64,000 nucleotides of DNA from Treponema ruminis (GTDB lineage: Bacteria > Spirochaetota > Spirochaetia > Treponematales > Treponemataceae): contig CP031518.1 of the NCBI GenBank assembly GCA_017161305.1, positions 62,001 to 126,000 of the forward strand, written 5' to 3'. The translations under genes were made by a program, and so were the position numbers. The notes under the pieces were generated by a model. The model searched no databases, was not told the DNA's origin, and worked only from the letters and a program-made list of their open reading frames with translations. Of the stretch, positions 1-64,000 are shown in pieces (position 1 is the first letter of the stretch; each line of letters begins with the position of its first letter).

Positions 1-41
1 CTAGGGTAAAATTCATTATCCTTGAGGCAGGAAAGTCAGTC

Positions 42-623
42 ATGGAAAATATGGAAAAAATCGAAAGTCTTTTTGTGAATCAGAATGAATATAAAATCAT
101 CAGGCTGCTTGGGCATGGAAAGGGCGGATATTCCTATCTTGCAGAAAAGGCGGACTCTTCGGAATCTGAAAAAGTTGTCCTGAAGCAGATTCATCATGAG
201 CCTTGCAGCTATTATACTTTCGGAAATAAAATCGAATCTGAGCAGAAAGACTACAAACGCCTTTGCGATGCCGGAATCAGAATCCCCAAAATGCTGGACA
301 TTGATCTTGAAAACGAAAGAATCGTAAAGGAATTCATCGACGGAGAAACGATTTTTGACCTGGTAAAAAATGGCGGAATGAAGGAAGAATATCTGAGTCT
401 GGCTCGTCAGATGGCAGAAAGAGCAAAAGAAGCCGGGCTTAACATTGATTATTTTCCAACAAATTTCGTCGTTCAAAAGAATGCAGATTCTGGCGAGGAA
501 GAGATTTTTTACATCGATTATGAATGTAACGATTACATGGAAGAATGGAATTTCGAGAACTGGGGAATAAAATACTGGTCTAAGACTTCGGAATTTCTGG
601 ATTATCTGTCAAAATCTAACTAA
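42..623 (+). CDS. Small protein-kinase-like (Bud32/RIO-like) protein
   Basis: A 193-residue protein with a minimal kinase fold. It has a glycine-rich loop (GHGKGGYS, residues 24-31), an ATP-anchoring lysine in VVLK (K48), a catalytic-loop-like segment NIDYFPTN (D136, N141) and a metal-binding IDYE (D159). The catalytic loop lacks the usual HxD or HGD, and there is no C-terminal lobe beyond about residue 175. Such compact kinases resemble Bud32/RIO or LPS-core kinases, but the substrate cannot be read from sequence. AGGAAA precedes the ATG at 42; a second in-frame ATG at 51 is possible. It stands alone upstream of a convergent AraC gene. Confidence 0.6.
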   Translation: MENMEKIESLFVNQNEYKIIRLLGHGKGGYSYLAEKADSSESEKVVLKQIHHEPCSYYTFGNKIESEQKDYKRLCDAGIRIPKMLDIDLENERIVKEFIDGETIFDLVKNGGMKEEYLSLARQMAERAKEAGLNIDYFPTNFVVQKNADSGEEEIFYIDYECNDYMEEWNFENWGIKYWSKTSEFLDYLSKSN

Positions 624-639
624 GGTTCGTTAGCTTGGT

Positions 640-1491
640 CTATTCCTGCTTGTTCTGAGAGCGCATCTTTCTGTATTGGCGGGGGCTGCAGCCTGTTCGT
701 TCGTGGAAGAGCTTGTTGAAGGTCGTTGTTGACTGGAAGCCGGCTTCAAAGGCACAGTCAGTGACGGAAAGGCTTTCATTTTCCAAAAGATTGATTGCGT
801 TTTGCACGCGGATTCCTGCGAGGTAGGAAGGAAAACTCATCTTTGTGTATTCGTTAAAAAGCTTGGAAAAATAATACTGGCTTAAGCCGGTTTTTTCTGC
901 AACTTCGGCCTGGGTAATGTTTTCAGCGGAATGTTCTGCGATGTAGCTGCAGGCGTAGCGGATATATTCCCAGAGCCGGTCAGAAAAATTCTCGTTGCCC
1001 AGGCTCTGCTGGTGTTCCTTCAAAATAAAATCGCCCAAAATCAAAAGAATTTCGTAGACCAAAAGCTTGCAGCGGGTTTCAGTGAAATACTGGGTATTTT
1101 TCTGCATGTCACGGATTTGATAGATTAAATCCTCAATTTTTGCTGCCAATTCCGGATTTTCTTTTCTTTTGAGAATGTGACATTCGTTCAAAAAGTGGGA
1201 GGCGGCTGCAAAATCAGAATTGCTTTCCAATAAATAGGACGAGAACTGAATTAAAACCAGACCGTTTTCCTGAGTGTGCACGACTTCGTGAAGTTCCCGG
1301 GGCCAGACAAGAAGAATATCGCCTTTTTCGGGGGCATAAAGTCTTCCGTCAATCTTATATTTGCATCCGTCTTTTAAAATCAAAATGAATTCTGCGGCAT
1401 TATGCCAGTGAGAAGGAAAGGAAGTTGGAATTCCTTCGTTTGTAAATGAGACTCCATGAATGTGAGGGTATTTGATTATTTCTTTCTGCAT
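640..1491 (-). CDS. AraC-family regulator with N-terminal cupin domain
   Basis: A 283-residue transcription factor. Residues 1 to about 140 form a cupin-like sensor (HWHNAAEFILILKDG, then LLVWPRELHEV). Residues about 180-283 carry the double helix-turn-helix of the AraC family, ending in the signature GFQSTTTFNKLFHERTGCSPRQYR. Family members bind a sugar or similar ligand and activate nearby catabolic genes. It is divergent from the dehydrogenase operon starting at 1604, with 112 bp between them, so that operon is its most likely target. This is inference; no operator was identified. Confidence 0.9.
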   Translation of the reverse strand: MQKEIIKYPHIHGVSFTNEGIPTSFPSHWHNAAEFILILKDGCKYKIDGRLYAPEKGDILLVWPRELHEVVHTQENGLVLIQFSSYLLESNSDFAAASHFLNECHILKRKENPELAAKIEDLIYQIRDMQKNTQYFTETRCKLLVYEILLILGDFILKEHQQSLGNENFSDRLWEYIRYACSYIAEHSAENITQAEVAEKTGLSQYYFSKLFNEYTKMSFPSYLAGIRVQNAINLLENESLSVTDCAFEAGFQSTTTFNKLFHERTGCSPRQYRKMRSQNKQE

Positions 1492-1603
1492 TCTGATTTC
1501 AGGCGACTATTTAAATATAGCAAAAAATGGGCAGTTTTCAATAAAAATCTTCTATTTTTTTCGGAAAAGTGGACTTATCCTAAAAGGGAAGGAGATTTAG
1601 ACT

Positions 1604-2779
1604 ATGGAAAATTTTACTTTTTATTCACCGACTTTTTTTGTTTTTGGAAAGGAATCTGAAAATCAGACAGGAGAATATGTAAAGAAATTTGGCGGAAGCA
1701 AGGTCTTGATTCACTTTGGCGGAAGCAGCGCAAAAAAATCAGGACTTTTGGACAGAGTTGAAGCTTCTTTGAAAAAAGAGGGAATTTCTTTTGTGGAGCT
1801 GGGCGGCGTAAAACCAAATCCACGAAGCGGTCTTGTTTATGAAGGAATCGAGCTTTGCAAAAAAGAGAAGGTTGATTTTATCCTCGCTGTCGGCGGCGGA
1901 AGTACGATTGACTCAGCAAAAGCCATTGCGGCAGGCGTTCTTTATGACGGTGATTTCTGGGATTTTTACAGCGGAAAGCCGATTGAAAAAGCCCTTCCGA
2001 TTGGAACAGTCCTCACAATTGCGGCTGCCGGAAGCGAAGGAAGCCCGGACTCTGTAATCACAAAAGAAGAAGGAATGTTCAAGCGCGGCGCAAGCGGAAA
2101 CGCAATCCGCCCGAAATTCAGCATCTTAAATCCGGCACTTACCCAGACTCTGCCACCACATCAGACTGCGGCCGGAATCACAGACATTATGGCTCATCTT
2201 TACGAGCGCTACCTTACAAATACAAAGGAAGTTGAAGTTACTGACCGTCTGATTGAAGCCCTTTTGCTTACGATGAAGCATGAAGGACCGCGCGTAATCG
2301 CTGATCCAAACAACTACGAGGCACGCGCCAACATCATGTGGGCTGGAATGATGGCTCACAACAATTCTTGCGGTGTCGGACGAAGCCAGGACTGGAACAG
2401 CCACAACATCGAGCATGAGCTTTCTGCCCTGTACGACTGCGCTCACGGTGCAGGTCTTGCGGTAACAATGCCGGCTGTCTTCAAATATGTCATGAACCAT
2501 AACGTAATGCGCTTTGCCCAGGTTGCGACCCGCGTCTGGGGCTGCCAGATGGATTTTGAGCACCCGGAAGTTACGGCTCTTGAAGGAATCAATGCCTTGC
2601 AGTCTTTCCTTGTTTCTCTTGGAATGCCGAAGAATTTCAGTGAGCTTGGAGCAAAAGAAGAGGATATTCCAAAACTGGTTGAAGTCCTCTGTCGGGGAGA
2701 CGGACGACCGGGCTCAATCACTGGATTCGTAACGCTTAACGAAGACGACTGTACTAAAATCTACAAAATGATGGTTTAA
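1604..2779 (+). CDS. Iron-type (group III) alcohol dehydrogenase, BDH/YqhD-like
   Basis: 391 residues, typical for the NAD(P)H-dependent butanol dehydrogenase/YqhD group, which interconverts aldehydes or ketones and alcohols in the cytoplasm. The nucleotide-binding GGGS (97-100) followed by DSAKA is present. The metal ligands are visible as D194, H198, H267 and H281. The start has a strong GGAAGGAGA ribosome site. It is the first gene of a three-gene operon (21 bp to the SDR gene, then 24 bp to the Gfo/Idh gene) facing an AraC regulator. The natural substrate is unknown; the setting suggests sugar or polyol metabolism. Confidence 0.88.
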   Translation: MENFTFYSPTFFVFGKESENQTGEYVKKFGGSKVLIHFGGSSAKKSGLLDRVEASLKKEGISFVELGGVKPNPRSGLVYEGIELCKKEKVDFILAVGGGSTIDSAKAIAAGVLYDGDFWDFYSGKPIEKALPIGTVLTIAAAGSEGSPDSVITKEEGMFKRGASGNAIRPKFSILNPALTQTLPPHQTAAGITDIMAHLYERYLTNTKEVEVTDRLIEALLLTMKHEGPRVIADPNNYEARANIMWAGMMAHNNSCGVGRSQDWNSHNIEHELSALYDCAHGAGLAVTMPAVFKYVMNHNVMRFAQVATRVWGCQMDFEHPEVTALEGINALQSFLVSLGMPKNFSELGAKEEDIPKLVEVLCRGDGRPGSITGFVTLNEDDCTKIYKMMV

Positions 2780-2800
2780 GGAAAATTTTGGGGGAACTTT

Positions 2801-3832
2801 ATGGCAAAATCAAAGGCTTTATTCATAGGTGGAACGGGAACAATCTCTTCTGCAATCGTAAGGGAACTTTCACAACGGCCGGATTGGGAAGTCTGGCTTT
2901 TGAACCGCGGAAGTAGGGCGGCTGAGGTTTCTTCCAATGTTCATCAGATTGTCTGCGACATTTCCAACGAGGAAGATGCCCGCAAAAAGCTTGCTGGAAT
3001 GGAATTTGACGTCGTAAATGAGTTCATTGGCTTTGTTCCAGAGCAGGTTGAACGCGATTACCGGCTCTTTAAGGGAAAGACAAAGCAGTATATCTATATT
3101 TCTTCGGCTTCAGCATACGCAAAACCTGCTGCAAATTATGTGATTACCGAAGGCACGACTCTTTCAAATCCTCACTGGGAATATTCCAGAAACAAAATTG
3201 CCTGCGAAGAATTCCTTTTCAAAAAATATCGCGAAGAGGGCTTTCCTGTAACGATTGTCCGCCCCAGCCACACTTACGACGAACGTCACATTCCGCTTGG
3301 CGTGCACGGAAAAAAGGGCTTTTATCAGGTCATTAAGCGGATGATGGACGGGAAACCTGTAATCATTCAGGGAGACGGAACTTCCCTCTGGCATGTAACC
3401 TTCAACAAGGATTTTGCGACCGGTTATATCGGCCTCATGCTGAACAGACATGCAATAGGCGAGGCATTTCAGATTACCGGCGACGAAGTTCTTTCCTGGA
3501 ATCAGATTTATCAGACGATTGCAGATGCGCTTGGAGTAAAACTGAATGCTTATCACGTTGCTTCTGATTATCTGAGTGCTGCAGGTGATAAGTTAGGCTT
3601 TGATTTTGAAGGAAGCCTTATCGGCGACAAGTCAGTTTCGGTTGTTTTTGACAATTCAAAGCTCAAACGCCTTGTTCCAAAAATGACAACGACAATCCCT
3701 TTCCATGACGGAGTTCGCCTTGCGCTTGATTACGTTATGTCTCATCCCGAATGCCAGATTTTGGACGAAGAATTTGATTCCTGGTGCGACAAAGTGATTT
3801 CAGCACTGGAAGAAAGCAAAAAGAATTTTTAA
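2801..3832 (+). CDS. Extended SDR, NAD-dependent epimerase/dehydratase family
   Basis: A 343-residue extended short-chain dehydrogenase. The Rossmann motif GGTGTIS lies at residues 10-16 and the catalytic pair YSRNK (Y128, K132) follows a serine-rich SSASAYA segment near 101-107. Such enzymes act on nucleotide sugars or other sugar derivatives. Family members of this shape (NAD-dependent epimerase/dehydratase, CSP41-like) are not assigned confidently from sequence alone. Middle gene of the operon with the alcohol dehydrogenase and Gfo/Idh oxidoreductase, which suggests a shared sugar pathway. Confidence 0.82.
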   Translation: MAKSKALFIGGTGTISSAIVRELSQRPDWEVWLLNRGSRAAEVSSNVHQIVCDISNEEDARKKLAGMEFDVVNEFIGFVPEQVERDYRLFKGKTKQYIYISSASAYAKPAANYVITEGTTLSNPHWEYSRNKIACEEFLFKKYREEGFPVTIVRPSHTYDERHIPLGVHGKKGFYQVIKRMMDGKPVIIQGDGTSLWHVTFNKDFATGYIGLMLNRHAIGEAFQITGDEVLSWNQIYQTIADALGVKLNAYHVASDYLSAAGDKLGFDFEGSLIGDKSVSVVFDNSKLKRLVPKMTTTIPFHDGVRLALDYVMSHPECQILDEEFDSWCDKVISALEESKKNF

Positions 3833-3856
3833 GTTTTGTAAAAAAGGAGAAGGCAA

Positions 3857-4831
3857 ATGGAAAAAATCAAATGGGGAATCCTGGGAACCGCAAACATCGC
3901 TCGCTGGGCAACAATTCCAGGAATCAAACTTGCCCGGAATGCAGAACTGTATGCAATCGCAGGTCGCAGTCTTGAAAAAGCAAAATCTTTTGCGGATGAA
4001 TACGGATTTCAAAAGTATTACGGCAGTTACGATGAGATTTTAAAAGACAGTGAAGTCCAGGCAGTTTATATCCCTCTTCCTAACAATCTTCACAAAGAAT
4101 GGGTAATCAAAGCTCTCAAAGCAAAAAAGCACGTTCTTTGTGAAAAGCCTCTTGCCTTGAATGCGCTCGAAGCCGAAGAAATGTTTGCCGCTGCAAAAGA
4201 AAACGGCGTTCATCTTATGGAAGCCTATGCTTATCTTCATAGTCCTTATGTCCAGAGCCTAAAAGATGACATAAAAATCGGAATCATAGGAGAAGTTGAT
4301 TTTATCGACACGGCATTCGTAACTCAGGGGTATAAAGAAGACTTTCGCCTTTACAAAGAATTTGGTGGAGGTGCTTTCTACGATTTGGGCTGCTATTGCA
4401 CCACGATGATTCTTTCGATGATTGATTCAGATGTCGAGAGTGTAAAGGCCTGCGCAGAATTTTCTGATCAGGGCGTTGATAATATTACCACAGGTTTTGT
4501 CCGCTTCAAGAATGGAGCAAGGGCTGCTTTCAATGTCGGAATGATTCTTGGCAAAAACACCAATTCCCGCTTTGACCGTCTCTATATTCACGGCTCAAAA
4601 GGAAACATACGATCGGAAGTTGAATACAATCAGTCCGGCAGTCTGAGTTACAAGATTTTCACAGAAAAGGGCATTACTGAGCGAAAAATCGAAGTTCCAC
4701 AGAATTATTCGCTTGAAATTGAACAACTTGGAAGATGTATTTTTAATAACGAACTACCGTTTGTAAGTCCAGAATTTTCTATTAAAAACGCAAAATTCAT
4801 GGATGCGGTTCTCAAGGAAATTGGATTTTGA
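3857..4831 (+). CDS. Gfo/Idh/MocA-family oxidoreductase
   Basis: 324 residues. An N-terminal Rossmann domain starts at KWGILGTANIA. The family signature CEKPLALN contains the conserved Lys of the EKP motif, and the C-terminal alpha/beta domain holds a conserved EFGGGAFYDLGCY stretch. Members oxidise or reduce sugars, inositols and related compounds with NAD(P). AAGGAG precedes the ATG. It is last in the AraC-linked operon, so it probably works with the SDR and alcohol dehydrogenase in one oxidoreductive sugar route. The exact substrate is not predictable. Confidence 0.87.
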   Translation: MEKIKWGILGTANIARWATIPGIKLARNAELYAIAGRSLEKAKSFADEYGFQKYYGSYDEILKDSEVQAVYIPLPNNLHKEWVIKALKAKKHVLCEKPLALNALEAEEMFAAAKENGVHLMEAYAYLHSPYVQSLKDDIKIGIIGEVDFIDTAFVTQGYKEDFRLYKEFGGGAFYDLGCYCTTMILSMIDSDVESVKACAEFSDQGVDNITTGFVRFKNGARAAFNVGMILGKNTNSRFDRLYIHGSKGNIRSEVEYNQSGSLSYKIFTEKGITERKIEVPQNYSLEIEQLGRCIFNNELPFVSPEFSIKNAKFMDAVLKEIGF

Positions 4832-4929
4832 TGTAATAAAATATAAACTTTCGCGAATGTAATTATTCTTCGACAAATTGCTAAAAACGAAATATAATAA
4901 GAAATCTTTTAAAAAGTCGAGGGATTTTT

Positions 4930-6723
4930 ATGTTCATAAACAAGCGGAATCAGCTCTATAAACCGAAGAGGATTCTTTATTATCTTGAAGCATCTGATTC
5001 TGATATCGAAGCTTTTTATAATGGCATTGTATGTGACAAAATCAAAAAATATACGGATTCCTTCGGAGCTTATGATTATCCAGGAATTTTTTTTATACAT
5101 TCGCTCGGCAAAAAAGTAATTGGAATTGAGTTTCGAGTTGATGATGATCGAATAAAATATCCTGACGATTTGAATTCGCTTGTTTTTGAAAGTTCGTTTT
5201 TTTATGCAGTTGAGTTTGAAAAAGAAAATGAAATTACAGAAAATTATATTCAGCGAATAAGTGAAAAACTTTTATTGGATGACGATGCTCACAGACATTA
5301 TAGCGATTTGATTATAAAATCCGAGCCAAATGTTACGGCTGTATTCGAACATGCCAAAAAAATCAGGATTCTTTATGAGTGTGAGCTTAAAAAGAACCGT
5401 GCGAAAGATATTTTGGATGATAAATTTGACAAGCTGGATAAAGAAATGCTTTATCGTAAGGCGTTTTTTGATCCAATCACGAATTATTATAATTGGAATC
5501 ATCTTGTTCCCTATCTTGAAATTCCAGAAGCTGCTGGTATAAAAGACTATGCGTTTGCTCATTTTGACATAAAGATGTTCAAGGTTCTGAATGAAGTTTA
5601 TGGTCATATTGTGGCAAATAAACTTTTGGCTAAGGTTGTGAATGCAATAAAAGAATCAGATTTCATATATGCTGGCGGAAGATGCCACGAAGACAATTTC
5701 GCGATTATTCTTAGAGATATGCCTCAGGAAGAAATGGTCGAAAAGCTGGAGAGTTTTTTTGAGAGTATCTCGCATCTTGATGAAGATCCGAATTATAAGA
5801 TTCATTATCGTTGTGGCGTAGTTCCAATGCAATTTGCGATTCATTCCGGGAATAGGGTTGCGGATGAAGGAAAAATGGCTCAGGCGTTAGGAAACAGTCC
5901 TGACAAGACGGACATTGTTTTTTACACAGAAAAGATGCACGATGATGTTCTTTGGAGCAACACAATCAAGGCTTATGTTGATACGGCGGTTGAAAAAGAC
6001 GAATTTTTTGTAAATCTACAGCCCAAAGTTGACATCATCACAGAAAAATTAAAAGGTGCTGAGGCTTTAGTCAGATGGAATTATAAAGGAAAGGAATTCT
6101 TGTCACCATCGAGATTCATTCCGTTTTTTGAAAAAGATGGTTCTATTGGCAAAATAGATGATATTGTATTGAAGAAAGTTTGCGCGGCATTCGCAAAATG
6201 GAAGAATGAGGGGAAGACTCTTTATCCGATTTCAGTGAATCTTTCTCGAAATCGATTGTATGACAAAAATATTATTAAACATCTTACAGATATTGTTGAT
6301 TCATTTGGCGTAAGTCATAATTTGATTGATTTTGAACTGACCGAAAGCGCGACTTACAGTGACATGGAGCAAATGATAAGAGTTTTGGAAGAACTTCGTT
6401 CGCTTGGTTTTAAAATTTCGATGGATGATTTCGGAACAGGATATTCTTCATTGTCGCTGCTTACACAAATGCCGCTCGATACGCTTAAAATTGACAAAAG
6501 TTTTGTTGATAAAGTTGGAACAGAACAGGAAAATGAAAAAGATTTATCCGTAATTCGTCATATCATTTCGCTTGCAAAAGAATTGAATTTTACTTGCTTG
6601 GTCGAGGGTGCGGAGCAAAAGCAGCAGGTGGAAAAACTTCGGGCTTTGGGCTGCGAGGTCATTCAAGGCTATTATTATTGCAAGCCGATTTCTATCGAGG
6701 AATACGAAAATCGATATTTGTAG
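4930..6723 (+). CDS. c-di-GMP phosphodiesterase, degenerate GGDEF plus EAL
   Basis: 597 residues, no membrane segment. After a divergent N-terminal region of about 170 residues comes a GGDEF fold whose active site is lost: the signature reads RCHEDNF in place of GGDEF. The C-terminal EAL domain looks intact: AEALVRW, the FELTES glutamate, MDDFGTGYSS, the lysine in KIDKSFVD, VEGAE and QGYYYCKP. It should therefore hydrolyse c-di-GMP, with the GGDEF half acting as a regulatory module. The gene is richer in AT than its upstream neighbours. A TATAAT box lies near 4893 and a GAGGGA ribosome site precedes the ATG. Confidence 0.88.
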   Translation: MFINKRNQLYKPKRILYYLEASDSDIEAFYNGIVCDKIKKYTDSFGAYDYPGIFFIHSLGKKVIGIEFRVDDDRIKYPDDLNSLVFESSFFYAVEFEKENEITENYIQRISEKLLLDDDAHRHYSDLIIKSEPNVTAVFEHAKKIRILYECELKKNRAKDILDDKFDKLDKEMLYRKAFFDPITNYYNWNHLVPYLEIPEAAGIKDYAFAHFDIKMFKVLNEVYGHIVANKLLAKVVNAIKESDFIYAGGRCHEDNFAIILRDMPQEEMVEKLESFFESISHLDEDPNYKIHYRCGVVPMQFAIHSGNRVADEGKMAQALGNSPDKTDIVFYTEKMHDDVLWSNTIKAYVDTAVEKDEFFVNLQPKVDIITEKLKGAEALVRWNYKGKEFLSPSRFIPFFEKDGSIGKIDDIVLKKVCAAFAKWKNEGKTLYPISVNLSRNRLYDKNIIKHLTDIVDSFGVSHNLIDFELTESATYSDMEQMIRVLEELRSLGFKISMDDFGTGYSSLSLLTQMPLDTLKIDKSFVDKVGTEQENEKDLSVIRHIISLAKELNFTCLVEGAEQKQQVEKLRALGCEVIQGYYYCKPISIEEYENRYL

Positions 6724-6774
6724 AATATCTTCAAAAAGGGGATAGAAGCAATTTTCGGGCAGGTATAAAATTTA

Positions 6775-6825
6775 ATAACAATTTTACATATAGAATGGAA
6801 TATTGTTATCAAAAAATGTAAAATT
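6775..6825. repeat. Nested inverted repeats in an AT-rich intergenic region
   Basis: ATAACAAT (6775-6782) pairs with ATTGTTAT (6802-6809), and AATTTTACAT (6780-6789) pairs with ATGTAAAATT (6816-6825). The two stems overlap, so only one can form at a time. No T-tract follows. Role unknown; the rest of 6724-6910 shows nothing else recognisable. Confidence 0.4.
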
Positions 6826-6910
6826 TCCAATTTTCTTACACAGTGAATAAAAGTACAATTGAAACTAGCTTAAAGCAGATTTCCTTTATCAGTAAAAGGA
6901 GTGTAAAAAA

Positions 6911-6964
6911 ATGAATATAACGTTTGATCGGGCTTCGAAAGATGATATCGCGACATGCGATTAA
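6911..6964 (+). pseudogene. Remnant of a GNAT acetyltransferase start
   Basis: A 17-codon frame begins at 6911 after an AAAGGAGTG ribosome site and reads MNITFDRASKDDIATCD before a stop. This is what the first strand of a GNAT N-acetyltransferase looks like (compare MTIRKTNQNDIGTL in the gene at 7968). Nothing of the rest of the domain follows; an unrelated cupin gene begins 17 bp later. It is either the stub of a deleted acetyltransferase or a short leader peptide that only resembles one. Confidence 0.45.
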
Positions 6965-6981
6965 AATTTTAGGAGGCACAT

Positions 6982-7347
6982 ATGGAATTTATTAACGCAA
7001 GCGACATCAAAGAACTGTCAAATCCGGGCGTAGTTTCGCGTCAGCTTTTAAATCCGGAAAATTCAAGCAGCGAGCGTGTGACCATTACCGAAGTTCATCT
7101 TGTTCCCGGTGCGATACAACCCCGCCACACCCACGACGCATCCGAGCAGATTTGGTACGCCACCAAAGGTTCCGGCAAACTTCTTCTTGCCGACGACAAG
7201 GAAAAAGAATTCAAGGCAGGAGACGTTGCCCGATTCGCTGACAAGGACGTTCACGGACTTTTGAACGATGGCGACGGGGAGTTTATTTACGTTTCCGTTA
7301 CAGCCCCTCCGATTAACTTTGGATACGCTTACAAGGACAAAAGGTAG
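6982..7347 (+). CDS. Small cupin-domain protein
   Basis: 121 residues forming a single cupin barrel: PRHTHDASEQIWYATKGSG holds the two histidines and glutamate of cupin motif 1, and DVARFADKDVHGLLN holds the motif 2 histidine. Such proteins bind a metal and act as isomerases, dioxygenases or sensors; function is open. A strong AGGAGG site precedes the ATG. It is the first complete gene of a tightly packed run of small accessory enzymes continuing to 9939. Confidence 0.85.
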   Translation: MEFINASDIKELSNPGVVSRQLLNPENSSSERVTITEVHLVPGAIQPRHTHDASEQIWYATKGSGKLLLADDKEKEFKAGDVARFADKDVHGLLNDGDGEFIYVSVTAPPINFGYAYKDKR

Positions 7348-7354
7348 GAAAAGT

Positions 7355-7930
7355 ATGACAAGAATTTATTTTGTACGACACTGCAAGCCAGACGGAAAAA
7401 TCAAGGATGACAGAAACCGTCCATTGACAGAAGAAGGCCTTGAAGACTCAATCAAGGTGGCGGAAATTCTCAAGGACAAACAAATCGACGTTTTTATCTC
7501 AAGCCCCTACAGGCGGAGCTATGATTCAATAAAAAAAGCAGCAGAATCTTACGGCAAATCGATTCAAACTGACGAACGTCTCCATGAACGCAAAGCTGGA
7601 AAAGACGGCAACAATCATGAAATGTTCAAAAAGCGCTGGGCTGATTTTTCATTTGCCGAAGAAGACGGAGAATCCATTGGTGCCGTTCAGGAAAGGAACA
7701 TCGAGGCGCTCAATGAAATCCTTGAGAAATATGACGGCAAGAACATTGTCATCGGAACTCACGGGACGGCACTTTCTTCCATAATAAACTACTATGACAA
7801 AAGTTTTAACGGCGAAAGCTTTATGAAAATCATAGATTTTATGCCCTGGATTCTAAAGATGGAATTTGACGGAAAAAAATTCCTTTGCAAAGAAGATATT
7901 TTTCACATACAAAAAGAGTACAAAGAATAG
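7355..7930 (+). CDS. Histidine phosphatase family protein
   Basis: 191 residues from the ATG at 7355, which follows GTAGGAAAAGT and lies 7 bp after the cupin stop. A longer frame opening at 7268 would overlap the cupin gene and is not favoured. The catalytic motif VRHCKPDG contains the phosphorylated histidine (H9; RHC in place of the usual RHG), and the second histidine lies in GTHGTALSS. The fold is that of broad-specificity, phosphoglycerate-mutase-like phosphatases acting on small phosphate esters. Substrate unknown. Confidence 0.85.
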   Translation: MTRIYFVRHCKPDGKIKDDRNRPLTEEGLEDSIKVAEILKDKQIDVFISSPYRRSYDSIKKAAESYGKSIQTDERLHERKAGKDGNNHEMFKKRWADFSFAEEDGESIGAVQERNIEALNEILEKYDGKNIVIGTHGTALSSIINYYDKSFNGESFMKIIDFMPWILKMEFDGKKFLCKEDIFHIQKEYKE

Positions 7931-7967
7931 ATTTGAAAGAGGAGTATGAGAAAAAGGGGAGGGAATG

Positions 7968-8417
7968 ATGACAATCAGGAAAACGAACCAGAACGACATT
8001 GGGACCTTGATGCAAATCCGCCTTGAAATGCTGCGGATTGTAAACGGCCTTGATGAAAACGCACCCTTTGACAAAACTTTACTTGAATGCAGCCGCGAAT
8101 ATTTTTTGAAGGGCGAGCAGACTACAGTTTTTGCAATGGACGGAGATAAAATCGCAGGCTGTGCAAGTCTGAGCTACATCAATGTCATGCCCACCTTTGA
8201 CCATCCCACGGGAAAGAGGGCGCATCTTATGAACGTCTACACAAGGTCGGAATTCCGCAGGCGTGGAGTTGGAAAAATGATGGTTGAGTATTTGATTGAA
8301 GAAGCAAAGTCCCGGGGCGTTACGGAAATCAGCCTTGATGCCACACAAATGGGACATCCGCTCTACAAGAGCTTGGGCTTTAACGACAACGGCGAGGGGA
8401 TGAATCTTTCGCTTTAA
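7968..8417 (+). CDS. GNAT-family N-acetyltransferase
   Basis: 149 residues from the second of two adjacent ATGs; 7968 is 5 nt from the GGAGG site, whereas 7965 is only 2 nt away. Motif A is clear: VYTRSEFRRRGVGKMMVEYLIEEAK binds acetyl-CoA, and the family C-terminal segment is PLYKSLGF. The protein acetylates an amine on an unknown small molecule or protein. Neighbours are other small accessory enzymes in the same direction. Confidence 0.87.
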   Translation: MTIRKTNQNDIGTLMQIRLEMLRIVNGLDENAPFDKTLLECSREYFLKGEQTTVFAMDGDKIAGCASLSYINVMPTFDHPTGKRAHLMNVYTRSEFRRRGVGKMMVEYLIEEAKSRGVTEISLDATQMGHPLYKSLGFNDNGEGMNLSL

Positions 8418-8427
8418 GGATGCAGAA

Positions 8428-9378
8428 TTGAAAAGCACATTTATTTTAAAAGACTATTTTTCTTATGAAGACAAAGAAAGCATTCTGGCTCAGATGCAGG
8501 CTCATTCAAAAGAATGGGGCGCGATTCCTTTTTTACTTTCACTTTTAAAAGATGGCTCTTTCCACCAGAAGCTTGGGAAAGGCAGCTTATATCTTCTGCT
8601 TGACGAAGAGAAACTTACCGATGGCAAACCAAGTCTTGCATCCTTTTTGACTTTTTGCGATAGAGATGAAATTGAAAGCAATCTCAAACCATGGATTGGA
8701 TTTGTGTTCACAGCTCCAGCCTATCGTGGCCATCATCTTGCAGGACAAATTATCGAACACTGCATGAATAATGCCGCTGCTCTCTACCCGGAATCAGAAT
8801 ATGTTTATGTTTCATCAGACGAAAAAGGCCTTTACGAAAAATACGGTTTTGAATTCGTTGGAAAAATGAAAAGTATCTGGGGAGAAGACTCTGGAATTTT
8901 CAGAAGAAAAATAGAAAAGGAAACAAGCGAAATCAATTACAAGACACTCACACCTGCAGATTACGACGAGCTTTGGTCTTTATGGAATCAGGTTGAGCAG
9001 ACAAAAAGAGCCTTGAATCCTGTGGACGACACTCGCGAAGGAATCACACGCTACATGAAGCGCAACCCTACGACATGCTTTGCGGCGACAAGCGGCGGAA
9101 AAATCGTCGGCGCAATCCTCACGGGACATGACGGAAGAAGGGCAATCATTCATCACCTTTGCGTCCACCCTGATTTTCAGCGCATGGGAATCGCCCGTAC
9201 TCTTGTCGCCAAAGCCGAGGAAGCCCTCAAAAAAGAAGGAATCACAAAAATATTTGGACTTGTGTTCAAGGACAACGACAAGGCAAATTCTTTCTGGGGA
9301 AAGATGGGCTATTCACTCAGAACCAATCTAAATTATCGCAACAAAAGCCTGAACGCGGACGTTCCTACCGGAGAATAA
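8428..9378 (+). CDS. Tandem-GNAT acetyltransferase
   Basis: 316 residues with two GNAT domains. The N-terminal half has the acetyl-CoA loop FTAPAYRGHHLAGQI and the segment LYEKYGFE. The C-terminal half has VHPDFQRMGIARTLVAKAEE and ends FWGKMGYSLR. The only suitable start is TTG at 8428, 7 nt after AAGGA and 10 bp past the preceding stop. Two-domain GNATs often modify peptides, antibiotics or mycothiol-like thiols, but no such specificity can be claimed here. Confidence 0.83.
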   Translation: MKSTFILKDYFSYEDKESILAQMQAHSKEWGAIPFLLSLLKDGSFHQKLGKGSLYLLLDEEKLTDGKPSLASFLTFCDRDEIESNLKPWIGFVFTAPAYRGHHLAGQIIEHCMNNAAALYPESEYVYVSSDEKGLYEKYGFEFVGKMKSIWGEDSGIFRRKIEKETSEINYKTLTPADYDELWSLWNQVEQTKRALNPVDDTREGITRYMKRNPTTCFAATSGGKIVGAILTGHDGRRAIIHHLCVHPDFQRMGIARTLVAKAEEALKKEGITKIFGLVFKDNDKANSFWGKMGYSLRTNLNYRNKSLNADVPTGE

Positions 9379-9408
9379 AAGCAAGAGGTTCAAAATCAGG
9401 AGGTTTCA

Positions 9409-9939
9409 ATGGAAGAAATAATCCGGCAGATTGCCAGTCAGCAGGAAATCAACTTCATCAATGTAAAGGATCAGATTTTGACAGCGGATTTGGAAACCGT
9501 GTTTGACGAGGAAAACAATTCGCGCTACATTTTCCATTATCTTCATTCCATGGACAGATTTTTCATCAACCCAATGGACTACGTTTACGAGGGCGAGAAT
9601 CTTTTCGGTATTCAGGAAAATCTGAGCGTGATTGATCCGAGCCGTGAAGGATACGTGAGTGACAAAAGCATAGTGATTTCGCGCGACCAGCTCTTGAATT
9701 ATTTTGAATATGTAAAACGAAAGATCGAATCCTATTTTGAAAAACTCACAGCTGTAGAGCTTCTTGAAAAACCAAAGGACTGCGACTACACAAGGCTGGA
9801 GTTGATTCTTGGACAGTTCCGCCATTTGATGTGGCACGTTGGACTTTCAAGCGGCATCACATTCTGTTCAAAGAAAGAATGGAACAAGTTTACAGGTTTG
9901 CAGAAAATAAATAAAAAATTTTTCGGCGAGGAAAAATAA
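9409..9939 (+). CDS. DinB-superfamily-like protein
   Basis: 176 residues, mostly helical. FHYLHSMDRFF and FRHLMWHVGLSSGI have the histidine placement of the DinB/YfiT four-helix metal-binding bundle, whose members are often thiol-dependent transferases. Assignment rests on motif pattern, not on close similarity. AGGAGG precedes the ATG. Last gene of the 6982-9939 run; it converges with argA, and the palindrome at the argA end may serve as its terminator. Confidence 0.6.
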   Translation: MEEIIRQIASQQEINFINVKDQILTADLETVFDEENNSRYIFHYLHSMDRFFINPMDYVYEGENLFGIQENLSVIDPSREGYVSDKSIVISRDQLLNYFEYVKRKIESYFEKLTAVELLEKPKDCDYTRLELILGQFRHLMWHVGLSSGITFCSKKEWNKFTGLQKINKKFFGEEK

Positions 9940-9980
9940 AAGGAGAGAAATACAGATTTAAAATAAAGGTTTTGAGCTTT

Positions 9981-11357
9981 TTACAAACTTCCGTTAGTTT
10001 GCTTTTTAAGATTAAGTCTGAACAATTTTGAACCGCGTTTTGGATTCCACTTTTCACGGCGACGTTCCGGGAGCGTGTCGATTGAATCTGCCACAAAGCC
10101 CTGTTTTTCAAACCAGTCAGCAGTTTGTGTGGTGAGGATGAATACGCTTTCAATCGATACAGTTTTTGCCTTTTCAATCAGATATTCTATCATCTTCGGC
10201 CCGATTCCAATGTGGGCGCAAGTTTCATCAACCGCAAGTGCTGCAATTTCTGCCTGGGTTCGGTCGTAAATGTGAAGTGCGGCACAGGCTCGGATTGCAC
10301 CGTCGAGTTCGTAAACAATGTAGTCGTTGTATTCAGATTCCATCTGCTGTTCGCTGCGTGGAAGAAGAATTTCTTTACTAACGAACGGTCGTATAAGTGA
10401 AAGGACAGCTGAAATATCTTCGCGGCGCATAGCACGGAATTTGCCGTAATTTGATTTATAAATCATCGTACCCGAACCCAGGTCGCTGAAAATCTCGCAA
10501 GGCAAAGTTCCTTCGATAGAACCGTTCAGAATGTGGACGCGGGTAACGCCTGATTCAACAGATATTTTTGCAAGGTGAAGAAGAGAGATAATTTTCTCTG
10601 ATGATGATTCTTGAACTTCCTTTCGTTCGTTAGTTTCAGAATTCACATTCAAAAATTCTTCCAGCTCTTCGATATTCATGGCCGGGACGCAGCCTTCCGG
10701 GGAAAGTCCCTGATCCTTTGGAATCAAGAAATATTTTTCAGAAAGTTCTGCGTTTGGAAGAAGGAAGAAAAGTTTGTCTGCCTGCAGGTGAGTCGCAATC
10801 TGGGCTGCAAGCTGAGCCGAAGAAATGTTGTATGGCTTTCCGTTCAAGCTCCAGCCGATGCAGGGGAAAATCGGAATGAAGCCGTTGTCGAGGACAGTCT
10901 GAATCGTATTGTCATCAAGCTTGTCGATTTCACCGGCTGTTCCAAAATCAACTCCGCCAAGGACACCCTTTCCGCGCGCACGAACCCAGTTGCCGATTAC
11001 AGCCGTAAGGTTTTCACCGGCAAGACTGGTCATGACATTATTTGCAACCTCAAAAGCCGCATTACGGATTAAAGGAATTGCCTCGCTCTGGGTGATTCGG
11101 CAGCCGTTTTCGTAAGTCCAGGAAATCTTGTTCTGTGAAAGAATTTCGTCGATTTTTTTGCGCGCACCAGGAACGATAATCACACGGAGCCCAGCCTGAT
11201 GGATCAATGCAATGTCGCGGATATGGCTGACGAACAGCGGCGAGTCGATAATGTCATCATCAATATGAATGACGACGGCTGCGTTCTTAAATCGTTTGAT
11301 GTAGCGGATGACATCACGAATCCGTTCTGCTTTCTCTAAGATTGGTTTTTCTTCCAT
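9981..11357 (-). CDS. argA: N-acetylglutamate synthase
   Basis: 458 residues combining an N-terminal amino-acid-kinase fold (IIVPGARKKIDEIL, VIGNWVRARGKGVLGGVDFG) with a C-terminal GNAT domain (about residues 310-458; ALAVDETCAHIGIGPKMIEYLIEKAK). This is the ArgA layout, making N-acetylglutamate from glutamate and acetyl-CoA, the first step of arginine synthesis. It lies 27 bp downstream of argC in the same direction, so the two form an operon. The last codons carry a copy of the 14-bp palindrome (9986-9999) followed by a T-run. Confidence 0.92.
   Translation of the reverse strand: MEEKPILEKAERIRDVIRYIKRFKNAAVVIHIDDDIIDSPLFVSHIRDIALIHQAGLRVIIVPGARKKIDEILSQNKISWTYENGCRITQSEAIPLIRNAAFEVANNVMTSLAGENLTAVIGNWVRARGKGVLGGVDFGTAGEIDKLDDNTIQTVLDNGFIPIFPCIGWSLNGKPYNISSAQLAAQIATHLQADKLFFLLPNAELSEKYFLIPKDQGLSPEGCVPAMNIEELEEFLNVNSETNERKEVQESSSEKIISLLHLAKISVESGVTRVHILNGSIEGTLPCEIFSDLGSGTMIYKSNYGKFRAMRREDISAVLSLIRPFVSKEILLPRSEQQMESEYNDYIVYELDGAIRACAALHIYDRTQAEIAALAVDETCAHIGIGPKMIEYLIEKAKTVSIESVFILTTQTADWFEKQGFVADSIDTLPERRREKWNPKRGSKLFRLNLKKQTNGSL
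9986..9999. repeat. 14-bp palindrome AACTTCCGTTAGTT
   Basis: Exact match to AACTWHCGDWAGTT, lying in the last codons of argA. The symmetry extends to CAAACT/AGTTTG (9984-10001) and a T-run follows on the + strand, so this copy could double as a terminator for the DinB-like gene. Confidence 0.7.
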
Positions 11358-11384
11358 GCGAATGTCCTGATTTGACTATAACTC

Positions 11385-12329
11385 TTACAGCCCTGTTCCT
11401 TCGTCGATTCCCATCATGATGTTCATGCACTGAACGGCAGCACCGCTTGCACCTTTGCCCAGGTTGTCGAAACGGCTTGTGATAACGATTCGCTCGTCGT
11501 TGCCGCAGACGAAAATCTGCATGTTGTTTGTGCCGGCCAGAGTGTTTGCAGGGATGAAGCTTTCTGTGAGGATTCCTTCGCCCATGAAGTCAGCTGCCTT
11601 TACGAAACGGCATCCGTCATAGTGCTCCTTGAAAACTTCGGCGATTTCCTTTGCGGTAAGCTTTTTTTCCAAAAGTCGTGCGTGGAGGGAAACTGTGACC
11701 GTCATTCCCTGGAAATAATCGCAGACATAAGGATTGAAAATCGGTTTATAGTTGAGGCCAGAAACCTTCATCATTTCCGGCAGGTGTTTGTGTTCCTGAG
11801 TGAGGGCGTAGAGGCGTGGAGACGCAAGCTCAGGATTTCGGTTCGGATCCTCGTACTGAGCGATGGCTTTTTTGCCAGCTCCTGAATATCCTGAAACGGC
11901 ATGGCAGACGACCGGATAGTCAGGCGAAATGATTCCGTGCTTTACGAGAGGGAAGCAGATTGCGCCGAAGCCAGAAGCATAGCAGCCAGGACCTGCGACA
12001 CGGTTAGATTTTTCAATCTTTGCGCGGTGCTCTGCAGAAAGCTCCGGGAAGCCGTAAGCCCAGTCCGGGTTCGTGCGGTGAGCCGTTGAAGCGTCGATAA
12101 TGCGTACTTTCGGATTCGTGCAGAGTGAAACTGCCTCGATAGAAGCGGCGTCCGGCAAGCAGAGGAAAGTAAAGTCCGAAGCGTTGATCATTTTTGCGCG
12201 TTCAGCCGGATCCTTGCGTTTTTCGTCGTCAATCAAAAGAATCTCGATGTCCTTTCGGTTTTCGAATCGTTCATAAATTTTGAGACCGGTAGTTCCTTCT
12301 TTTCCGTCAATGAAAATTTTGTAAGCCAT
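11385..12329 (-). CDS. argC: N-acetyl-gamma-glutamyl-phosphate reductase, type 2
   Basis: 314 residues, the length of type 2 ArgC, beginning KIFIDGKEGTTGLKIYERF with the NADP loop. The catalytic cysteine is in GPGCYASGF, and the C-terminal half contains GNDERIVITSRFDNLGKGASGAAVQ. The enzyme reduces N-acetylglutamyl phosphate to the semialdehyde in arginine synthesis. On the minus strand a TATAAT box (12358-12363) and a purine-rich GGGGGA site precede the ATG. First gene of the argC-argA operon; argB, argJ and argD are not in the window. Confidence 0.94.
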   Translation of the reverse strand: MAYKIFIDGKEGTTGLKIYERFENRKDIEILLIDDEKRKDPAERAKMINASDFTFLCLPDAASIEAVSLCTNPKVRIIDASTAHRTNPDWAYGFPELSAEHRAKIEKSNRVAGPGCYASGFGAICFPLVKHGIISPDYPVVCHAVSGYSGAGKKAIAQYEDPNRNPELASPRLYALTQEHKHLPEMMKVSGLNYKPIFNPYVCDYFQGMTVTVSLHARLLEKKLTAKEIAEVFKEHYDGCRFVKAADFMGEGILTESFIPANTLAGTNNMQIFVCGNDERIVITSRFDNLGKGASGAAVQCMNIMMGIDEGTGL

Positions 12330-12396
12330 GTTTTCCCCCAGGGAGTTTGATTCTTCTATTATACAGAGATTTCGGGGGCTTGTGCTAGGGAATTTT

Positions 12397-13113
12397 CTAA
12401 TCTTTTCGCATCGAATATACGCAGCCGCAGTAGTCCTGGCGCCAGAGACCGTATTCTTCGGAAAGCTGGGTGCTGCGCAAAAATCCGCCTTTTTTCTTGA
12501 AATCTGAGGGGAGGAATTTTGTGTGCGGGGTAATATTCAAACTATCGTTAGTTTCTTGCCCCTTATCTTTTGAATTTTCTGTCAAATCTTCTTCTTTATC
12601 GATAGTTTTTTCCAGTTCTCTTCCAATTACATTGATTTTTTCGCTGTCTTTGTGGGGGCTGATGCTTAGCGTTGTGGTGAACCAATCGAAGCCTTCTTTG
12701 CAGGCGTAGTCCCAGGCCCGCTTCATTCGGAACTGGTAGCATCTTCTGCAGCGTTCACCCTTTTCAGGCTCGGTTTGCAGTTCTTTTTCAAAACGAACGT
12801 TAGTTGCTTCAAAGTAATCTTCGGGATTGTATTCGTCGACTACGAGCTTTACGCTGTTCTGTATGGCCTCGGGAAATCGTTCCAGAAACTTTTTCAATTC
12901 TTCCAGGCGGCGGAAATATTCTTCTTTTGGGTGGATGTTGGGATTGTAATAGTAAATCGTGATGTCAAAAATCTTTGCCAGATATTCAATCACATAGGAT
13001 GAACATGGGCCGCAACAGGCATGAAGAAGTAAAGTCGGTTTTTTATAACTAACGGTATTTTTTATAGCTTCAATTTGTTCGAGAATTTTTTCTAGTTCTT
13101 TCTGATAGTTCAT
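12397..13113 (-). CDS. queH: Epoxyqueuosine reductase QueH (DUF208)
   Basis: 238 residues. The HACCGPCSS motif (C33, C34, C37) and a downstream CRRC pair (in GERCRRCYQFRM) are the metal and redox cysteines of QueH, the enzyme performing the last step of queuosine synthesis in tRNA. TTTLSISPHKDSEKIN is another family hallmark. GAGAGGAA precedes the ATG. The gene contains three copies or near-copies of the dispersed palindrome (12540, 12792, 13047), an unusual density. Confidence 0.92.
   Translation of the reverse strand: MNYQKELEKILEQIEAIKNTVSYKKPTLLLHACCGPCSSYVIEYLAKIFDITIYYYNPNIHPKEEYFRRLEELKKFLERFPEAIQNSVKLVVDEYNPEDYFEATNVRFEKELQTEPEKGERCRRCYQFRMKRAWDYACKEGFDWFTTTLSISPHKDSEKINVIGRELEKTIDKEEDLTENSKDKGQETNDSLNITPHTKFLPSDFKKKGGFLRSTQLSEEYGLWRQDYCGCVYSMRKD
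12540..12553. repeat. 14-bp palindrome AACTATCGTTAGTT
   Basis: Exact consensus match inside queH, encoding Thr-Asn-Asp-Ser on the minus strand. One-mismatch copies lie at 12792-12805 and 13047-13060 in the same gene. Confidence 0.7.
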
Positions 13114-13157
13114 TGTTTCCTCTCGTTAGGGATTGTAGTGGCGGGAACGACCTGTTT

Positions 13158-14003
13158 TCAATCCTGCTTTTTCATTATGAAATTGCCTTTGAGCATTTTT
13201 GTCTGCAGGATGTTTACGAATGCCATCGGATCGGTCTTTTTGACTTCGCGAACTAATTTTTCTTCCGTGTCGCTTGAAATTACCGTGTAGAGCATGCTGC
13301 GTTCCAGGCCGGTGTAGCAGCCTTCGCCTTTGAAAAGAGTTGCGTCGTGGCCGGTCGTTTCACGGATTGTTTTGACGAGTTCGTCCGGCTTGTTGGTGAT
13401 TATCAGCAGGGTTGATTTCTGATAGCGCTTGTAAAGGCTTGTTAGAAGCTGCGTGGTTACAAACTGGAATATTATTGAATAGAGTGCGCGCGTCCAGCCG
13501 AAAAGAATTCCAAAGGTGACGAGTACGACTACATTTCCAATGAAAATGTGATTCCAGATGCTGCGGCCTGTTTTTTCAGAAACATAGATTGATATGAAGT
13601 CTGTGCCGCCGCTTGTTGCTCCTGCAAGAAGACAAAAACTTATTGCCATGCCGTTTACGATTCCGCCGAAAATTGTGCAGAGTAAAACGTCATTTGTGAC
13701 ATCCAGACCGGGAATTATGTCCGTGAGGAAGCCTGAAAGCAAAATAGCCCAGATTGAAAAGATTGTGAATTTTTTTCCGACGTATTTAAAACAGATTATT
13801 GCTGGAACGATGTTTAGGCCCCAGTAAAAGACGGCAAAAGGAACGTTAATATTAAAGAATTTTGAGAAAACTTCCTGCAAGAGAAGCGTTATTCCTGTAA
13901 ATCCGCCAGGAAGTAGTCCTGCTCCATGAACGAATGTATTGATGTTTACAGCCATGAGGACTGCACCCGCCGTCACGAGTAAAAAACGAAGAAATGTTCT
14001 CAT
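13158..14003 (-). CDS. YitT-family membrane protein (DUF161/DUF2179)
   Basis: 281 residues with about five or six membrane helices (for example LRFLLVTAGAVLMAVNI, FAVFYWGLNIVPAIICF, SIIFQFVTTQLL) including the SGGTDFISI segment. A soluble C-terminal DUF2179 domain follows (GHDATLFKGEGCYTGLERSMLYTVI). YitT proteins are widespread inner-membrane proteins of unknown transport function. No good ribosome site is visible before the ATG. It stands between queH and a DUF4846 gene, all on the minus strand, with no functional link evident. Confidence 0.85.
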   Translation of the reverse strand: MRTFLRFLLVTAGAVLMAVNINTFVHGAGLLPGGFTGITLLLQEVFSKFFNINVPFAVFYWGLNIVPAIICFKYVGKKFTIFSIWAILLSGFLTDIIPGLDVTNDVLLCTIFGGIVNGMAISFCLLAGATSGGTDFISIYVSEKTGRSIWNHIFIGNVVVLVTFGILFGWTRALYSIIFQFVTTQLLTSLYKRYQKSTLLIITNKPDELVKTIRETTGHDATLFKGEGCYTGLERSMLYTVISSDTEEKLVREVKKTDPMAFVNILQTKMLKGNFIMKKQD

Positions 14004-14053
14004 ATTTAAAAGTTTGTCATGCTGCTAGATTTTTGTCAAATAGCTTTGATTGG

Positions 14054-14920
14054 TTAATTTCCCAAATAGCTGAGCCTTCGCCAGCTGTCCTTTGGGAAAA
14101 GGTATTCCGGGGTTTCCGCTGGCATTCTAAAATCTTCTTCATGATACCAGGGATCGTTAACCAGCTTGGGATTTTTTAACACATAAAAATCTGAGGCAGG
14201 AGAAGAACTTTGAGCAAGAAGATAGGCTTTTTCGCCAGTCTCAGGGTTTTTGCAGATGTCCACGACCATGCAGATATAGCCGGGTTTGTTCAAATCAAAA
14301 AGAATGTCACCGGTTCGCACTTGATTTATTTCAATCGATTTGGATTCATATTCCATCATTGAAAGGGGACTTGTGTGGGCGAAAATATTTTTAAGGTAAG
14401 AGCGGAAAAATTCATCTTTTTCCTTTTTACTGACCGGCTTCTCGTATTTCGTCCATTTTTTTAAGTCATTTGCAACATCTTTTCGTAAATTCCGCTTTCT
14501 TTCGCAGTCTGAAAGCCATTCTGTCCATTTGCAGATTTCACCATTAGTCAGATGGAAGGAAATTTCTTTTTCTTTTCCTGATGCGTAAAGATATTGAGCG
14601 TATAATCTAACTATCGTTTGGGAGTTTTCTTGCAATTTGCTTTCAGGAGGCATGTCAAAAATGCAGGCATGGGCTTCCTGATTTGATTTTTGGTTACCAT
14701 TGTGCAGAAGAAGGGGGCTGGCGGCTTCCTTTAAAGGGTAATTCCGCAAATAGCCGGCAAAGCTTTGCGGCTCGGCTTTGATTCGCTTGAACTTGGGCGG
14801 AACCTTGATTCGCTCGACGATATTTTTTCCTTCTCCCTGCACAAGCTGTAAGGAATGTGTGTGGGAGAAGGCCGGAGCGAGACAAAGCAGAACTGCAATC
14901 AATGCAAATGGCTTTTTCAT
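14054..14920 (-). CDS. Secreted DUF4846 protein
   Basis: 288 residues from the ATG at 14920, chosen because it opens a signal peptide (MKKPFALIAVLLCLAPAFS) and lies 10 bp after the chemoreceptor stop. An upstream ATG at 14962 would overlap that gene. The body matches DUF4846: FAGYLRNYPLK, IVRLYAQYLYA, VRTGDILFDLNKPGYICMVVD, then LLAQSSSPASDFYVLKNP and a closing PWY. Members are exported proteins of unknown function, perhaps cell-wall linked. No clear ribosome site; coupling to the upstream gene is likely. Confidence 0.78.
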   Translation of the reverse strand: MKKPFALIAVLLCLAPAFSHTHSLQLVQGEGKNIVERIKVPPKFKRIKAEPQSFAGYLRNYPLKEAASPLLLHNGNQKSNQEAHACIFDMPPESKLQENSQTIVRLYAQYLYASGKEKEISFHLTNGEICKWTEWLSDCERKRNLRKDVANDLKKWTKYEKPVSKKEKDEFFRSYLKNIFAHTSPLSMMEYESKSIEINQVRTGDILFDLNKPGYICMVVDICKNPETGEKAYLLAQSSSPASDFYVLKNPKLVNDPWYHEEDFRMPAETPEYLFPKDSWRRLSYLGN

Positions 14921-14930
14921 GTCCGAAATA

Positions 14931-17027
14931 TCATACCTTGAACTGGTCGATTTGCGTACCAATTTGTTCGATTGAATTCTTCATTTTTTCGGCGATTTCA
15001 GAAAGGGCGGCTCCGGTTTCATTGATTTTCTTTGCACCGACTGCCATTTCTTCCATGCTGGCCTTCATGACGGTTGTAGCATTCTGAAGGTTCCGAACTT
15101 CATCAAGAATCTGTTTGTTTCCGATGGACATTTCTTCGGATGCAGTGCGGACTTCAATAGTGCTGTCGTTCATTGACTGAAGGGAATCCGTGATTTGCTT
15201 TGAGCCTTCCTGCTGTTCTTCCATTGCAGATTTAATCTGACGGACGAGCTGGTCTGTGTCATGGATTTTTTCAGTAACGCTGTTGAATGCATCGCTTGAT
15301 TCCTGGGAAGCCGCTACAACAGAGTTGATTGATTCCTTGATGCTTGAAAGCTGATCACCGATTGTCTTCGACTGGATTGTAGATGTTTCTGAGAGTTTTC
15401 GGATTTCATCTGCTACAACGGCAAAGCCTTTTCCTGCGTCACCGGCATGGGCAGCCTCAATTGCGGCGTTCATGGCAAGAAGGTTAGTCTGGCTTGCGAT
15501 TGCGGCAATTGCGGCATTTGCTTCCTGAAGCATCTGTGACTGCTGTTCGATTTCATGAATTCGATCGTTTACATGAACCTGTTTTTCAGCACCGCTCTTT
15601 GCATCTTCCGTGAGGGAATCGAATGAGTGAGCCATTTTATCGACAGAATTGTTTACGGATGCGATGTTTCCGATCATCTCTTCGACTGCGGAAGAAGCAT
15701 TGCTTACGCTCTGAGACTGGTTTGCAATCATTCGTTCGAGGGATTCGATGTTTGATGCGATTTCGTTTACGGCACCGGCTGTCTGTGAAACGCTGTCACC
15801 CTGACATGAAATCTGATTGTGGACGCTCGTGATGTTTGCGATAATTTCGGTGATTGAAGCGCTTGTTTCCTGCATGCTCACGTCCAGGTCTTCACCTGCG
15901 GCTGCAAGGATTTCTTTTGAGCCTTTGACGTCAGAGACAATCGAATGGAGCTTTTCGGTGAATTTATTGAAGCCTTTTACAACGCCACCGATTTCATTGT
16001 TGACGTTTGCGGCTGCTCCTGTGATTCGCTGAGTCAAATCAGCTTTTCCGGATGCAATTTCGTCGATAGAAGACTGAACTTTCTGGAGAGGCTTGAGGGA
16101 ATGGAAAATTCCTGCACCGATTCCAAGAACAAGTGCGATTCCAAGGATGATTCCTGCGAATACGAGGGTGATTGAGATTTCGTTTGCGGTTGCATAAACC
16201 TGTCGTTCATCAATAATGAATGCGAAGCCCCAGTCTGCGTTTTCGACCGGTTGATAAGTGGCATACTGTTTACCGAGTTTGCCTGCGTCAATCCACATGT
16301 AGCCGCTCTGTTTCTGTTTAAGAGCCTGAATGACCGGCTGCAATGCTGCAAAAAGGGTATTTTTGCTTTCTTCATCTGTTTCTGGAGCAGAAGTTGCGAT
16401 TACGTCACCTTCGCTGTTGAAAAGGATTGCGTAACCTGTCTGGCCAAGCTGAATGGTTTTGATGAATTCTGTGAGCTTGTTTACGCCGACGACTGCGCTG
16501 TAGAAGCCGATTGTCCTGCCGTCTTTTTTGGCTGCCTGTGAGACATGAATAATCGTGCTTCCTGTGGATTTTGACGTTACCGGGTCATCGATGTTTGTGT
16601 CATTTCCCTGAACCATGATGGCCTGGAAGTAGACACGGTCTTTGACGTTGGTGACTTTGTTCTGGTCGTTGTAGAAGTCGCCTTTGTCATCGATGTAGCC
16701 GATTCGGTCAAAATCAGGAGTGCGTGACTTGGCGTGAGCAACGAGCCACTCCTGAATCTGATGGGGATCCTCTGTTTGGGTTACATCTGCCTCTGTGTAC
16801 ATGCGCATCTGCTTGATGTATTCGCTCAGGCGGATTGAAACTACATCTGCGTATGCCTCAGAGATTTTGCGGCAGTTAATTTCGTACGAATATGCTACAG
16901 ATTGCTTGGTGCGGCCCTTTACTACAAGAATCTGCACCGAAGTCAATGCTGCAACAATCACAACTGTAATGCCTACGATATAGTAGACCAATTTGCCCTG
17001 TTTCTTAGTCTTTGTCTTTTCGTTCAT
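14931..17027 (-). CDS. Methyl-accepting chemotaxis protein with dCache sensor
   Basis: 698 residues. A membrane helix near 15-35 ([22 protein letters not shown]), a large extracytoplasmic dCache-type domain (about 36-280, with [24 protein letters not shown] and [16 protein letters not shown]), a second helix near 285-310, HAMP, then a long signalling coiled coil. The tip carries [25 protein letters not shown], where CheW and CheA dock. It detects a small ligand and controls swimming. Transcription probably starts at the ATG itself: TGTTAAAAT lies 7 nt before it and there is no ribosome site. Confidence 0.95.
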
Positions 17028-17034
17028 AAAGACT

Positions 17035-17043
17035 ATTTTAACA
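17035..17043 (-). promoter_or_regulatory. Extended -10 box, leaderless promoter of the chemoreceptor
   Basis: Read on the minus strand, TGTTAAAAT ends 7 nt before the ATG at 17027. That puts the predicted +1 at or next to the start codon. No Shine-Dalgarno lies between. Confidence 0.55.
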
Positions 17044-17091
17044 CTGAAGTTTAAATTTGTGTAGTTTTTTCTATAAAATTCAATGTTATTT

Positions 17092-19176
17092 TTATCTTTT
17101 CAGAACTCTTGCCGCGTTTGCTACGGCGAGGATGCAGACTCCGACGTCTCCGAAAACTGCCAGCCACATGTTGCCGATTCCGACTGCGCTCAGGAGCATG
17201 ATTGCGACTTTTATGCCGATTGAAGCGTAAATGTTCTGCCAGACTGCGTTCATCGTGCGGCGGGAAATCTTGATTGCATCAATAAGGCGGCTTGGCTTGT
17301 CGTCCATGATTACAACGTCTGCGGCTTCGATTGCGGCATCACTTCCCAGGGCGCCCATTGCGATTCCTGCGTCGGCACGGGCGAGGACAGGACTGTCGTT
17401 GATTCCGTCACCAACGAAGATAAGCTTGTCCGTGCCAATTAATTCTTCGACTTTGGAAACTTTGTCTTCCGGGAGAAGGTCAGCGTAGACTGTATCGATT
17501 CCGAGATTTTCCGCAACGATTTGGGCTGTTGCCGCCGTGTCGCCGGTGAGCATTACGGTTTTTTTGATTCCCAGCTTTTTGAGACTACCAATCGTTTGCC
17601 TTGAATCTTCTTTTTCCTGATCAGAAATTACGATGTTTCCGGCGTAAAGACCGTCAACTGCAACGTGAACGATTGTTCCGGCTGCCGGGCCTTTGTCTTC
17701 TGTAAAGCCCGTGACTTTTTCCTGGAGCATGAGTTTTGCGTTTCCGGCTAAGACTGTTTTGCCGTCAACTACCGAGCGTATGCCAAATCCTGTGATTTCT
17801 TCCGGTTCGAGGATTTTGAGGGCATCGCAGAGGACACAGTGGTGTGCCTTTTTGAGTGACTTTGAAATCGGGTGGTTTGAATAGCTTTCAGCGTGAGTAG
17901 CGATTGCAAGCAAACTATCGTTCGTAAATCTATTTGCAGGATTGACCTGAGCGACGTCGAAAATGCCTTTTGTGAGGGTGCCTGTCTTGTCGAATACGGC
18001 GATTTTTGCCTTTGAAAGAATCTCGACGAAGTTTGAGCCTTTGATAAGAACGCCAGATTTTGAAGCAGCTCCGATTCCGCAGAAGAAAGCAAGTGGAACT
18101 GAAATTACGAGGGCACATGGACATGAAACGACGAGGAATGTAAGAGCGCGGTAAATCCAGACCGACCAGCCGTATTTTTCGAAAAGATCCGGTGCAAAGA
18201 ACTGCAATGCGAGTGGCGGAAGGACTGCAACTGCAAGGGCTGCGATACAGACAATCGGCGTGTAGACTTTTGCAAAGCGGGCGATGAATTTTTCGCTCTT
18301 TGCCTTGACCTCGCTTGCTTTTTCGGTGAGGTTGAGGATTCTTGTGACGGCGCTTTCTCCGTAAGATTTTGTGACGCGGATTTTAAGGAGGCCTGTCTGG
18401 TTTACAAAGCCTGCAAGAACTTCTGAATCAGGGGCAACTTCGCGTGGAAGACTTTCGCCTGTGAGGGCAGATGTGTCTGCAAAAGATTTTCCTTCGACTA
18501 CGATGCCGTCGAGGGCGATTCTCTCTCCGGCCTTTACCTGAATGATTTCACCAACCTGGACTTCTTCCGGTGAGACGACAATTTCTTTTCCGTCGCGGAT
18601 AACTGTTGCCTTGTCCGGGCGGATATCCATGAGGGCGGAAATTGAATCGCGGGAACGGTCAACGGCGTAATCCTGAACGAATTCGCCGAGGTTGTAAAAG
18701 AGCATGACGGCTACGGCTTCAGCATACTCGCCGACAAAAATCGCGCCGACCGAAGCGACGGTCATCAAAAACTGTTCGCCGAAGACGTTTCCCTTGTGGA
18801 TGTTACGGATTGCTCCCTTGATGACGTCCCGGCCGCAGATTAAATATGAGGCAAGATAAAGAATTCCGTAAATGAGGCGGGTGCTGGCTCCTGAATTTAC
18901 AAAACCAACCGAACGGAAGTTAGTTGAAAGACTCTGCAGGAGGGGAGAATCTGCTGAAAAAATCGGAAGATGCTCGAAAAGCAGGGCGGCGATAAAAATC
19001 ACACCAGCCAACAGGATTTTTTTGAGCGGAGAAGATTCTTCGTCATGTTCGCATTCGCAATGTCCTTCGTGGCAGTGCTCTTCGTGCTCATGGTCGTGCT
19101 CGTGATGGTCGTGCTCGCAGCAACCGCAATCACAGTGAATGTGCTCTCCAAGATGATTTTCATGTTTATGTTCCAT
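17092..19176 (-). CDS. zntA: Zn/Cd/Pb-exporting P1B-type ATPase
   Basis: 694 residues. The first 50 or so form a His/Cys-rich tail ([20 protein letters not shown]) in place of the usual CxxC heavy-metal domain. Then come membrane helices, the actuator TGES, the transmembrane metal site SCPCALVIS, the phosphorylated DKTGTLTKG, a nucleotide domain with HP, and [14 protein letters not shown]. The CPC motif and His-rich tail fit Zn(II), Cd(II) or Pb(II) efflux. Its ATG lies 3 bp after the ArsR stop, with the ribosome site GAGGAG inside the arsR-type gene, so the two are translated as a unit. Confidence 0.92.
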
Positions 19177-19179
19177 AAA

Positions 19180-19518
19180 TTACTCCTCAATGTGCTCTAA
19201 TCCCATGTTCAGGATTTTTGATACGTGATCGTCGCTGAGGGCGTAAAATAGCGATTTTCCTTCGCGGCGGTAACGGACCAGGCCGTTTGTTTTGAGAATT
19301 CTCAGCTGATGACTGATTGCGCTCTGAGTCATGCCGAGAACCTGTGCCAAATCCCCGACCGAAACTTCGCGCCCCAGAAGTGCGAAAAGAATCTTGATGC
19401 GGGTAGAGTCACCGAAAATCTTAAAAAGTTCGGCCAAATTGAAAAGCAAATCCTCGTCCGGCATTGAATCCGAGATTACCTGCAAATCTTCTGTGTTATC
19501 ACTTGAACAATTATTCAT
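19180..19518 (-). CDS. ArsR/SmtB-family zinc-sensing repressor
   Basis: 112 residues from the ATG at 19518. A winged helix-turn-helix (SVGDLAQVLGMTQSAISHQLRILKTNGLV) is followed by the alpha-5 metal site D96-x-H98-x10-H109-x2-E112, the Zn-sensing arrangement of SmtB/CzrA. An N-terminal Cys4 is also present. A longer frame opening with TTG at 19554 is rejected because that TTG is the first triplet of a -35 box. It should release its operator when zinc binds, inducing the adjacent efflux ATPase. Confidence 0.92.
   Translation of the reverse strand: MNNCSSDNTEDLQVISDSMPDEDLLFNLAELFKIFGDSTRIKILFALLGREVSVGDLAQVLGMTQSAISHQLRILKTNGLVRYRREGKSLFYALSDDHVSKILNMGLEHIEE
19504..19517. promoter_or_regulatory. 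Candidate ArsR/SmtB operator overlapping the start codon
   Basis: TGAATAA-TTGTTCA on the minus strand, symmetric at 6 of 7 pairs. It has the TGAA-N6-TTCA core typical of SmtB/CzrA operators. It overlaps the arsR-type start codon and lies just downstream of the predicted +1, so bound repressor would block transcription directly. Confidence 0.6.
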
Positions 19519-19525
19519 ATGTTTT

Positions 19526-19554
19526 ATGTTAAAACTATTAGGCAAATAAGTCAA
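19526..19554 (-). promoter_or_regulatory. Promoter of the arsR-zntA operon, leaderless
   Basis: On the minus strand TTGACT (19549-19554), a 17-bp spacer and TAACAT (19526-19531), then 7 nt to the ATG. Spacing is textbook for sigma70, and there is no Shine-Dalgarno. Confidence 0.65.
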
Positions 19555-19581
19555 TAATAAGCGTATTTTTTTTAGAGATTG

Positions 19582-19590
19582 TGTTATAAT
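19582..19590 (+). promoter_or_regulatory. Extended -10 box, leaderless promoter of first HD-GYP gene
   Basis: TGTTATAAT followed by 7 nt and the ATG at 19598. No ribosome site and no clear -35; the TG extension can compensate. Confidence 0.6.
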
Positions 19591-19597
19591 TTAGAAT

Positions 19598-20614
19598 ATG
19601 CAAAAAAAATATATAACATATTTAAAAAAGCAAATTAAAATCCGAAACATTCCTGTTCTTTTTGGTTATCTTCTATTTGTTGCCCTATATTTCCTTTCTG
19701 CAAAAGGCTCTCAATTAACTTCTGGTTCTAAAGAAATGCTCCACATTTTTGGGCACCAATATCCAATAGGTCTTCTGGCTCCTGTATGTTCTTCAATTTC
19801 AACTATCGTCCTGATTTGCATGGTCGTCTTCCATCGTAGAATCGGATTTTACACAGCTATGGTGATTCTTATAGTCCGTGCGATAAGGCTTGCTCGTGGT
19901 ATGACTCTCTTTCATCCTATGAGCCTTCCGGCATTTTTTACAACCGTTGTAGCCCTGCTTGCAATTATAATTATTTACCATAAAAGCAGGAGAATTGTTC
20001 AGGAGCATGAAACTCATAAAAAACAACTTGTAGATTTTAACAATTCCATTATTGATGCTTTCTCTGTCTGTATTGACGGTAAGGATTATTACACAAACGG
20101 GCATTCTCTCCGGGTTGCAAAATATACTAAGATGCTTGCTCAAAAACTTGGTGAAGACGAGGAAACGGCTCAGAAATTCTACAACATTGCATTGCTGCAC
20201 GACATCGGAAAAATCGGTATTCCTGATGAAATCCTCAACAAGCCCGGCAAACTGGATGAAGAAGAATATGAGACGATAAAAACCCATACTTACCGCGGAT
20301 TTGAAATCCTTAAAAGGGTAAAGAGTCAGAAAGACATATCTTCAGGTGCTTACTATCATCATGAGCGCTATGACGGCAAGGGATATCCTTCAAAGCTAAG
20401 CGGAAAGAAAATTCCTTGGGTTGCGCGAATTATTTCCGTTGCCGATGCCTTTGACGCCATGAATTCAACCCGGCCTTACCGAAAAAAGATGCCGATGGAT
20501 CAGATTGTCAAGGAAATCAAGGACTGTTCAGGCAGCCAGTTTGACCCGGTTGTCGCAAAAGCCTTCCTTGATCTGTACGAAGAGGGGCTTTTTGACAATA
20601 TTAAAACGGAATAG
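19598..20614 (+). CDS. Membrane HD-GYP c-di-GMP phosphodiesterase (copy 1)
   Basis: 338 residues. About four membrane helices (residues 15-130) and a short coiled linker lead into an HD-GYP domain with an intact active site: HDIGKIGIPDEILNKPGKL, HHERYDGKGYP and ARIISVADAFDAM. It should hydrolyse c-di-GMP at the membrane. Its closest visible relative is the next gene: same length, same topology, near-identical catalytic half, diverged membrane half. The pair is a tandem duplication, each copy with its own leaderless promoter. Confidence 0.92.
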   Translation: MQKKYITYLKKQIKIRNIPVLFGYLLFVALYFLSAKGSQLTSGSKEMLHIFGHQYPIGLLAPVCSSISTIVLICMVVFHRRIGFYTAMVILIVRAIRLARGMTLFHPMSLPAFFTTVVALLAIIIIYHKSRRIVQEHETHKKQLVDFNNSIIDAFSVCIDGKDYYTNGHSLRVAKYTKMLAQKLGEDEETAQKFYNIALLHDIGKIGIPDEILNKPGKLDEEEYETIKTHTYRGFEILKRVKSQKDISSGAYYHHERYDGKGYPSKLSGKKIPWVARIISVADAFDAMNSTRPYRKKMPMDQIVKEIKDCSGSQFDPVVAKAFLDLYEEGLFDNIKTE

Positions 20615-20645
20615 TTATAAATCTATATGATTTTTTAAAAAACCG

Positions 20646-20654
20646 TGTTATAGT
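20646..20654 (+). promoter_or_regulatory. Extended -10 box, leaderless promoter of second HD-GYP gene
   Basis: TGTTATAGT followed by exactly 7 nt and the ATG at 20662, as in front of the first copy, although the surrounding bases differ. Confidence 0.55.
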
Positions 20655-20661
20655 TTATAAC

Positions 20662-21660
20662 ATGAAAAAAAGTATAATCCAGATAATCAGTAAAATTACA
20701 TCCAAATTAGGATGCCTTTCGCTTTTGCTCTTCTATGTGGTTATGGCCTATTTTGCCAGAAAAACATCAATGTCTACCGAGACTTTTTCAGTCTCTGGTC
20801 ATATTTTGCCAGTGAATGTTCTGGCTGGTGTTTTTTCTTCCTTAGTGGCTGTTGCTTTGATCTCGCTTACGGTTTTCTACCGAAGATTAGGATTTTATAC
20901 GGCTTTAGTTATTCTTGGCTGGCGTTTTATTTCCCTGACTATTGGGCTTTTTCAGTTTAGGCCGGGCTGTTTGCCAGGATTGTTCATTACGATTGGTACT
21001 ACTCTATCAGTTGTGATTATTTATAAGAGAACTGAAATGCTTTTACAATCTGAAGAGAGCCGTAGAAATGATATTTTGGATTTCACGAATTCCATTATTG
21101 ACTCGTTTTCAGTTTGTATTGACGGAAAGGATTCTTATACGAACGGACATTCGCTTCGGGTTGCGAAATACACCAGAATGCTTGCCTCAAAACTTGGCGA
21201 AGATGAAGAGACCTCCGGAAGATATTATAATATTGCCTTGCTTCATGATATTGGAAAAATTGGAATCCCTGATGAAATTTTGAATAAGCCAGGGAAATTA
21301 ACCGCGGCAGAATACGAAACCGTAAAAGAACATGCGTATCGAGGATATGAAATCCTCAAAAAAGTAAAAAAACAGACTTTTCTTGCCGAGGGAGCCAAGT
21401 ATCATCATGAGAGGTTTGACGGCAAAGGTTATCCGACAAATCTTGCAGGAACAAAAATTCCGTGGGTTGCGCGAATCATTTCCGTTGCCGATGCCTTTGA
21501 TGCCATGAGTTCAACCCGTCCTTACCGAAAAAAGCTCCCAATGGGGGAAATTGTTGAGGAAATAAAAAAATGTTCCGGAACGCAGTTTGATCCAGTTGTG
21601 GCAAAGGCTTTTCTTGAGCTTTATGAAGAAGGTGCTTTCGACGGATTAAAGACCGAATAA
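20662..21660 (+). CDS. Membrane HD-GYP c-di-GMP phosphodiesterase (copy 2)
   Basis: 332 residues, paralogue of the preceding gene. Four membrane helices, then HDIGKIGIPDEILNKPGKL, HHERFDGKGYP and VADAFDAMSSTRPYRKK, so the catalytic residues are intact. The membrane region has diverged while the linker SIIDSFSVCIDGKDSYTNGHS and the HD domain are largely conserved. This suggests the same reaction under a different input. A hairpin after the stop (21665-21698) could terminate in both directions. Confidence 0.92.
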   Translation: MKKSIIQIISKITSKLGCLSLLLFYVVMAYFARKTSMSTETFSVSGHILPVNVLAGVFSSLVAVALISLTVFYRRLGFYTALVILGWRFISLTIGLFQFRPGCLPGLFITIGTTLSVVIIYKRTEMLLQSEESRRNDILDFTNSIIDSFSVCIDGKDSYTNGHSLRVAKYTRMLASKLGEDEETSGRYYNIALLHDIGKIGIPDEILNKPGKLTAAEYETVKEHAYRGYEILKKVKKQTFLAEGAKYHHERFDGKGYPTNLAGTKIPWVARIISVADAFDAMSSTRPYRKKLPMGEIVEEIKKCSGTQFDPVVAKAFLELYEEGAFDGLKTE

Positions 21661-21664
21661 AAAA

Positions 21665-21698
21665 AACACTGCCCGATGAAAAATCTAAGGACAGTGTT
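21665..21698 (-). terminator. Rho-independent terminator of the flavin reductase gene
   Basis: On the minus strand AACACTGTCC pairs with GGGCAGTGTT (one mismatch in ten) across a 14-nt loop and is followed by a run of T. The stem may also stop transcription from the HD-GYP side. Confidence 0.65.
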
Positions 21699-21747
21699 GT
21701 GAAGTCTATAAAGTAAGCGAAAGAATATAACTACCAAACGATAGTTG

Positions 21748-22329
21748 TTATCTAATAAAATTAGTCCAAACCTTCTTTTCTGATTCTGGCTGTGCGACGC
21801 CAGCGGTTTTTCCTGCCTCAATGCTCTTTAAAATCCATGCCATGTTTCGGCCGATTGTGTGCATAATCTGGATTCCTTCTTCGTCTTTCATGACGTCATC
21901 GCCGTTTGAGCCGTGAACCATGTTCCAGTAGCGTGAAGTGATTACAGGCTGCTGCGCGTAAGTGATGTATTTATTGAGGACGTCGAGACATGCAGTAGTT
22001 CCAGCTCTGCGTGCGACTGTGACAGCAGCTGCCGGCTTGAATCGGAGATATTTTTCTCCCTTCCAATAAAGTCTGTCCAAAAAAGCGACCATTTCACCGC
22101 TCGGAGAAGCATAATAAACTGGTGAGCCAAGCACGATTCCGTCTGCGGTTTGCAATTTTGCAATAGCCTCTTCAACAAGGGCGTCGATTTCGCCAGTGAG
22201 TGCTCTGCCTCCAACCCAGAAAATTTCGGTTTCAACTCCATTTTCTTTGAGTGAGTCTGCGACAAGGTTCAAAGCTGTGTATGTGCTGCCTTTTTCGTTG
22301 CGGCTTCCGTTAAAAAGAATTACTTTCAT
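21748..22329 (-). CDS. NADPH-dependent FMN reductase/flavodoxin-like protein
   Basis: 193 residues. Begins MKVILFNGSRNEKGSTYTAL, the phosphate-binding loop for FMN, followed by GIVLGSPVYYASPSGEMVAFLDR, the second flavin loop of the NADPH-dependent FMN reductase family. Such proteins reduce flavins, quinones or nitro compounds using NAD(P)H. GGAGAAAACC precedes the ATG. A single-gene unit between the HD-GYP pair and the divergent Crp-type gene. Confidence 0.87.
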   Translation of the reverse strand: MKVILFNGSRNEKGSTYTALNLVADSLKENGVETEIFWVGGRALTGEIDALVEEAIAKLQTADGIVLGSPVYYASPSGEMVAFLDRLYWKGEKYLRFKPAAAVTVARRAGTTACLDVLNKYITYAQQPVITSRYWNMVHGSNGDDVMKDEEGIQIMHTIGRNMAWILKSIEAGKTAGVAQPESEKKVWTNFIR

Positions 22330-22420
22330 GGTTTTCTCCTATGCCTAGTGGTTTAATAGACAAAAAGAATATCATAATTCTCTGATTTTGACAAAAGATT
22401 TTTGTGTGAACGTATTTTTA

Positions 22421-22429
22421 TGCTATAAT
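22421..22429 (+). promoter_or_regulatory. Extended -10 box, leaderless promoter of the Crp-type gene
   Basis: TGCTATAAT, then 7 nt, then the ATG at 22437. A TTGTGT at 22402-22407 could be a weak -35. No ribosome site. Confidence 0.55.
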
Positions 22430-22436
22430 ATGACTT

Positions 22437-23087
22437 ATGGACACTCCTGCAACTCTTTTTTCGTTTTGGAAAGATTTAACTCCTTCTCAGGCCGCTTTTT
22501 TAGAGCAAAACTTACGAACGGAAGTTTTTTCAGCGGGGAAATTGATTCATCGTTCTGACGGAGAATGTCGTGGAGTTATGGCTGTCGTTTCTGGTAGCCT
22601 GCGGGTTTATTGCGTTTCTGAGGAAGGCCGCGAAGTTACGCTTTATCGGGTTGAGGCTGGTGATGTCTGTATTCTTTCGGCTTCGTGTCTAATGGATTCA
22701 ATTGTTTTTGATGTTCTGATTGAAGCGGGAGAAGAAACTACCGTTAGTTTGATACCGTCTGCAGTTCTTCACAAAGTTGAACTGGAAAATCCTCTTGTTG
22801 AGCTTTACATTTACAAAAATGCTACAGAGAAATTTTCTGAAGTCCTCTGGACGATTCAGCAGGTTCTTTTTATGAAAATTGACCAGAGAATTGCGCTTGC
22901 TTTGCATGACGAGAGATTGCGACAAAAAAGTAATGTGCTTTCTGTCACGCACGAAGATTTGGCAAAACAGATTGGAAGCGTGCGGGAAGTTGTCTCAAAA
23001 ACGCTTAAATATATGGAAGAAGAAGGACTTGTCCGTCTGGGCCGCGGAAAAATTGAGATTCTGGATACGGGAAAATTAGTTGTGTGA
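22437..23087 (+). CDS. Crp/Fnr-family transcription regulator
   Basis: 216 residues. An N-terminal cyclic-nucleotide-binding-like barrel (about 1-120, GKLIHRSDGECRGVMAVVSGSLRVY), a dimer helix, and a winged helix with THEDLAKQIGSVREVVSKTLKYMEEEGLV (about 170-200). It lacks the N-terminal cysteine cluster of Fnr, so an iron-sulfur sensor is not indicated; the ligand is unknown. Contains an exact copy of the 14-bp palindrome at 22736. It lies 54 bp before a ferredoxin operon with a Crp-like site between, which suggests it controls those genes. Confidence 0.9.
   Translation: MDTPATLFSFWKDLTPSQAAFLEQNLRTEVFSAGKLIHRSDGECRGVMAVVSGSLRVYCVSEEGREVTLYRVEAGDVCILSASCLMDSIVFDVLIEAGEETTVSLIPSAVLHKVELENPLVELYIYKNATEKFSEVLWTIQQVLFMKIDQRIALALHDERLRQKSNVLSVTHEDLAKQIGSVREVVSKTLKYMEEEGLVRLGRGKIEILDTGKLVV
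22736..22749. repeat. 14-bp palindrome AACTACCGTTAGTT
   Basis: Exact consensus match inside the Crp-type gene, encoding Thr-Thr-Val-Ser. A split version (AACTTACG and GGAAGTT) lies near 22512 in the same gene. Confidence 0.65.
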
Positions 23088-23097
23088 CTTAATCACA
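23083..23097. promoter_or_regulatory. Candidate Crp-type operator TGTGA-N5-TCACA
   Basis: A dyad overlapping the stop codon of the Crp-type gene and 45 bp before the ferredoxin ATG. The half-sites are perfect; the spacer is 5, not the 6 bp of E. coli CRP sites. Best read as the site from which the adjacent regulator controls the iron-sulfur operon. Confidence 0.55.
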
Positions 23098-23141
23098 TAC
23101 GATTTTTGATTTCCTGGTTATCCTTATGTTAAGAGGTGGCT

Positions 23142-23348
23142 ATGAAATCAAAAAAATATGCCCGGGTTGACGAGGCTCGGTGCGTGGCTTGCGGAGCCTG
23201 TGCGAATGTCTGTCCGCGCGGGGCAATTTCGGTCCTTCACGGATGTTTTGCGCGTGTTGATTCTGAAATTTGCGTAGGATGCGGCTTGTGTGGTAAAACT
23301 TGTCCTGTTGGCTGTATTTCTCCGGTTTTGAGGGAGGGTGCGGCATGA
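23142..23348 (+). CDS. 2[4Fe-4S] ferredoxin
   Basis: 68 residues with two cluster motifs, CVACGACANVCP and CVGCGLCGKTCP, the bacterial dicluster ferredoxin pattern. Start taken at ATG 23142, 5 nt after AGAGG. Its stop overlaps the next ATG (ATGA), indicating translational coupling. It probably passes electrons to or from the membrane iron-sulfur protein that follows. Confidence 0.88.
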   Translation: MKSKKYARVDEARCVACGACANVCPRGAISVLHGCFARVDSEICVGCGLCGKTCPVGCISPVLREGAA

Positions 23349-23938
23349 AAACTAAGAAATGGTACAACTATCTTTGGGTTTGGTCGATTGTGTATTTCGC
23401 GCTTGGATTTTTTAACATTCTTTTTGCGTGGCTCGGCATGATTGATTTTTTGCTTCCGCTGATTTTTGCGATTGTGGGCGGGAACAAATGGTTCTGCAAT
23501 AATATGTGCGGTCGCGGTCAGCTTTTTAATTTGCTAGGCTCATCGTTTAAGCTTTCCCGGAATAAAACGACTCCCAGAGCAATCACTTCAAAATATTTCC
23601 GCTACGGATTTTTGATATTCTTCCTTACGATGTTCGGTTCTATGGTCTGGCAGACCTGGCTTGTTGCTTCGGGTGCTCAGAATCTTCGACAGGCGGTTAA
23701 GCTTTTCTGGACGTTCCGTGTTCCGTGGAAATGGGCTTATAATCCGGCATTTTTGGGTGAAAGTCTTGCGTGGGTGGCACAATTCAGTTATGGTTTTTAT
23801 AGTCTTATGCTCACTTCGACTTTAATCGGGCTGATTGTGATGGTGCTTTACAAGCCGCGGAGCTGGTGCACTTTCTGTCCTATGGGAACGATGACACAGG
23901 GCATTTGCAAATTGAAATATAAAGAGGTACTAAAATGA
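23345..23938 (+). CDS. NapH/MauN-like membrane iron-sulfur protein
   Basis: 197 residues with about four membrane helices (for example WVWSIVYFALGFFNILFAW and FLIFFLTMFGSMVWQTWLVA). Two cysteine clusters occur, FCNNMCGRGQLF and the terminal SWCTFCPMG, as in NapH/MauN/YccM-type proteins that hold iron-sulfur clusters at the membrane. It is shorter than NapH and lacks the soluble ferredoxin domains, which the upstream gene could supply. Overlaps both neighbours by 4 bp (ATGA), so three proteins are made together. Confidence 0.8.
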   Translation: MKTKKWYNYLWVWSIVYFALGFFNILFAWLGMIDFLLPLIFAIVGGNKWFCNNMCGRGQLFNLLGSSFKLSRNKTTPRAITSKYFRYGFLIFFLTMFGSMVWQTWLVASGAQNLRQAVKLFWTFRVPWKWAYNPAFLGESLAWVAQFSYGFYSLMLTSTLIGLIVMVLYKPRSWCTFCPMGTMTQGICKLKYKEVLK

Positions 23939-24324
23939 CAATTAACGAGCGTGCTGAAAAGGCGGCGGAACTAAAACTTACCGGAGCCTGCAATTGCTGC
24001 CAGGCTGTTACAAAAGTTTTTGCCGATACAGTGAATGTTGATGAAGCGACTTTGCAGAAAATGTCAGCGGGTTTTGCGGCCGGAATGGGGTGCATGGAAG
24101 CTACTTGCGGTGCTTTGGTTGGCGCGAATATGATTCTTGGACTTCGCACGAACGGCGAGGGAACTGTCCGTCAGAGCCGCGAGCTTCTTGCAAACTTCCG
24201 TGAGAAGTGCGGGGCGGTCACATGCAAGGATTTGAAGGGCGTCGGTACCGGGAAAGTTCTTTGCGAGTGTGACAATTGCGTGCGAAATGCCGTAAAAGCT
24301 CTCGGGGAAATCCTTGGGGAGTAG
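23935..24324 (+). CDS. C_GCAxxG_C_C-family redox protein
   Basis: 129 residues with the regularly spaced cysteines of the C_GCAxxG_C_C family: ACNCCQAV, GMGCMEATCGALVGA and a C-terminal cysteine group (KCGAVTCKDL, LCECDNC). The family is found in anaerobes beside electron-transfer genes and its role is not established. Third gene of the coupled iron-sulfur operon. A hairpin 8 bp after the stop probably ends the transcript. Confidence 0.82.
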   Translation: MTINERAEKAAELKLTGACNCCQAVTKVFADTVNVDEATLQKMSAGFAAGMGCMEATCGALVGANMILGLRTNGEGTVRQSRELLANFREKCGAVTCKDLKGVGTGKVLCECDNCVRNAVKALGEILGE

Positions 24325-24332
24325 AAATCGTT

Positions 24333-24358
24333 CAGCCTGTGCAGAAAAGTGCAGGCTG
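24333..24358 (+). terminator. Hairpin after the iron-sulfur operon
   Basis: CAGCCTG (24333-24339) pairs with CAGGCTG (24352-24358). GAAAT and ATTTC flank it. The T-tract is poor, so termination efficiency is uncertain. Confidence 0.5.
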
Positions 24359-24427
24359 GCAATTTCTTACACAGATTCAATCTTTCAATGTTTTGTGCTA
24401 CAATTCTTCTTAAAATTATAGGAATCT

Positions 24428-24742
24428 GTGCGATATAAAATGACTAAAGAAGAATTCATAAAAGCGTCAAAAAATTTTGCCAAGTATTATTGTGGAATCA
24501 AGCTCCCCATCGATGAAAAGTCTTTGATTAAAAGAGAAGGCTGCAATTATTTCTTTTTTCACGAATTTCCTTCTGAGTATGTAGATAATGATGATAACGA
24601 TGTGGAATGTACTTATTGGTACTCGTTTTCAAATTACAAAGACCAGCGTCCCGAAGATGGAATTGAATTTGCTACAGGAATTGACGGGCGTTCTGGAGAT
24701 CATTTTTTTATAAGCAGCAGAGACTGGCAGGAAGAAAAGTAA
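24428..24742 (+). CDS. Hypothetical acidic protein
   Basis: 104 residues if started at GTG 24428, 4 nt after AGGA; ATG 24440 gives 100 residues but lies 15 nt from that site. Sequence is acidic and aromatic (YFFFHEFPSEYVDNDDNDVECTYW). No signal peptide, membrane segment or known motif is recognised. A TGCTACAAT box near 24396-24404 could be its promoter. It lies 3 bp before the Uup-type gene and may be co-transcribed. Confidence 0.6.
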   Translation: MRYKMTKEEFIKASKNFAKYYCGIKLPIDEKSLIKREGCNYFFFHEFPSEYVDNDDNDVECTYWYSFSNYKDQRPEDGIEFATGIDGRSGDHFFISSRDWQEEK

Positions 24743-24745
24743 CTT

Positions 24746-26953
24746 ATGAATATATTATCAGTTTCAAATGTTTCAAAAATGGGGCGGGAAGCGCCGCTTT
24801 TTAAAAACGTGACTTTCGGTCTCAATGAAGGCGAAAAGGCTGCGATTATCGGCCGCAACGGAACCGGAAAATCGACTCTTCTCAATGTCATCGCTGGCGT
24901 TTTGAACGCTGATGACGGCCAGATTACAATAAACAAACTATCGGGAGTTAGTTATCTTCCGCAGAATCCCGAATTTGACTCAGAAAACACAATCCGCGAG
25001 CATATTTTTAAATCAAAAAGCCCCAAACTCAAAATAATCAACGAATACGAGGACCTTTGCGACAAAATGGGGGCTGGACTAACTAACGGTCAGCAGAAAA
25101 GATTCGACGAACTCACCCTTGAAATGGACAAGGGCGACCTCTGGAACTACGAAAGCCAGATCCGCTCAATCCTGGGTACCCTCGGAATCAACGACCTTTC
25201 CCGCAAAATGGGCACTCTTTCCGGCGGCATGGTCAAAAAAGTCGCGCTGGCACAGGTTCTTGTTGAGGACACAAAGCTCCTTCTCCTGGACGAGCCGACC
25301 AACCACCTGGACATCCAGACGATTTACTGGCTGCAGAATTATCTTCACGACACCAAGCGCACCGTCCTCATGGTCACTCACGACCGCTACTTTCTGGACG
25401 CTGTCTGCACCAACATTTACGAGCTTTTCCGGACGAGCCTCAAGCTTTATCAGGGCAACTATTCGACCTATCTCGAAAAAAAGGAAATTGAGGCCGAAAT
25501 CGAAGAAAACACCGAGCGGCGTATTGAAAGCGTGCTCCGTTTTGAGCGTGACTGGCTTCGCCGTGGCCCGTGTGCGCGCGGAACAAAGGCAAAGGCAAGA
25601 ATCCAGCGCGACATGCAGCTGATTAACCGCGAAAAATTTGCAAAGGACAAGGGCTTTCAGTTTGAGGTGGCAGGCCGTCGCCTGGGCGGAAAAATTCTGG
25701 AACTGCATGGGATTTCAAAGAATTTCTTGAAGGGCAATGCAGAGGGGGAAAGCCTTCCCCCTGCGTCGCACTCCGTTGCGCCGACACCCCCATCGCCTAG
25801 GGGTGAACCCCTAAAACCCCAAAGTGACGGACACGGCTCAGGCACAGCCTTCGCCGAGACTCGCTCAAAACCTGTCTCACAGGTTTTGCCCCCGCAAGCG
25901 GGGTCGCTCCCTACCCGCAACGCCCGCTCAGCCCCAGTCATTAAGGATTTCTCCTACACCTTCAGCAAAGGCGAAAAAATCGGTATTTTTGGCGGGAACG
26001 GCTCTGGAAAATCTACTCTTTTGAACATAATCACCGGGCTTGTTCCGCCTGATTCTGGAACAATCGTTAAGGGCGAGAACACATTTTTCGGCTATTACCA
26101 GCAGAATCCGGTTTTCAAGGACTTGAGCCTGACCGTGCTCGAATACATCAAGGAAGCCGCCGACGTGGTACAAATGAACGACGGCAAAACCTTGAGCGCA
26201 AGTCTTTTCCTGAATCACTTCGGCTTTGAGGGCAAAATCCAGCACTCGATGCTTTCGACTTTGAGCGGCGGCGAGCGCAAGCGGGTCTTCCTGGTCCGCC
26301 TCTTGATTTCAAATCCTAACTTCCTGATTCTCGACGAGCCGACCAACGACTTTGACATCTTCACGATGAATATCCTTGAGGAATTCCTGCTCGGCTACAA
26401 AGGATGCCTGCTCATCGTTAGTCACGACCGCTATTTCATGGACAAAATCGCCGACACAATGTTCATCATGGAAGAAGATGGCTCAGTTTCAGGCTTTGTT
26501 GGCAAATGTTCGGAGTATATTGAGTATTTAGATGAGAAAGCTAGGAGTGAGGAGTTAGGAAGTAGGAGTGAAAATTCCGCGAATAAGGATAAACAGACGA
26601 ACGGTAGTAAGCAAAAACTAAATTCTGAGAGCAAATCGGGGGATTTTAAGGGGGGTACACCCTTAGGAGAGGGGGTAGCGGAAAACGGCAGCGCAGCTGA
26701 CGCTTGTAGCGAGGGGGAGACTTCACCCTCTAAACCTGTAAAAAACCGCAAAAAGACTTTCAAAGAACAGAAAGAATTCGAGAATCTTGAAACGGAAATC
26801 ATGGAGCTTGAGGAGAAAAAATCTGAGCTTGAGCAGCAGATGGCTTCTTCGGATTTTTCTGTGGCTCAAAAGGCTGGCGAAGAATACAAATCAGTCGAAG
26901 AAAAGCTGGCCGCTGATTACGAGCGCTGGGAAGAACTTGCAGAACTTGGCTAA
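24746..26953 (+). CDS. uup: ABC-F ATPase, Uup-type, with two repeat-derived insertions
   Basis: 735 residues, longer than the usual 630 or so. Two ABC domains: first with [36 protein letters not shown]; second with GGNGSGKST, LSGGERKRVFLVRLL, LILDEPTNDFD. A C-terminal coiled coil (KTFKEQKEFENLETEIMELEEKK) is the Uup-type tail that binds branched DNA or ribosomes. Two low-complexity stretches, residues about 333-397 and 631-662, are translated GC-rich repeats that keep the frame; a further AGGAGTGA-rich run lies near 26540-26575. Both fall in linkers, so the ATPase cores are intact. Confidence 0.88.
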   Translation: MNILSVSNVSKMGREAPLFKNVTFGLNEGEKAAIIGRNGTGKSTLLNVIAGVLNADDGQITINKLSGVSYLPQNPEFDSENTIREHIFKSKSPKLKIINEYEDLCDKMGAGLTNGQQKRFDELTLEMDKGDLWNYESQIRSILGTLGINDLSRKMGTLSGGMVKKVALAQVLVEDTKLLLLDEPTNHLDIQTIYWLQNYLHDTKRTVLMVTHDRYFLDAVCTNIYELFRTSLKLYQGNYSTYLEKKEIEAEIEENTERRIESVLRFERDWLRRGPCARGTKAKARIQRDMQLINREKFAKDKGFQFEVAGRRLGGKILELHGISKNFLKGNAEGESLPPASHSVAPTPPSPRGEPLKPQSDGHGSGTAFAETRSKPVSQVLPPQAGSLPTRNARSAPVIKDFSYTFSKGEKIGIFGGNGSGKSTLLNIITGLVPPDSGTIVKGENTFFGYYQQNPVFKDLSLTVLEYIKEAADVVQMNDGKTLSASLFLNHFGFEGKIQHSMLSTLSGGERKRVFLVRLLISNPNFLILDEPTNDFDIFTMNILEEFLLGYKGCLLIVSHDRYFMDKIADTMFIMEEDGSVSGFVGKCSEYIEYLDEKARSEELGSRSENSANKDKQTNGSKQKLNSESKSGDFKGGTPLGEGVAENGSAADACSEGETSPSKPVKNRKKTFKEQKEFENLETEIMELEEKKSELEQQMASSDFSVAQKAGEEYKSVEEKLAADYERWEELAELG
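24936..24949. repeat. Near-consensus 14-bp palindrome AACTATCGGGAGTT
   Basis: 13 of 14 positions match the dispersed palindrome. Lies in the first ABC domain of the Uup-type gene, in a different codon phase from most other copies. Confidence 0.45.
25741..25935. repeat. GC-rich repeat inserted in frame in the Uup-type gene (1)
   Basis: About 195 bp. It begins with GGGGGAAAGCCTTCCCCC, continues through a CGCCTAGGGGTGAACCCC arm, then AAAACCTG/CAGGTTTT and CCCCGCAAGCGGGG hairpins. It shares the CTTCCCCCT and CCTAGGGGTGAACCCCTAAAA blocks with the second insertion and related blocks with 45014-45102. It adds about 65 codons without a stop. Confidence 0.7.
26638..26732. repeat. GC-rich repeat inserted in frame in the Uup-type gene (2)
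   Basis: Read in reverse complement it shares GAAGTCTCCCCCTCGCT and TTTCCGCTACCCCCTCT blocks with the intergenic repeat at 45014-45102, separated by a variable palindromic centre. Inserted before the C-terminal coiled coil, adding about 32 codons. Confidence 0.72.
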
Positions 26954-27040
26954 AAAAATAATACAATAATCCAAAATTCTCATAAATTTATGACTATCGT
27001 ATGATTTTCTGAAATTTTCCTTTAATTATTAAGGCTTGTG

Positions 27041-27049
27041 TGTTATAAT
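27041..27049 (+). promoter_or_regulatory. Extended -10 box of the glycogen operon
   Basis: TGTTATAAT, then 9 nt, then the ATG at 27059. It overlaps the apparent upstream extension of the reading frame, which excludes a GTG start at 27038. Confidence 0.55.
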
Positions 27050-27058
27050 TATTCTAAT

Positions 27059-29161
27059 ATGGACTCGATTCGGACTAAAGCGGGAAAACCCATGAATTTG
27101 GGCACTACCGTTACGCCAAAGGGTGTGTATTTCACTGTATTCAGTAGGAATGCAAAAAAGATTTTTCTCGAACTCTATAATTCTGCGGAAGATGCAGTTC
27201 CGTATCACACGGTAGAGTTAACCCCGGAAGAAAACCGCACTGGTGATTTGTGGCATGTTTTTGTCGAAGGTCTCAAAGCCGGTGATTTGTATCTTTACCG
27301 GGTTGACGGTCCTTTTACGCCAAGCCGGGGCCATCGCTTTGACAAGAATCAATCTCTTTTTGATCCGCGTGCAAAGGCTTTTACGACGGGCTCTGTTTTC
27401 AAATACATGCAGCCTGGCAAAGATAAATACATGGAGCGTTTCCCAAAATGTGTAATCATTGATGACGATGAATACGATTGGGAAGACGACAAGCCTCTTG
27501 CAATTCCGCTCGAAAAATCCATCATTTACGAAACTCACTTGAAAGGTTTCACAGCTTCGCCTACTTCAAAGGTCGAGCATCCGGGCACATACCGCGGCCT
27601 TATCGAAAAAATTCCTTATCTTCAGTCACTTGGAATTTCAGCAGTTGAGCTTCTTCCTGTTTTTGAATTCGATCAGTACGAAAATACAAACGTCAATCCG
27701 CGTACTGGCGCCCGCATGAAGAATTACTGGGGCTACAGCACAATCGGTTTTTTTGCTCCAAAATGTTCTTATTCGAGCGACAAGACTCCTGGCGGATGTG
27801 TTCGTGAATTTAAGGACATGGTCAAGGCCCTTCATAACGCTGGAATCGAAATCATTCTCGACGTAGTTTTCAATCACACGGCCGAGGGCAATGAAAACGG
27901 AATTTCACTCAATTTCCGCGGCTTTGACAACAAGATTTTCTATCACCTTGTAAACGACCACAAAGAATATTACATGAACTATTCAGGCTGCGGTAACGCG
28001 GTCAATGCAAATCATCCGGTAGTTCAGGATTTCATCATCGACTGTCTGCATTACTGGGTTCTTGAAATGCACGTTGACGGCTTCCGTTTTGACCTGGCCA
28101 GCGAGCTTTGCCGTGACGAAAGGGGCTACATTTGTGACAATGCTCCGATTGCCAGGCGAATTGCCGAGGATTCAATTCTCCGCAACACAAAAATCATCGC
28201 TGAGCCCTGGGACTGCGGCGGCGCTTATCAGATCGGCAACTTCCCGGGCGGAAGATGGTGCGAATGGAACGACCACTACCGTGACGGAATCCGCCGCTTT
28301 ATCCGCGGTGACGAATACATTGCCAACGAGGCAGCCACACGAATTGCCGGTTCAAACGACATTTATGCTTTGAGCGGCCGTTCTCCGGTTCACTCAATCA
28401 ACTTCATCACGGCTCATGACGGCTTTACCCTCAACGATTTGGTCACTTACAACTACAAGCATAATGAGGATAACGGCGAATGCAACCGTGACGGCAACGA
28501 CAACAACCTCAGCTACAACTACGGTTACGAAGGTCCTACAATCAACCCAAAGATTGAGAATCTTCGTTCCACTCAGCTGCGCAATTTCTTCACAACGCTC
28601 ATGATTTCTCAGGGCGTTCCAATGTTCGTTGCTGGTGATGAAGTTCGTCGCACTCAGGGCGGCAACAATAACGCATATTGTCAGGACAATGAAACTTCCT
28701 GGTTTAATTGGGAAGATTTGAACACTAATTCGCAGATGCTTGAATTCGTTCAAAAACTGATTGCTTTGCGAAATCAGCATCCTGTGTTCCATCGTCGCAC
28801 TTTCTTTGGCGGAGCTGCTACAAGCCAGTTCAACGAGCCTCCTGACATCAGCTGGTTCAATTTTGACGGCACGATTCCGGACTGGAACAAGATGAACCGC
28901 TATCTTGGCTTCCGTCTTGGCGGAAAGGCTGCCGGGCTGCCAAAAGACGACAATGATTTCTTTGTCGCCATGAACATGGATATCCGCGATTTGACGATTA
29001 CCATTCCAAAGCCGTCGAGCGGACGAAAATGGTACCGCACAATCGACACCTCAATTCACAACCGAACCGCGATTCTGCTTGGTGGTGAAGAAGAAACCTT
29101 GAATTCCCAGGAGCACTATGTCCTTATGGCAAATAGTATCTTGGTTTTAATAAGCAAATAA
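27059..29161 (+). CDS. glgX: Glycogen debranching enzyme (GlgX/isoamylase type)
   Basis: 700 residues. A CBM48 domain (about 10-100, GVYFTVFSRNAKKIFLELY) precedes a GH13 barrel with DVVFNHTAEG, VDGFRFDLAS (nucleophile Asp), IIAEPWDCGG (acid Glu) and FITAHDGFTLND. It hydrolyses alpha-1,6 branches of glycogen. Start set at ATG 27059. It is followed after 18 bp by glycogen phosphorylase, so one operon degrades glycogen to glucose 1-phosphate. Confidence 0.93.
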   Translation: MDSIRTKAGKPMNLGTTVTPKGVYFTVFSRNAKKIFLELYNSAEDAVPYHTVELTPEENRTGDLWHVFVEGLKAGDLYLYRVDGPFTPSRGHRFDKNQSLFDPRAKAFTTGSVFKYMQPGKDKYMERFPKCVIIDDDEYDWEDDKPLAIPLEKSIIYETHLKGFTASPTSKVEHPGTYRGLIEKIPYLQSLGISAVELLPVFEFDQYENTNVNPRTGARMKNYWGYSTIGFFAPKCSYSSDKTPGGCVREFKDMVKALHNAGIEIILDVVFNHTAEGNENGISLNFRGFDNKIFYHLVNDHKEYYMNYSGCGNAVNANHPVVQDFIIDCLHYWVLEMHVDGFRFDLASELCRDERGYICDNAPIARRIAEDSILRNTKIIAEPWDCGGAYQIGNFPGGRWCEWNDHYRDGIRRFIRGDEYIANEAATRIAGSNDIYALSGRSPVHSINFITAHDGFTLNDLVTYNYKHNEDNGECNRDGNDNNLSYNYGYEGPTINPKIENLRSTQLRNFFTTLMISQGVPMFVAGDEVRRTQGGNNNAYCQDNETSWFNWEDLNTNSQMLEFVQKLIALRNQHPVFHRRTFFGGAATSQFNEPPDISWFNFDGTIPDWNKMNRYLGFRLGGKAAGLPKDDNDFFVAMNMDIRDLTITIPKPSSGRKWYRTIDTSIHNRTAILLGGEEETLNSQEHYVLMANSILVLISK

Positions 29162-29179
29162 AGTTTTAAAGGAGTTTTT

Positions 29180-31642
29180 ATGAAATTTGATGCAGAGAAA
29201 TTCAGAGAGAATCTTTCCGCTCGTCTTCGCCGACAGTACGGAAAAGACATTTCTCAGGCAAACAGTCACGACTTGTTTGATGCTGTTTCTGCTTCTGTTC
29301 AAGAGCTGATAATGCCGGCTTGGATGGCAACCCGTCACGAGTACGAAAAAAAGCCTACAAAGCAGCTCTATTATCTTTCCGCAGAATTTTTGATGGGACG
29401 TGCTTTGAGCAACAACCTTATCAACCTCGGAATCAAAGAAGAAGTTCAGAAGGTTCTCAAAGATATGAACATCAACTTCAATCTTATCGAGGATGAAGAG
29501 CCTGATGCTGGTTTGGGTAACGGTGGTCTTGGCCGACTTGCTGCCTGCTTCTTGGATTCATTGGCAACCTTGGATTATCCTGGACACGGCTACGGCATCC
29601 GCTATCAGTATGGTATGTTCGAGCAGAGAATCGAAAATGGCTATCAGGTAGAATATCCTGACAACTGGCTCAAACACCGTGACCCGTGGGAAATCAAACG
29701 CTCAGATTTGGCAGTTACTGTTAAATTCGGTGGCGAAATCAAATATGGCAAAACTCCGGACGGACAGGATCGATTCTATGTCGAGAATGCAGAGGAGGTT
29801 ACTGCAACTCCTTATGATATGCCTATAGTTGGTTTCGATACAAATACAGTCAACACACTCCGCTTGTGGCAGGCTTCAAGCCCGAACGGTTTTGACTTGC
29901 AGCTTTTCAATGATATGCGCTACAACGAGGCTGTTGTTCGCCAGAACAGCGCAGAGAACGTAAGCCGCGTTCTTTATCCGAATGATAGCGGTCCGACAGG
30001 TAAATCTTTGCGACTTAAGCAGCAGTATTTCTTCTCTTCTGCTTCTTTGCAGGATCTTGTTCATCACTTTGTTGCAGATTACGGCACGGATTTTACAAAA
30101 TTCCCAGATCTTCACGTTATTCAGCTTAATGATACTCACCCGGTTGTTGCTATTCCTGAACTCATGCGAATCTTCTTGGACGAATATGGCCTTGGCTGGA
30201 ACTCAGCCTGGGAAATCGTTCAGAAAACATTCGCTTACACAAACCACACAATCCTCGCTGAGGCTCTTGAAAAGTGGGATATTGCAATCTTCCAGAGCTT
30301 GCTTCCTCGAATCTATCAGATTGTTGAAGAAATCAACCGTCGTCTCATGATTGAGCTTCGTGCAAAATATCCGAACGACTACAAAAAGCAGAATCACATG
30401 TCTATTATCCATGACGGAAAAGTCTACATGGCATGGCTTGCAATTCATGCTTGTTTCAGCGTAAACGGTGTTGCAGAGCTTCACACTGAATTGCTCAAAA
30501 ATCAGGAGCTCAAAGACTGGTACGATCTTTATCCAAAGAAATTCAACAACAAGACAAACGGTATCACTCAGCGCCGCTGGCTTTTGAACGCTAACCCAGA
30601 GCTTGCCGACTTCATCACAAAACGAATTGGTCACGGCTGGGAAAAGGATTTGACAAAGCTCAAAGGTCTCGAAAAATATGTTGATGATGACGCTTCTCTT
30701 GAAGAACTTATCGCAATCAAACGCCGCAATAAGGAAGCTTTGGTTGACTACCTCAAGCATAAACAGAATGAATTCCTTGATCCGGATTCAATCTTCGACG
30801 TTCAGGTAAAACGACTCCACGAGTACAAACGACAGCTCCTCAATGTCCTTCACATCATGTATCTTTATAACCGAATCATTGAGGACCCAAGCTACAATGC
30901 TCCAAACCGCACATTCATCTTTGGAGCAAAATCAGCTTCTGGTTACCGCCGTGCAAAGTCAATCATCAAATTGATTAACACTGTTGCTGAGCGCGTAAAC
31001 AATGACCGCCGAATTGGTGGAAAGCTCCGCGTTGTATTCATTGAGAACTACCGCGTTTCTGTCGCAGAAAAAATCTTCCCGGCAGCAGACGTTTCTGAGC
31101 AGATTTCAACAGCCGGAAAAGAAGCTTCTGGTACATCAAACATGAAGTTCATGGTCAACGGTGCCCTCACAATGGGTACTCTCGACGGTGCAAACATCGA
31201 GATTTTCGAGGAAGCTGGAAAAGAGAACGGATTCGTATTCGGTCTTACAACTCCAGAAATCCTCAAAATGGAAGAAGAGCACTCTTACAACCCACAGCAG
31301 TATCTTGAGCGCAACCCGCGTCTCGAAAAGGTTGTTGAGCAGCTTGTTGACGGCACATACGACCCGACACGTCAGGTTTTCAAAGAGATTCACGATTCTT
31401 TGGTCTACGGTGTTGAAGGTCAGCGCCCGGACGTTTACTACGTTCTTGCTGATTTCGACAAATACTGCAAGGCACAGGAAGAGCTTGCCAAGGCTTATAC
31501 AGACAAAAAAGGCTGGGCACGCAAGGCTCTCATTAACATTGCTAATGCAGGCAAATTCTCAAGCGACCGTACAATCGAGGATTACGTCCGCGATATCTGG
31601 CACTTGAAGAAAGTTGTTGTTGATAACGGCGAAGTTAAATAA
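29180..31642 (+). CDS. glgP: Glycogen phosphorylase
   Basis: 820 residues, the normal length. The pyridoxal-phosphate lysine lies in GTSNMKFMVNGALTMGTLDGA. EDEEPDAGLGNGGLGRLAACFLDS and VKRLHEYKRQLLN are further hallmarks. It cleaves alpha-1,4 glucan with phosphate to give glucose 1-phosphate. AAGGAG precedes the ATG. Codon choice is more uniform than in surrounding genes, consistent with high expression. A strong terminator follows. Confidence 0.96.
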   Translation: MKFDAEKFRENLSARLRRQYGKDISQANSHDLFDAVSASVQELIMPAWMATRHEYEKKPTKQLYYLSAEFLMGRALSNNLINLGIKEEVQKVLKDMNINFNLIEDEEPDAGLGNGGLGRLAACFLDSLATLDYPGHGYGIRYQYGMFEQRIENGYQVEYPDNWLKHRDPWEIKRSDLAVTVKFGGEIKYGKTPDGQDRFYVENAEEVTATPYDMPIVGFDTNTVNTLRLWQASSPNGFDLQLFNDMRYNEAVVRQNSAENVSRVLYPNDSGPTGKSLRLKQQYFFSSASLQDLVHHFVADYGTDFTKFPDLHVIQLNDTHPVVAIPELMRIFLDEYGLGWNSAWEIVQKTFAYTNHTILAEALEKWDIAIFQSLLPRIYQIVEEINRRLMIELRAKYPNDYKKQNHMSIIHDGKVYMAWLAIHACFSVNGVAELHTELLKNQELKDWYDLYPKKFNNKTNGITQRRWLLNANPELADFITKRIGHGWEKDLTKLKGLEKYVDDDASLEELIAIKRRNKEALVDYLKHKQNEFLDPDSIFDVQVKRLHEYKRQLLNVLHIMYLYNRIIEDPSYNAPNRTFIFGAKSASGYRRAKSIIKLINTVAERVNNDRRIGGKLRVVFIENYRVSVAEKIFPAADVSEQISTAGKEASGTSNMKFMVNGALTMGTLDGANIEIFEEAGKENGFVFGLTTPEILKMEEEHSYNPQQYLERNPRLEKVVEQLVDGTYDPTRQVFKEIHDSLVYGVEGQRPDVYYVLADFDKYCKAQEELAKAYTDKKGWARKALINIANAGKFSSDRTIEDYVRDIWHLKKVVVDNGEVK

Positions 31643-31659
31643 TAGGCTTAAAAGCTAGA

Positions 31660-31708
31660 AAGGCTGCCTGTTTGAAGTTCGGTTGAACCTCAGCAGGCAG
31701 CCTTTTTT
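31660..31708 (+). terminator. Terminator of the glgX-glgP operon
   Basis: AAGGCTGCCTG (31660-31670) pairs perfectly with CAGGCAGCCTT (31694-31704) and a run of T follows. Confidence 0.85.
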
Positions 31709-31721
31709 ATTTTGGGGGAAA

Positions 31722-33278
31722 TTAATCTTTGGCAGGGGCTTTTATTGTCTTTTTGCTTTTGGACATTTCTTCGACGGCCCGCTTGAAGATGTTTTCAAAA
31801 GTAGTATCTATCTGTGGATCAAAAAGTGCATAGGCGATTGTGGCCGAAATCTTTTTCCAGTCTTCCAGATCCTGGTTTCCCTGGGCTTTTTTGACCTGGC
31901 GCTTGAATTTTGAAACAAGCTCGTCGACATGCTTAAAATCATGTCCTTTTAAAATGGCCGCAAATTCGTCGCCGTCAATCCTGAAGACAGGCGAATGGTC
32001 AAAAGTGTCGCAAACAATCTGACAGAGGGAAATAAGTGCCTCATTTCCCTTGTCGTAGCCGTAAGTGTCGTTGATTTTTTTGAGGGAGTTGAGGTCAATC
32101 AGGGCGAGGCCGATTTCCTGCAGGCCGTCCGACATTTCCCATTCAACGTGCTTAACTTCCCGGTCGTAGCCGTTTTTGTTGCGGATGCCGGTGAGTGAGT
32201 CTTTGACGGCATCCTCGCTCATTTCCTGAACCTTTTTCTGAGTGTCCTGCAAGTCCTGGCGGGTTTTGACAAGGAACTTCATGTAGGTTTCCAGCTTGAA
32301 AATCATTTCGGCAAATTTTGCCATAATCGTGGAAATTTCGTCCTTGTTGGTGACGTCGCTGAGAAGCTGCTCGGCGATTTCAGTCTTTTTGCTCTTTGAA
32401 TATTCATCGATTGCATGCTGCAGGCGGATAAGCTTTCGGATATATCTCAAGCGGATTAAGAAAAGCAGAAATACCATGAAAAGGGTGAGGACACCGCTAA
32501 TCATCAGCATCTGGCGAATTGTGGCGCGGAGGATTTCCTTGTTTACGGCTGAAATGAAGACTTCAACGCCAATCAGACCCAGCTTTTTCGTGCCGATGTA
32601 AAGGGGCATGTAGTAGGCGTAGGTTTTTCCGTATTCATTGTCAAAAGAATCGTAACCGCTCGGCTGAATCCCGGAATTCCAGGCTTCCCATTCAGTTTTG
32701 TGTTCTTCGGGCGAGTGGGGGACAGAGATTCCAAGCTCAATGTATTTTTCACCGTTAATGATTTTTTCGTCGCGCATGGCATCGAGGGCGTACATTATCC
32801 GTCCTGTGTTGACGTCAGGAATTATGTACTCTACATAAGCCAGATTGAATCTTTTGCAGGCCTGCTCGAATTTGTAAAGGTAATACTCATGCTTATAAAT
32901 TGTGTAGGCGGTCTTGATTTCTTTTGGAAGCTCGCTGAAGGCAATGTCGATGCCGGGAATTATTCCGGGATAATTCTGAGAGAAAAGTTTTTCGTATTTG
33001 TGCCGGGCCTGCTGAATTTCTTTTGGACCGAAATCGTGGGGAATATTAAGGTCTTTGTAGTTTTTTAGAAAATATTCCTGCCACCAGGCGAAATCTTCTC
33101 CGTCAGAAGTGAGCACATCTTCAAGATATGATGCGACATAACGAATGCTTTCTTCGCGCTGCTGTTTATAAAGATTCGTTTGATTTGCATAGGAAAGAAG
33201 CGAACTGATTACAAGCGTGATGATTGTAAAAGCCGCAAACATTAGGGTGAATTTGAAGGTGAGACTTCGATTTTTCAT
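31722..33278 (-). CDS. Membrane diguanylate cyclase with HAMP linker
   Basis: 518 residues. One membrane helix near 10-30, an extracytoplasmic sensor domain (about 31-250), a second helix near 255-285 (MLMISGVLTLFMVFLLFLI), a HAMP-like linker and coiled coil, then a GGDEF domain. The signature reads RIDGDEF, with Asp for the first Gly; DLNSLKKINDTYGYDKGNEAL is otherwise normal. Activity is plausible but less certain than for a canonical GGDEF. It converges with the glycogen operon and is separated from it by the glgP terminator. Confidence 0.87.
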   Translation of the reverse strand: MKNRSLTFKFTLMFAAFTIITLVISSLLSYANQTNLYKQQREESIRYVASYLEDVLTSDGEDFAWWQEYFLKNYKDLNIPHDFGPKEIQQARHKYEKLFSQNYPGIIPGIDIAFSELPKEIKTAYTIYKHEYYLYKFEQACKRFNLAYVEYIIPDVNTGRIMYALDAMRDEKIINGEKYIELGISVPHSPEEHKTEWEAWNSGIQPSGYDSFDNEYGKTYAYYMPLYIGTKKLGLIGVEVFISAVNKEILRATIRQMLMISGVLTLFMVFLLFLIRLRYIRKLIRLQHAIDEYSKSKKTEIAEQLLSDVTNKDEISTIMAKFAEMIFKLETYMKFLVKTRQDLQDTQKKVQEMSEDAVKDSLTGIRNKNGYDREVKHVEWEMSDGLQEIGLALIDLNSLKKINDTYGYDKGNEALISLCQIVCDTFDHSPVFRIDGDEFAAILKGHDFKHVDELVSKFKRQVKKAQGNQDLEDWKKISATIAYALFDPQIDTTFENIFKRAVEEMSKSKKTIKAPAKD

Positions 33279-33353
33279 AAGAATTCTAAGCCCCCTATTA
33301 AGATGAATTTCAGAATTCTATTTTAACAGAGGACTTATGAATTTGCAAACTAT

Positions 33354-34922
33354 TTAGTCACTCATTTTTTTATATGCATCGAACTGGGCGAGCACTTTTT
33401 CGTCCTTTGTTTTGTCGAGGAGAGAAACTACGACTGTGAACAAAAGACAGATTGCGAAGCCCGGCAGGATTTCGTAGAGACCGAAAATCGGGTGAACTGA
33501 TGCAGGAAGGTTGTGCCACAAAACGACTGCAACGAAGCCTGTGATAAGACCTGCAATTGCGCCCTTTGCAGTTGTTTTTCGCCAGTAGAGAGCGAGAAGA
33601 ACGAGCGGTCCGAAAGTTGCACCGAATCCAGCCCATGCATAAGATACGAGGCCGAAGATTGAAGATGACGGATTGAGTGAGAGAAGGAGACCAATCAGGG
33701 CAATCAGGAAGACCATGAAGCGGCTTGCGTTCAAGACTGTCTTTTCGTCTGCGTTTTTGTTGATGATTCCCTTGTAGATGTCCTGGGCTACGGCACTTGA
33801 TGCTGCCAGAAGCTGAGAGTCAGCGGTTGACATTGAAGCCGCAAGGATTGCACAGAGGAAGATTCCGCCGATGAAAGCAGGGTACATTTTGAGCATTGTC
33901 GCACTGAAAACTGTTTCTGCGTCACCGAACTGATTTACGCCGTCAACGATGACTTCTTCTGCACCTGTTCCAAGGAGAACACCGTGCTTCAAAAGGTAAG
34001 CAGTTCCCATTGTACCGATTAAGAATGTGCCAACGTAAGAAATTACCATCCAGACAGTGCCGATTCGGCGTGCCTTTTTGATTTCGTCGTTTGAGCGGAT
34101 TCCCATGAAGCGGACGATGATGTGAGGCATACCGAAGTAACCCAGGCCCCATGCGAGAGCCGAGATAATTGCCATGCCTTTGAAAGACTGGTTTCCGGCA
34201 AAAGCCTTCTGCATGTTCTCGCCGAATTCATTTGCGAGGGCACGTGCATCGAAAGACTGAACCTGAGCGATTGCCTCGGTAGGTCCGCCCAAAGCGAATA
34301 CAGCGATTGTTGCTGATACAACGAATGCTACGAAAATCAAGGTTCCCTGAACGAAGTCAGTTGTACAGACGGCTGTGTAACCGCCGGTGATTGTGTAGCA
34401 CAAAATTACGACCAGACCGATTGCAAGTCCTGCGTGATATGGGAGTCCGAAAACTGAGTTGAAAAGCTTTGCACAGGCAACGAAACCGGAAGCAGTGTAA
34501 ATTGTAAAGAAGAATACGATTAAAACGACAGAAACGATTGAAAGAATGTGAGACTTGTCGTTGAATCGGTTTGAGAAGAACTCTGGAATTGTGATTGAGT
34601 CGCCGAAAGAAATCGAGCATTTGCGGAGTGGTTTTGCGACGAAAAGCCAGTTGAGGTATGTTCCCACGATGAGACCGAGCGCAGTCCAGAAAGTTTCGCG
34701 CACGCCGCCAAGGTAGCAGAGGCCAGGCAAGCCCATCAAAAGCCAGGCAGAAGAATCAGAAGCCTCAGCTGAAAGGGCAGTAACCCATGGTCCTACTTGT
34801 CGTCCGCCCAGGAAGAAGTCAGACGAGCTGTTGTTTTTGTTCGCGTTACGAAGGCCGATGTAAATCATGAAGCCAAGATAAAGCACGAACGCACAGATTT
34901 TTGCAATCATTACAGAATCCAT
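33354..34922 (-). CDS. putP: Sodium/proline symporter
   Basis: 522 residues with the 13-helix layout of the SSS family. FFLGGRQVGPWVTALSAEASDSSAWLLMGLPG near residue 40 is the PutP Na+/substrate signature. The long loop ATMLKMYPAFIGGIFLCAILAASMSTADSQLLAASSAVAQDIY is typical of proline carriers. It imports proline with sodium. Single-gene unit. Confidence 0.92.
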   Translation of the reverse strand: MDSVMIAKICAFVLYLGFMIYIGLRNANKNNSSSDFFLGGRQVGPWVTALSAEASDSSAWLLMGLPGLCYLGGVRETFWTALGLIVGTYLNWLFVAKPLRKCSISFGDSITIPEFFSNRFNDKSHILSIVSVVLIVFFFTIYTASGFVACAKLFNSVFGLPYHAGLAIGLVVILCYTITGGYTAVCTTDFVQGTLIFVAFVVSATIAVFALGGPTEAIAQVQSFDARALANEFGENMQKAFAGNQSFKGMAIISALAWGLGYFGMPHIIVRFMGIRSNDEIKKARRIGTVWMVISYVGTFLIGTMGTAYLLKHGVLLGTGAEEVIVDGVNQFGDAETVFSATMLKMYPAFIGGIFLCAILAASMSTADSQLLAASSAVAQDIYKGIINKNADEKTVLNASRFMVFLIALIGLLLSLNPSSSIFGLVSYAWAGFGATFGPLVLLALYWRKTTAKGAIAGLITGFVAVVLWHNLPASVHPIFGLYEILPGFAICLLFTVVVSLLDKTKDEKVLAQFDAYKKMSD

Positions 34923-35087
34923 TTTTAACTCCTATAATTGTTATAGAAAGAAGTTTAAAGGAATTTTTATTATTTTTAAATAGGTAGATATTGGATAGAA
35001 TCTGACAAAATCCGACAAATTCACATCTTTTTTATGTCTTTTTTTTACAAGAGGGGCGTTTATAATTTATCTTAATAGGAGAAAACT

Positions 35088-36671
35088 ATGAAAAAAATTC
35101 TTGCCGCAGGAATCGCTTTTACCTGCCTTTCACTTTCCGCAATCGCACAGGATGCTGCCACAGCAAAACTCGAAAAAGTCGAGGCTGTCGTTGCCACTGA
35201 CATTCAAATTCCGGAAGGAAAAAAACTTTCGCGAGTCTTCATCGTAGGAGATTCAACCGCATCCCCATTCAACGACCCATATTATATTCCCCGCTTTGGA
35301 TTCGGAACAAAAGTTCAGGATTATCTGAATTCAAAAAAGGCTGCCGTCGTAAATCTTGCAGTCAGCGGCCGCTCATCAAAGAACTTCATCACTGATTCAG
35401 GCTCTGGAAAAAACTACGAGCTTCTTAAATCAAACATCCGCAAGGGTGACTATCTTCTGATTGCTTTTGGCCACAATGACGAAAAGCTTGAGGAAGAACG
35501 CTACACAAATCCAAACGGCGGAAAAGACGAAGCCGGCTCATTCAAAAATTCACTTTACGAAAACTATGTAAAGCTTGCCCAGAATGCCGGTGCAATTCCG
35601 GTTCTCGTAACTCCGATTGTCCGCCTCAACAAAGATGGAAAATACGAAGGAAATTCAGTTCACGTCACAAAGGGAAGTTCAGAATTCCCGGGCGGTGACT
35701 ATCCTCAGTCAATCCGCGACTTGGGCTCAGAAATCAAAGTCACTGTTGTTGACCAGACTGCAAATACAAAGGCCCTTTACGAAAAAATTGGCGACGAGGC
35801 AAAAAAATTCCACGCTCAGACAGGCATGAAGGAAGGTTCAATCGACACGACTCACCTCAATGCTTATGGTGCTTCTGTAATCGCTAAAATCCTCGTTGAA
35901 GACCTTGCAAAAAAGGACAAAAACTTCAAAAAGCTTGTTGGAAAAATCACTGAGCCAAAATATGACCTCGATTCACTCAAAAATGCAGACTATGTTGAGC
36001 CGGGCTATGGCGCACCTCAGGCAAAAAGCGTGAACTTTGAAACGACAGATCCTTGGTGGGGAGCAGCCTTCGGAAGCATCGGCGGTTCAACAAAGGCCGG
36101 AAATTCTGATTTGAACGAAATCGAAGAAAATGCAAACGGCGTTGTAATGCATTCCGGAATGAAGGACGGAAGCAAGGACTGTGGTAAAATCGCCAATTCT
36201 GAAGACGGAATTCTGTTCTATTTCCAGAAATTGCCAGTCGATAAAGATTTTACCCTCACAGCTGATGCAAAAATCCTCAACATCAAGTCAAACAATCAGG
36301 TTTCTTTCGGACTTATGGCACGCGACAACGTAATCATTGATGAAAGCCTGGGCGGATTGAACAGCAATTATGCCGCCGCCGGTGCAGTCAAGATTGCGAA
36401 TGTTGATGCATGGTCAGCAGGATTTGCCCGAATCGACACCGTTTTGCAGGAAAATCCACATTCTGTTGAGTCAGTCCCGGCTAAAGGCACAAGCGTAGCC
36501 CTTTCAATCACAAAAAAAGGAAACGAATTCACGGTTCAGTACGGGAAGGAAGCTCCTGTAACATACACAATCAATCTGAACGAGTATGACAAGGAAAATA
36601 TGTACGTCGGAACATACACTTCGCGAAATGCTTACGTAGAATTCACAAACATTTCCCTTGAATTGAAGTAA
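35088..36671 (+). CDS. Secreted SGNH esterase, rhamnogalacturonan-acetylesterase-like
   Basis: 527 residues. Signal peptide MKKILAAGIAFTCLSLSAIAQ, then an SGNH hydrolase of the CE12 type (about 45-275): GDST with the nucleophile serine, NLAVSGRSS, FGHNDEK and the catalytic DTTHLNAYG. A second domain (about 310-527, DPWWGAAFGSIGG to the end) looks like a beta-sandwich, perhaps carbohydrate-binding; it is not assigned to a family here. Predicted to remove acetyl groups from pectin. An upstream TATAAT and AGGAG give an ordinary leader. Confidence 0.83.
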   Translation: MKKILAAGIAFTCLSLSAIAQDAATAKLEKVEAVVATDIQIPEGKKLSRVFIVGDSTASPFNDPYYIPRFGFGTKVQDYLNSKKAAVVNLAVSGRSSKNFITDSGSGKNYELLKSNIRKGDYLLIAFGHNDEKLEEERYTNPNGGKDEAGSFKNSLYENYVKLAQNAGAIPVLVTPIVRLNKDGKYEGNSVHVTKGSSEFPGGDYPQSIRDLGSEIKVTVVDQTANTKALYEKIGDEAKKFHAQTGMKEGSIDTTHLNAYGASVIAKILVEDLAKKDKNFKKLVGKITEPKYDLDSLKNADYVEPGYGAPQAKSVNFETTDPWWGAAFGSIGGSTKAGNSDLNEIEENANGVVMHSGMKDGSKDCGKIANSEDGILFYFQKLPVDKDFTLTADAKILNIKSNNQVSFGLMARDNVIIDESLGGLNSNYAAAGAVKIANVDAWSAGFARIDTVLQENPHSVESVPAKGTSVALSITKKGNEFTVQYGKEAPVTYTINLNEYDKENMYVGTYTSRNAYVEFTNISLELK

Positions 36672-36682
36672 ATTAGTATTCG

Positions 36683-36711
36683 TTGAAACAACCTTCAGTT
36701 TTTGATATAAT
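36683..36711 (+). promoter_or_regulatory. Consensus sigma70 promoter of purA
   Basis: TTGAAA (36683-36688), 17 bp, TATAAT (36706-36711). The leader of about 40 nt carries a G-rich ribosome site, in contrast with the leaderless promoters elsewhere. Confidence 0.75.
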
Positions 36712-36756
36712 ATTTCGTATTTTTGCGTAGAAACACGCGTATTTTTGGGGGCTTTT

Positions 36757-37983
36757 ATGAAGGTCGTTGTTATCGGTGCTCAGTGGGGCGACGAAGGAAA
36801 GGGAAAGATTGTTGATTACCTGGCAGAAGATGCCAAATATGTAGTCCGCTATGCCGGCGGACCAAATGCAGGTCATACAATCGTCGTTGATGGAAAACAG
36901 TTTGCACTTCATCAGGTTCCGTCTGGAATTTTGTATCCAAACAAATCAGTTTTCCTCGGTGCAGGCATGGTTATTGACCCTGAGGCACTTTTCAACGAGC
37001 TTCAGATGCTCAAAGACAACGGAATCGACTGGGAAGGCCGCGTTTTCATTTCTGACCGCGCTCACATCATTCTTCCTGGTTACCGCCAGATGGACAAAGA
37101 CCGCGATGCAGCCCGCAAACGCCCGATCGGCACAACAGGCCGCGGAATCGGTATCGCTTATTCAGAAAAGGCTCACCGCGACGGTCTCCGCCTTGCAGAT
37201 TTGGACTGGCCGGAGAAAATGGCTGAGTTCGAAGGCGAAAACCTCGCTTACCTCAACAAATACAAAGACAAGCTCATTGAAATGCGCGTCGATTTGACCG
37301 CAAAAATGTACGAATACCGCGAAGATGACATCCTTTTTGAAGGTGCCCAGGGCGCAATGCTCGACATCGACTCAGGTACATATCCATATGTTTCTTCCGG
37401 CGCTTCTTGCTCTGCTGGTGCCGCTACAGGCTGTGGAATCGGTCCTAAAGACCTGGACAAAATCCTCGGCGTTTTCAAGGCATACCAGACTCGCGTTGGA
37501 AACGGCCCGATGCCAACTGAGTTCAACAACGAAAGCGAAGGCGAGCTTTGTGAATATGTCCGCAAGACTGGCCGCGAATACGGTGTTACAACAGGACGCG
37601 CACGCCGCTGCGGTTATCTTGACCTCGTAGCACTCCGCTATGCTTGCATCACAAATTCAATCGATTCTCTCGTTCTCACACACCTCGACATCTACGACAC
37701 ATTCGACGAAATTGAAGCTTGTATCGCATACGAAATCGACGGTAAAGTCGTTACAGACTTTCCGGCAAGCGTTCCTGCAATGGAAAAGGCAAAGCCAGTC
37801 CTCAAAAAGTTCTCTGGCTGGAAGGCAAGCCTCAAAAAATGCCGCTCATACGAAGAGCTTCCAAAAGCAGCTCGCGACTATGTTGAGTTCATCGAAGACT
37901 ACTGCAAGACGCCGGTCGGAATCATTTCAGTTGGTTACGAGCGCGACGAGACCTTCATCCGCGAGAATCCTTGGAAAAAATAA
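36757..37983 (+). CDS. purA: Adenylosuccinate synthetase
   Basis: 408 residues from ATG 36757, which follows GGGGGCTTTT and opens with the GTP loop VVVIGAQWGDEGKGKIVDYL. GGPNAGHT, RPIGTTGRGIGIAY and TTGRARRCGYLDLV confirm the family. It joins IMP and aspartate in AMP synthesis. The frame can be extended upstream only to a weak TTG at 36745. Its stop codon lies inside a 55-bp sequence that is repeated after the downstream lipoprotein gene. Confidence 0.97.
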   Translation: MKVVVIGAQWGDEGKGKIVDYLAEDAKYVVRYAGGPNAGHTIVVDGKQFALHQVPSGILYPNKSVFLGAGMVIDPEALFNELQMLKDNGIDWEGRVFISDRAHIILPGYRQMDKDRDAARKRPIGTTGRGIGIAYSEKAHRDGLRLADLDWPEKMAEFEGENLAYLNKYKDKLIEMRVDLTAKMYEYREDDILFEGAQGAMLDIDSGTYPYVSSGASCSAGAATGCGIGPKDLDKILGVFKAYQTRVGNGPMPTEFNNESEGELCEYVRKTGREYGVTTGRARRCGYLDLVALRYACITNSIDSLVLTHLDIYDTFDEIEACIAYEIDGKVVTDFPASVPAMEKAKPVLKKFSGWKASLKKCRSYEELPKAARDYVEFIEDYCKTPVGIISVGYERDETFIRENPWKK

Positions 37984-38031
37984 ACCTCTAAGGTAATAAA
38001 ATCCACCCCAAAGTAGGGGTGGATTTTTTTT
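37977..38031. repeat. 55-bp direct repeat, copy A (purA stop and terminator)
   Basis: Starts at AAAATAAACC including the purA stop, continues through AAGGTAATAAAATCCAC and ends in the T-tract. 51 of 55 positions match copy B at 39323-39377. Confidence 0.85.
37998..38031 (+). terminator. Terminator of purA
   Basis: AAAATCCACCCC (37998-38009) pairs with GGGGTGGATTTT (38016-38027) across a 6-nt loop and ends in eight T. Confidence 0.9.
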
Positions 38032-38044
38032 GTCTTTCCTGTAT

Positions 38045-38186
38045 TATAATTTTAAATAAAGGAGGCATGATAAAAATTACATCCATGTAATTTTTATCAC
38101 GGCCAAGTTTTCACCGTTGGCGAAAACTTGCTGATTCGTTGCTTCCATGCAACGCCGCTAACGCGGAGTTTTTAAAGGAGGAAATT
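38045..38186 (+). promoter_or_regulatory. Highly structured 5' leader of the lipoprotein gene
   Basis: A TATAAT (38045-38050) precedes about 130 nt of palindromes: a 15-bp perfect stem with CC loop (38068-38099), CAAGTTTTC/GAAAACTTG (38104-38130), CGTTGC/GCAACG (38137-38154) and CCGC/GCGG (38155-38166). GCCAA/TTGGC (38102-38106 with 38117-38121) competes with the second stem. AAAGGAGG occurs at both ends (38058-38065 and again before the ATG at 38187), suggesting either insertion of a repeat or a regulatory leader. Confidence 0.6.
38067..38090 (+). CDS. Possible 7-codon leader peptide
   Basis: ATG at 38067 follows a strong AAAGGAGG directly and reads MIKITSM then stop. The frame spans most of the 15-bp hairpin, so translating ribosomes would open it. 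It may be a real leader peptide or an accident of a repeat landing behind a ribosome site. Confidence 0.3.
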   Translation: MIKITSM

Positions 38187-39329
38187 ATGAAAAAAATTTT
38201 GTTAATTTTGCTTTCTCTTGCTACGATAATTTTTGTTTCTTGTAAAAAAGAGGATGAAGAGCCGACAAAAACTGTCAAAATCGAAAAATGGCCGGACAAT
38301 GTAAAAGGTATTCAGATTATAAGCGGATACCGCTATACCGATTTAAAACAGGCAGGTACAAAAGAAGTTGCGGCTCCATCCGACAATATTACGATTCATG
38401 TTTTTGCTGCCGATGTCGAAGAAAGTGAGTCTGATACCTACGCTTTTTACGGAAATCTCACTACTGATGAAAAACTGTTCAAGGTCTTTGTAAACTGTGA
38501 GAATGCTGAAAACAAAAGCGGAGTTGTGCAGTCTGGGTATGGGGACGAGCGGCTTGAGACGAACGCAATTTCTTCGTTGTTTACCGCGAATGTTACTTGT
38601 AACGCTGACACTCTGGAAATTTCATTTGAAAATGCGCCGAGGAAAATCGCTTTTGATGAAATACGCCTTTCTGATGAAACAATCTATTCATATTTTGATG
38701 TAAGTGGGCTTAGAGAGCATGTAAAAGCTCATCTTTATGACGTACAGGCAGATGGAACCGGAACTTTTATAAAACAGGTTGTTTCAGATGGACTGTATTA
38801 TGTGAATAAAAATTCACAGGTTAAGCTGGAGCTTTGGCCTGAGACATGGTATGAATTGAACGATTCAAAAGTGTATGCAAATGGTGTGGAACTTGCAGGT
38901 TCTGTTGCTGGGGGCTTATTTACTTATAATTTTACTGAAAACAGGAATAAGGGAGAGGTCATAAAAATTACTGGAAGCGGAGCTGACTTGATTAATGACT
39001 CTGATTTTATCAATACTGTGCTTATTTCCACTTCGATTATAAAAAAGAATGATTCTGACCCGGATATTTCTTCTGTTACGATCTTCTTGACTGGTCAGGA
39101 TTACGACGGAAGCGACCGTAAAACTGCTTCCATCAATGTAGATGGAAGCGAGCTTATTGGTCAGTGGTTTATGAGCCGCACCGACAAGTGTGAGCTTTCA
39201 TATCTAAAGTCTAATGGCGCATGGAACAGTCTGAATTTAGATAAAAATAATGACGGTTCATATTCGCTTATGCTATGGATGGAGAATGCGAAGTCTTACT
39301 ATACAGTAAAACTTAAGAAGACAAAATAA
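38187..39329 (+). CDS. Putative lipoprotein of unknown function
   Basis: 380 residues from ATG 38187, preceded by AAAGGAGGAAATT. The signal MKKILLILLSLATIIFVSC ends in a lipobox cysteine. The rest is beta-rich and acidic, with no recognised domain. Likely anchored in the outer or periplasmic membrane leaflet. The gene and its leader are bracketed by 55-bp direct repeats, as though the module entered behind purA or arose with a copied terminator. It converges on the ATPase gene. Confidence 0.75.
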   Translation: MKKILLILLSLATIIFVSCKKEDEEPTKTVKIEKWPDNVKGIQIISGYRYTDLKQAGTKEVAAPSDNITIHVFAADVEESESDTYAFYGNLTTDEKLFKVFVNCENAENKSGVVQSGYGDERLETNAISSLFTANVTCNADTLEISFENAPRKIAFDEIRLSDETIYSYFDVSGLREHVKAHLYDVQADGTGTFIKQVVSDGLYYVNKNSQVKLELWPETWYELNDSKVYANGVELAGSVAGGLFTYNFTENRNKGEVIKITGSGADLINDSDFINTVLISTSIIKKNDSDPDISSVTIFLTGQDYDGSDRKTASINVDGSELIGQWFMSRTDKCELSYLKSNGAWNSLNLDKNNDGSYSLMLWMENAKSYYTVKLKKTK

Positions 39330-39377
39330 ACCTTTAAGGTAATAAAATCCACTTCAAAATAGGGGTGGATTTTTTTT
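39323..39377. repeat. 55-bp direct repeat, copy B (lipoprotein stop and terminator)
   Basis: Same sequence as copy A with four substitutions. In the stem, CCACCCC has become CCACTTC opposite GGGGTGG, so both changes give G-U pairs in the + strand RNA and keep the terminator foldable. Confidence 0.85.
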
Positions 39378-40420
39378 TATTCTACATAATATTTGCTAAC
39401 TTCCGCAAATCTAGGGAGTACGATTTCTACATATCCATGCTGTGGTGCTTGGATAATTCCCTTTTCCAAAAGCCGTTGTCGGTATTTCGAAAATGTCGAA
39501 CTTGTCATATTCAGTTTCTTACAGACTTCACTAACTTGTGTTTTTGAATCTGTAATCGCAAGAATCACATTTTTGTCTTGTTCTGAAAGTCCTTGCCAAA
39601 TTTTTCTGTAGACAAAATCATCGAGCAAATCATCGAATTTAAGAAGTATTTTTTCTAAAGAAAGTGAATCTTTATAATCGAAATACAAAAGTCCAAGTGC
39701 TTGAAAAGCAAAAGCATAGCCCTTCGTGGTTTTTGCGAGTTTTTTTGACATATCAAGGTCGGTTTCAAAAACTTTCTGATAAGTTTTTGTGATTTGTGCG
39801 AGACTCAAAGGCTCAAGCTTGATTTTTGGTGTTCGAAGTAGAAAAGTAAGTGCTGGATCATTTTGAATTGAATAAATATTTTCGTAAAGACCTGTCATAA
39901 GAAGAAAAACAGAAAAATCTTTTCGCAAAAGAATCTGGAATTCGCTTGCAAAATGTCGCATATTCTCACCGTTCATCACTTCATCAATAGTGATTAAGAC
40001 TTTTTTGTTCTTTTTTCTCAAACTTTCCAAGATTTCACAGATGATACTAACGCTGTCACGGCTCTGATTTTCACCATTTAAACCTATTCCGAAACCAGCA
40101 ATAGATAAATTGAAGCCCTTCTTGAATATGTCCGAAAAATTTTTGCATGAATCAACAAGTCGCATTGCGAAATCTGTAAGTAGGTCCTGGGTAGAGTTTA
40201 AGTCAACGATAATCCAATCATTTTCTTTCTCCAGTTCTTTTTCTATTGTTGTCATCAGAACGGTTTTTCCTGTTCCCCGCAATCCTTCTATGAGATACGC
40301 ATTACTGATTGGATTTTCAGATTGGAATGTATCGATTATATCATTGACAAATTCATAACGAGAAATAATTTCATTTGGTGATTTTCCGAATGACAGCGTG
40401 AAAGGATTGTTCTTTGCCAT
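39377..40420 (-). CDS. AAA-type ATPase with C-terminal winged helix
   Basis: 347 residues. Walker A is GLRGTGKT (about 46-53), Walker B VLITIDEV (about 142-149), then a helical lid and a C-terminal winged helix (about 285-335; SEVCKKLNMTSSTFSKYRQRLLEKGII). This is the plan of the archaeal-type ATPase/Orc1-Cdc6-like group, often found singly in bacteria and of unknown role. AGGAGG precedes the ATG. A phased array of TTCATAATT iterons lies immediately upstream and is the obvious candidate DNA target. Confidence 0.8.
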   Translation of the reverse strand: MAKNNPFTLSFGKSPNEIISRYEFVNDIIDTFQSENPISNAYLIEGLRGTGKTVLMTTIEKELEKENDWIIVDLNSTQDLLTDFAMRLVDSCKNFSDIFKKGFNLSIAGFGIGLNGENQSRDSVSIICEILESLRKKNKKVLITIDEVMNGENMRHFASEFQILLRKDFSVFLLMTGLYENIYSIQNDPALTFLLRTPKIKLEPLSLAQITKTYQKVFETDLDMSKKLAKTTKGYAFAFQALGLLYFDYKDSLSLEKILLKFDDLLDDFVYRKIWQGLSEQDKNVILAITDSKTQVSEVCKKLNMTSSTFSKYRQRLLEKGIIQAPQHGYVEIVLPRFAEVSKYYVE

Positions 40421-40442
40421 GTAATTAGCCTCCTAAAAAAGT

Positions 40443-40509
40443 TTCATAATTCTGGTAACTATTCATAAATGTTCATAATTTATTTATTCTTTCATAATTC
40501 TTCATAATT
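40443..40509. repeat. Phased TTCATAATT iteron array
   Basis: Five copies of TTCATAA(T/A) start at 40443, 40462, 40472, 40491 and 40501. Spacings alternate 19, 10, 19, 10, that is, a 29-bp unit repeated 2.3 times. It fills the intergenic space between the ATPase (start 40420, minus) and the lipoprotein gene at 40559. Confidence 0.8.
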
Positions 40510-40558
40510 TGCAAGTTTTTTTATCGTCTATCCTTGCCAAATTGCCGATATTATTAAT

Positions 40559-41482
40559 ATGAATTTAAGTAAGTTTGTTTTTTGTGCCTTCGCTTTGCCG
40601 GCGATTTTTAATATTTCCTGTTCAAAAAAAGATGTGATCGTTGAAGAAGAGCCGGAGCCGGAGCCTGTCGAGACGTTTGTAAGTGGAAAAATTTTGAGTA
40701 AAAAAGCTGGTCTTTGCCTTTTCGGGCGCGATGAACAAATGCACCCTGTGATAAAACTATCATGTGGTGATGACATTTCCGTGCTTGAAATTGATGGCGT
40801 GATTGATACGAAGTTTGTGCCTGATGAAAAAGAAAATTCGACAGAGAATAAGAATCTGACTAACGAAAGTTCGGAAGATTCTCAAAATAGCGGATATGTC
40901 GAACAAATTCCAGTCAAAGGTACGGAATACATTCATGTTGTTCATGATAACTTGGATTTCTGGCTTGAAAATACGGTTTTTGCATTGAATTGTGAAAATG
41001 CTGTTGCGATTGAAAAAACTTTCTTGTATTCGGATTCAACTTTGTCCCAGAAGATTGAGAGTCCACAAAATCCTCTGAAATTTGCCGCTCGAATTGCAAA
41101 ATCTCTGGAAGAAACAGAGGATGGACTTGCGACGGAAAATCCTGAGGCCGCAAAAGTTTTCTATTATGATACCAAAGAAAAATCTGTCCGAAAGGCTTAC
41201 GTTCTGGCATCTTCAATAAGCGCGAGAATTGATGACATCGTTGTGAGCCAGATTGCCGAGGATTTAAAAGTGACCAAAAGGGCTGTTCCACGCAATGAAC
41301 TTTTTGCCCGCGCCGCGAAATATAAACCTTGTAAGAAAGTCCTTGCCGCTCTCAATGCGCAGAAAGAAGAAAAAAAGACTTACAGTTATCAGCAGGTTTT
41401 GAAGTCGGTGCAGAGAATGAATTTTGGCGTGAATGTGGATGAATTGATGACCGTGGACCAGTCGAAGGATCCGTTTAAGTGA
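40559..41482 (+). CDS. Putative lipoprotein of unknown function
   Basis: 307 residues. The signal MNLSKFVFCAFALPAIFNISC ends in a lipobox-like Cys21, followed by an acidic Glu-Pro run (EEEPEPEPVE). The remainder has no recognised domain; a middle part rich in Ser, Glu and Asn (about 85-110) is probably disordered. No ribosome site is evident before the ATG. Contains a near-copy of the 14-bp palindrome (40858-40871). Divergent from the ATPase and 52 bp before hrpB. Confidence 0.7.
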   Translation: MNLSKFVFCAFALPAIFNISCSKKDVIVEEEPEPEPVETFVSGKILSKKAGLCLFGRDEQMHPVIKLSCGDDISVLEIDGVIDTKFVPDEKENSTENKNLTNESSEDSQNSGYVEQIPVKGTEYIHVVHDNLDFWLENTVFALNCENAVAIEKTFLYSDSTLSQKIESPQNPLKFAARIAKSLEETEDGLATENPEAAKVFYYDTKEKSVRKAYVLASSISARIDDIVVSQIAEDLKVTKRAVPRNELFARAAKYKPCKKVLAALNAQKEEKKTYSYQQVLKSVQRMNFGVNVDELMTVDQSKDPFK

Positions 41483-41534
41483 TTGCTTAACACAACTTCA
41501 TTAATTTGATTCTTTTCTATTATAATGGTCTCAA

Positions 41535-44030
41535 ATGAATCCTGAACTTTCCAATCTTCCGATATATCCGTATCTTGACCAGATTTGTGATACTCTGAAA
41601 TCTTCTGAATCTCGTTTTCTCGTTCTTACTGCTGAAACAGCTGCTGGAAAATCTACTGCAGTTCCTCTTGCTTTGCTGGAACATTTTGATGGAAAGATTT
41701 TGATGCTTGAACCTCGTCGTCTTGCAGCGAGTGCGATTGCGGACAGGCTTTCGGATTTGCTTGGCGAGGAAACTGGCGGAACGGTGGGTTACAGGCTTCA
41801 TCTTGACTCAAAAGTTTCGGCACGGACTCGGCTTGAAGTTATTACAGAGGCAATTTTGACAAGGCGCTTGCAGGTTGATCCGCTTTTGGAAGATGTGAAT
41901 GTGATTGTTCTGGATGAGTTTCACGAGCGTTCGATTCATTCTGATCTGGCACTTGCTTTCTTAAAAGAGACGATGCAGCTTCGCGATGATTTGTTTGTAA
42001 TCGTGATGAGTGCAACTATTAACTATCGTTCGATAGCAGAATACTTGGGTTGTAAGGAAAAACCAGCACCTGTTATGCAGATTCCAGGGCGTCAGTTCCC
42101 GGTTGAGATTGAATACAAGCCGAACTTGAGCGTTGCGGATGCGATTTTGGAAGAATTAAAAACTAACGATAGTTATAAAAAGAATCCACAAAACGAAAGA
42201 TTTATTCTTGAAAAAAACTCAAAGTTTCGCTCAGATACAATTCTTTGCTTTTTGCCTGGCATTTATGAAATTCGAAAAACAAAAGCTGAGCTTGAAGAAA
42301 AACTAACTTCCGATAGTTCAATAGAAATTCTGATTCTTCATTCTTCCGTGCCTTTGGGTGAGCAGCGAAAGATTCTTCGTCCGTGTTCAGTGGATTCTCC
42401 TCGCCGTGTGATTCTTTCCTCTGCAATTGCGGAAACTTCACTCACTGTTCCCGGCGTTACGATTGTCGTGGATTCTGGACTTTGCCGTGTGAATAAAATG
42501 AATGTTGCTCTTGGGATGGAACACCTTGTGACTGAGAACGAAAGCCTTTTCAGTGCAGAGCAGCGTGCGGGGCGTGCTGGTCGAGTTGCTGCCGGAAAAT
42601 GTGTTCGTTTGTGGGGTGAGCATGATGTGCGGCTGGAGCAAAATCAGCCTGAAATCTTGCGTGCCGATTTGACAGGGCTTGTGCTTGAATGTGCCGAATG
42701 GGGAGCGGGTGAAATTGAAAAACTAGACTGGCTTACCCGGCCTAATGAATCTGCCTGGAATGCAGCGAAGTTTTTGCTAGAAAATCTGGATTGTCTTGAA
42801 ATTCATGAAGATTCACTCGGTATAAAATCTACACGAATTACCGAAAAAGGAAAGGCTGTTTTGAAGCTTGGTCTCCATCCCCGGTTTGCCTGTGTGGCTC
42901 TTGCGGGCGGAGCGGAATCGGTTCTTCCTTTTTCGGAATATGCCAAAGCAAGCCCGGAGCGGCAGAAGATTTTCTTGAATGATTTGAAACGTCGATTGAA
43001 AGGATTGAATGCCTCGCAAGAATGTGCGGAAAAAGCCGGTAAATCTCCTGTTTTATCAGGTTTTCCTGACAGAATTGCCAGAATTTCTCCTGAGACACAA
43101 GCGAATGCTGATCGTGCTGAATATCAGTTTCCGAGCGGGCGGAAGGCCTGGCTTAGCCGTGAGCTTCTTTCTCAGGCTCGGCTTTCTTCCTTTCCGATCT
43201 GGCTTGTTGCGCCTGAAGTTGATGCCGGGGAACGGACTGGAAAAATCTATTCTTTTGAGGCGCTTTCTGAAAATCAGGCCGAAGAGTTTTTGAAGAATCA
43301 TGCGAAGTCTGAAATAAGAACGGAATTTGTAGGACTAACGAACGGAAGCGATTTCAAAAATCTTTCGATTCAGAAAAAGGAAGTTCTGGCTTACGGCGCG
43401 ATTATAATCAAGGAAAAGAAACTGCCGCCTTCGGAAGAAGACTTTGCGTTGGCACTTTGTGACCTTGTCGGCAAAAAAGGCCTGGATTCACTACCGCTCG
43501 ATAGCAAAATTTCAGATTTTCTGCTGAGAACCGAGTTTTACATCAAAAATCAGCCAGAAAATGAACGTTCTGAACTTGTTTCAGATTCTGAATTGCAGAA
43601 AAAGTTTAATTCTCTTGCGAAAAATGCGAAAGAATGGTTACGACCGTTCGTTAAGTCACAAAAAATCAACGCCCAGGACATTTATGATGCCCTTTACTGG
43701 TATCTTGACGGAGCTGAAATCGATTCAAAAGTTCCCCTGCAGCTCACTCTGGCTAACGGACGGAAGCGTAAAATCAAGTATGAAAAGAAAGCGGACGGAA
43801 AGATACAGCCCGCACTGGAAATAATAATCCAGCAGATTTTCGGCTGCTTTGAGACCCCGAAGATTTTGGGAACGCCGGTTCTGCTCAAACTCCTTTCTCC
43901 TGCAAGCCGTCCACTTCAAATCACCGATGACCTTGAGCATTTCTGGACCGGTGCATGGATTGAAATCTGTAAGGAAATGAAAGGCCGCTACCCCAAGCAC
44001 AACTGGGATTACCGAATTTGTGAAGAATAA
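41535..44030 (+). CDS. hrpB: ATP-dependent RNA helicase HrpB
   Basis: 831 residues, full length. A DEAH-family helicase with ETAAGKST (motif I), DEFHERS (motif II), MSATI (motif III) and the C-terminal RecA part with SSAIAETSLTVPGV and EQRAGRAGRV, then the HrpB-specific C-terminal domain. Role in bacteria is uncertain; it is probably an RNA remodeller. TATAAT (41521-41526) lies 8 nt before the ATG with no ribosome site, so the message is probably leaderless. Carries two exact 14-bp palindromes. Confidence 0.92.
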   Translation: MNPELSNLPIYPYLDQICDTLKSSESRFLVLTAETAAGKSTAVPLALLEHFDGKILMLEPRRLAASAIADRLSDLLGEETGGTVGYRLHLDSKVSARTRLEVITEAILTRRLQVDPLLEDVNVIVLDEFHERSIHSDLALAFLKETMQLRDDLFVIVMSATINYRSIAEYLGCKEKPAPVMQIPGRQFPVEIEYKPNLSVADAILEELKTNDSYKKNPQNERFILEKNSKFRSDTILCFLPGIYEIRKTKAELEEKLTSDSSIEILILHSSVPLGEQRKILRPCSVDSPRRVILSSAIAETSLTVPGVTIVVDSGLCRVNKMNVALGMEHLVTENESLFSAEQRAGRAGRVAAGKCVRLWGEHDVRLEQNQPEILRADLTGLVLECAEWGAGEIEKLDWLTRPNESAWNAAKFLLENLDCLEIHEDSLGIKSTRITEKGKAVLKLGLHPRFACVALAGGAESVLPFSEYAKASPERQKIFLNDLKRRLKGLNASQECAEKAGKSPVLSGFPDRIARISPETQANADRAEYQFPSGRKAWLSRELLSQARLSSFPIWLVAPEVDAGERTGKIYSFEALSENQAEEFLKNHAKSEIRTEFVGLTNGSDFKNLSIQKKEVLAYGAIIIKEKKLPPSEEDFALALCDLVGKKGLDSLPLDSKISDFLLRTEFYIKNQPENERSELVSDSELQKKFNSLAKNAKEWLRPFVKSQKINAQDIYDALYWYLDGAEIDSKVPLQLTLANGRKRKIKYEKKADGKIQPALEIIIQQIFGCFETPKILGTPVLLKLLSPASRPLQITDDLEHFWTGAWIEICKEMKGRYPKHNWDYRICEE
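42161..42174. repeat. 14-bp palindrome AACTAACGATAGTT
   Basis: Exact consensus match in hrpB, encoding Thr-Asn-Asp-Ser, the reverse complement of the copy in queH. Confidence 0.7.
42305..42318. repeat. 14-bp palindrome AACTTCCGATAGTT
   Basis: Exact consensus match in hrpB, 144 bp after the previous one, in the same codon phase (Thr-Ser-Asp-Ser). Confidence 0.65.
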
Positions 44031-44083
44031 CACTTAGTGCTATAATTTTCCTCAAGTAAAAATAGATTTTCGGGGGGCAATAT

Positions 44084-45013
44084 ATGAAAATCGTTATTAT
44101 CGGTGCCGGTGCAATGGGATGCCTTTACGGAGCATATCTCAGCCGCAATCATGAAGTCATCATGCTTGACAGTTTTGACAAGCAGGTTGAAGCAATCAAT
44201 CAGAACGGAATAACAGTCCTTGAGGAAGACGGCAGGGAAGAAAATTTCAAGAACGTAAAGGCCTGCATTTCCGGAGAATACAAGGAAGCTGCTGATCTGG
44301 TCGTCGTTTTCGTAAAGTCAACCTTCACCGAAGACGCGCTTCGTGACAATAAAAAACTTTTTGGCGATAAAACCCTCGTAATGACACTTCAGAACGGTGC
44401 CGGAAATGACCGCAAAATCGCAAAATACGTCAACAAAAAGAACATCATCATTGGAACAAGCAAGCACAATTCCGTAAACATGGGCGGCGGAAAAGTCCGA
44501 CACAGCGGAAGCGGCGAAACGACAATCGGAAGCAATCTCGAAAACAACAAGAACCTCGACAAAATCCAGGCAATCCTCGAAGAATGCGGCTTTAAGGTCG
44601 AAAAGACGAACGACATTCAGCGGGTAATCTGGAGCAAGCTTTTCGTAAACCTTTCAATCAATACATTCACGGCAATTACGCGAGCTCCAATCGGCTCAAT
44701 GATAGAAAACAAGTACGCCTGGGACTTTGCAGAAAAAATGATTTGTGAGGCAGTAGACGTAGCCGAAGCCGACGGAACCCATTTTTCATACCGGGAAGTG
44801 CTCAACATGGTTCATCATGTGTGCGAAGACGCCGGCAAAGGCTATTCATCAATGAGCCAGGACGTAATGAACTGCCGCCTGACCGAAATCGACGCAATCA
44901 ACGGCGCCATCGTCGAGCAGGCAAAACTCTACAACGTAAAAGTCCATTACAATTCGCTGATAGTAGACTTGATCCACGCAATCGAAGGGGCGTACAGGTA
45001 TCACAAGGAATAG
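44084..45013 (+). CDS. panE: 2-dehydropantoate 2-reductase
   Basis: 309 residues, the normal length. The Rossmann motif GAGAMGCLYGAYL opens the protein. VKSTFTEDAL, MTLQNGAGND and the C-terminal KLFVNLSINTFTAI region with its catalytic lysine fit ketopantoate reductase, the NADPH step of pantothenate synthesis. Paralogues with other 2-keto substrates exist, so the exact role is likely, not certain. GGGGGGC precedes the ATG. A GC-rich repeat follows the stop. Confidence 0.82.
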   Translation: MKIVIIGAGAMGCLYGAYLSRNHEVIMLDSFDKQVEAINQNGITVLEEDGREENFKNVKACISGEYKEAADLVVVFVKSTFTEDALRDNKKLFGDKTLVMTLQNGAGNDRKIAKYVNKKNIIIGTSKHNSVNMGGGKVRHSGSGETTIGSNLENNKNLDKIQAILEECGFKVEKTNDIQRVIWSKLFVNLSINTFTAITRAPIGSMIENKYAWDFAEKMICEAVDVAEADGTHFSYREVLNMVHHVCEDAGKGYSSMSQDVMNCRLTEIDAINGAIVEQAKLYNVKVHYNSLIVDLIHAIEGAYRYHKE

Positions 45014-45102
45014 GGGGAAGGGGGAAGTTTCCCCCTCGCTCCAACCGCTTCGCGGTTTCCGCTACCCCCTCTGCGGGGATTCCCCGCAACGCCCCAGTTC
45101 TT
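45014..45102. repeat. GC-rich palindromic intergenic repeat
   Basis: Contains GGGGGAAGTTTCCCCC, AACCGCTTCGCGGTT and TGCGGGGATTCCCCGCA hairpins in series, between two convergent genes. Shares long blocks with the second insertion in the Uup-type gene. May act as a two-way terminator. Confidence 0.7.
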
Positions 45103-45141
45103 TCTCTTTAGTAATTGTGTTTGGTTTTATTCTTTTCTGGA

Positions 45142-46002
45142 TTATCTAATAAAATCTGAGTTTATGTAGATTCTATTTTCATCATAACGATAAACACTTT
45201 TGGAGGTAAAGTTTTCTCCATTTTTATTCCCGGTAGAATTTGTCTCAATAATAGTATATTCTCCATTTTTTAGAAAACTTAATTGTTCAGATAAACCTGG
45301 GTTTTCTTTTACAAGATTAGTTATAAATTCTGTAATATCGATTTCATGTTCTTTGTTATACTTTACATTTCTGTATTTTTCAAAACTATAAATACTTTTA
45401 TAAAGAAGCGAATTTGTTGTTTCAACATATACATCTCCATTATAGGTGTATGAATTGTTAAATACTTTTAAGACAGGTGTTTCTATTTCTTTTTCTTCTG
45501 AATTTTGAACACTTTTGAATTTTATATCATTTGCGATAGTATATGTTTTAAAAAATAAGTATTCTGCGGTCTCAACATTTAATAATTTAACCGTAAGTAC
45601 ATAGTCATTACCTAAGTTTTCAATTTTTCCGACAACCAATGCTTGTGCACCAATTTTTTTGCAAAGTGAAACTGCAGTCTCATCATCAACATATCCAGAA
45701 TACTGAAATTCAGATTCTCTTTCTAATTTATCAAATTCATCTCTTGAAACAATTATGAGCTTGTTGTTTTGATCTACTTCCATAATATCTGAAATAAGTT
45801 TTTCTTTAATATAGCTACCAAGCTTTTTTGAATCTGCCTTAAAATCAAGGACAGCAATGGATGTGTTTTTTTGAAGAGTAAAAACTATAGACTCACTTAT
45901 AGAATTAATTATGGTATCTAAATTTGATTTTTTGGCAAAAAGTTCTGGTAAAAAAAAGACAAAACAAATGAGGAGAATAAATTTTTTTTTAATTGTAAAC
46001 AT
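45142..46002 (-). CDS. Exported CsgG/TolB-N-like protein
   Basis: 286 residues from ATG 46002, which follows AAGAGAC and lies 10 bp after the upstream stop. A signal peptide (KKKFILLICFVFFLPELFAK) precedes a domain resembling the CsgG/LpoB/TolB-N fold: SIAVLDFKADSKKLGSYIKEKLISDIM, IIVSRDEFDKLERE, then GAQALVVGKIENLGNDYVLTVKLLNVETAE. Treponemes carry many such proteins, of unknown function. The C-terminal third is unassigned. AT-rich relative to the surroundings; two-gene operon with the next entry. Confidence 0.72.
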   Translation of the reverse strand: MFTIKKKFILLICFVFFLPELFAKKSNLDTIINSISESIVFTLQKNTSIAVLDFKADSKKLGSYIKEKLISDIMEVDQNNKLIIVSRDEFDKLERESEFQYSGYVDDETAVSLCKKIGAQALVVGKIENLGNDYVLTVKLLNVETAEYLFFKTYTIANDIKFKSVQNSEEKEIETPVLKVFNNSYTYNGDVYVETTNSLLYKSIYSFEKYRNVKYNKEHEIDITEFITNLVKENPGLSEQLSFLKNGEYTIIETNSTGNKNGENFTSKSVYRYDENRIYINSDFIR

Positions 46003-46012
46003 TTTAAGTCTC

Positions 46013-46420
46013 TTACCAATCTTCATAAGGTAAAATTTCAATATACAAATCATTAAATTTACAATACATGTTTAATGTGTACTTTTTTCCACTTTTCGAT
46101 TCTACTTTTACAAGGTCGACTTGATTCCAATCAAATTCTTCTTTTGACTTTTTCTTTTCACCGTTTTTTAGAGTGCATGTCATATATGTAGCAAAGCGAT
46201 CTTCGTTTTGAACTTTAGAATCTAGAGAAAAAGAAAATGCATCTGCATTGGCAGATGTTCTTGAACCTCTTGGAACTCTGATTTTTATTCTAAAAGTATC
46301 GTCATTTCCTGATTTATTTATCAAGACCATGTAATCTCTTGCGTTAGAGATTAAACCATATTCTTGAGCGAAGAAAGACGAAGAAAGAACAAAAAATAGC
46401 AAAAATAAAATTTTTTTCAT
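46013..46420 (-). CDS. Small secreted hypothetical protein
   Basis: 135 residues from ATG 46420, the point where a signal peptide begins (MKKILFLLFFVLSSSFFAQ) and 7 nt after GGAG; the frame extends four codons further but without a site. The mature part is a small beta-rich, basic domain with no recognised family. Located upstream of the CsgG-like gene with a 10-bp gap, so the two are probably co-expressed. Confidence 0.65.
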   Translation of the reverse strand: MKKILFLLFFVLSSSFFAQEYGLISNARDYMVLINKSGNDDTFRIKIRVPRGSRTSANADAFSFSLDSKVQNEDRFATYMTCTLKNGEKKKSKEEFDWNQVDLVKVESKSGKKYTLNMYCKFNDLYIEILPYEDW

Positions 46421-46512
46421 TAGAGGCTCCATGAAAAATACAGATTTTCAAATCTTATATTATTGATTTGATAAAGAATCAAACATTTTATATTTATTTA
46501 AACAAATACAAT

Positions 46513-46550
46513 ATATTTGAAATTTTGACAATATCTAAAGTTTCAAATAT
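46513..46550. promoter_or_regulatory. Inverted repeat around the XRE-gene promoter
   Basis: ATATTTGAAA (46513-46522) and TTTCAAATAT (46541-46550) form a perfect 10-bp dyad. A TTGACA -35 box (46525-46530) lies between the arms and the right arm overlaps the likely -10. A natural operator for the XRE regulator that follows. Confidence 0.55.
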
Positions 46551-46594
46551 TTGAGATTGTAAAAATAAATTAAAAAATATCGCATAGTTACAAT

Positions 46595-46936
46595 ATGAAT
46601 TCTTTTGCAATCCGAGAGATTTTTGCAAATAATCTTCGCTTTTTTCGAAAAAGTCATAATCCCCCATTTACGCAGGAAAAACTTTCTGAATTGGTTGGGA
46701 AAAATCAAAATTATATAGGATTAATCGAAAAGGGGAAAAGTTCTCCGCCTTTGGAAATGATTGCTTTGATTGCTGAAAAATTAGAAATAGAACCTAGTTT
46801 ATTACTTGAAGAAAAAGCTTCACTTGATAATTTGAAAAGCTTTAACAAGGAAGACTTAATAACAGAATTGTCTTCAAAGATTGTAGCAAATTTGCAAAGT
46901 TCTATTACAAATGAAATTCGAAATGCTTTAAAATAA
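46595..46936 (+). CDS. XRE-family HTH regulator
   Basis: 113 residues. The N-terminal XRE domain (about 8-70) reads FTQEKLSELVGKNQNYIGLIEKGKSSPPLEMIALIAEKLEIEP, with a clear helix-turn-helix. The C-terminal 40 residues are helical and may form the dimer. No ribosome site precedes the ATG. Probably a repressor of its own gene through the dyad upstream, and possibly of the divergent secreted-protein genes. Lies in an AT-rich patch with the VapBC pair. Confidence 0.85.
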   Translation: MNSFAIREIFANNLRFFRKSHNPPFTQEKLSELVGKNQNYIGLIEKGKSSPPLEMIALIAEKLEIEPSLLLEEKASLDNLKSFNKEDLITELSSKIVANLQSSITNEIRNALK

Positions 46937-46988
46937 TACATAACAGGTTTTAATCAATTATAAATTACTAAAATAGCTGTGTTTTACA

Positions 46989-47011
46989 ACAAATTGTGGT
47001 ATACTATTTGT
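46989..47011. promoter_or_regulatory. VapBC promoter with dyad centred on the -10 box
   Basis: ACAAAT (46989-46994) and ATTTGT (47006-47011) flank the extended -10 TGGTATACT (47000-47005 is TATACT). A repressor bound here would cover the promoter, as expected of antitoxin autoregulation. Confidence 0.5.
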
Positions 47012-47026
47012 AACGGAGGTGTGTGT

Positions 47027-47248
47027 ATGAGTGGTGCACTTGCTTATGTACAGAATCAGATTCTTGAATTCTCATTAGAAGAGCAGCTTTATTTACTGGC
47101 ATATATTGCAAATAATGTTAATAAAAAAAATAAAGCAAAACATACTTCTGCCAAAAAAAAGTCCTATTTCGGTGCGCTCAAAAATAAAATAAGTTATATT
47201 GCTCCTGATTTTGATGAACCCCTTGCGGATTTTGCGGAGTACATGTAA
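47027..47248 (+). CDS. VapB-type antitoxin (DUF2281-like)
   Basis: 73 residues from ATG 47027, after GGAGGTG; an upstream frame to 46979 runs through the promoter and is not used. The N-terminal helices (ALAYVQNQILEFSLEEQLYLLAYIANNV) resemble DUF2281-type antitoxins, and the C-terminal part, including acidic DFDEPLADFAEYM, would wrap the toxin. The stop overlaps the toxin ATG by one base (TAATG), the usual coupling of antitoxin and toxin. Confidence 0.78.
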   Translation: MSGALAYVQNQILEFSLEEQLYLLAYIANNVNKKNKAKHTSAKKKSYFGALKNKISYIAPDFDEPLADFAEYM

Positions 47249-47625
47249 TGAAATATTTGCTTGATACACATGCAATTCTTTGGTATGCACAAGGAAATAA
47301 TGAACTTTCAGAAAAAGCCCGCTCTATTATGGAATCAGAAGAATGTTTTTATAGCATGGCTTCTCTTTGGGAAATTGCTATTAAACAAAAATTAGGAAAA
47401 CTTGATGAAACACTTGCTATTACAGAATTAGATGAATTATGTAGGGACGCAGGTTTTATACAAATACCAATGACTTCTTCTCATGTCGAAAAGACAAAAA
47501 CTCTTGATTTTATTCATCGTGATCCGTTTGACCGCCTTATTATTGCACTTGCACAGTCAGAAAATCTTACGATAATTACGCGAGATACAATAATCCCCAA
47601 ATACGATGTAAAGACTGTTTGGTAA
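47248..47625 (+). CDS. vapC: PIN-domain ribonuclease toxin
   Basis: 125 residues. The acidic PIN active site is present: YLLDTHAILW (first Asp), SLWEIAIKQKLGKL (Glu), HRDPFDRLIIALAQ (Asp pair) and IITRDTIIPKYDV. VapC toxins cut tRNA or rRNA when freed from the antitoxin. Immediately downstream of, and coupled to, the antitoxin. A GC-rich repeat begins 17 bp after its stop. Confidence 0.9.
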   Translation: MKYLLDTHAILWYAQGNNELSEKARSIMESEECFYSMASLWEIAIKQKLGKLDETLAITELDELCRDAGFIQIPMTSSHVEKTKTLDFIHRDPFDRLIIALAQSENLTIITRDTIIPKYDVKTVW

Positions 47626-47642
47626 AAATAATTTTTTGAAAT

Positions 47643-47757
47643 CTTTCCCGCGCCAGGGTATGGAGCCCCGAAGTTGCCAGCTTGCTGGCAATGAGCGTAA
47701 GCGAAGGGCGGAACACCCGCCCCGTCCTTAGGACGAGTGGCGCCCCTCTAAATCCCT
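47643..47757. repeat. GC-rich palindromic intergenic repeat
   Basis: A chain of hairpins: TTGCCAGC/GCTGGCAA (47674-47691), GGGCGG/CCGCCC (47706-47722) and GTCC/GGAC (47724-47734). Fills the gap between convergent vapC and the TRAP receptor gene. Confidence 0.6.
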
Positions 47758-48747
47758 TTATTTAATAATCCCAGCTTCTTTGTAGTATTTTGCGGCTCCG
47801 TCGTGGAGTGGGAGGCCTGCGATGTCTACTACGGCTGCTTCCGGTGTGAGGCCCTTGAGGTTTTTCTGTGCTTCACCGAGTTCTGCGATATGTTCCCAGA
47901 GTGTTTTTGTGAGCTGGTAGACTGTTTCTTCGTCGAGGCTTGTTGATGTGAACATTACCATTTTGATTGCCGAAGTCTGAACGTCAGAGTCCTGTCCCGG
48001 GTAGGTCTGAGCTGGAATCGTGAATTTTGCGTACCACGGATAGTCTTTCTTGAGGCTTGCGATTACGTCATCGCCGATGTTTACGAGATGGCATCCTGCT
48101 GAACATGCCTGGCTGACTGCTGCTGCCGGTGCACCGCTCATAATCCATGCGCCGTCGATTGTTCCGTTCTGGAGCATGTCTGCTGCGTCTCCGAATGCGA
48201 TGTATTCTGCCTGAATGTCGCTTGGATAGTTCATGCCGACTGCGGTGAAGTGGTTTTTGCATTCACCTTCGACTGAAGAACCAGCAGCTGCTACTGCGAA
48301 ATGCTTTCCCCTTACGTCTGCAATCTGTTCGATTCCTGATTTTTTTGTTGCGACGACCTGGTTCGGGTTAAAGTAAAGTCCTGCGATTACGCGCAAGTCC
48401 TTGTTTGCGTTTCCCTTGAAGCTGTCAGTTCCGTTGAAGCTCTGCCAGCAGTTTGATGAAATTGCGATTGAAACCTGTGATTCTCCGTCTGCAATCTGGT
48501 TGAGGTTGTCGATTCCGCCGTTTGAAGCCTGGCTTGAAGCGCTTACGAAGTCAATCTGTGTGTCCCAGAGGTTTGTGATTGCGGCACCGACTGCGTAAAG
48601 TGCGCCGCTTGCTCCCGCTGTCGGGAATTTGATTGTGACTTTCTCGTGTGAGCCAGCTGCGGCTGTTTTCTTTTCATTGCATGAAGCAAGTGAAAGGGCA
48701 AGAATCGTGCCAGCAATGGCAGCGAATACTTTTGTTGTTTTTTTCAT
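47758..48747 (-). CDS. TAXI-family TRAP transporter solute receptor
   Basis: 329 residues from ATG 48747, which follows AAAGGAG. A lipoprotein signal (MKKTTKVFAAIAGTILALSLASC) anchors a periplasmic binding protein of the TAXI group: TIKFPTAGASGALYAVGAAITNLW, VSASSQASNGGIDNLNQIADGE and GKHFAVAAAGSSVEGECKNHFTAVG. Members bind organic acids such as glutamate or dicarboxylates. Downstream of the fused permease gene, separated from it by a GC-rich repeat. Confidence 0.9.
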   Translation of the reverse strand: MKKTTKVFAAIAGTILALSLASCNEKKTAAAGSHEKVTIKFPTAGASGALYAVGAAITNLWDTQIDFVSASSQASNGGIDNLNQIADGESQVSIAISSNCWQSFNGTDSFKGNANKDLRVIAGLYFNPNQVVATKKSGIEQIADVRGKHFAVAAAGSSVEGECKNHFTAVGMNYPSDIQAEYIAFGDAADMLQNGTIDGAWIMSGAPAAAVSQACSAGCHLVNIGDDVIASLKKDYPWYAKFTIPAQTYPGQDSDVQTSAIKMVMFTSTSLDEETVYQLTKTLWEHIAELGEAQKNLKGLTPEAAVVDIAGLPLHDGAAKYYKEAGIIK

Positions 48748-48770
48748 AAAAACTCCTTTTATTTTATTTG

Positions 48771-48870
48771 GGTGCAACCGGCACAAGTGCCGGTCGGGCT
48801 TTCCGGGGTTCCGCTGTTCGCTTCATTGCTTCACTTTGTTCCGCAACGCTTCGCGCCCCTTCAATCCCTT
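48771..48870. repeat. GC-rich repeat within the TRAP operon
   Basis: Starts with the perfect hairpin ACCGGCAC-AA-GTGCCGGT (48777-48794), then a stretch with GGGCTTTCCGGGGTTCCGC and CGCAACGCTTCGCG. Related in its TTTCCGGGGTTC block to 55203-55284. Lies between permease and receptor and runs into the permease 3' end, so it may tune their relative expression. Confidence 0.6.
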
Positions 48871-50825
48871 GCACGAAAATTCCTAATCAATTGATACGCA
48901 ATCACAGCGACCAGAATTCCGAATCCGATAAAATCAGTCGTGACTCCTGCGTAAAGAAGAAGCGGGGCTACAATCAGAAGGGCTGCGCGCTCAATCCAGC
49001 CCGATTTCCTCAGGAACCAGCCTTCAAGTGCTCCAACCAGCGTGACTGTTCCGACTGCGGCCGTAATGCTTGCCCAAAGGCTTTGTGCCAGCGTGAAGTC
49101 CGGGCTTGAGCCAATCAGGAGAACCGGATTTCCCAGGAAGAAGAATGGAATCAAAAATCCGATGAGCCCCAGCCGGACTGCAAGAAGTCCTGTCTTGAGC
49201 TGATTTGAGCCTGCGATTCCCGAAGCGACATAGCAGCTGATTGCGACCGGCGGCGTGATGTTTGAAAGGCATGCGTAAATCAGACAGAACATGTGTGCCG
49301 GAAGCGGTGCGATTCCAACCTTGATTAAGACCGGAACGGCTACTGCCTGAACGATAACGTAGGCGGCAACTCCAGGAACTCCCATGCCGAGGATAATCGA
49401 CATCAGCATTACCAAAAATCCTGTCAGGTAAATCGAATTGCTTGGAACAACGTTGAGGATCAGATAGCCCATGTTCAATCCCAGGCTCGTGAGCGTTACC
49501 GTTCCGATTATCACGCCGATGATGACACAGGAAACTCCGACACCGATTGCGCTCCTTGCTCCCTCAACGCAGGCGGCGAGGATTTTGTCAGGAGTCATGC
49601 GGGTTTCCTTCCGAATCCAGCTTGCTCCGATCGTCACGAAAATTGAAATTACTGCCGCAAGAAGCGGAGTGAAGCCCTTGCACATGAGAGCAATCAAAAT
49701 TACCAGCGGAAGGACTAGATGACCTTCTTCCTTTACGACTTTGAGTGCGTTCGGAATGTTTTCCTTTGCGATTCCCGAAAGACCGAGCCGTTTTGCCTCA
49801 AAGTGAACTGCAACCAGAAGTCCCAGATAATAGAGGAAAGCCGGAAGAATCGAAGCAATCATTACGGCGGTGTAGCTCAAATTGAGGAATTCTGCCATTA
49901 CAAAGCCGACTGCGCCCATAATCGGAGGGCAGAACTGACCGCCTGTGGAAGCCGTTGCCTCAACAGCGGCGGCAAATTCCTTTTTGTAGCCGGTCTGCTT
50001 CATCAGCGGAATCGTAATCGTACCTGTGGTGGCCACGTTTGCGACAGCTGAACCGTTAATCATTCCCATGAGTGCCGAAGCAAGAACCGCAACCTTGGCA
50101 GGACCGCCCGGAGTCTGACCTACGAGAGTGAGCGAAAAGTCATTGATGAACTTTGAAAAGCCCGAATATTTAAGGAATGAGCCGAAAACAACGAAAAGGA
50201 AGATGTAAGTCGCAGAAACGCTGATGCCGGTTCCCAAAACGCCCTGAGTTCCCCAGAACTGAGTGATTAAAACTCGCTTGAGAGTGAATCCGTTGTGCCC
50301 AAGCTGACCCGGAATGTATTTTCCGAAGAAATTGTAAGCAAGAAAGACAGTCGCAAGAATCGCAAGGTTTGGAGAAGTGCGACGTGAAGCCTCAAAAACA
50401 ACAAGAATAGCCGCCGCCGCAATCCAGACCTCATATTTATTGATTCGTCCGCCGTTCCGTGCGATTTCAGTGTAATGGGTTATAAGATATCCGAAAGTAA
50501 AGACAGCCGCCAAAATAAGAACTAAGTCAACAATCGGCGGAAATTTTCGAACCCGCTTCTGTTTTTTGTAGGCAGGATAAAGCAAGAAAGTAAATGCAAG
50601 CAAGAAAATGCAGTGGAAAGCCCGAAGATTAATCGCGCTGATAACGCCGAAAGTGCTGAACCAGAGCTGGAAAGCCGTCCAAAGGCACAAAAGCACGGTG
50701 ATTGCAATTGCCGCCGGCCCAGAATAAGTTCGCAGGCGGGATTCAGAATCCTTTTCCTCAAGAAGAGCCTGAGCCTTTTCTTCTTCCGCAGTCTGATTTG
50801 TATTGATTGTCTCGTTTTCTTTCAT
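48861..50825 (-). CDS. TRAP transporter fused 4TM/12TM permease
   Basis: 654 residues. An N-terminal small-subunit part of about four helices (residues 30-180) is fused to the large DctM-like part (about 180-654), as is usual for TAXI systems. Conserved stretches include GQFCPPIMGAVGFVMAEFL, MSIILGMGVPGVAAYVI and ITPPVAISCYVASGIAGSN. With the receptor it forms a sodium-driven importer for an organic acid. AAGAGA precedes the ATG. Start of the two-gene transcript. Confidence 0.92.
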   Translation of the reverse strand: MKENETINTNQTAEEEKAQALLEEKDSESRLRTYSGPAAIAITVLLCLWTAFQLWFSTFGVISAINLRAFHCIFLLAFTFLLYPAYKKQKRVRKFPPIVDLVLILAAVFTFGYLITHYTEIARNGGRINKYEVWIAAAAILVVFEASRRTSPNLAILATVFLAYNFFGKYIPGQLGHNGFTLKRVLITQFWGTQGVLGTGISVSATYIFLFVVFGSFLKYSGFSKFINDFSLTLVGQTPGGPAKVAVLASALMGMINGSAVANVATTGTITIPLMKQTGYKKEFAAAVEATASTGGQFCPPIMGAVGFVMAEFLNLSYTAVMIASILPAFLYYLGLLVAVHFEAKRLGLSGIAKENIPNALKVVKEEGHLVLPLVILIALMCKGFTPLLAAVISIFVTIGASWIRKETRMTPDKILAACVEGARSAIGVGVSCVIIGVIIGTVTLTSLGLNMGYLILNVVPSNSIYLTGFLVMLMSIILGMGVPGVAAYVIVQAVAVPVLIKVGIAPLPAHMFCLIYACLSNITPPVAISCYVASGIAGSNQLKTGLLAVRLGLIGFLIPFFFLGNPVLLIGSSPDFTLAQSLWASITAAVGTVTLVGALEGWFLRKSGWIERAALLIVAPLLLYAGVTTDFIGFGILVAVIAYQLIRNFRARD

Positions 50826-50887
50826 GAATTGTTTCTCTTAACAGAAATATTCTAGCAGAATTCACGCTGAAAGAGAATGGCATACAC

Positions 50888-50918
50888 AAAAAAGCCGCTC
50901 CCCACATAGGAAGCGGCA
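50888..50918 (-). terminator. Terminator of htpG
   Basis: On the minus strand GCCGCT (50912-50917) pairs with AGCGGC (50894-50899) and a run of T follows. Confidence 0.8.
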
Positions 50919-50938
50919 TTCATTGGCTTTATAATGTT

Positions 50939-52912
50939 TTACTTGCTAAGCAATTTATTCATTGCCTTAACGAACTCCATCGGATCCTTGAGCTCAGCAC
51001 CACTTACAAGCAATGCCTGGTCAAAGAGGACTTCGCTCACGTCTGCGATGTAGGCTTCGTCCGTGCAAGATTCCAGTGTCTTGACGATTGCGTGGTCGCC
51101 GTTGATTTCGAGGATTGGCTTGATTCCAGGGCCGGCCTGACCCATTGCACGCATCATGCGCTCCATCTGGATTCCAGGATCGTTCTCGTCAACTACGATA
51201 CAGCTCGGTGAGTCAGAAAGTCGTTTTGAAAGCACGACGTCCTTTACGCGCTCGCCGAGTGCCTTCTTGATTTTTTCCTGAACTGGCTTGAAGGCTTCTT
51301 CCTTCTTCTTTGCCTCGTCCTTGTCAACGCCAAGCTCGTCGTCGCTTCCGGCGCGGTTTACAGCCTTGAGGTCGAATTCCTTGTATTTCATCAGACTTGG
51401 AATTACGATGTCGTCAATTTCGTCAGCCATAATCAGGACTTCAAAACCCTTCTTTTTGTATGCTTCGAGGAGTGGTGAAGCGCGCAAGTTCTTTTCGTCG
51501 GTTCCTGTAATATAGTAGATTGCTTTCTGCTCAGGCTTCATTCTCTGAACATAGTCGGCAAAGCTTGTCCAGTTGTCGTCGCCAGTGCCGGCTGCATCAG
51601 TGCTCTTGAAGCGGACGATTTCTGAGATTTCCTCGCGGTTTGCGTAGTCTGAGTAGAGGCCTTCCTTCATCGGGCGGTTGAAATTCTTTACGAACTTGTT
51701 CCACTTTTCGATTGCGGCCTTTTCGTCGTCGCTGCGTTTGTCGGCTTCAGTCTTCTTTGCCTTGTCAGCGGCTTCACCCATCTTTTTGAACTCGCTGAGC
51801 AATTTCTTGACGCTTGCGCTCTTGATAGTCTCAAGAATTCGGTTCTGCTGCAAAATCTCGCGGCTTACGTTGAGTGGCAAATCCTCACTGTCGATGATAC
51901 CGCGGACAAAGCGCAAATAAGCCGGCAAAAGCTCGCGGTCGTCGTCAGTGATGAAAACTCGTTTTACATAAAGTTTGACACCGCTCTGGTAGTCAGCCTG
52001 ATACATATCGAAAGGAGCGTTCTGTGGAACATAGAAAAGTGTTGTGTATTCCTGAGTTCCTTCTGCGTGTGTGTGAACATAGTGAAGCGGCTCCTGACCG
52101 TCGTGACTGATTGTCTTGTAGAAGTTGTCGTAATCTTCCTTTTTGAGCTCGCTCTTGCTTCTCTTCCAGAGGGCAGAAGCTGAGTTTACCTGATCAACCT
52201 TGTCCTCGCTTCCAGTGATGTTGCCCTTGTCGTCATATTTGTTCTGTGTGTAGTGAAGGTAAATCGGGAATGCAATGTGGTCACTGTAGCGTTTGATAAG
52301 CTCTTCAATCTTCCATCGTGAAGCGTACTCTTTTGAATCATCGTTCAAGAGCATTTCGATTGCAGAACCGCAGGTTTCAGCCTTATCAAAGCCATATTTT
52401 TTAGCCTCGTCGCTGTCTGCCTTGATTTCTTCGATTGTGTAGCTGTTTGTACCGTCGCTTGACCATTTATAGATTTTGTCGCTGGCTGCCTTTCGTGTGT
52501 AAACATTGATTCTTTTAGCAGCCATGAAAGCAGAGTAGAAACCGACACCGAACTGACCGATAAGGTTAGATTCTCCGGCGTTCTTATCCTCTGCGATTTT
52601 TTCGATGAAAGCCTTAGTTCCAGAGCGTGCGATAGTTCCGAGGTTGTTGTTCAAGTCTTCCTCGTTCATACCGATACCAGAATCCTGAACAGTCAAGATT
52701 TTGTTCGGGTCATCAAAAGTGATGTCGATTCTTGGCTCGCTCTTTACGCCCTTGTAAGTCTCGTCCGAAACCTTGAGGTAATTGAGCTTGTCGAGCGCAT
52801 CCGAAGCATTGGAAACAATTTCGCGAAGGAAAATGTCCTTGTTTGAATACATTGAGTGGATGATAAGTTTAAGAAGCTGGTTTACTTCCGTTTGAAACTG
52901 ATATTCTGCCAT
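50939..52912 (-). CDS. htpG: Hsp90-family chaperone
   Basis: 657 residues. The N-terminal GHKL ATPase domain shows FLREIVSNASDALDKLNYL (ATP-Mg Asn/Asp), DSGIGMNEEDLNNNLGTIARSGTKAF and GQFGVGFYSAFMAA. The middle domain has YLRFVRGIIDSEDLPLNVSREILQQN. Helps fold client proteins under stress. AGAGGT precedes the ATG. The Lys/Asp-rich middle segment (AADKAKKTEADKRSDDEK) is a slightly expanded charged linker. Confidence 0.97.
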   Translation of the reverse strand: MAEYQFQTEVNQLLKLIIHSMYSNKDIFLREIVSNASDALDKLNYLKVSDETYKGVKSEPRIDITFDDPNKILTVQDSGIGMNEEDLNNNLGTIARSGTKAFIEKIAEDKNAGESNLIGQFGVGFYSAFMAAKRINVYTRKAASDKIYKWSSDGTNSYTIEEIKADSDEAKKYGFDKAETCGSAIEMLLNDDSKEYASRWKIEELIKRYSDHIAFPIYLHYTQNKYDDKGNITGSEDKVDQVNSASALWKRSKSELKKEDYDNFYKTISHDGQEPLHYVHTHAEGTQEYTTLFYVPQNAPFDMYQADYQSGVKLYVKRVFITDDDRELLPAYLRFVRGIIDSEDLPLNVSREILQQNRILETIKSASVKKLLSEFKKMGEAADKAKKTEADKRSDDEKAAIEKWNKFVKNFNRPMKEGLYSDYANREEISEIVRFKSTDAAGTGDDNWTSFADYVQRMKPEQKAIYYITGTDEKNLRASPLLEAYKKKGFEVLIMADEIDDIVIPSLMKYKEFDLKAVNRAGSDDELGVDKDEAKKKEEAFKPVQEKIKKALGERVKDVVLSKRLSDSPSCIVVDENDPGIQMERMMRAMGQAGPGIKPILEINGDHAIVKTLESCTDEAYIADVSEVLFDQALLVSGAELKDPMEFVKAMNKLLSK

Positions 52913-53018
52913 GGTTTTTATACCTCTATTTGAAATTTATATATAGAAAAGATAATGAAATTTTGAGAAAACGGAAAGAAAAAAATTCAGAATTTTAGGG
53001 AATACAATTATTAATGTA

Positions 53019-53285
53019 TTATTCCGCTTCCTCGTAAAGAGCTTCGAATTCTGCCTGCTTCATGATGAAAAAGTCGCCTTTTTTTCCGCGTACGATATAA
53101 TCGCCGGGCTCGGCTTTTTCAATCTTTTCGGCATTTTTGACTTTGAGAAGCGCATCGAGAACGCCGTCTTTGTCCACATCCGCGTAATCAAACATCACGA
53201 ACTGGCCTGCAAATGCCTTGAGTTCTGCCTGATTTCTACCATTCCACTGAAGGGCTTCAACTGTTTCTTTTCTTCGGTACTTCAT
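53019..53285 (-). CDS. Small phage-like protein
   Basis: 88 residues. The pattern MKYRRKETVEALQWNGRNQAELKAF, then PGDYIVRGKKGDFFIMKQAEFEALYE resembles a family of small proteins common in phage genomes, of unknown role. GGGGG precedes the ATG. It lies 108 bp upstream of the tRNA-Ala whose 3' end is duplicated. It may therefore be a leftover of an integrated element, although it is on the opposite side of the tRNA from the duplicated segment. Confidence 0.55.
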   Translation of the reverse strand: MKYRRKETVEALQWNGRNQAELKAFAGQFVMFDYADVDKDGVLDALLKVKNAEKIEKAEPGDYIVRGKKGDFFIMKQAEFEALYEEAE

Positions 53286-53374
53286 GTTTACCCCCGTTTC
53301 ATTTTATAGAAGTTCATTTCCTTTAAAAAGATACATAATTTAGACTTAATCGGCTAGAATTTTTTCCAGGAATC

Positions 53375-53383
53375 TGTCATACT
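53375..53383 (+). promoter_or_regulatory. Promoter of tRNA-Ala
   Basis: Extended -10 TGTCATACT, 10 bp before the mature 5' end. A weak TAGAAT lies at the -35 position (53355-53360). Confidence 0.45.
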
Positions 53384-53393
53384 GAATCTATTC

Positions 53394-53467
53394 GGGGGCG
53401 TAGCTCACCTGGCTAGAGCGCTACAATGGCATTGTAGAGGTAGTCGGTTCAAGTCCGATCGTCTCCA
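53394..53467 (+). tRNA. tRNA-Ala (anticodon GGC)
   Basis: 74 nt folding as a full cloverleaf. The acceptor GGGGGCG/CGTCTCC contains the G3-U70 pair that marks alanine tRNAs. D stem is GCTC/GAGC. Anticodon stem CTACA/TGTAG closes the loop ATGGCAT with anticodon GGC, reading GCC codons. T arm is GTCGG-TTCAAGT-CCGAT. The discriminator is A and CCA is not encoded. The last 24 nt recur at 53639-53662. Confidence 0.95.
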
Positions 53468-53476
53468 GTAATTTTC

Positions 53477-53501
53477 GCTGTAATTGACACAGCTTTTTTT
53501 T
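53477..53501 (+). terminator. Terminator directly after tRNA-Ala
   Basis: GCTGT (53477-53481) pairs with ACAGC (53489-53493), followed by eight T. Lies within the segment between the two tRNA 3' ends. Confidence 0.7.
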
Positions 53502-53502
53502 G

Positions 53503-53638
53503 TTCAAAAAATGTTCCTGGTAGCAGAGAACCGACTTCCGAAACGAGCGCGCCGACAGGCGAAAAGGCGGCAAGGAGGCCGCCGTCAGCGAGTGGAGGCG
53601 GGGCTGGCGGGAGCGCTAGGAAGGCGCGACTAGAAGCC
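53503..53638. other. GC-rich segment between two copies of the tRNA 3' end
   Basis: About 135 bp, much richer in GC than its surroundings, with GCGCGCC, GGCGGCAAGGAGGCCGCC and GAGGCGGGGC blocks. No reading frame of note. It may be the residue of an element integrated at the tRNA, or an expanded intergenic repeat. Confidence 0.6.
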
Positions 53639-53662
53639 TCGGTTCAAGTCCGATCGTCTCCA
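53639..53662 (+). repeat. Direct repeat of the tRNA-Ala 3' end (putative att site)
   Basis: 24 nt identical to tRNA positions 53444-53467 (T arm, acceptor 3' strand and discriminator). No 5' half precedes it, so it is not a second tRNA. Size and placement fit an attachment-site duplication. Confidence 0.75.
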
Positions 53663-53665
53663 ACT

Positions 53666-53699
53666 AACTTCCAGTTTCAGCTGGAAGTTTTTTATTTTT
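53666..53699 (+). terminator. Second terminator, after the tRNA 3' copy
   Basis: AACTTCCAG (53666-53674) pairs with CTGGAAGTT (53681-53689), followed by TTTTATTTTT. Probably the original tRNA terminator, displaced by the insertion. Confidence 0.75.
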
Positions 53700-53707
53700 A
53701 CGCAATC

Positions 53708-53716
53708 TGTTATAAT
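53708..53716 (+). promoter_or_regulatory. Extended -10 box, leaderless promoter of the lipoprotein gene
   Basis: TGTTATAAT, then 7 nt, then ATG 53724; identical in motif and spacing to the promoter of the first HD-GYP gene. No ribosome site. Confidence 0.6.
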
Positions 53717-53723
53717 TCTTTTT

Positions 53724-54116
53724 ATGAGAAAGAGTTTTATTCCTTTTACTGCGCTTTTGTTGATTTCTTTTCTGGCGATTTCCTGCCACCGTGCTGAGCC
53801 GGAGCTTGATTCTTGGAGCGTTTTCACATACGAAGAATATCAGGGCAGGCTTTACGCAAGCCAGTTCAAAGACAGGGTTTATATCGTTTTATGCGGGAAT
53901 TTTGCCGGAATTGAGGCAAGCCTTAAGCTGAATCATTTGTGTACTCAGGAACAGTTTGAAATCTTTAAGGAAAAGCTGGTAGAGGCGGGGTGTGAAAGCA
54001 GGGGAGAGGCCGAAAAACCTGATGTAGAAGGTTATCCCGACCTCTCAATGTACCTGTCTTTCGTTTTCTCAAGCGACGAACTCCACGATTTGTGGTGTCA
54101 GTTCGGCTTGGAATGA
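53724..54116 (+). CDS. Small putative lipoprotein
   Basis: 130 residues. Signal MRKSFIPFTALLLISFLAISC ends in a lipobox cysteine (C21). The mature part is acidic with aromatic residues (SWSVFTYEEYQGRLYASQF) and two further cysteines near 93 and 125; no family recognised. Converges with the thioredoxin gene, 6 bp apart. Transcript predicted to be leaderless. Confidence 0.7.
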   Translation: MRKSFIPFTALLLISFLAISCHRAEPELDSWSVFTYEEYQGRLYASQFKDRVYIVLCGNFAGIEASLKLNHLCTQEQFEIFKEKLVEAGCESRGEAEKPDVEGYPDLSMYLSFVFSSDELHDLWCQFGLE

Positions 54117-54122
54117 AAATCT

Positions 54123-54428
54123 TTACTTGAACATTGCTTCCAAGGTTTCTTTTGGAACAAAGCCCATTGAAGTCTTTGCTGCTTCGCCATTTTTGAACAA
54201 AATTACTGTAGGAATGCTTACAATTCCGTATTTTTGTGCCAAAGCTGGCTCGTCATCGACATTTACTTTTCCGACTTTGATAGAATCATTCTCATTTGCA
54301 ATCTGCTCAATTGTAGGTGCAAGCATTTTGCACGGACCGCACCAAGATGCCCAAAAATCTACGAGAACTGGCTTATCTGACTTGAGAACTTCTGCTTCGA
54401 AGTTTGATTCGGTGAGTGTGATTTCCAT
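54123..54428 (-). CDS. trxA: Thioredoxin
   Basis: 101 residues, the normal size. The active site is FWASWCGPCKM, and the cis-proline loop is VSIPTVILFKNGE. It reduces protein disulfides in the cytoplasm. AAGGAGACC precedes the ATG. No thioredoxin reductase gene is nearby. Confidence 0.96.
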   Translation of the reverse strand: MEITLTESNFEAEVLKSDKPVLVDFWASWCGPCKMLAPTIEQIANENDSIKVGKVNVDDEPALAQKYGIVSIPTVILFKNGEAAKTSMGFVPKETLEAMFK

Positions 54429-54514
54429 AATTTGGTCTCCTTATCGTATGATATATAATAAAGATAACTCAAAAAATGGAAATCGCAAAGAAAAAAATTT
54501 AGATATGGCTAAAA

Positions 54515-55144
54515 TTAGTTAGGCATTACAACCGGTTCAGTTGATGTCTTTGGTTTTGAAGAATTACTTCCTTCTGATTTTGTTTCTTTTGCTTCTGTGG
54601 CTGCAGGCTTTTCACTTTTCTTTGCTGCGGCCTCTGCTTCGGCGATTGCTGTTGGTCCGCCCTTTGCAAGCAGGTCTGCAATCTCGATAAGGTGTGGGAG
54701 AATGTCAGCTGCTGCAGGAGTGTCTTTCTGTCGGTAAACGCCTGTGAGGTCGCGGAAGAAAGTGCTCATCTTTTTGGCTACGGCCTTATCCTTGATGTTC
54801 TTTTCAAAGTTCGGGATTGTAAGCTTCATGCCTGGTGTGATGAGTTCCGGGTCACTTACGACGTTTCGTGAGGCAAGCATGATAATCGGGAAGTAATATC
54901 CATTTTCGTCATCGCCAGCGTAGAAAGTCTTTGTGATTGATGTGAGGGTGTCACCCTTTTTTACAGTGTAATTTTTTGCTCCGTCCATAACGAGATTGCC
55001 GGCATGTGAGCTATAAACCTGATCGAAAGATTTATTGATTGCAGCCTGTTTTTGAGCTGCCGGATCCATTGTGCTTGTTGTTGCGCATGAAATCATACCA
55101 AACACGGCAACCAGTGACAAAGCGAGTAAAACAATTTTCTTCAT
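54515..55144 (-). CDS. LysM-domain lipoprotein
   Basis: 209 residues. Signal MKKIVLLALSLVAVFGMISC ends in a lipobox. A LysM domain (about 58-110, NYTVKKGDTLTSITKTFYAGDDENGYYFPIIMLASR, closing PGMKLTIP) would bind peptidoglycan glycan strands. The C-terminal 50 residues are a low-complexity Ala/Lys/Glu/Ser tail. Such proteins link the envelope to the wall. A strong AGGAGGT site precedes the ATG. Confidence 0.85.
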   Translation of the reverse strand: MKKIVLLALSLVAVFGMISCATTSTMDPAAQKQAAINKSFDQVYSSHAGNLVMDGAKNYTVKKGDTLTSITKTFYAGDDENGYYFPIIMLASRNVVSDPELITPGMKLTIPNFEKNIKDKAVAKKMSTFFRDLTGVYRQKDTPAAADILPHLIEIADLLAKGGPTAIAEAEAAAKKSEKPAATEAKETKSEGSNSSKPKTSTEPVVMPN

Positions 55145-55202
55145 TATAAGAAGACCTCCTGAGTTGATTTGGGTATTTTAATTTATTTTAAGGCGCGAAT
55201 CA

Positions 55203-55284
55203 ACTGGCTGCCGCCCTTTCGGGGTTCGGTCACCCTCATTCTTTCGCTACGCTCAGGAACAAGCCCCTCCACGGCGGGCGCGTG
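55203..55284. repeat. GC-rich palindromic intergenic repeat
   Basis: Contains GCCCTTTCGGGGTTCGG and TTCGCTACGCTCAGGAAC blocks related to 48771-48870. Abuts the nadE stop and lies upstream of the LysM gene. Confidence 0.6.
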
Positions 55285-55285
55285 A

Positions 55286-56113
55286 TTATATTTCCAGGAA
55301 CAATGGGAGGTTCGGCCTGTAACAAGGCAATGCAATAATCTTTACCTTGAAGAGATTTGCCTTGTACTTGGCAATAATCTTTTCTGCATTTTCGCCCTTG
55401 ACGTTCTTGCGGGCTAGCTCATTGACTTCGTGGTAGGTGAAGCCCAGGTTGTCTTCGTCAGTTTTGCCGCACATGCCGTCACTTGGAGCCTTGTGGGTCA
55501 GTGATGATGGAAGACCGAGATAATCGCCGATTGCAACGACTTCCTCGGTCGTGAGCTTGTTGATTGGGGCGAAATCTCCTGCTGCGTCTCCGTAGAATGT
55601 TGAGTAACCGACCAAATCTTCGCTCAGGTTACAGGTGTTTGCTACGCGGCAGTTTCCGATTTGAGCTCCGATTCCGTAAAGGGTTGCCATGCGGAGGCGG
55701 GCCGGTGTATTTGTCCTGAATACAGAAGAAAAACTATCGTTCAGTAGTTTAGCGTGATTCTCATCAAAAAGAGCATTTTCGTCAGTATCAACAACTCCGG
55801 CTACTGCAAAAGCTGATTGAAGTCCTTCGTAAGCCTGGGCGATGTTTACGGTGTAGTTTTTGATTCCTAAGTGACTAACTAACGTTTGTGAATCAGAAAT
55901 ATCTTTTTGTTCTCCGTTTGGCATCATTACACCGATTACGCGCTCTTTTCCCAGAGCCTTGACCATAAGGGCCGAAACTACGCTGGAATCTTTTCCGCCG
56001 GAAACACCGACAATAACTTTCGTTAGTTCGTTTCCGTTTTCGCTAATCCATTTCTGGATCCATTCAACGACTTCATTTGTGATTTTTGCAACGTCGAAAT
56101 TGTATTCGCTCAT
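55286..56113 (-). CDS. nadE: NH3-dependent NAD synthetase
   Basis: 275 residues, the length of ammonia-dependent enzymes (no glutaminase domain). The PP-loop VGVSGGKDSSVVSALM binds ATP. NTPARLRMATLYGIG, GDFAPINKLTTEEV and PSDGMCGKTDEDNLGFTY fit the deamido-NAD site. Last step of NAD synthesis. GGAGG precedes the ATG. Its start overlaps the fructosamine-kinase-like stop by 4 bp (ATGA). An exact 14-bp palindrome lies at 56015-56028. Confidence 0.95.
   Translation of the reverse strand: MSEYNFDVAKITNEVVEWIQKWISENGNELTKVIVGVSGGKDSSVVSALMVKALGKERVIGVMMPNGEQKDISDSQTLVSHLGIKNYTVNIAQAYEGLQSAFAVAGVVDTDENALFDENHAKLLNDSFSSVFRTNTPARLRMATLYGIGAQIGNCRVANTCNLSEDLVGYSTFYGDAAGDFAPINKLTTEEVVAIGDYLGLPSSLTHKAPSDGMCGKTDEDNLGFTYHEVNELARKNVKGENAEKIIAKYKANLFKVKIIALPCYRPNLPLFLEI
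56015..56028. repeat. 14-bp palindrome AACTTTCGTTAGTT
   Basis: Exact consensus match in nadE. A one-mismatch copy lies at 56465-56478 in the neighbouring kinase gene, and a copy split by two bases at 55732-55749. Confidence 0.65.
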
Positions 56114-57024
56114 TTTGTATATTCCTCCAAAATTGATTTTACAGGATTTAGATAGCTCGCTCCGAACATGTTCAGGTGGTTCAGGAGGTGGTAGAGATTG
56201 TATAAATCCCGCCGCTCATCATAGCCGGGCTGCAGGGGATTTGCTTCTTTGTAGGCCTGATAAAAACCCTGCTCAAAGCCACCGAAAAGCTCGGTCATTG
56301 CCAGGTCTGCTTCTGCGTGTCCGACGTAAGAAGCCGGATCAATCAGCCATGCTTTACCGTCTGAGCCTGGCATTGCGTTTCCGCTCCACAAGTCTCCGTG
56401 CAAAAGTGAAGGTTGCTCCGGCTCAATCAAAAAGTCTTCCAGGTGGTCAAGAAGTTTTGTAACTAACTTTCGTTCGTTTGTATCAAAATAAGAGTCCGCT
56501 TCCTTAAACTGAGGAGCCAGCCTTGAATTCCGGAAAAAGTCTATCCAGCTGTCGGAATCCCTGTTTTCCTGCTTTCTTGCTCCGATGAAATTGTCCTGAA
56601 GAAAGCCGAATTTTTTGCCGCAGGTGAATTTTTCAGTATCTGCCTTGTGCATGGCGGCAAGTTCCTGACCGAAATCTTCCCAGTAATTTTTGACTTTGGC
56701 TGCTGATTCAATGAAGTCCAAAAAGAGGAATGAATATCCAGCTTCTTCGCCGGCGTCTGTTCCGGTGCAGATGATTTTCGGAGTCTTTATTGTTTTAGTG
56801 GATTCGATTGCTGAAAGGGCGAGGGCTTCGGCTGTAAAAAATGGCGCGTTTTCCTTGGCGTTGGCCTTCATAAAAATCCTTTCGCCGTTATTGAGCGTGA
56901 GGCCATAGGCTTTGTTGATGTCGCCGCCAGTCAGTCTGTCAGTGTGTGCGATTGCTACTGAACTTCCAAAAAGAGTTACCAGGGCTTCTGCGAGCGAATC
57001 AAAGTGAGGTGGTGTTTTGAACAT
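56110..57024 (-). CDS. Fructosamine-kinase-family protein
   Basis: 304 residues of the aminoglycoside/fructosamine kinase fold. FMKANAK holds the ATP-binding lysine, and SLLHGDLWSGNAM is the catalytic loop with its Asp and Asn. WLIDPASYVGHAEADLAMTELFGGF is the metal-binding segment with the fructosamine-kinase signature. It probably phosphorylates ketoamines for deglycation or Amadori-product use. It is translationally coupled to nadE, a pairing whose meaning is unclear. Confidence 0.88.
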   Translation of the reverse strand: MFKTPPHFDSLAEALVTLFGSSVAIAHTDRLTGGDINKAYGLTLNNGERIFMKANAKENAPFFTAEALALSAIESTKTIKTPKIICTGTDAGEEAGYSFLFLDFIESAAKVKNYWEDFGQELAAMHKADTEKFTCGKKFGFLQDNFIGARKQENRDSDSWIDFFRNSRLAPQFKEADSYFDTNERKLVTKLLDHLEDFLIEPEQPSLLHGDLWSGNAMPGSDGKAWLIDPASYVGHAEADLAMTELFGGFEQGFYQAYKEANPLQPGYDERRDLYNLYHLLNHLNMFGASYLNPVKSILEEYTK

Positions 57025-57192
57025 GGGTAAATATTACTCAGAATATTGATTTATGTCGATAAACTTTTGATTACCATGAATTTGCAGATCTTAAGGCGGA
57101 GGAAAAATATTGAAATAATATAAAATTTTCTTGTGAAATTCGTATGAAACGGTATATAATAGGTATACAACTTTCTGAAAATAAGGAAATTT

Positions 57193-59685
57193 ATGGATAA
57201 AAGAAAAACTCTTATCTTTTTAAGAAATTTTTCGCTTTTGCTTAGTCTCCTTTGTATATTTGTCCTCTTTATTTTTCTTCTCCGCTTTATCACAAATGAG
57301 ATTGATACAAATGATGAAATAAAACCGCCTGCAGAAGTTCGCCATCGGGTTTTGTTTATCAGCTCTTATGACCCGCTTTATTTTACTTACGATTCTCAGA
57401 TAAAGGGCCTTGGAAAAAGTCTTTACCCAAACGGAATTGAATATGACGTTGCCTACATGTATTCCGATGCCCGCGGCAGTGCTTCAATCGACCAGTTTTA
57501 CAGTTTTATAAAAAACCGCTTCTCAAATATGAAAAAATACGAAGCGATTCTTCTTGGTGATGACGCAGCCCTGGAATTCGCCCTCAAATATCAGTCAGAG
57601 CTTTTTCCAAACATGCCCATGATTTTCTTCGGTGTCAACAATTATGACCTGGCTTTAAAAGCTTCCCGAAATCCCTACATATCCGGTCTTTACGAAAATG
57701 ACTACCTTGAAGAAACGATAAATCTTGCCATATCTCTTTTCCCGGAGCGAAAAACTTTAATCGGCCTTCATGACCAGTCGTCTTCGGGCAAAACTGATTT
57801 CGAGATTTTCTGGAGTCTTCGCGAGAAATATCCAGAATATTCTTTTGTTGATTTGGATTCTTCCCTTTTGTCACAGACTGATTTGGTTTTCCTGCTTGCT
57901 GAGCTTCCAAAGGATTCCATTCTCATTTACATGACCTGTTATTCTGACAAGCAGAGCAATGTTTATTCCATGCTTGCCCGCACAAGTACGGTCGTCCGTT
58001 CCGCATCGGTTCCTATTTTCAGAAATTATGTTGGTGGCGAAGGAATGGGTATTCTGGGCGGAGTTCACATGGACGTAGAGGAACAGTGCTATAAAGCCGG
58101 CCAGATGCTTATTTGGGCTCTGGGCAATGGCGACCTTTCAAAAATGCCCCTCGATGCTCACACAGAAAGCCGCACAGCTTTTGATTACCGCCTCATGAAG
58201 TCTTTTAACCTGGATTTTTCCCTTCTTCCAAAGGATACGATTTTCTATAACCGGCCTGAGTCTTTCCTGTCTCACTATGGCAAGATTCTTCCTACAATAA
58301 TAATGCTTTTTGTAACGCTCATTATTATTCTGCTTTATTCAAAAGTCGGCAAAATGATTTCCATGACCTACATTGCCGAGCTTAAAAAATCGCAAAAGAC
58401 ACTTTTGGATTCTCAGGAGCAGCTCACTTATCAGGCCGAATACGATGAAATTCTTGACGTATTGAACAGGCGCACAATAACGGCCTGGCTGCGTGATAAA
58501 ATGAAGCTGGACAGCGTTTATTCGGTCGTCATCATTGATATCGATGACTTTAAAATGCTCAACGAAAATTATGGTCATTCACTTGCTGACAGCATTTTGC
58601 AGTACATCGTTGCCCTTCTAAAAGGAATGGTCGAAGAGGGCGGCTGGAAGATTGCCCGCTTTGGCGGTGACGAGCTCCTTCTTGTTATTCCTGATGAAAT
58701 TCTCGACATGGATTGCCAGACTGTCCGCCAGCTTTTTGCGGCTATCCGTGCTCCGATTCCTCTCGGTGACGAAAGCCTTGCGATTACGGCCAGCATGGGC
58801 GCTTCCTGCTCCGACGGAATTACGCCTGCAGAACAGCACATCATCAACGCAGAAACGGCAATGTATGAGGCAAAGACCCGGGGCAAGAACGGTATCGTAA
58901 TTTACGACGATAAAATGAAGGAAAAGGCCCTCGAAGAAATCCGCATTAAAGAAAAATTGCAGGCTGCATTTGACAACGACGGCTTCTTCATGCTCTATCA
59001 GCCCCAGATTGATACCCAGACCAAACAGGTTTCAGGTTACGAGGCCCTGGTGCGAATGAAGGAACCGGGCATTTATCCGGGCCAGTTTATTCCTGTTGCA
59101 GAGCGCAGCGGCTGGATCTGGCGTATCGGCCGAATCACCACCGAGCTTGTAATCAAGCAGCTTGCGGCATGGCGTGACCAGGGCAAAACCCTGCATCCGG
59201 TTTCAGTAAACTTTTCGAGCAACCAGCTCAACGATCACGGTTACGTGGATTTTGTCGAAGAATTGCTCAACCGCTACGATATTCCTCCTCATTATCTGGA
59301 AATTGAAATTACTGAAGGCCTCTTCCTGGAAAAGAGCGTCCTGGCCGATGACATTTTCCGCCGCTTCAAGGATTTGGGAATCCGCCTGCTCATGGATGAT
59401 TTTGGAACAGGCTATTCTTCTCTGGGCTACCTCACATACATTCCGGTTGACGTGATCAAGCTGGACAAATCTTTGGTTGATACCTATCTGGTTGACGGCA
59501 AGGATTCTTTCATCCGTAATATCATACACCTCATGCACGACTTGGACAAAAACATGATTATCGAGGGTGTTGAGGAAGAGCGCCAGTTCCTGCGACTTAA
59601 GGAATTCGGTGCTGATACGATTCAGGGATATTTCTTCTCGAAGCCAATTCCTGCCGACGAGGCAATTGATTTTACAGTAAGCTAA
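57193..59685 (+). CDS. Membrane GGDEF-EAL protein with ABC-binding-protein-like sensor
   Basis: 830 residues. An N-terminal helix (about 10-35), a periplasmic domain of the ABC substrate-binding type (about 48-350, RVLFISSYDPLYFTYDSQIKGL and PMIFFGVNNYDLAL), a second helix near 362-385, then GGDEF with RFGGDELLLVI and EAL with YEALVRM, EITEG, MDDFGTGYSS, KLDKS and QGYFFSKP. Both catalytic motifs look intact; no RxxD inhibitory site is seen. It could make or break c-di-GMP on ligand binding. AAGGA precedes the ATG. Overlaps the next, convergent gene by 4 bp. Confidence 0.92.
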   Translation: MDKRKTLIFLRNFSLLLSLLCIFVLFIFLLRFITNEIDTNDEIKPPAEVRHRVLFISSYDPLYFTYDSQIKGLGKSLYPNGIEYDVAYMYSDARGSASIDQFYSFIKNRFSNMKKYEAILLGDDAALEFALKYQSELFPNMPMIFFGVNNYDLALKASRNPYISGLYENDYLEETINLAISLFPERKTLIGLHDQSSSGKTDFEIFWSLREKYPEYSFVDLDSSLLSQTDLVFLLAELPKDSILIYMTCYSDKQSNVYSMLARTSTVVRSASVPIFRNYVGGEGMGILGGVHMDVEEQCYKAGQMLIWALGNGDLSKMPLDAHTESRTAFDYRLMKSFNLDFSLLPKDTIFYNRPESFLSHYGKILPTIIMLFVTLIIILLYSKVGKMISMTYIAELKKSQKTLLDSQEQLTYQAEYDEILDVLNRRTITAWLRDKMKLDSVYSVVIIDIDDFKMLNENYGHSLADSILQYIVALLKGMVEEGGWKIARFGGDELLLVIPDEILDMDCQTVRQLFAAIRAPIPLGDESLAITASMGASCSDGITPAEQHIINAETAMYEAKTRGKNGIVIYDDKMKEKALEEIRIKEKLQAAFDNDGFFMLYQPQIDTQTKQVSGYEALVRMKEPGIYPGQFIPVAERSGWIWRIGRITTELVIKQLAAWRDQGKTLHPVSVNFSSNQLNDHGYVDFVEELLNRYDIPPHYLEIEITEGLFLEKSVLADDIFRRFKDLGIRLLMDDFGTGYSSLGYLTYIPVDVIKLDKSLVDTYLVDGKDSFIRNIIHLMHDLDKNMIIEGVEEERQFLRLKEFGADTIQGYFFSKPIPADEAIDFTVS

Positions 59686-61346
59686 TCTCTTGTAGCCTTC
59701 ATTTCGACTTTCATGGCGTACATTTTTTCATCAGCGCGCTCAACGGCACTTTTGAAGTCAGCCGGTGAACGAGGGGTGAAGAATTCATATCCATAGGCAG
59801 CGGAAAATTTGTATTCGCTTTCTTCCTGATTTTTAACGGCTTCATCAAAATGGTGCAGCATGGTCATTACGTTCTCGCGGTAGAAATCCTGGCAGACGCA
59901 GATGAATTCGTCTCCACCCACCCTGTAAATCTTTCCCATATTGCCGACTACACTTACGAGACAGTCGCAGAATGACTTTATCATTTTATCGCCGATTAAA
60001 TGGCCGAAGGTGTCGTTGATTTTTTTGAGGTGGTTCATGTCAAAGACAATCAGGCAGTATTCTTCATGCGAATCAGCCTTTTCGGCAAAATTATCGACCA
60101 GGGTAAACCATGCGGTTTTGTTGTAAACGCCGGTCGCAATGTCGATGAAGGCCATGGTCTTGTACATGTCAGCCTTGCTTACCTCTTTAAAAATCTTAAG
60201 TTCCTTCTGATAGGTAATAAAAAGCGTTGAGGTGAATGTGAGGGCGACTCCAATGCTTATTATTGAATTGAAGAATAAAGTGTTGAAAATTGAAAGGGTT
60301 GCAAGCGTAAATACGATGATTGAAGTAATCATTGAGAAGATGCAGAGATATTTAAATCTGCTGGTCTTAACCCAATCCTCTTTAAAGAGGGAAATTAATA
60401 CGTAAATGCTAGAAATTAAGTAGATTGTATAGGACAGGAAGAGGGTGTTTTTTATAGCCCTGATGCCTGTAAACTGGAGTGTAAACTGAAGGAGAATGAC
60501 CGGAATGATGACCCAGTAAAATGTCTTGAGGAAGCGGCGGTTCTTCTGATCGGTGATGCTTCTCATGAAAAGGAATGTAAAGAGGGATATGAAAAACTGG
60601 TTGAGGTACTTGAAGCACCACAAGAGGGGAAGGTTACCTGTGAAGAAAAGAAGGAGGGTTGAATCATCCAGCTGCCAGAGTCCGATGAAAAAAGTGAGCA
60701 GGGCAAAGTCCAGCAGAGTGTAGTCCTTTTTGTTTGTGTAGGAGAAAAGATGGTGGGTTCCGAAAAGGAAGAAGGATGTTACGATGAACATAACGCCAAG
60801 CAGGAAATTATTGAGGTGCTTGTAGATGATTGTAAAAAGAACCTGGGCGCTGTCTCCCAAAAAGATTTCCTCGTATTTTCCGGCGCAGATGTCAATTATT
60901 GCCTCGCTTTCGATGGAGAGGACTGATTTTTCTGAAATTGAAGGCAGGTCCACGAAATTGTAGATTGCCCTGTAGGATTTGATTGTTTTGGGCGTGGTGA
61001 CGGTCTTGTATGAGTAAATTTCCTGGTCGTTGAGCTTTAATTTGACGTCCTGATGCTGCGAGTAAAAACAGATTGAGCTTGTGTCCAAATCGTTGGGGCT
61101 GATTTCGTGGTAGATTGTGGCTCTCATTCCGTCAGCAGGAACTTGTGCCGGGAGTGAAGGAATATAAACCTTTTCGCCGTAGTGATCGTAGTAGTACCAG
61201 CCTTTGTTGAAAGTCTTTTCCTGAAATTTGAAAATCTGCGCATCTTTTGTGTTTCGGCCTGCGATTACAACAAAAATGCCGGCTGCAATAAACAGAACAA
61301 CGAGAAGATTGATTGTGTAGGTCTTAATATTCTGCGAAATTTGCAT
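59682..61346 (-). CDS. 7TM-sensor diguanylate cyclase
   Basis: 554 residues. An N-terminal helix (about 12-28), an extracytoplasmic beta-sandwich (about 35-175), seven membrane helices (about 180-375) in the 7TMR-DISM style, and a C-terminal GGDEF domain with VFDMNHLKKINDTFGHLIGDKM and RVGGDEFICV, canonical and likely active. A sensory diguanylate cyclase. The promoter TTGTTT-N17-TAAAAT ends 7 nt before the ATG, so the message is predicted to be leaderless. Convergent with, and overlapping, the preceding gene. Confidence 0.9.
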   Translation of the reverse strand: MQISQNIKTYTINLLVVLFIAAGIFVVIAGRNTKDAQIFKFQEKTFNKGWYYYDHYGEKVYIPSLPAQVPADGMRATIYHEISPNDLDTSSICFYSQHQDVKLKLNDQEIYSYKTVTTPKTIKSYRAIYNFVDLPSISEKSVLSIESEAIIDICAGKYEEIFLGDSAQVLFTIIYKHLNNFLLGVMFIVTSFFLFGTHHLFSYTNKKDYTLLDFALLTFFIGLWQLDDSTLLLFFTGNLPLLWCFKYLNQFFISLFTFLFMRSITDQKNRRFLKTFYWVIIPVILLQFTLQFTGIRAIKNTLFLSYTIYLISSIYVLISLFKEDWVKTSRFKYLCIFSMITSIIVFTLATLSIFNTLFFNSIISIGVALTFTSTLFITYQKELKIFKEVSKADMYKTMAFIDIATGVYNKTAWFTLVDNFAEKADSHEEYCLIVFDMNHLKKINDTFGHLIGDKMIKSFCDCLVSVVGNMGKIYRVGGDEFICVCQDFYRENVMTMLHHFDEAVKNQEESEYKFSAAYGYEFFTPRSPADFKSAVERADEKMYAMKVEMKATRD

Positions 61347-61353
61347 ACTTTTA

Positions 61354-61382
61354 ATTTTATTGGAAGAAAATTAAAAAAACAA
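61354..61382 (-). promoter_or_regulatory. Leaderless promoter of the 7TM diguanylate cyclase
   Basis: On the minus strand TTGTTT (61377-61382), 17 bp, TAAAAT (61354-61359), then 7 nt to ATG 61346. The region is AT-rich, so chance is not excluded. Confidence 0.5.
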
Positions 61383-61435
61383 TGGAAAGACCCCGCCAGA
61401 CCCCATTATTTAAAGACAAAATCTTCTATTTAATA

Positions 61436-61441
61436 TATAAT
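61436..61441 (+). promoter_or_regulatory. Leaderless -10 box of ettA
   Basis: TATAAT then 7 nt then ATG 61449. AAGACA lies at the -35 position (61413-61418). No ribosome site. Confidence 0.5.
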
Positions 61442-61448
61442 TTTAAGC

Positions 61449-63212
61449 ATGGCAAAGACATTCGACGATAAAAAAATCATTTACACGATGGATCGCGTTT
61501 CCCGCGCGTATGGAACTAAAGTTGTACTCAAAGACATTTCCATTTCTTACTATTACGGAGCAAAAATCGGCGTTATTGGTGAAAACGGTGCCGGTAAGTC
61601 TTCACTTTTCAAGATTTTTGCAGGAATCGACAAGGATTACACCGGCGAAACAAAACTCCTTCCGGGCTACTCAATGGGATATCTGGAGCAGGAGCCTTAT
61701 CTTGAGCCGGGAAAGACCGTTCTTGAAGTCGTTAAAGAGGGCGTAAAGCCGATTACAGATTTGCTCGCCGAATTTGACAAAGTAAACGAGGCTTTCGGTG
61801 ATCCTGATGCTGATTTTGACAAGCTCTGCGCACGTCAGGCAGAAATTCAGGAAAAGCTTGATGCAGCCGACGCATGGAACCTTGATTCAAACCTTGAGCT
61901 TGCAATGGACGCACTCCGCTGTCCTCCGGGCGACCAGGTCGTAGACGTTCTTTCCGGTGGTGAGCGCCGCCGAGTTGCCTTGTGCCGACTCCTTTTGCAG
62001 AAGCCGGACATCCTGCTTCTGGACGAACCTACAAACCACCTCGATGCAGAGACAGTCGCTTGGCTCGAACGCCACCTCAAGGACTATCCGGGCACAATCA
62101 TCGCTATCACTCACGACCGCTACTTCCTCGACAATGTAGCCGGTTGGATTTTGGAAATGGACCGCGGTGAAGGCTATCCTTTCAAAGGAAATTACTCAGA
62201 ATGGCTTGAGGCAAAGGAAAAACGCCTTGCTCTCGAAGAAAAACAGGCTTCAACCCGCCGCCGCGAAATGCAGGAAGAGTTGGAGTGGATTCACGCCGGA
62301 GCAAAAGGCCGTCAGGCAAAGCACAAGGAACACATCACAAAATACGAAGCCCTGCTTGCAGAAGAATCAAAGCGCGTTCAGCTTAAGGACACACAGATTT
62401 CAATTCCGGCCGGTCCTCGTCTTGGAAGTGTCGTAATCGATGCAGAAAAGCTCACAAAATCATTCGATGACAAGCTTCTCTTTGAAAACCTCGACTTCCA
62501 TATTCCGGCAGGAAGCGTTGTCGGAATCGTTGGTCCTAACGGTGCTGGTAAAACTACACTCTTCAAGATGATTGCAAGTGCCGCAGGTCAGGAAATCGAA
62601 CTCCCAGACGGCAAGATGGGCAAGGAGCTTCCTGATTCTGGTTCAATCAAAGTGGGCGACACTGTTAAGCTCGTCTACGTTGACCAGATGCGTTCAAAGC
62701 TCGACCCGAACAAGACAATCTACGAAATGCTTTCAGGTGGAAGCGACCTCGTTAAGCTCGGTGCAGTTGACGAAAAAGGCCGCGCCCTCAACGGTGCAGT
62801 CCGTGAAATCAACGCACACGCATACTGCTCTTGGTTCAACTTCAACTCAGCAGAACAGAACAAAAAAATCAGCGTTCTTTCCGGTGGTGAAAAGAACCGC
62901 CTCAATATGGGTATGATGTTCAAGGAAGCAGGAAACGTCCTCATGCTCGACGAACCTACAAACGATTTGGATATCACGACAACCCGTTCCCTCGAAGAAG
63001 CCATCAACAGCTTTGCGGGTGTAGTTCTCGTAATCAGCCATGACCGCTACTTCCTCGACCGAATCTGCACTCACATCCTGGCTTTCGAAAACAACTCGGA
63101 AGTTCACTTCGTAGAAGGAAGCTGGAGCGATTACGTCGAATGGCGCAAAAACGTCCTCGGAATCGACGACGACGTTCCTCATAAGACAGTTTATCGTAAG
63201 CTTACAAGATAA
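61449..63212 (+). CDS. ettA: Energy-dependent translational throttle protein (ABC-F)
   Basis: 587 residues with two ABC domains: [36 protein letters not shown]; then [35 protein letters not shown]. The linker [31 protein letters not shown] is the EttA P-site-tRNA interaction motif. A roughly 20-residue insertion ([17 protein letters not shown]) sits after the second Walker A. It gates early translation elongation according to energy state. TATAAT lies 7 nt before the ATG, without a ribosome site. Confidence 0.94.
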
Positions 63213-63252
63213 AAAAAATCCCGCCTGTTCTTGAAGCAGACGGGATTTTTTA
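63213..63252. terminator. Two-way terminator between ettA and the convergent gene
   Basis: AATCCCG-C-CTG pairs with CAG-A-CGGGATT (one internal mismatch), with A-runs before and T-runs after, so it can work in both directions. Confidence 0.8.
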
Positions 63253-63268
63253 TGTTCAAATCAGATGA

Positions 63269-63766
63269 TTATTTTGCCTGGCTTGGGTGCTGGATGTGAG
63301 CTGCGCCCAAAATTGAGCCGACAGCTGCTGTGATGAGGCCTGCCAAAACCAGATATCCGCCGACACTTGTGTAACCGAAGATTGGTGTGACCGGGCTTGT
63401 GTAGAATTTTGTGTAAGCGCCGAACATGTCTGTGAGGGCCGGTGCGATTGAAATGACTGATGCGATTTCAAAAGCGAGGGCAAGCAAAGTTACGATGATG
63501 TCGCCGACGATTGTCTTTGTGCAGAAGAACAATGCGATTCCTGCGATTGAGCAAAGCCATGTGATTACGATGAAAGTTGAGTTGTAAGCAGATGGTGCTT
63601 TGTTGAAGTAAGAAGCTGCTCCAAAAACGTTCTTTAATACAGTTCCTGATTCATCTTTGAGGAAAAATGTTGGAATCATAAATCCGATAAAGGTGAGAAC
63701 CATTCCTGCGAGGAAAATTACTCGGTCGAGAGAGCGTTCTTTTTTAAGTGTTTCGAAATATTTCAT
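63269..63766 (-). CDS. Four-helix membrane protein of unknown function
   Basis: 165 residues with four hydrophobic helices (about 17-36, 65-84, 88-108 and 134-156) and short loops. No family motif is recognised. AGGAGGCC precedes the ATG, and a TATAAT lies further upstream (63801-63806 on the minus strand), so this gene has an ordinary leader. Divergent from the malic enzyme gene. Confidence 0.7.
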   Translation of the reverse strand: MKYFETLKKERSLDRVIFLAGMVLTFIGFMIPTFFLKDESGTVLKNVFGAASYFNKAPSAYNSTFIVITWLCSIAGIALFFCTKTIVGDIIVTLLALAFEIASVISIAPALTDMFGAYTKFYTSPVTPIFGYTSVGGYLVLAGLITAAVGSILGAAHIQHPSQAK

Positions 63767-63849
63767 TTTTTATAAGGCCTCCTGTAAAAACTGTACCTAT
63801 ATTATAATTATATACGATTCTAGCAGTTTATTAATCACAATTTTTGTAC

Positions 63850-63855
63850 TATAAT
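63850..63855 (+). promoter_or_regulatory. Leaderless -10 box of the malic enzyme gene
   Basis: TATAAT then 7 nt then ATG 63863, with no ribosome site. A weak TTTATT lies at the -35 position (63827-63832). Confidence 0.5.
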
Positions 63856-63862
63856 GACCAAC

Positions 63863-64000
63863 ATGAGTACAATTTACGAAAAAGCACTTGAAAAACATGT
63901 AGAATGGAAGGGCAAAATTTCAACTGAATTGAAAATGCCTTTGGAAAATCGTGATGACCTTTCTGTAGCTTACACTCCTGGAGTTGCAGAACCTTGCCGC
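63863..64000 (+). CDS. NAD(P)-dependent malic enzyme, N-terminal part
   Basis: The first 46 codons, cut by the window edge: MSTIYEKALEKHVEWKGKIS and then LSVAYTPGVAEPCR, the start of the malic enzyme N-terminal domain with its YTPGVA signature. Malic enzyme converts malate to pyruvate and CO2 with NAD(P). Predicted to be read from a leaderless message. Confidence 0.85.
   Translation, partial: MSTIYEKALEKHVEWKGKISTELKMPLENRDDLSVAYTPGVAEPCR

Follow-up and report, generated by a model that had tools for sequence, protein, structure and literature searches.

A predicted class of leaderless genes in a Treponema genome, with the -10 box next to the start codon

About one gene in thirteen (~7-8%) of this Treponema genome is predicted, with a probability that we put near 0.88 on the evidence of sequence, to give leaderless or near-leaderless transcripts that begin at or close to the AUG. 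This reading is supported by a peak of -10 boxes ending 6-7 nt before the start codon, by the absence of a Shine-Dalgarno (SD) sequence and by the pyrimidine that precedes the A of the ATG. Treponema thereby gains a well-supported, genome-wide predicted leaderless class, in a genus for which start-codon annotation and the design of reporters would otherwise search for an SD. Within this class, ettA and glgX stand out as gene-specific, long-kept predicted leaderless starts that are open to functional tests.

Genes with a -10 box close to the ATG in the window

The window, i.e. the whole stretch of 64,000 nucleotides that was analysed, corresponds to bases 62001-126000 of a single-contig genome of 2,895,582 bases, whose entry is scored 81% complete, a point counted against the leaderless reading below. 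A first-pass annotation had listed eleven genes in which the -10 hexamer ends 7 to 9 nt before the ATG. The sequence was read at each coordinate, and the 11 boxes were all found in place, with the distances to the ATG (hereafter gap) that had been given: 7 in nine genes, 8 in one (41535) and 9 in one (27059). The features are the following:

14931..17040, minus strand: MCP chemotaxis receptor gene, start 17027; extended -10 TGTTAAAAT, box 17035-17040, gap 7
19180..19554, minus strand: ArsR-family regulator gene, start 19518; -10 TAACAT 19526-19531, gap 7; -35 TTGACT 19549-19554, 17-bp spacer
19585..20614, plus strand: HD-domain (HD_5) gene, start 19598, divergent from 19518; extended -10 at 19585-19590, gap 7
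20649..21660, plus strand: second HD-domain (HD_5) gene, start 20662, resembling the first; extended -10 TATAGT 20649-20654, gap 7
22424..23087, plus strand: CRP-family regulator gene, start 22437; extended -10 at 22424-22429, gap 7
27044..29161, plus strand: glgX glycogen debranching gene, start 27059; extended -10 27044-27049, gap 9, probable 3-nt leader
41521..44030, plus strand: hrpB helicase gene, start 41535; -10 at 41521-41526, gap 8, probable 2-nt leader
53711..54116, plus strand: small gene without Pfam or NCBIfam match, start 53724; extended -10 53711-53716, gap 7
59682..61359, minus strand: GGDEF gene, start 61346, divergent from ettA; -10 TAAAAT 61354-61359, gap 7
61436..63212, plus strand: ettA, ABC-F translation factor gene, start 61449; -10 TATAAT 61436-61441, gap 7
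63850..64000, plus strand: gene cut by the window end, start 63863, whose N-terminus we take to resemble malic enzyme; -10 TATAAT 63850-63855, gap 7

The claimed lack of an SD is borne out, with an SD score of 0 in 11/11 genes, and the extended form (TGn) announced for six genes was found in six (17027, 19598, 20662, 22437, 53724 and 27059). The same annotation had credited two genes with a -35 at 17 bp. This is clear for 19518 only, the best hexamers at this spacing in other genes being weak (AAGACA for 61449, TTGTTT for 61346, TACACA for 17027, TTTATT for 63863 and TTTAAT for 27059). In 9/9 gap-7 genes, the A of the ATG, which is nt 8 after the box, follows a pyrimidine and forms a pyrimidine-purine (YR) step with it. 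One more YR lies at nt 6 in 19518; a start there would leave a 2-nt leader, which was counted against the leaderless reading. In the gap-8 (41535) and gap-9 (27059) genes, the YR step falls at nt 7, so that short leaders, of 2 nt and 3 nt respectively, are likelier in these two. Three of the proteins score above curated NCBIfam cut-offs, namely EttA (61449-63212; TIGR03719, 825.4 bits against 806.75), GlgX (27059-29161; TIGR02100, 723.6 against 640.9) and HrpB (41535-44030; TIGR01970, 576.5 against 546.15). The only Rfam match in the window is a tRNA.

Distance peak and marks of the class in the genome

Outside the window, 40 stretches of 20 kb were sampled (800 kb, 28% of the genome), yielding 601 usable genes. 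Genes were called by coding composition and their starts were picked without any upstream signal. The -10 matrix was generic (E. coli frequencies, not trained on this genome), and the -35 matrix and SD list used in scoring were likewise set by hand.

Distances from the -10 box to the start codon, compared with shuffled upstream DNA in this sample and with pattern counts in the whole genome, give a sharp peak at 6-7 nt. Exact TATAAT occurs before 12 genes at gap 6 and 13 at gap 7, and before about one per bin elsewhere. With a -10 score of at least 5 at gap 6-7, there are 49/600 genes, where 100 dinucleotide shuffles average 6.6 and reach 14 at most; with a score of at least 6, there are 30 genes against 1.0 (maximum 4). 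The excess over shuffles is thus ~42/600, or 7%, the raw figures being 49/600 at gap 6-7 and 64/601 at gap 5-9. At ~7-8% of genes, the first-pass term "widely" is fair. A distance of exactly 7 nt was rejected as a rule for the genome: outside the window, genes with gap 6 are no rarer than those with gap 7 (34 against 15 at a score of at least 5), and "exactly 7" is therefore a feature of this window. In the whole genome, TATAATN{6,7}ATG occurs 133 times and TATAATN{16,17}ATG 65 times.

In long open reading frames from 464 kb (window included), ATG is the only start codon with the peak: exact TATAAT is found 7, 10 and 4 times at gaps 6, 7 and 8 before ATG, 0, 0 and 0 times before GTG, and 0, 1 and 0 times before TTG. 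Before the same ATGs, there are 12 boxes in the 18 bins of gaps 10-27 and 32 in the 19 bins of gaps 28-46, where they form a wide hump. An SD accompanies 69% of genes with a box (score of at least 6) at gap 25-45, against 1/30 at gap 6-7. For neighbours of the eleven genes that have an AGGAGG, the first-pass annotation had given a -10 box 25-45 nt away.

The class also bears independent marks. Among the genes outside the window, an SD is present in 3/64 candidates and 295/537 other genes, a pyrimidine at -1 in 56/64 and 307/537, and an extended TGn -10 in 28/64 and 29/537. ATG starts (60/64 against 474/537) show a weak preference by counts, and this weakness was counted against the leaderless reading. 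A stricter set of 54 genes, five of them from the window, was defined by requiring ATG and no SD. Its upstream neighbour lies on the opposite strand in 31/54 cases, against 70/311 for SD genes (P = 7e-7), and on the same strand in 23/54; a pyrimidine at -1 is found in 48/54 against 185/318 (P = 6e-6). The class also shows an enrichment of -35 hexamers at the expected spacing of 16-18 bp, where the mean score is 1.96, against -1.15 at other offsets.

Spread over genomes and conservation at single genes

TATAATN{6,7}ATG outnumbers TATAATN{16,17}ATG in 44/44 genomes of the genus, own genome included (ratios 1.01 to 2.76), in 109/118 of the family, in 2/2 of the remaining order genomes drawn and in 4/9 from the rest of the class. 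Outside the class, it is in excess in 34/125 genomes and not in 91/125, for a total ratio of 0.90. This lack of excess need not mean that leaderless genes are missing there, as the -10 may differ (compare Leptospira, below).

The most informative gene is ettA. The best matches of the EttA encoded in the window, at up to 99%, are MAGs of Treponema and Spirochaetaceae, several of them named from ruminants, and on these grounds the genome is regarded as that of a rumen-type Treponema; Treponema saccharophilum is represented among the ettA loci. Among 80 Treponema loci, of which one without its 5' end was left unscored, a -10 (score of at least 4, gap 4-10) is present in 64/79, of which gap 6 accounts for 47 and gap 7 for 11. 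When the label is mapped on a tree of EttA proteins (80, with the row of the window), it requires 4 changes, against 13.9 in shuffles. Of the 15 rows without a near -10, 12 form one tree group with 94% support, and all 12 have, by eye, a purine-rich SD-like stretch upstream. On this tree, ettA shows one main switch to a putative SD-like leader, in one rumen subclade, which offers a natural comparison of two ways to start the same protein.

At the level of the order, 29/30 best-matching ettA loci have a near -10 at gap 5-8; the loci span four families, with protein identities as low as 64%. These are the best 30 loci from 58 genomes searched, 10 of which contain distant ABC-F matches only (best E above 1e-70). 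Of these 30, with the own locus counted in, 10 belong to the own genus, and the set overlaps in kind with the Treponema set. Its EttA proteins align from residue 1 or 2, and the box is kept in families whose upstream DNA looks rich in GC by eye. In the class outside the order, 27 ettA loci were gathered; a fragment and a distant paralogue were left out, and a locus with one base upstream was unscored. A near -10 is present in 6/24 scoreable loci, and many have an SD by eye. This count speaks against the leaderless reading, and its low value doubles as a negative control of the scoring method.

For glgX, 59 genomes were searched, 56 of which gave a match, and the best 30 loci were used. A near -10 is found in 26/30 genus loci, own included, with gaps mostly of 7-9; 16/26 loci with a box have gaps of 8-10. 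The start ATG is at the same residue in 30/30. The hrpB box is not widely kept (10/27 scored loci, from 30 of which two had no ATG and one ran off its contig), and this too was counted against the leaderless reading. The CRP protein was matched in 9/59 genomes, and 8/10 loci were used, of which 7 were scored; the -10 is present in 5/7, own included, a count that says little.

Interpretation, function and relation to known systems

In the mechanism that we propose, a presumably sigma70-type polymerase would recognise a -10, often of the extended form TGnTATAAT, that ends 6-7 nt upstream of the ATG, and would start RNA at a purine following a pyrimidine, 7-8 nt downstream of the -10, which would be the A of the ATG. 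The mRNA would then begin with AUG and be initiated without SD pairing, presumably through direct binding of the 70S ribosome to the 5'-terminal AUG, as for leaderless mRNAs elsewhere. In the gap-8 and gap-9 genes (41535 and 27059), the RNA would probably start 2-3 nt upstream of the ATG.

A related possibility, compatible with this mechanism and of limited but real likelihood, is that the transcripts carry very short leaders of 1-5 nt and follow a route that depends on the 5' end without being strictly leaderless. The YR step 2-3 nt before the ATG in 41535 and 27059 and the wider gaps of glgX relatives speak for it; the sharpness of the peak at 6-7 and the pyrimidine before the ATG in most candidates, as expected if +1 is the A, speak against it. 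It is improbable that the boxes are real promoters while the main transcript comes from another promoter upstream and has a leader. Same-strand upstream neighbours in the stricter set would allow this arrangement, but the neighbour is more often on the opposite strand, and 61/64 candidates have no SD for such a leader to present.

That the true starts lie farther downstream, the ATG near the -10 being an in-frame coincidence in leadered genes, is very unlikely. The ATGs are indeed predicted, and a signal-blind caller took a later start for 20662, 22437, 27059 and 53724. However, the GlgX ATG is fixed at one first residue, the EttA loci of the order align from their beginning, no SD precedes the listed ATGs, and the peak is present when starts are chosen without signal. 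Least probable of all is chance matching in AT-rich intergenic DNA, for which one may cite a GC content of 36-49% per 4 kb and the occurrence of TATAAT at other distances too. Against it stand the dinucleotide shuffles, which refute chance AT-richness for the class as a whole, and the ettA box kept beside GC-rich upstream DNA; single genes may be chance matches (~7/49 expected). The leaderless reading is the one that we retain.

Leaderless genes of this kind have precedents. Zheng et al. 2011 (PMC3160421) describe "TA-led" leaderless genes with TANNNT ~10-12 nt before the start codon and no SD, and predict leaderless genes in 6/18 Spirochaetes genomes, at a mean of 3.9% of genes (1.8-6.9). A word search finds no "Treponema" in its main text. 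The genes considered here resemble those of that study by a box close to the start and the lack of an SD, and differ by their share (~7-8%, by another method) and by the frequent extended -10. In Leptospira interrogans, dRNA-seq placed the mapped start on the start codon in 184 and 170 genes (30 and 37 C), and the authors report that, apart from sigma54, they identified no promoter motif at mapped starts (PMC5243855). The two cases differ: leaderless starts are measured and the motif is not identified in Leptospira, whereas in this Treponema the motif is clear and the starts are predicted from the DNA alone. As leaderless genes were already predicted in spirochaetes and mapped in Leptospira, the class itself is known; what is added here is its size in a rumen Treponema, how often its -10 is extended, and the cases of ettA and glgX, in which the start has long been kept.

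Translation of leaderless mRNAs by 70S ribosomes is described in the review PMC9031893, with an AUG at or near the 5' end, no SD and direct 70S binding. On this description, the predicted transcripts would share the AUG at or near the 5' end and the lack of an SD, and would presumably share the 70S route. A published survey with 6 Spirochaetes species reports that, on average, they lack a base bias of the leaderless type (PC3 -3.25; PMC5397173), which counts against the leaderless reading. Among the titles that literature searches on leaderless starts, Treponema, spirochaetes and ettA listed, none concerned leaderless transcripts of Treponema or of ettA. "Leaderless" refers to peptides in PMC9200625 and occurs only in the reference lists of PMC12687308 and PMC9159947, and PMC10502375 mentions leaderless mRNAs and EttA in different places.

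EttA occupies the E site of 70S initiation complexes, and it is proposed to throttle entry into elongation (PMC6723617). From this role we infer that the recurrent leaderless start of ettA is worth testing. A rather doubtful extension would be that, throughout the order, selection has kept ettA leaderless as a control specific to this gene, in which the supply of EttA, through an SD-independent 70S route, would be insulated from, or fed back on, the step that EttA gates, one rumen subclade having switched to an SD leader.

The first-pass annotation had added that leaderless initiation includes signalling and regulatory genes. This is true as a list, but an enrichment of signalling genes was rejected: against a baseline of 69/601 under the same rule, neither GGDEF genes (7/30, P = 0.08) nor MCP genes (1/19, P = 0.71) are significantly over-represented. 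Both counts include window genes, and that for GGDEF covers 30 of 32 matches, several at alternative starts. Pfam tallies were made on 49 leaderless and 49 SD proteins, five leaderless ones being cut by stretch ends and the last five of 54 sampled SD proteins being dropped to equalise the sets. The leaderless set includes aminotransferase, EPSP synthase, helicase, alanine racemase, HSP33, GGDEF, EAL and SpoIIE families; among the families listed (25 of 92; 25 of 69), GGDEF (3), EAL (2) and SpoIIE (2) occur amid many housekeeping families.

Paired HD-domain genes

Window 19598-21660: two HD-domain genes, side by side and alike

An extended -10 at a gap of 7 nt from the ATG precedes each of the two genes, as if a duplication had taken place and the predicted leaderless promoter had then been retained in both copies. 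An ArsR-type gene adjoins the first one divergently.

The ettA start region

Window 61347-61448: 102-bp intergenic space between the divergent GGDEF and ettA genes
L082, L084, L087, L089, L091, L093, L094, L095, L097, L098, L099, L100: ettA loci of one Treponema subclade

The intergenic space contains a GGGGTCTGGCGGGGTC stretch, flanked by two predicted leaderless promoters. At the 12 subclade loci, ettA has no adjacent -10 and a purine-rich, Shine-Dalgarno-like stretch is found in its place.

In-frame TAG codons

G000:C1:1207835-1208956: ABC-F gene
G000:C1:1211615-1212064: GGDEF gene, 2.7 kb beyond

Each of these genes contains a single in-frame TAG within the matched frame.
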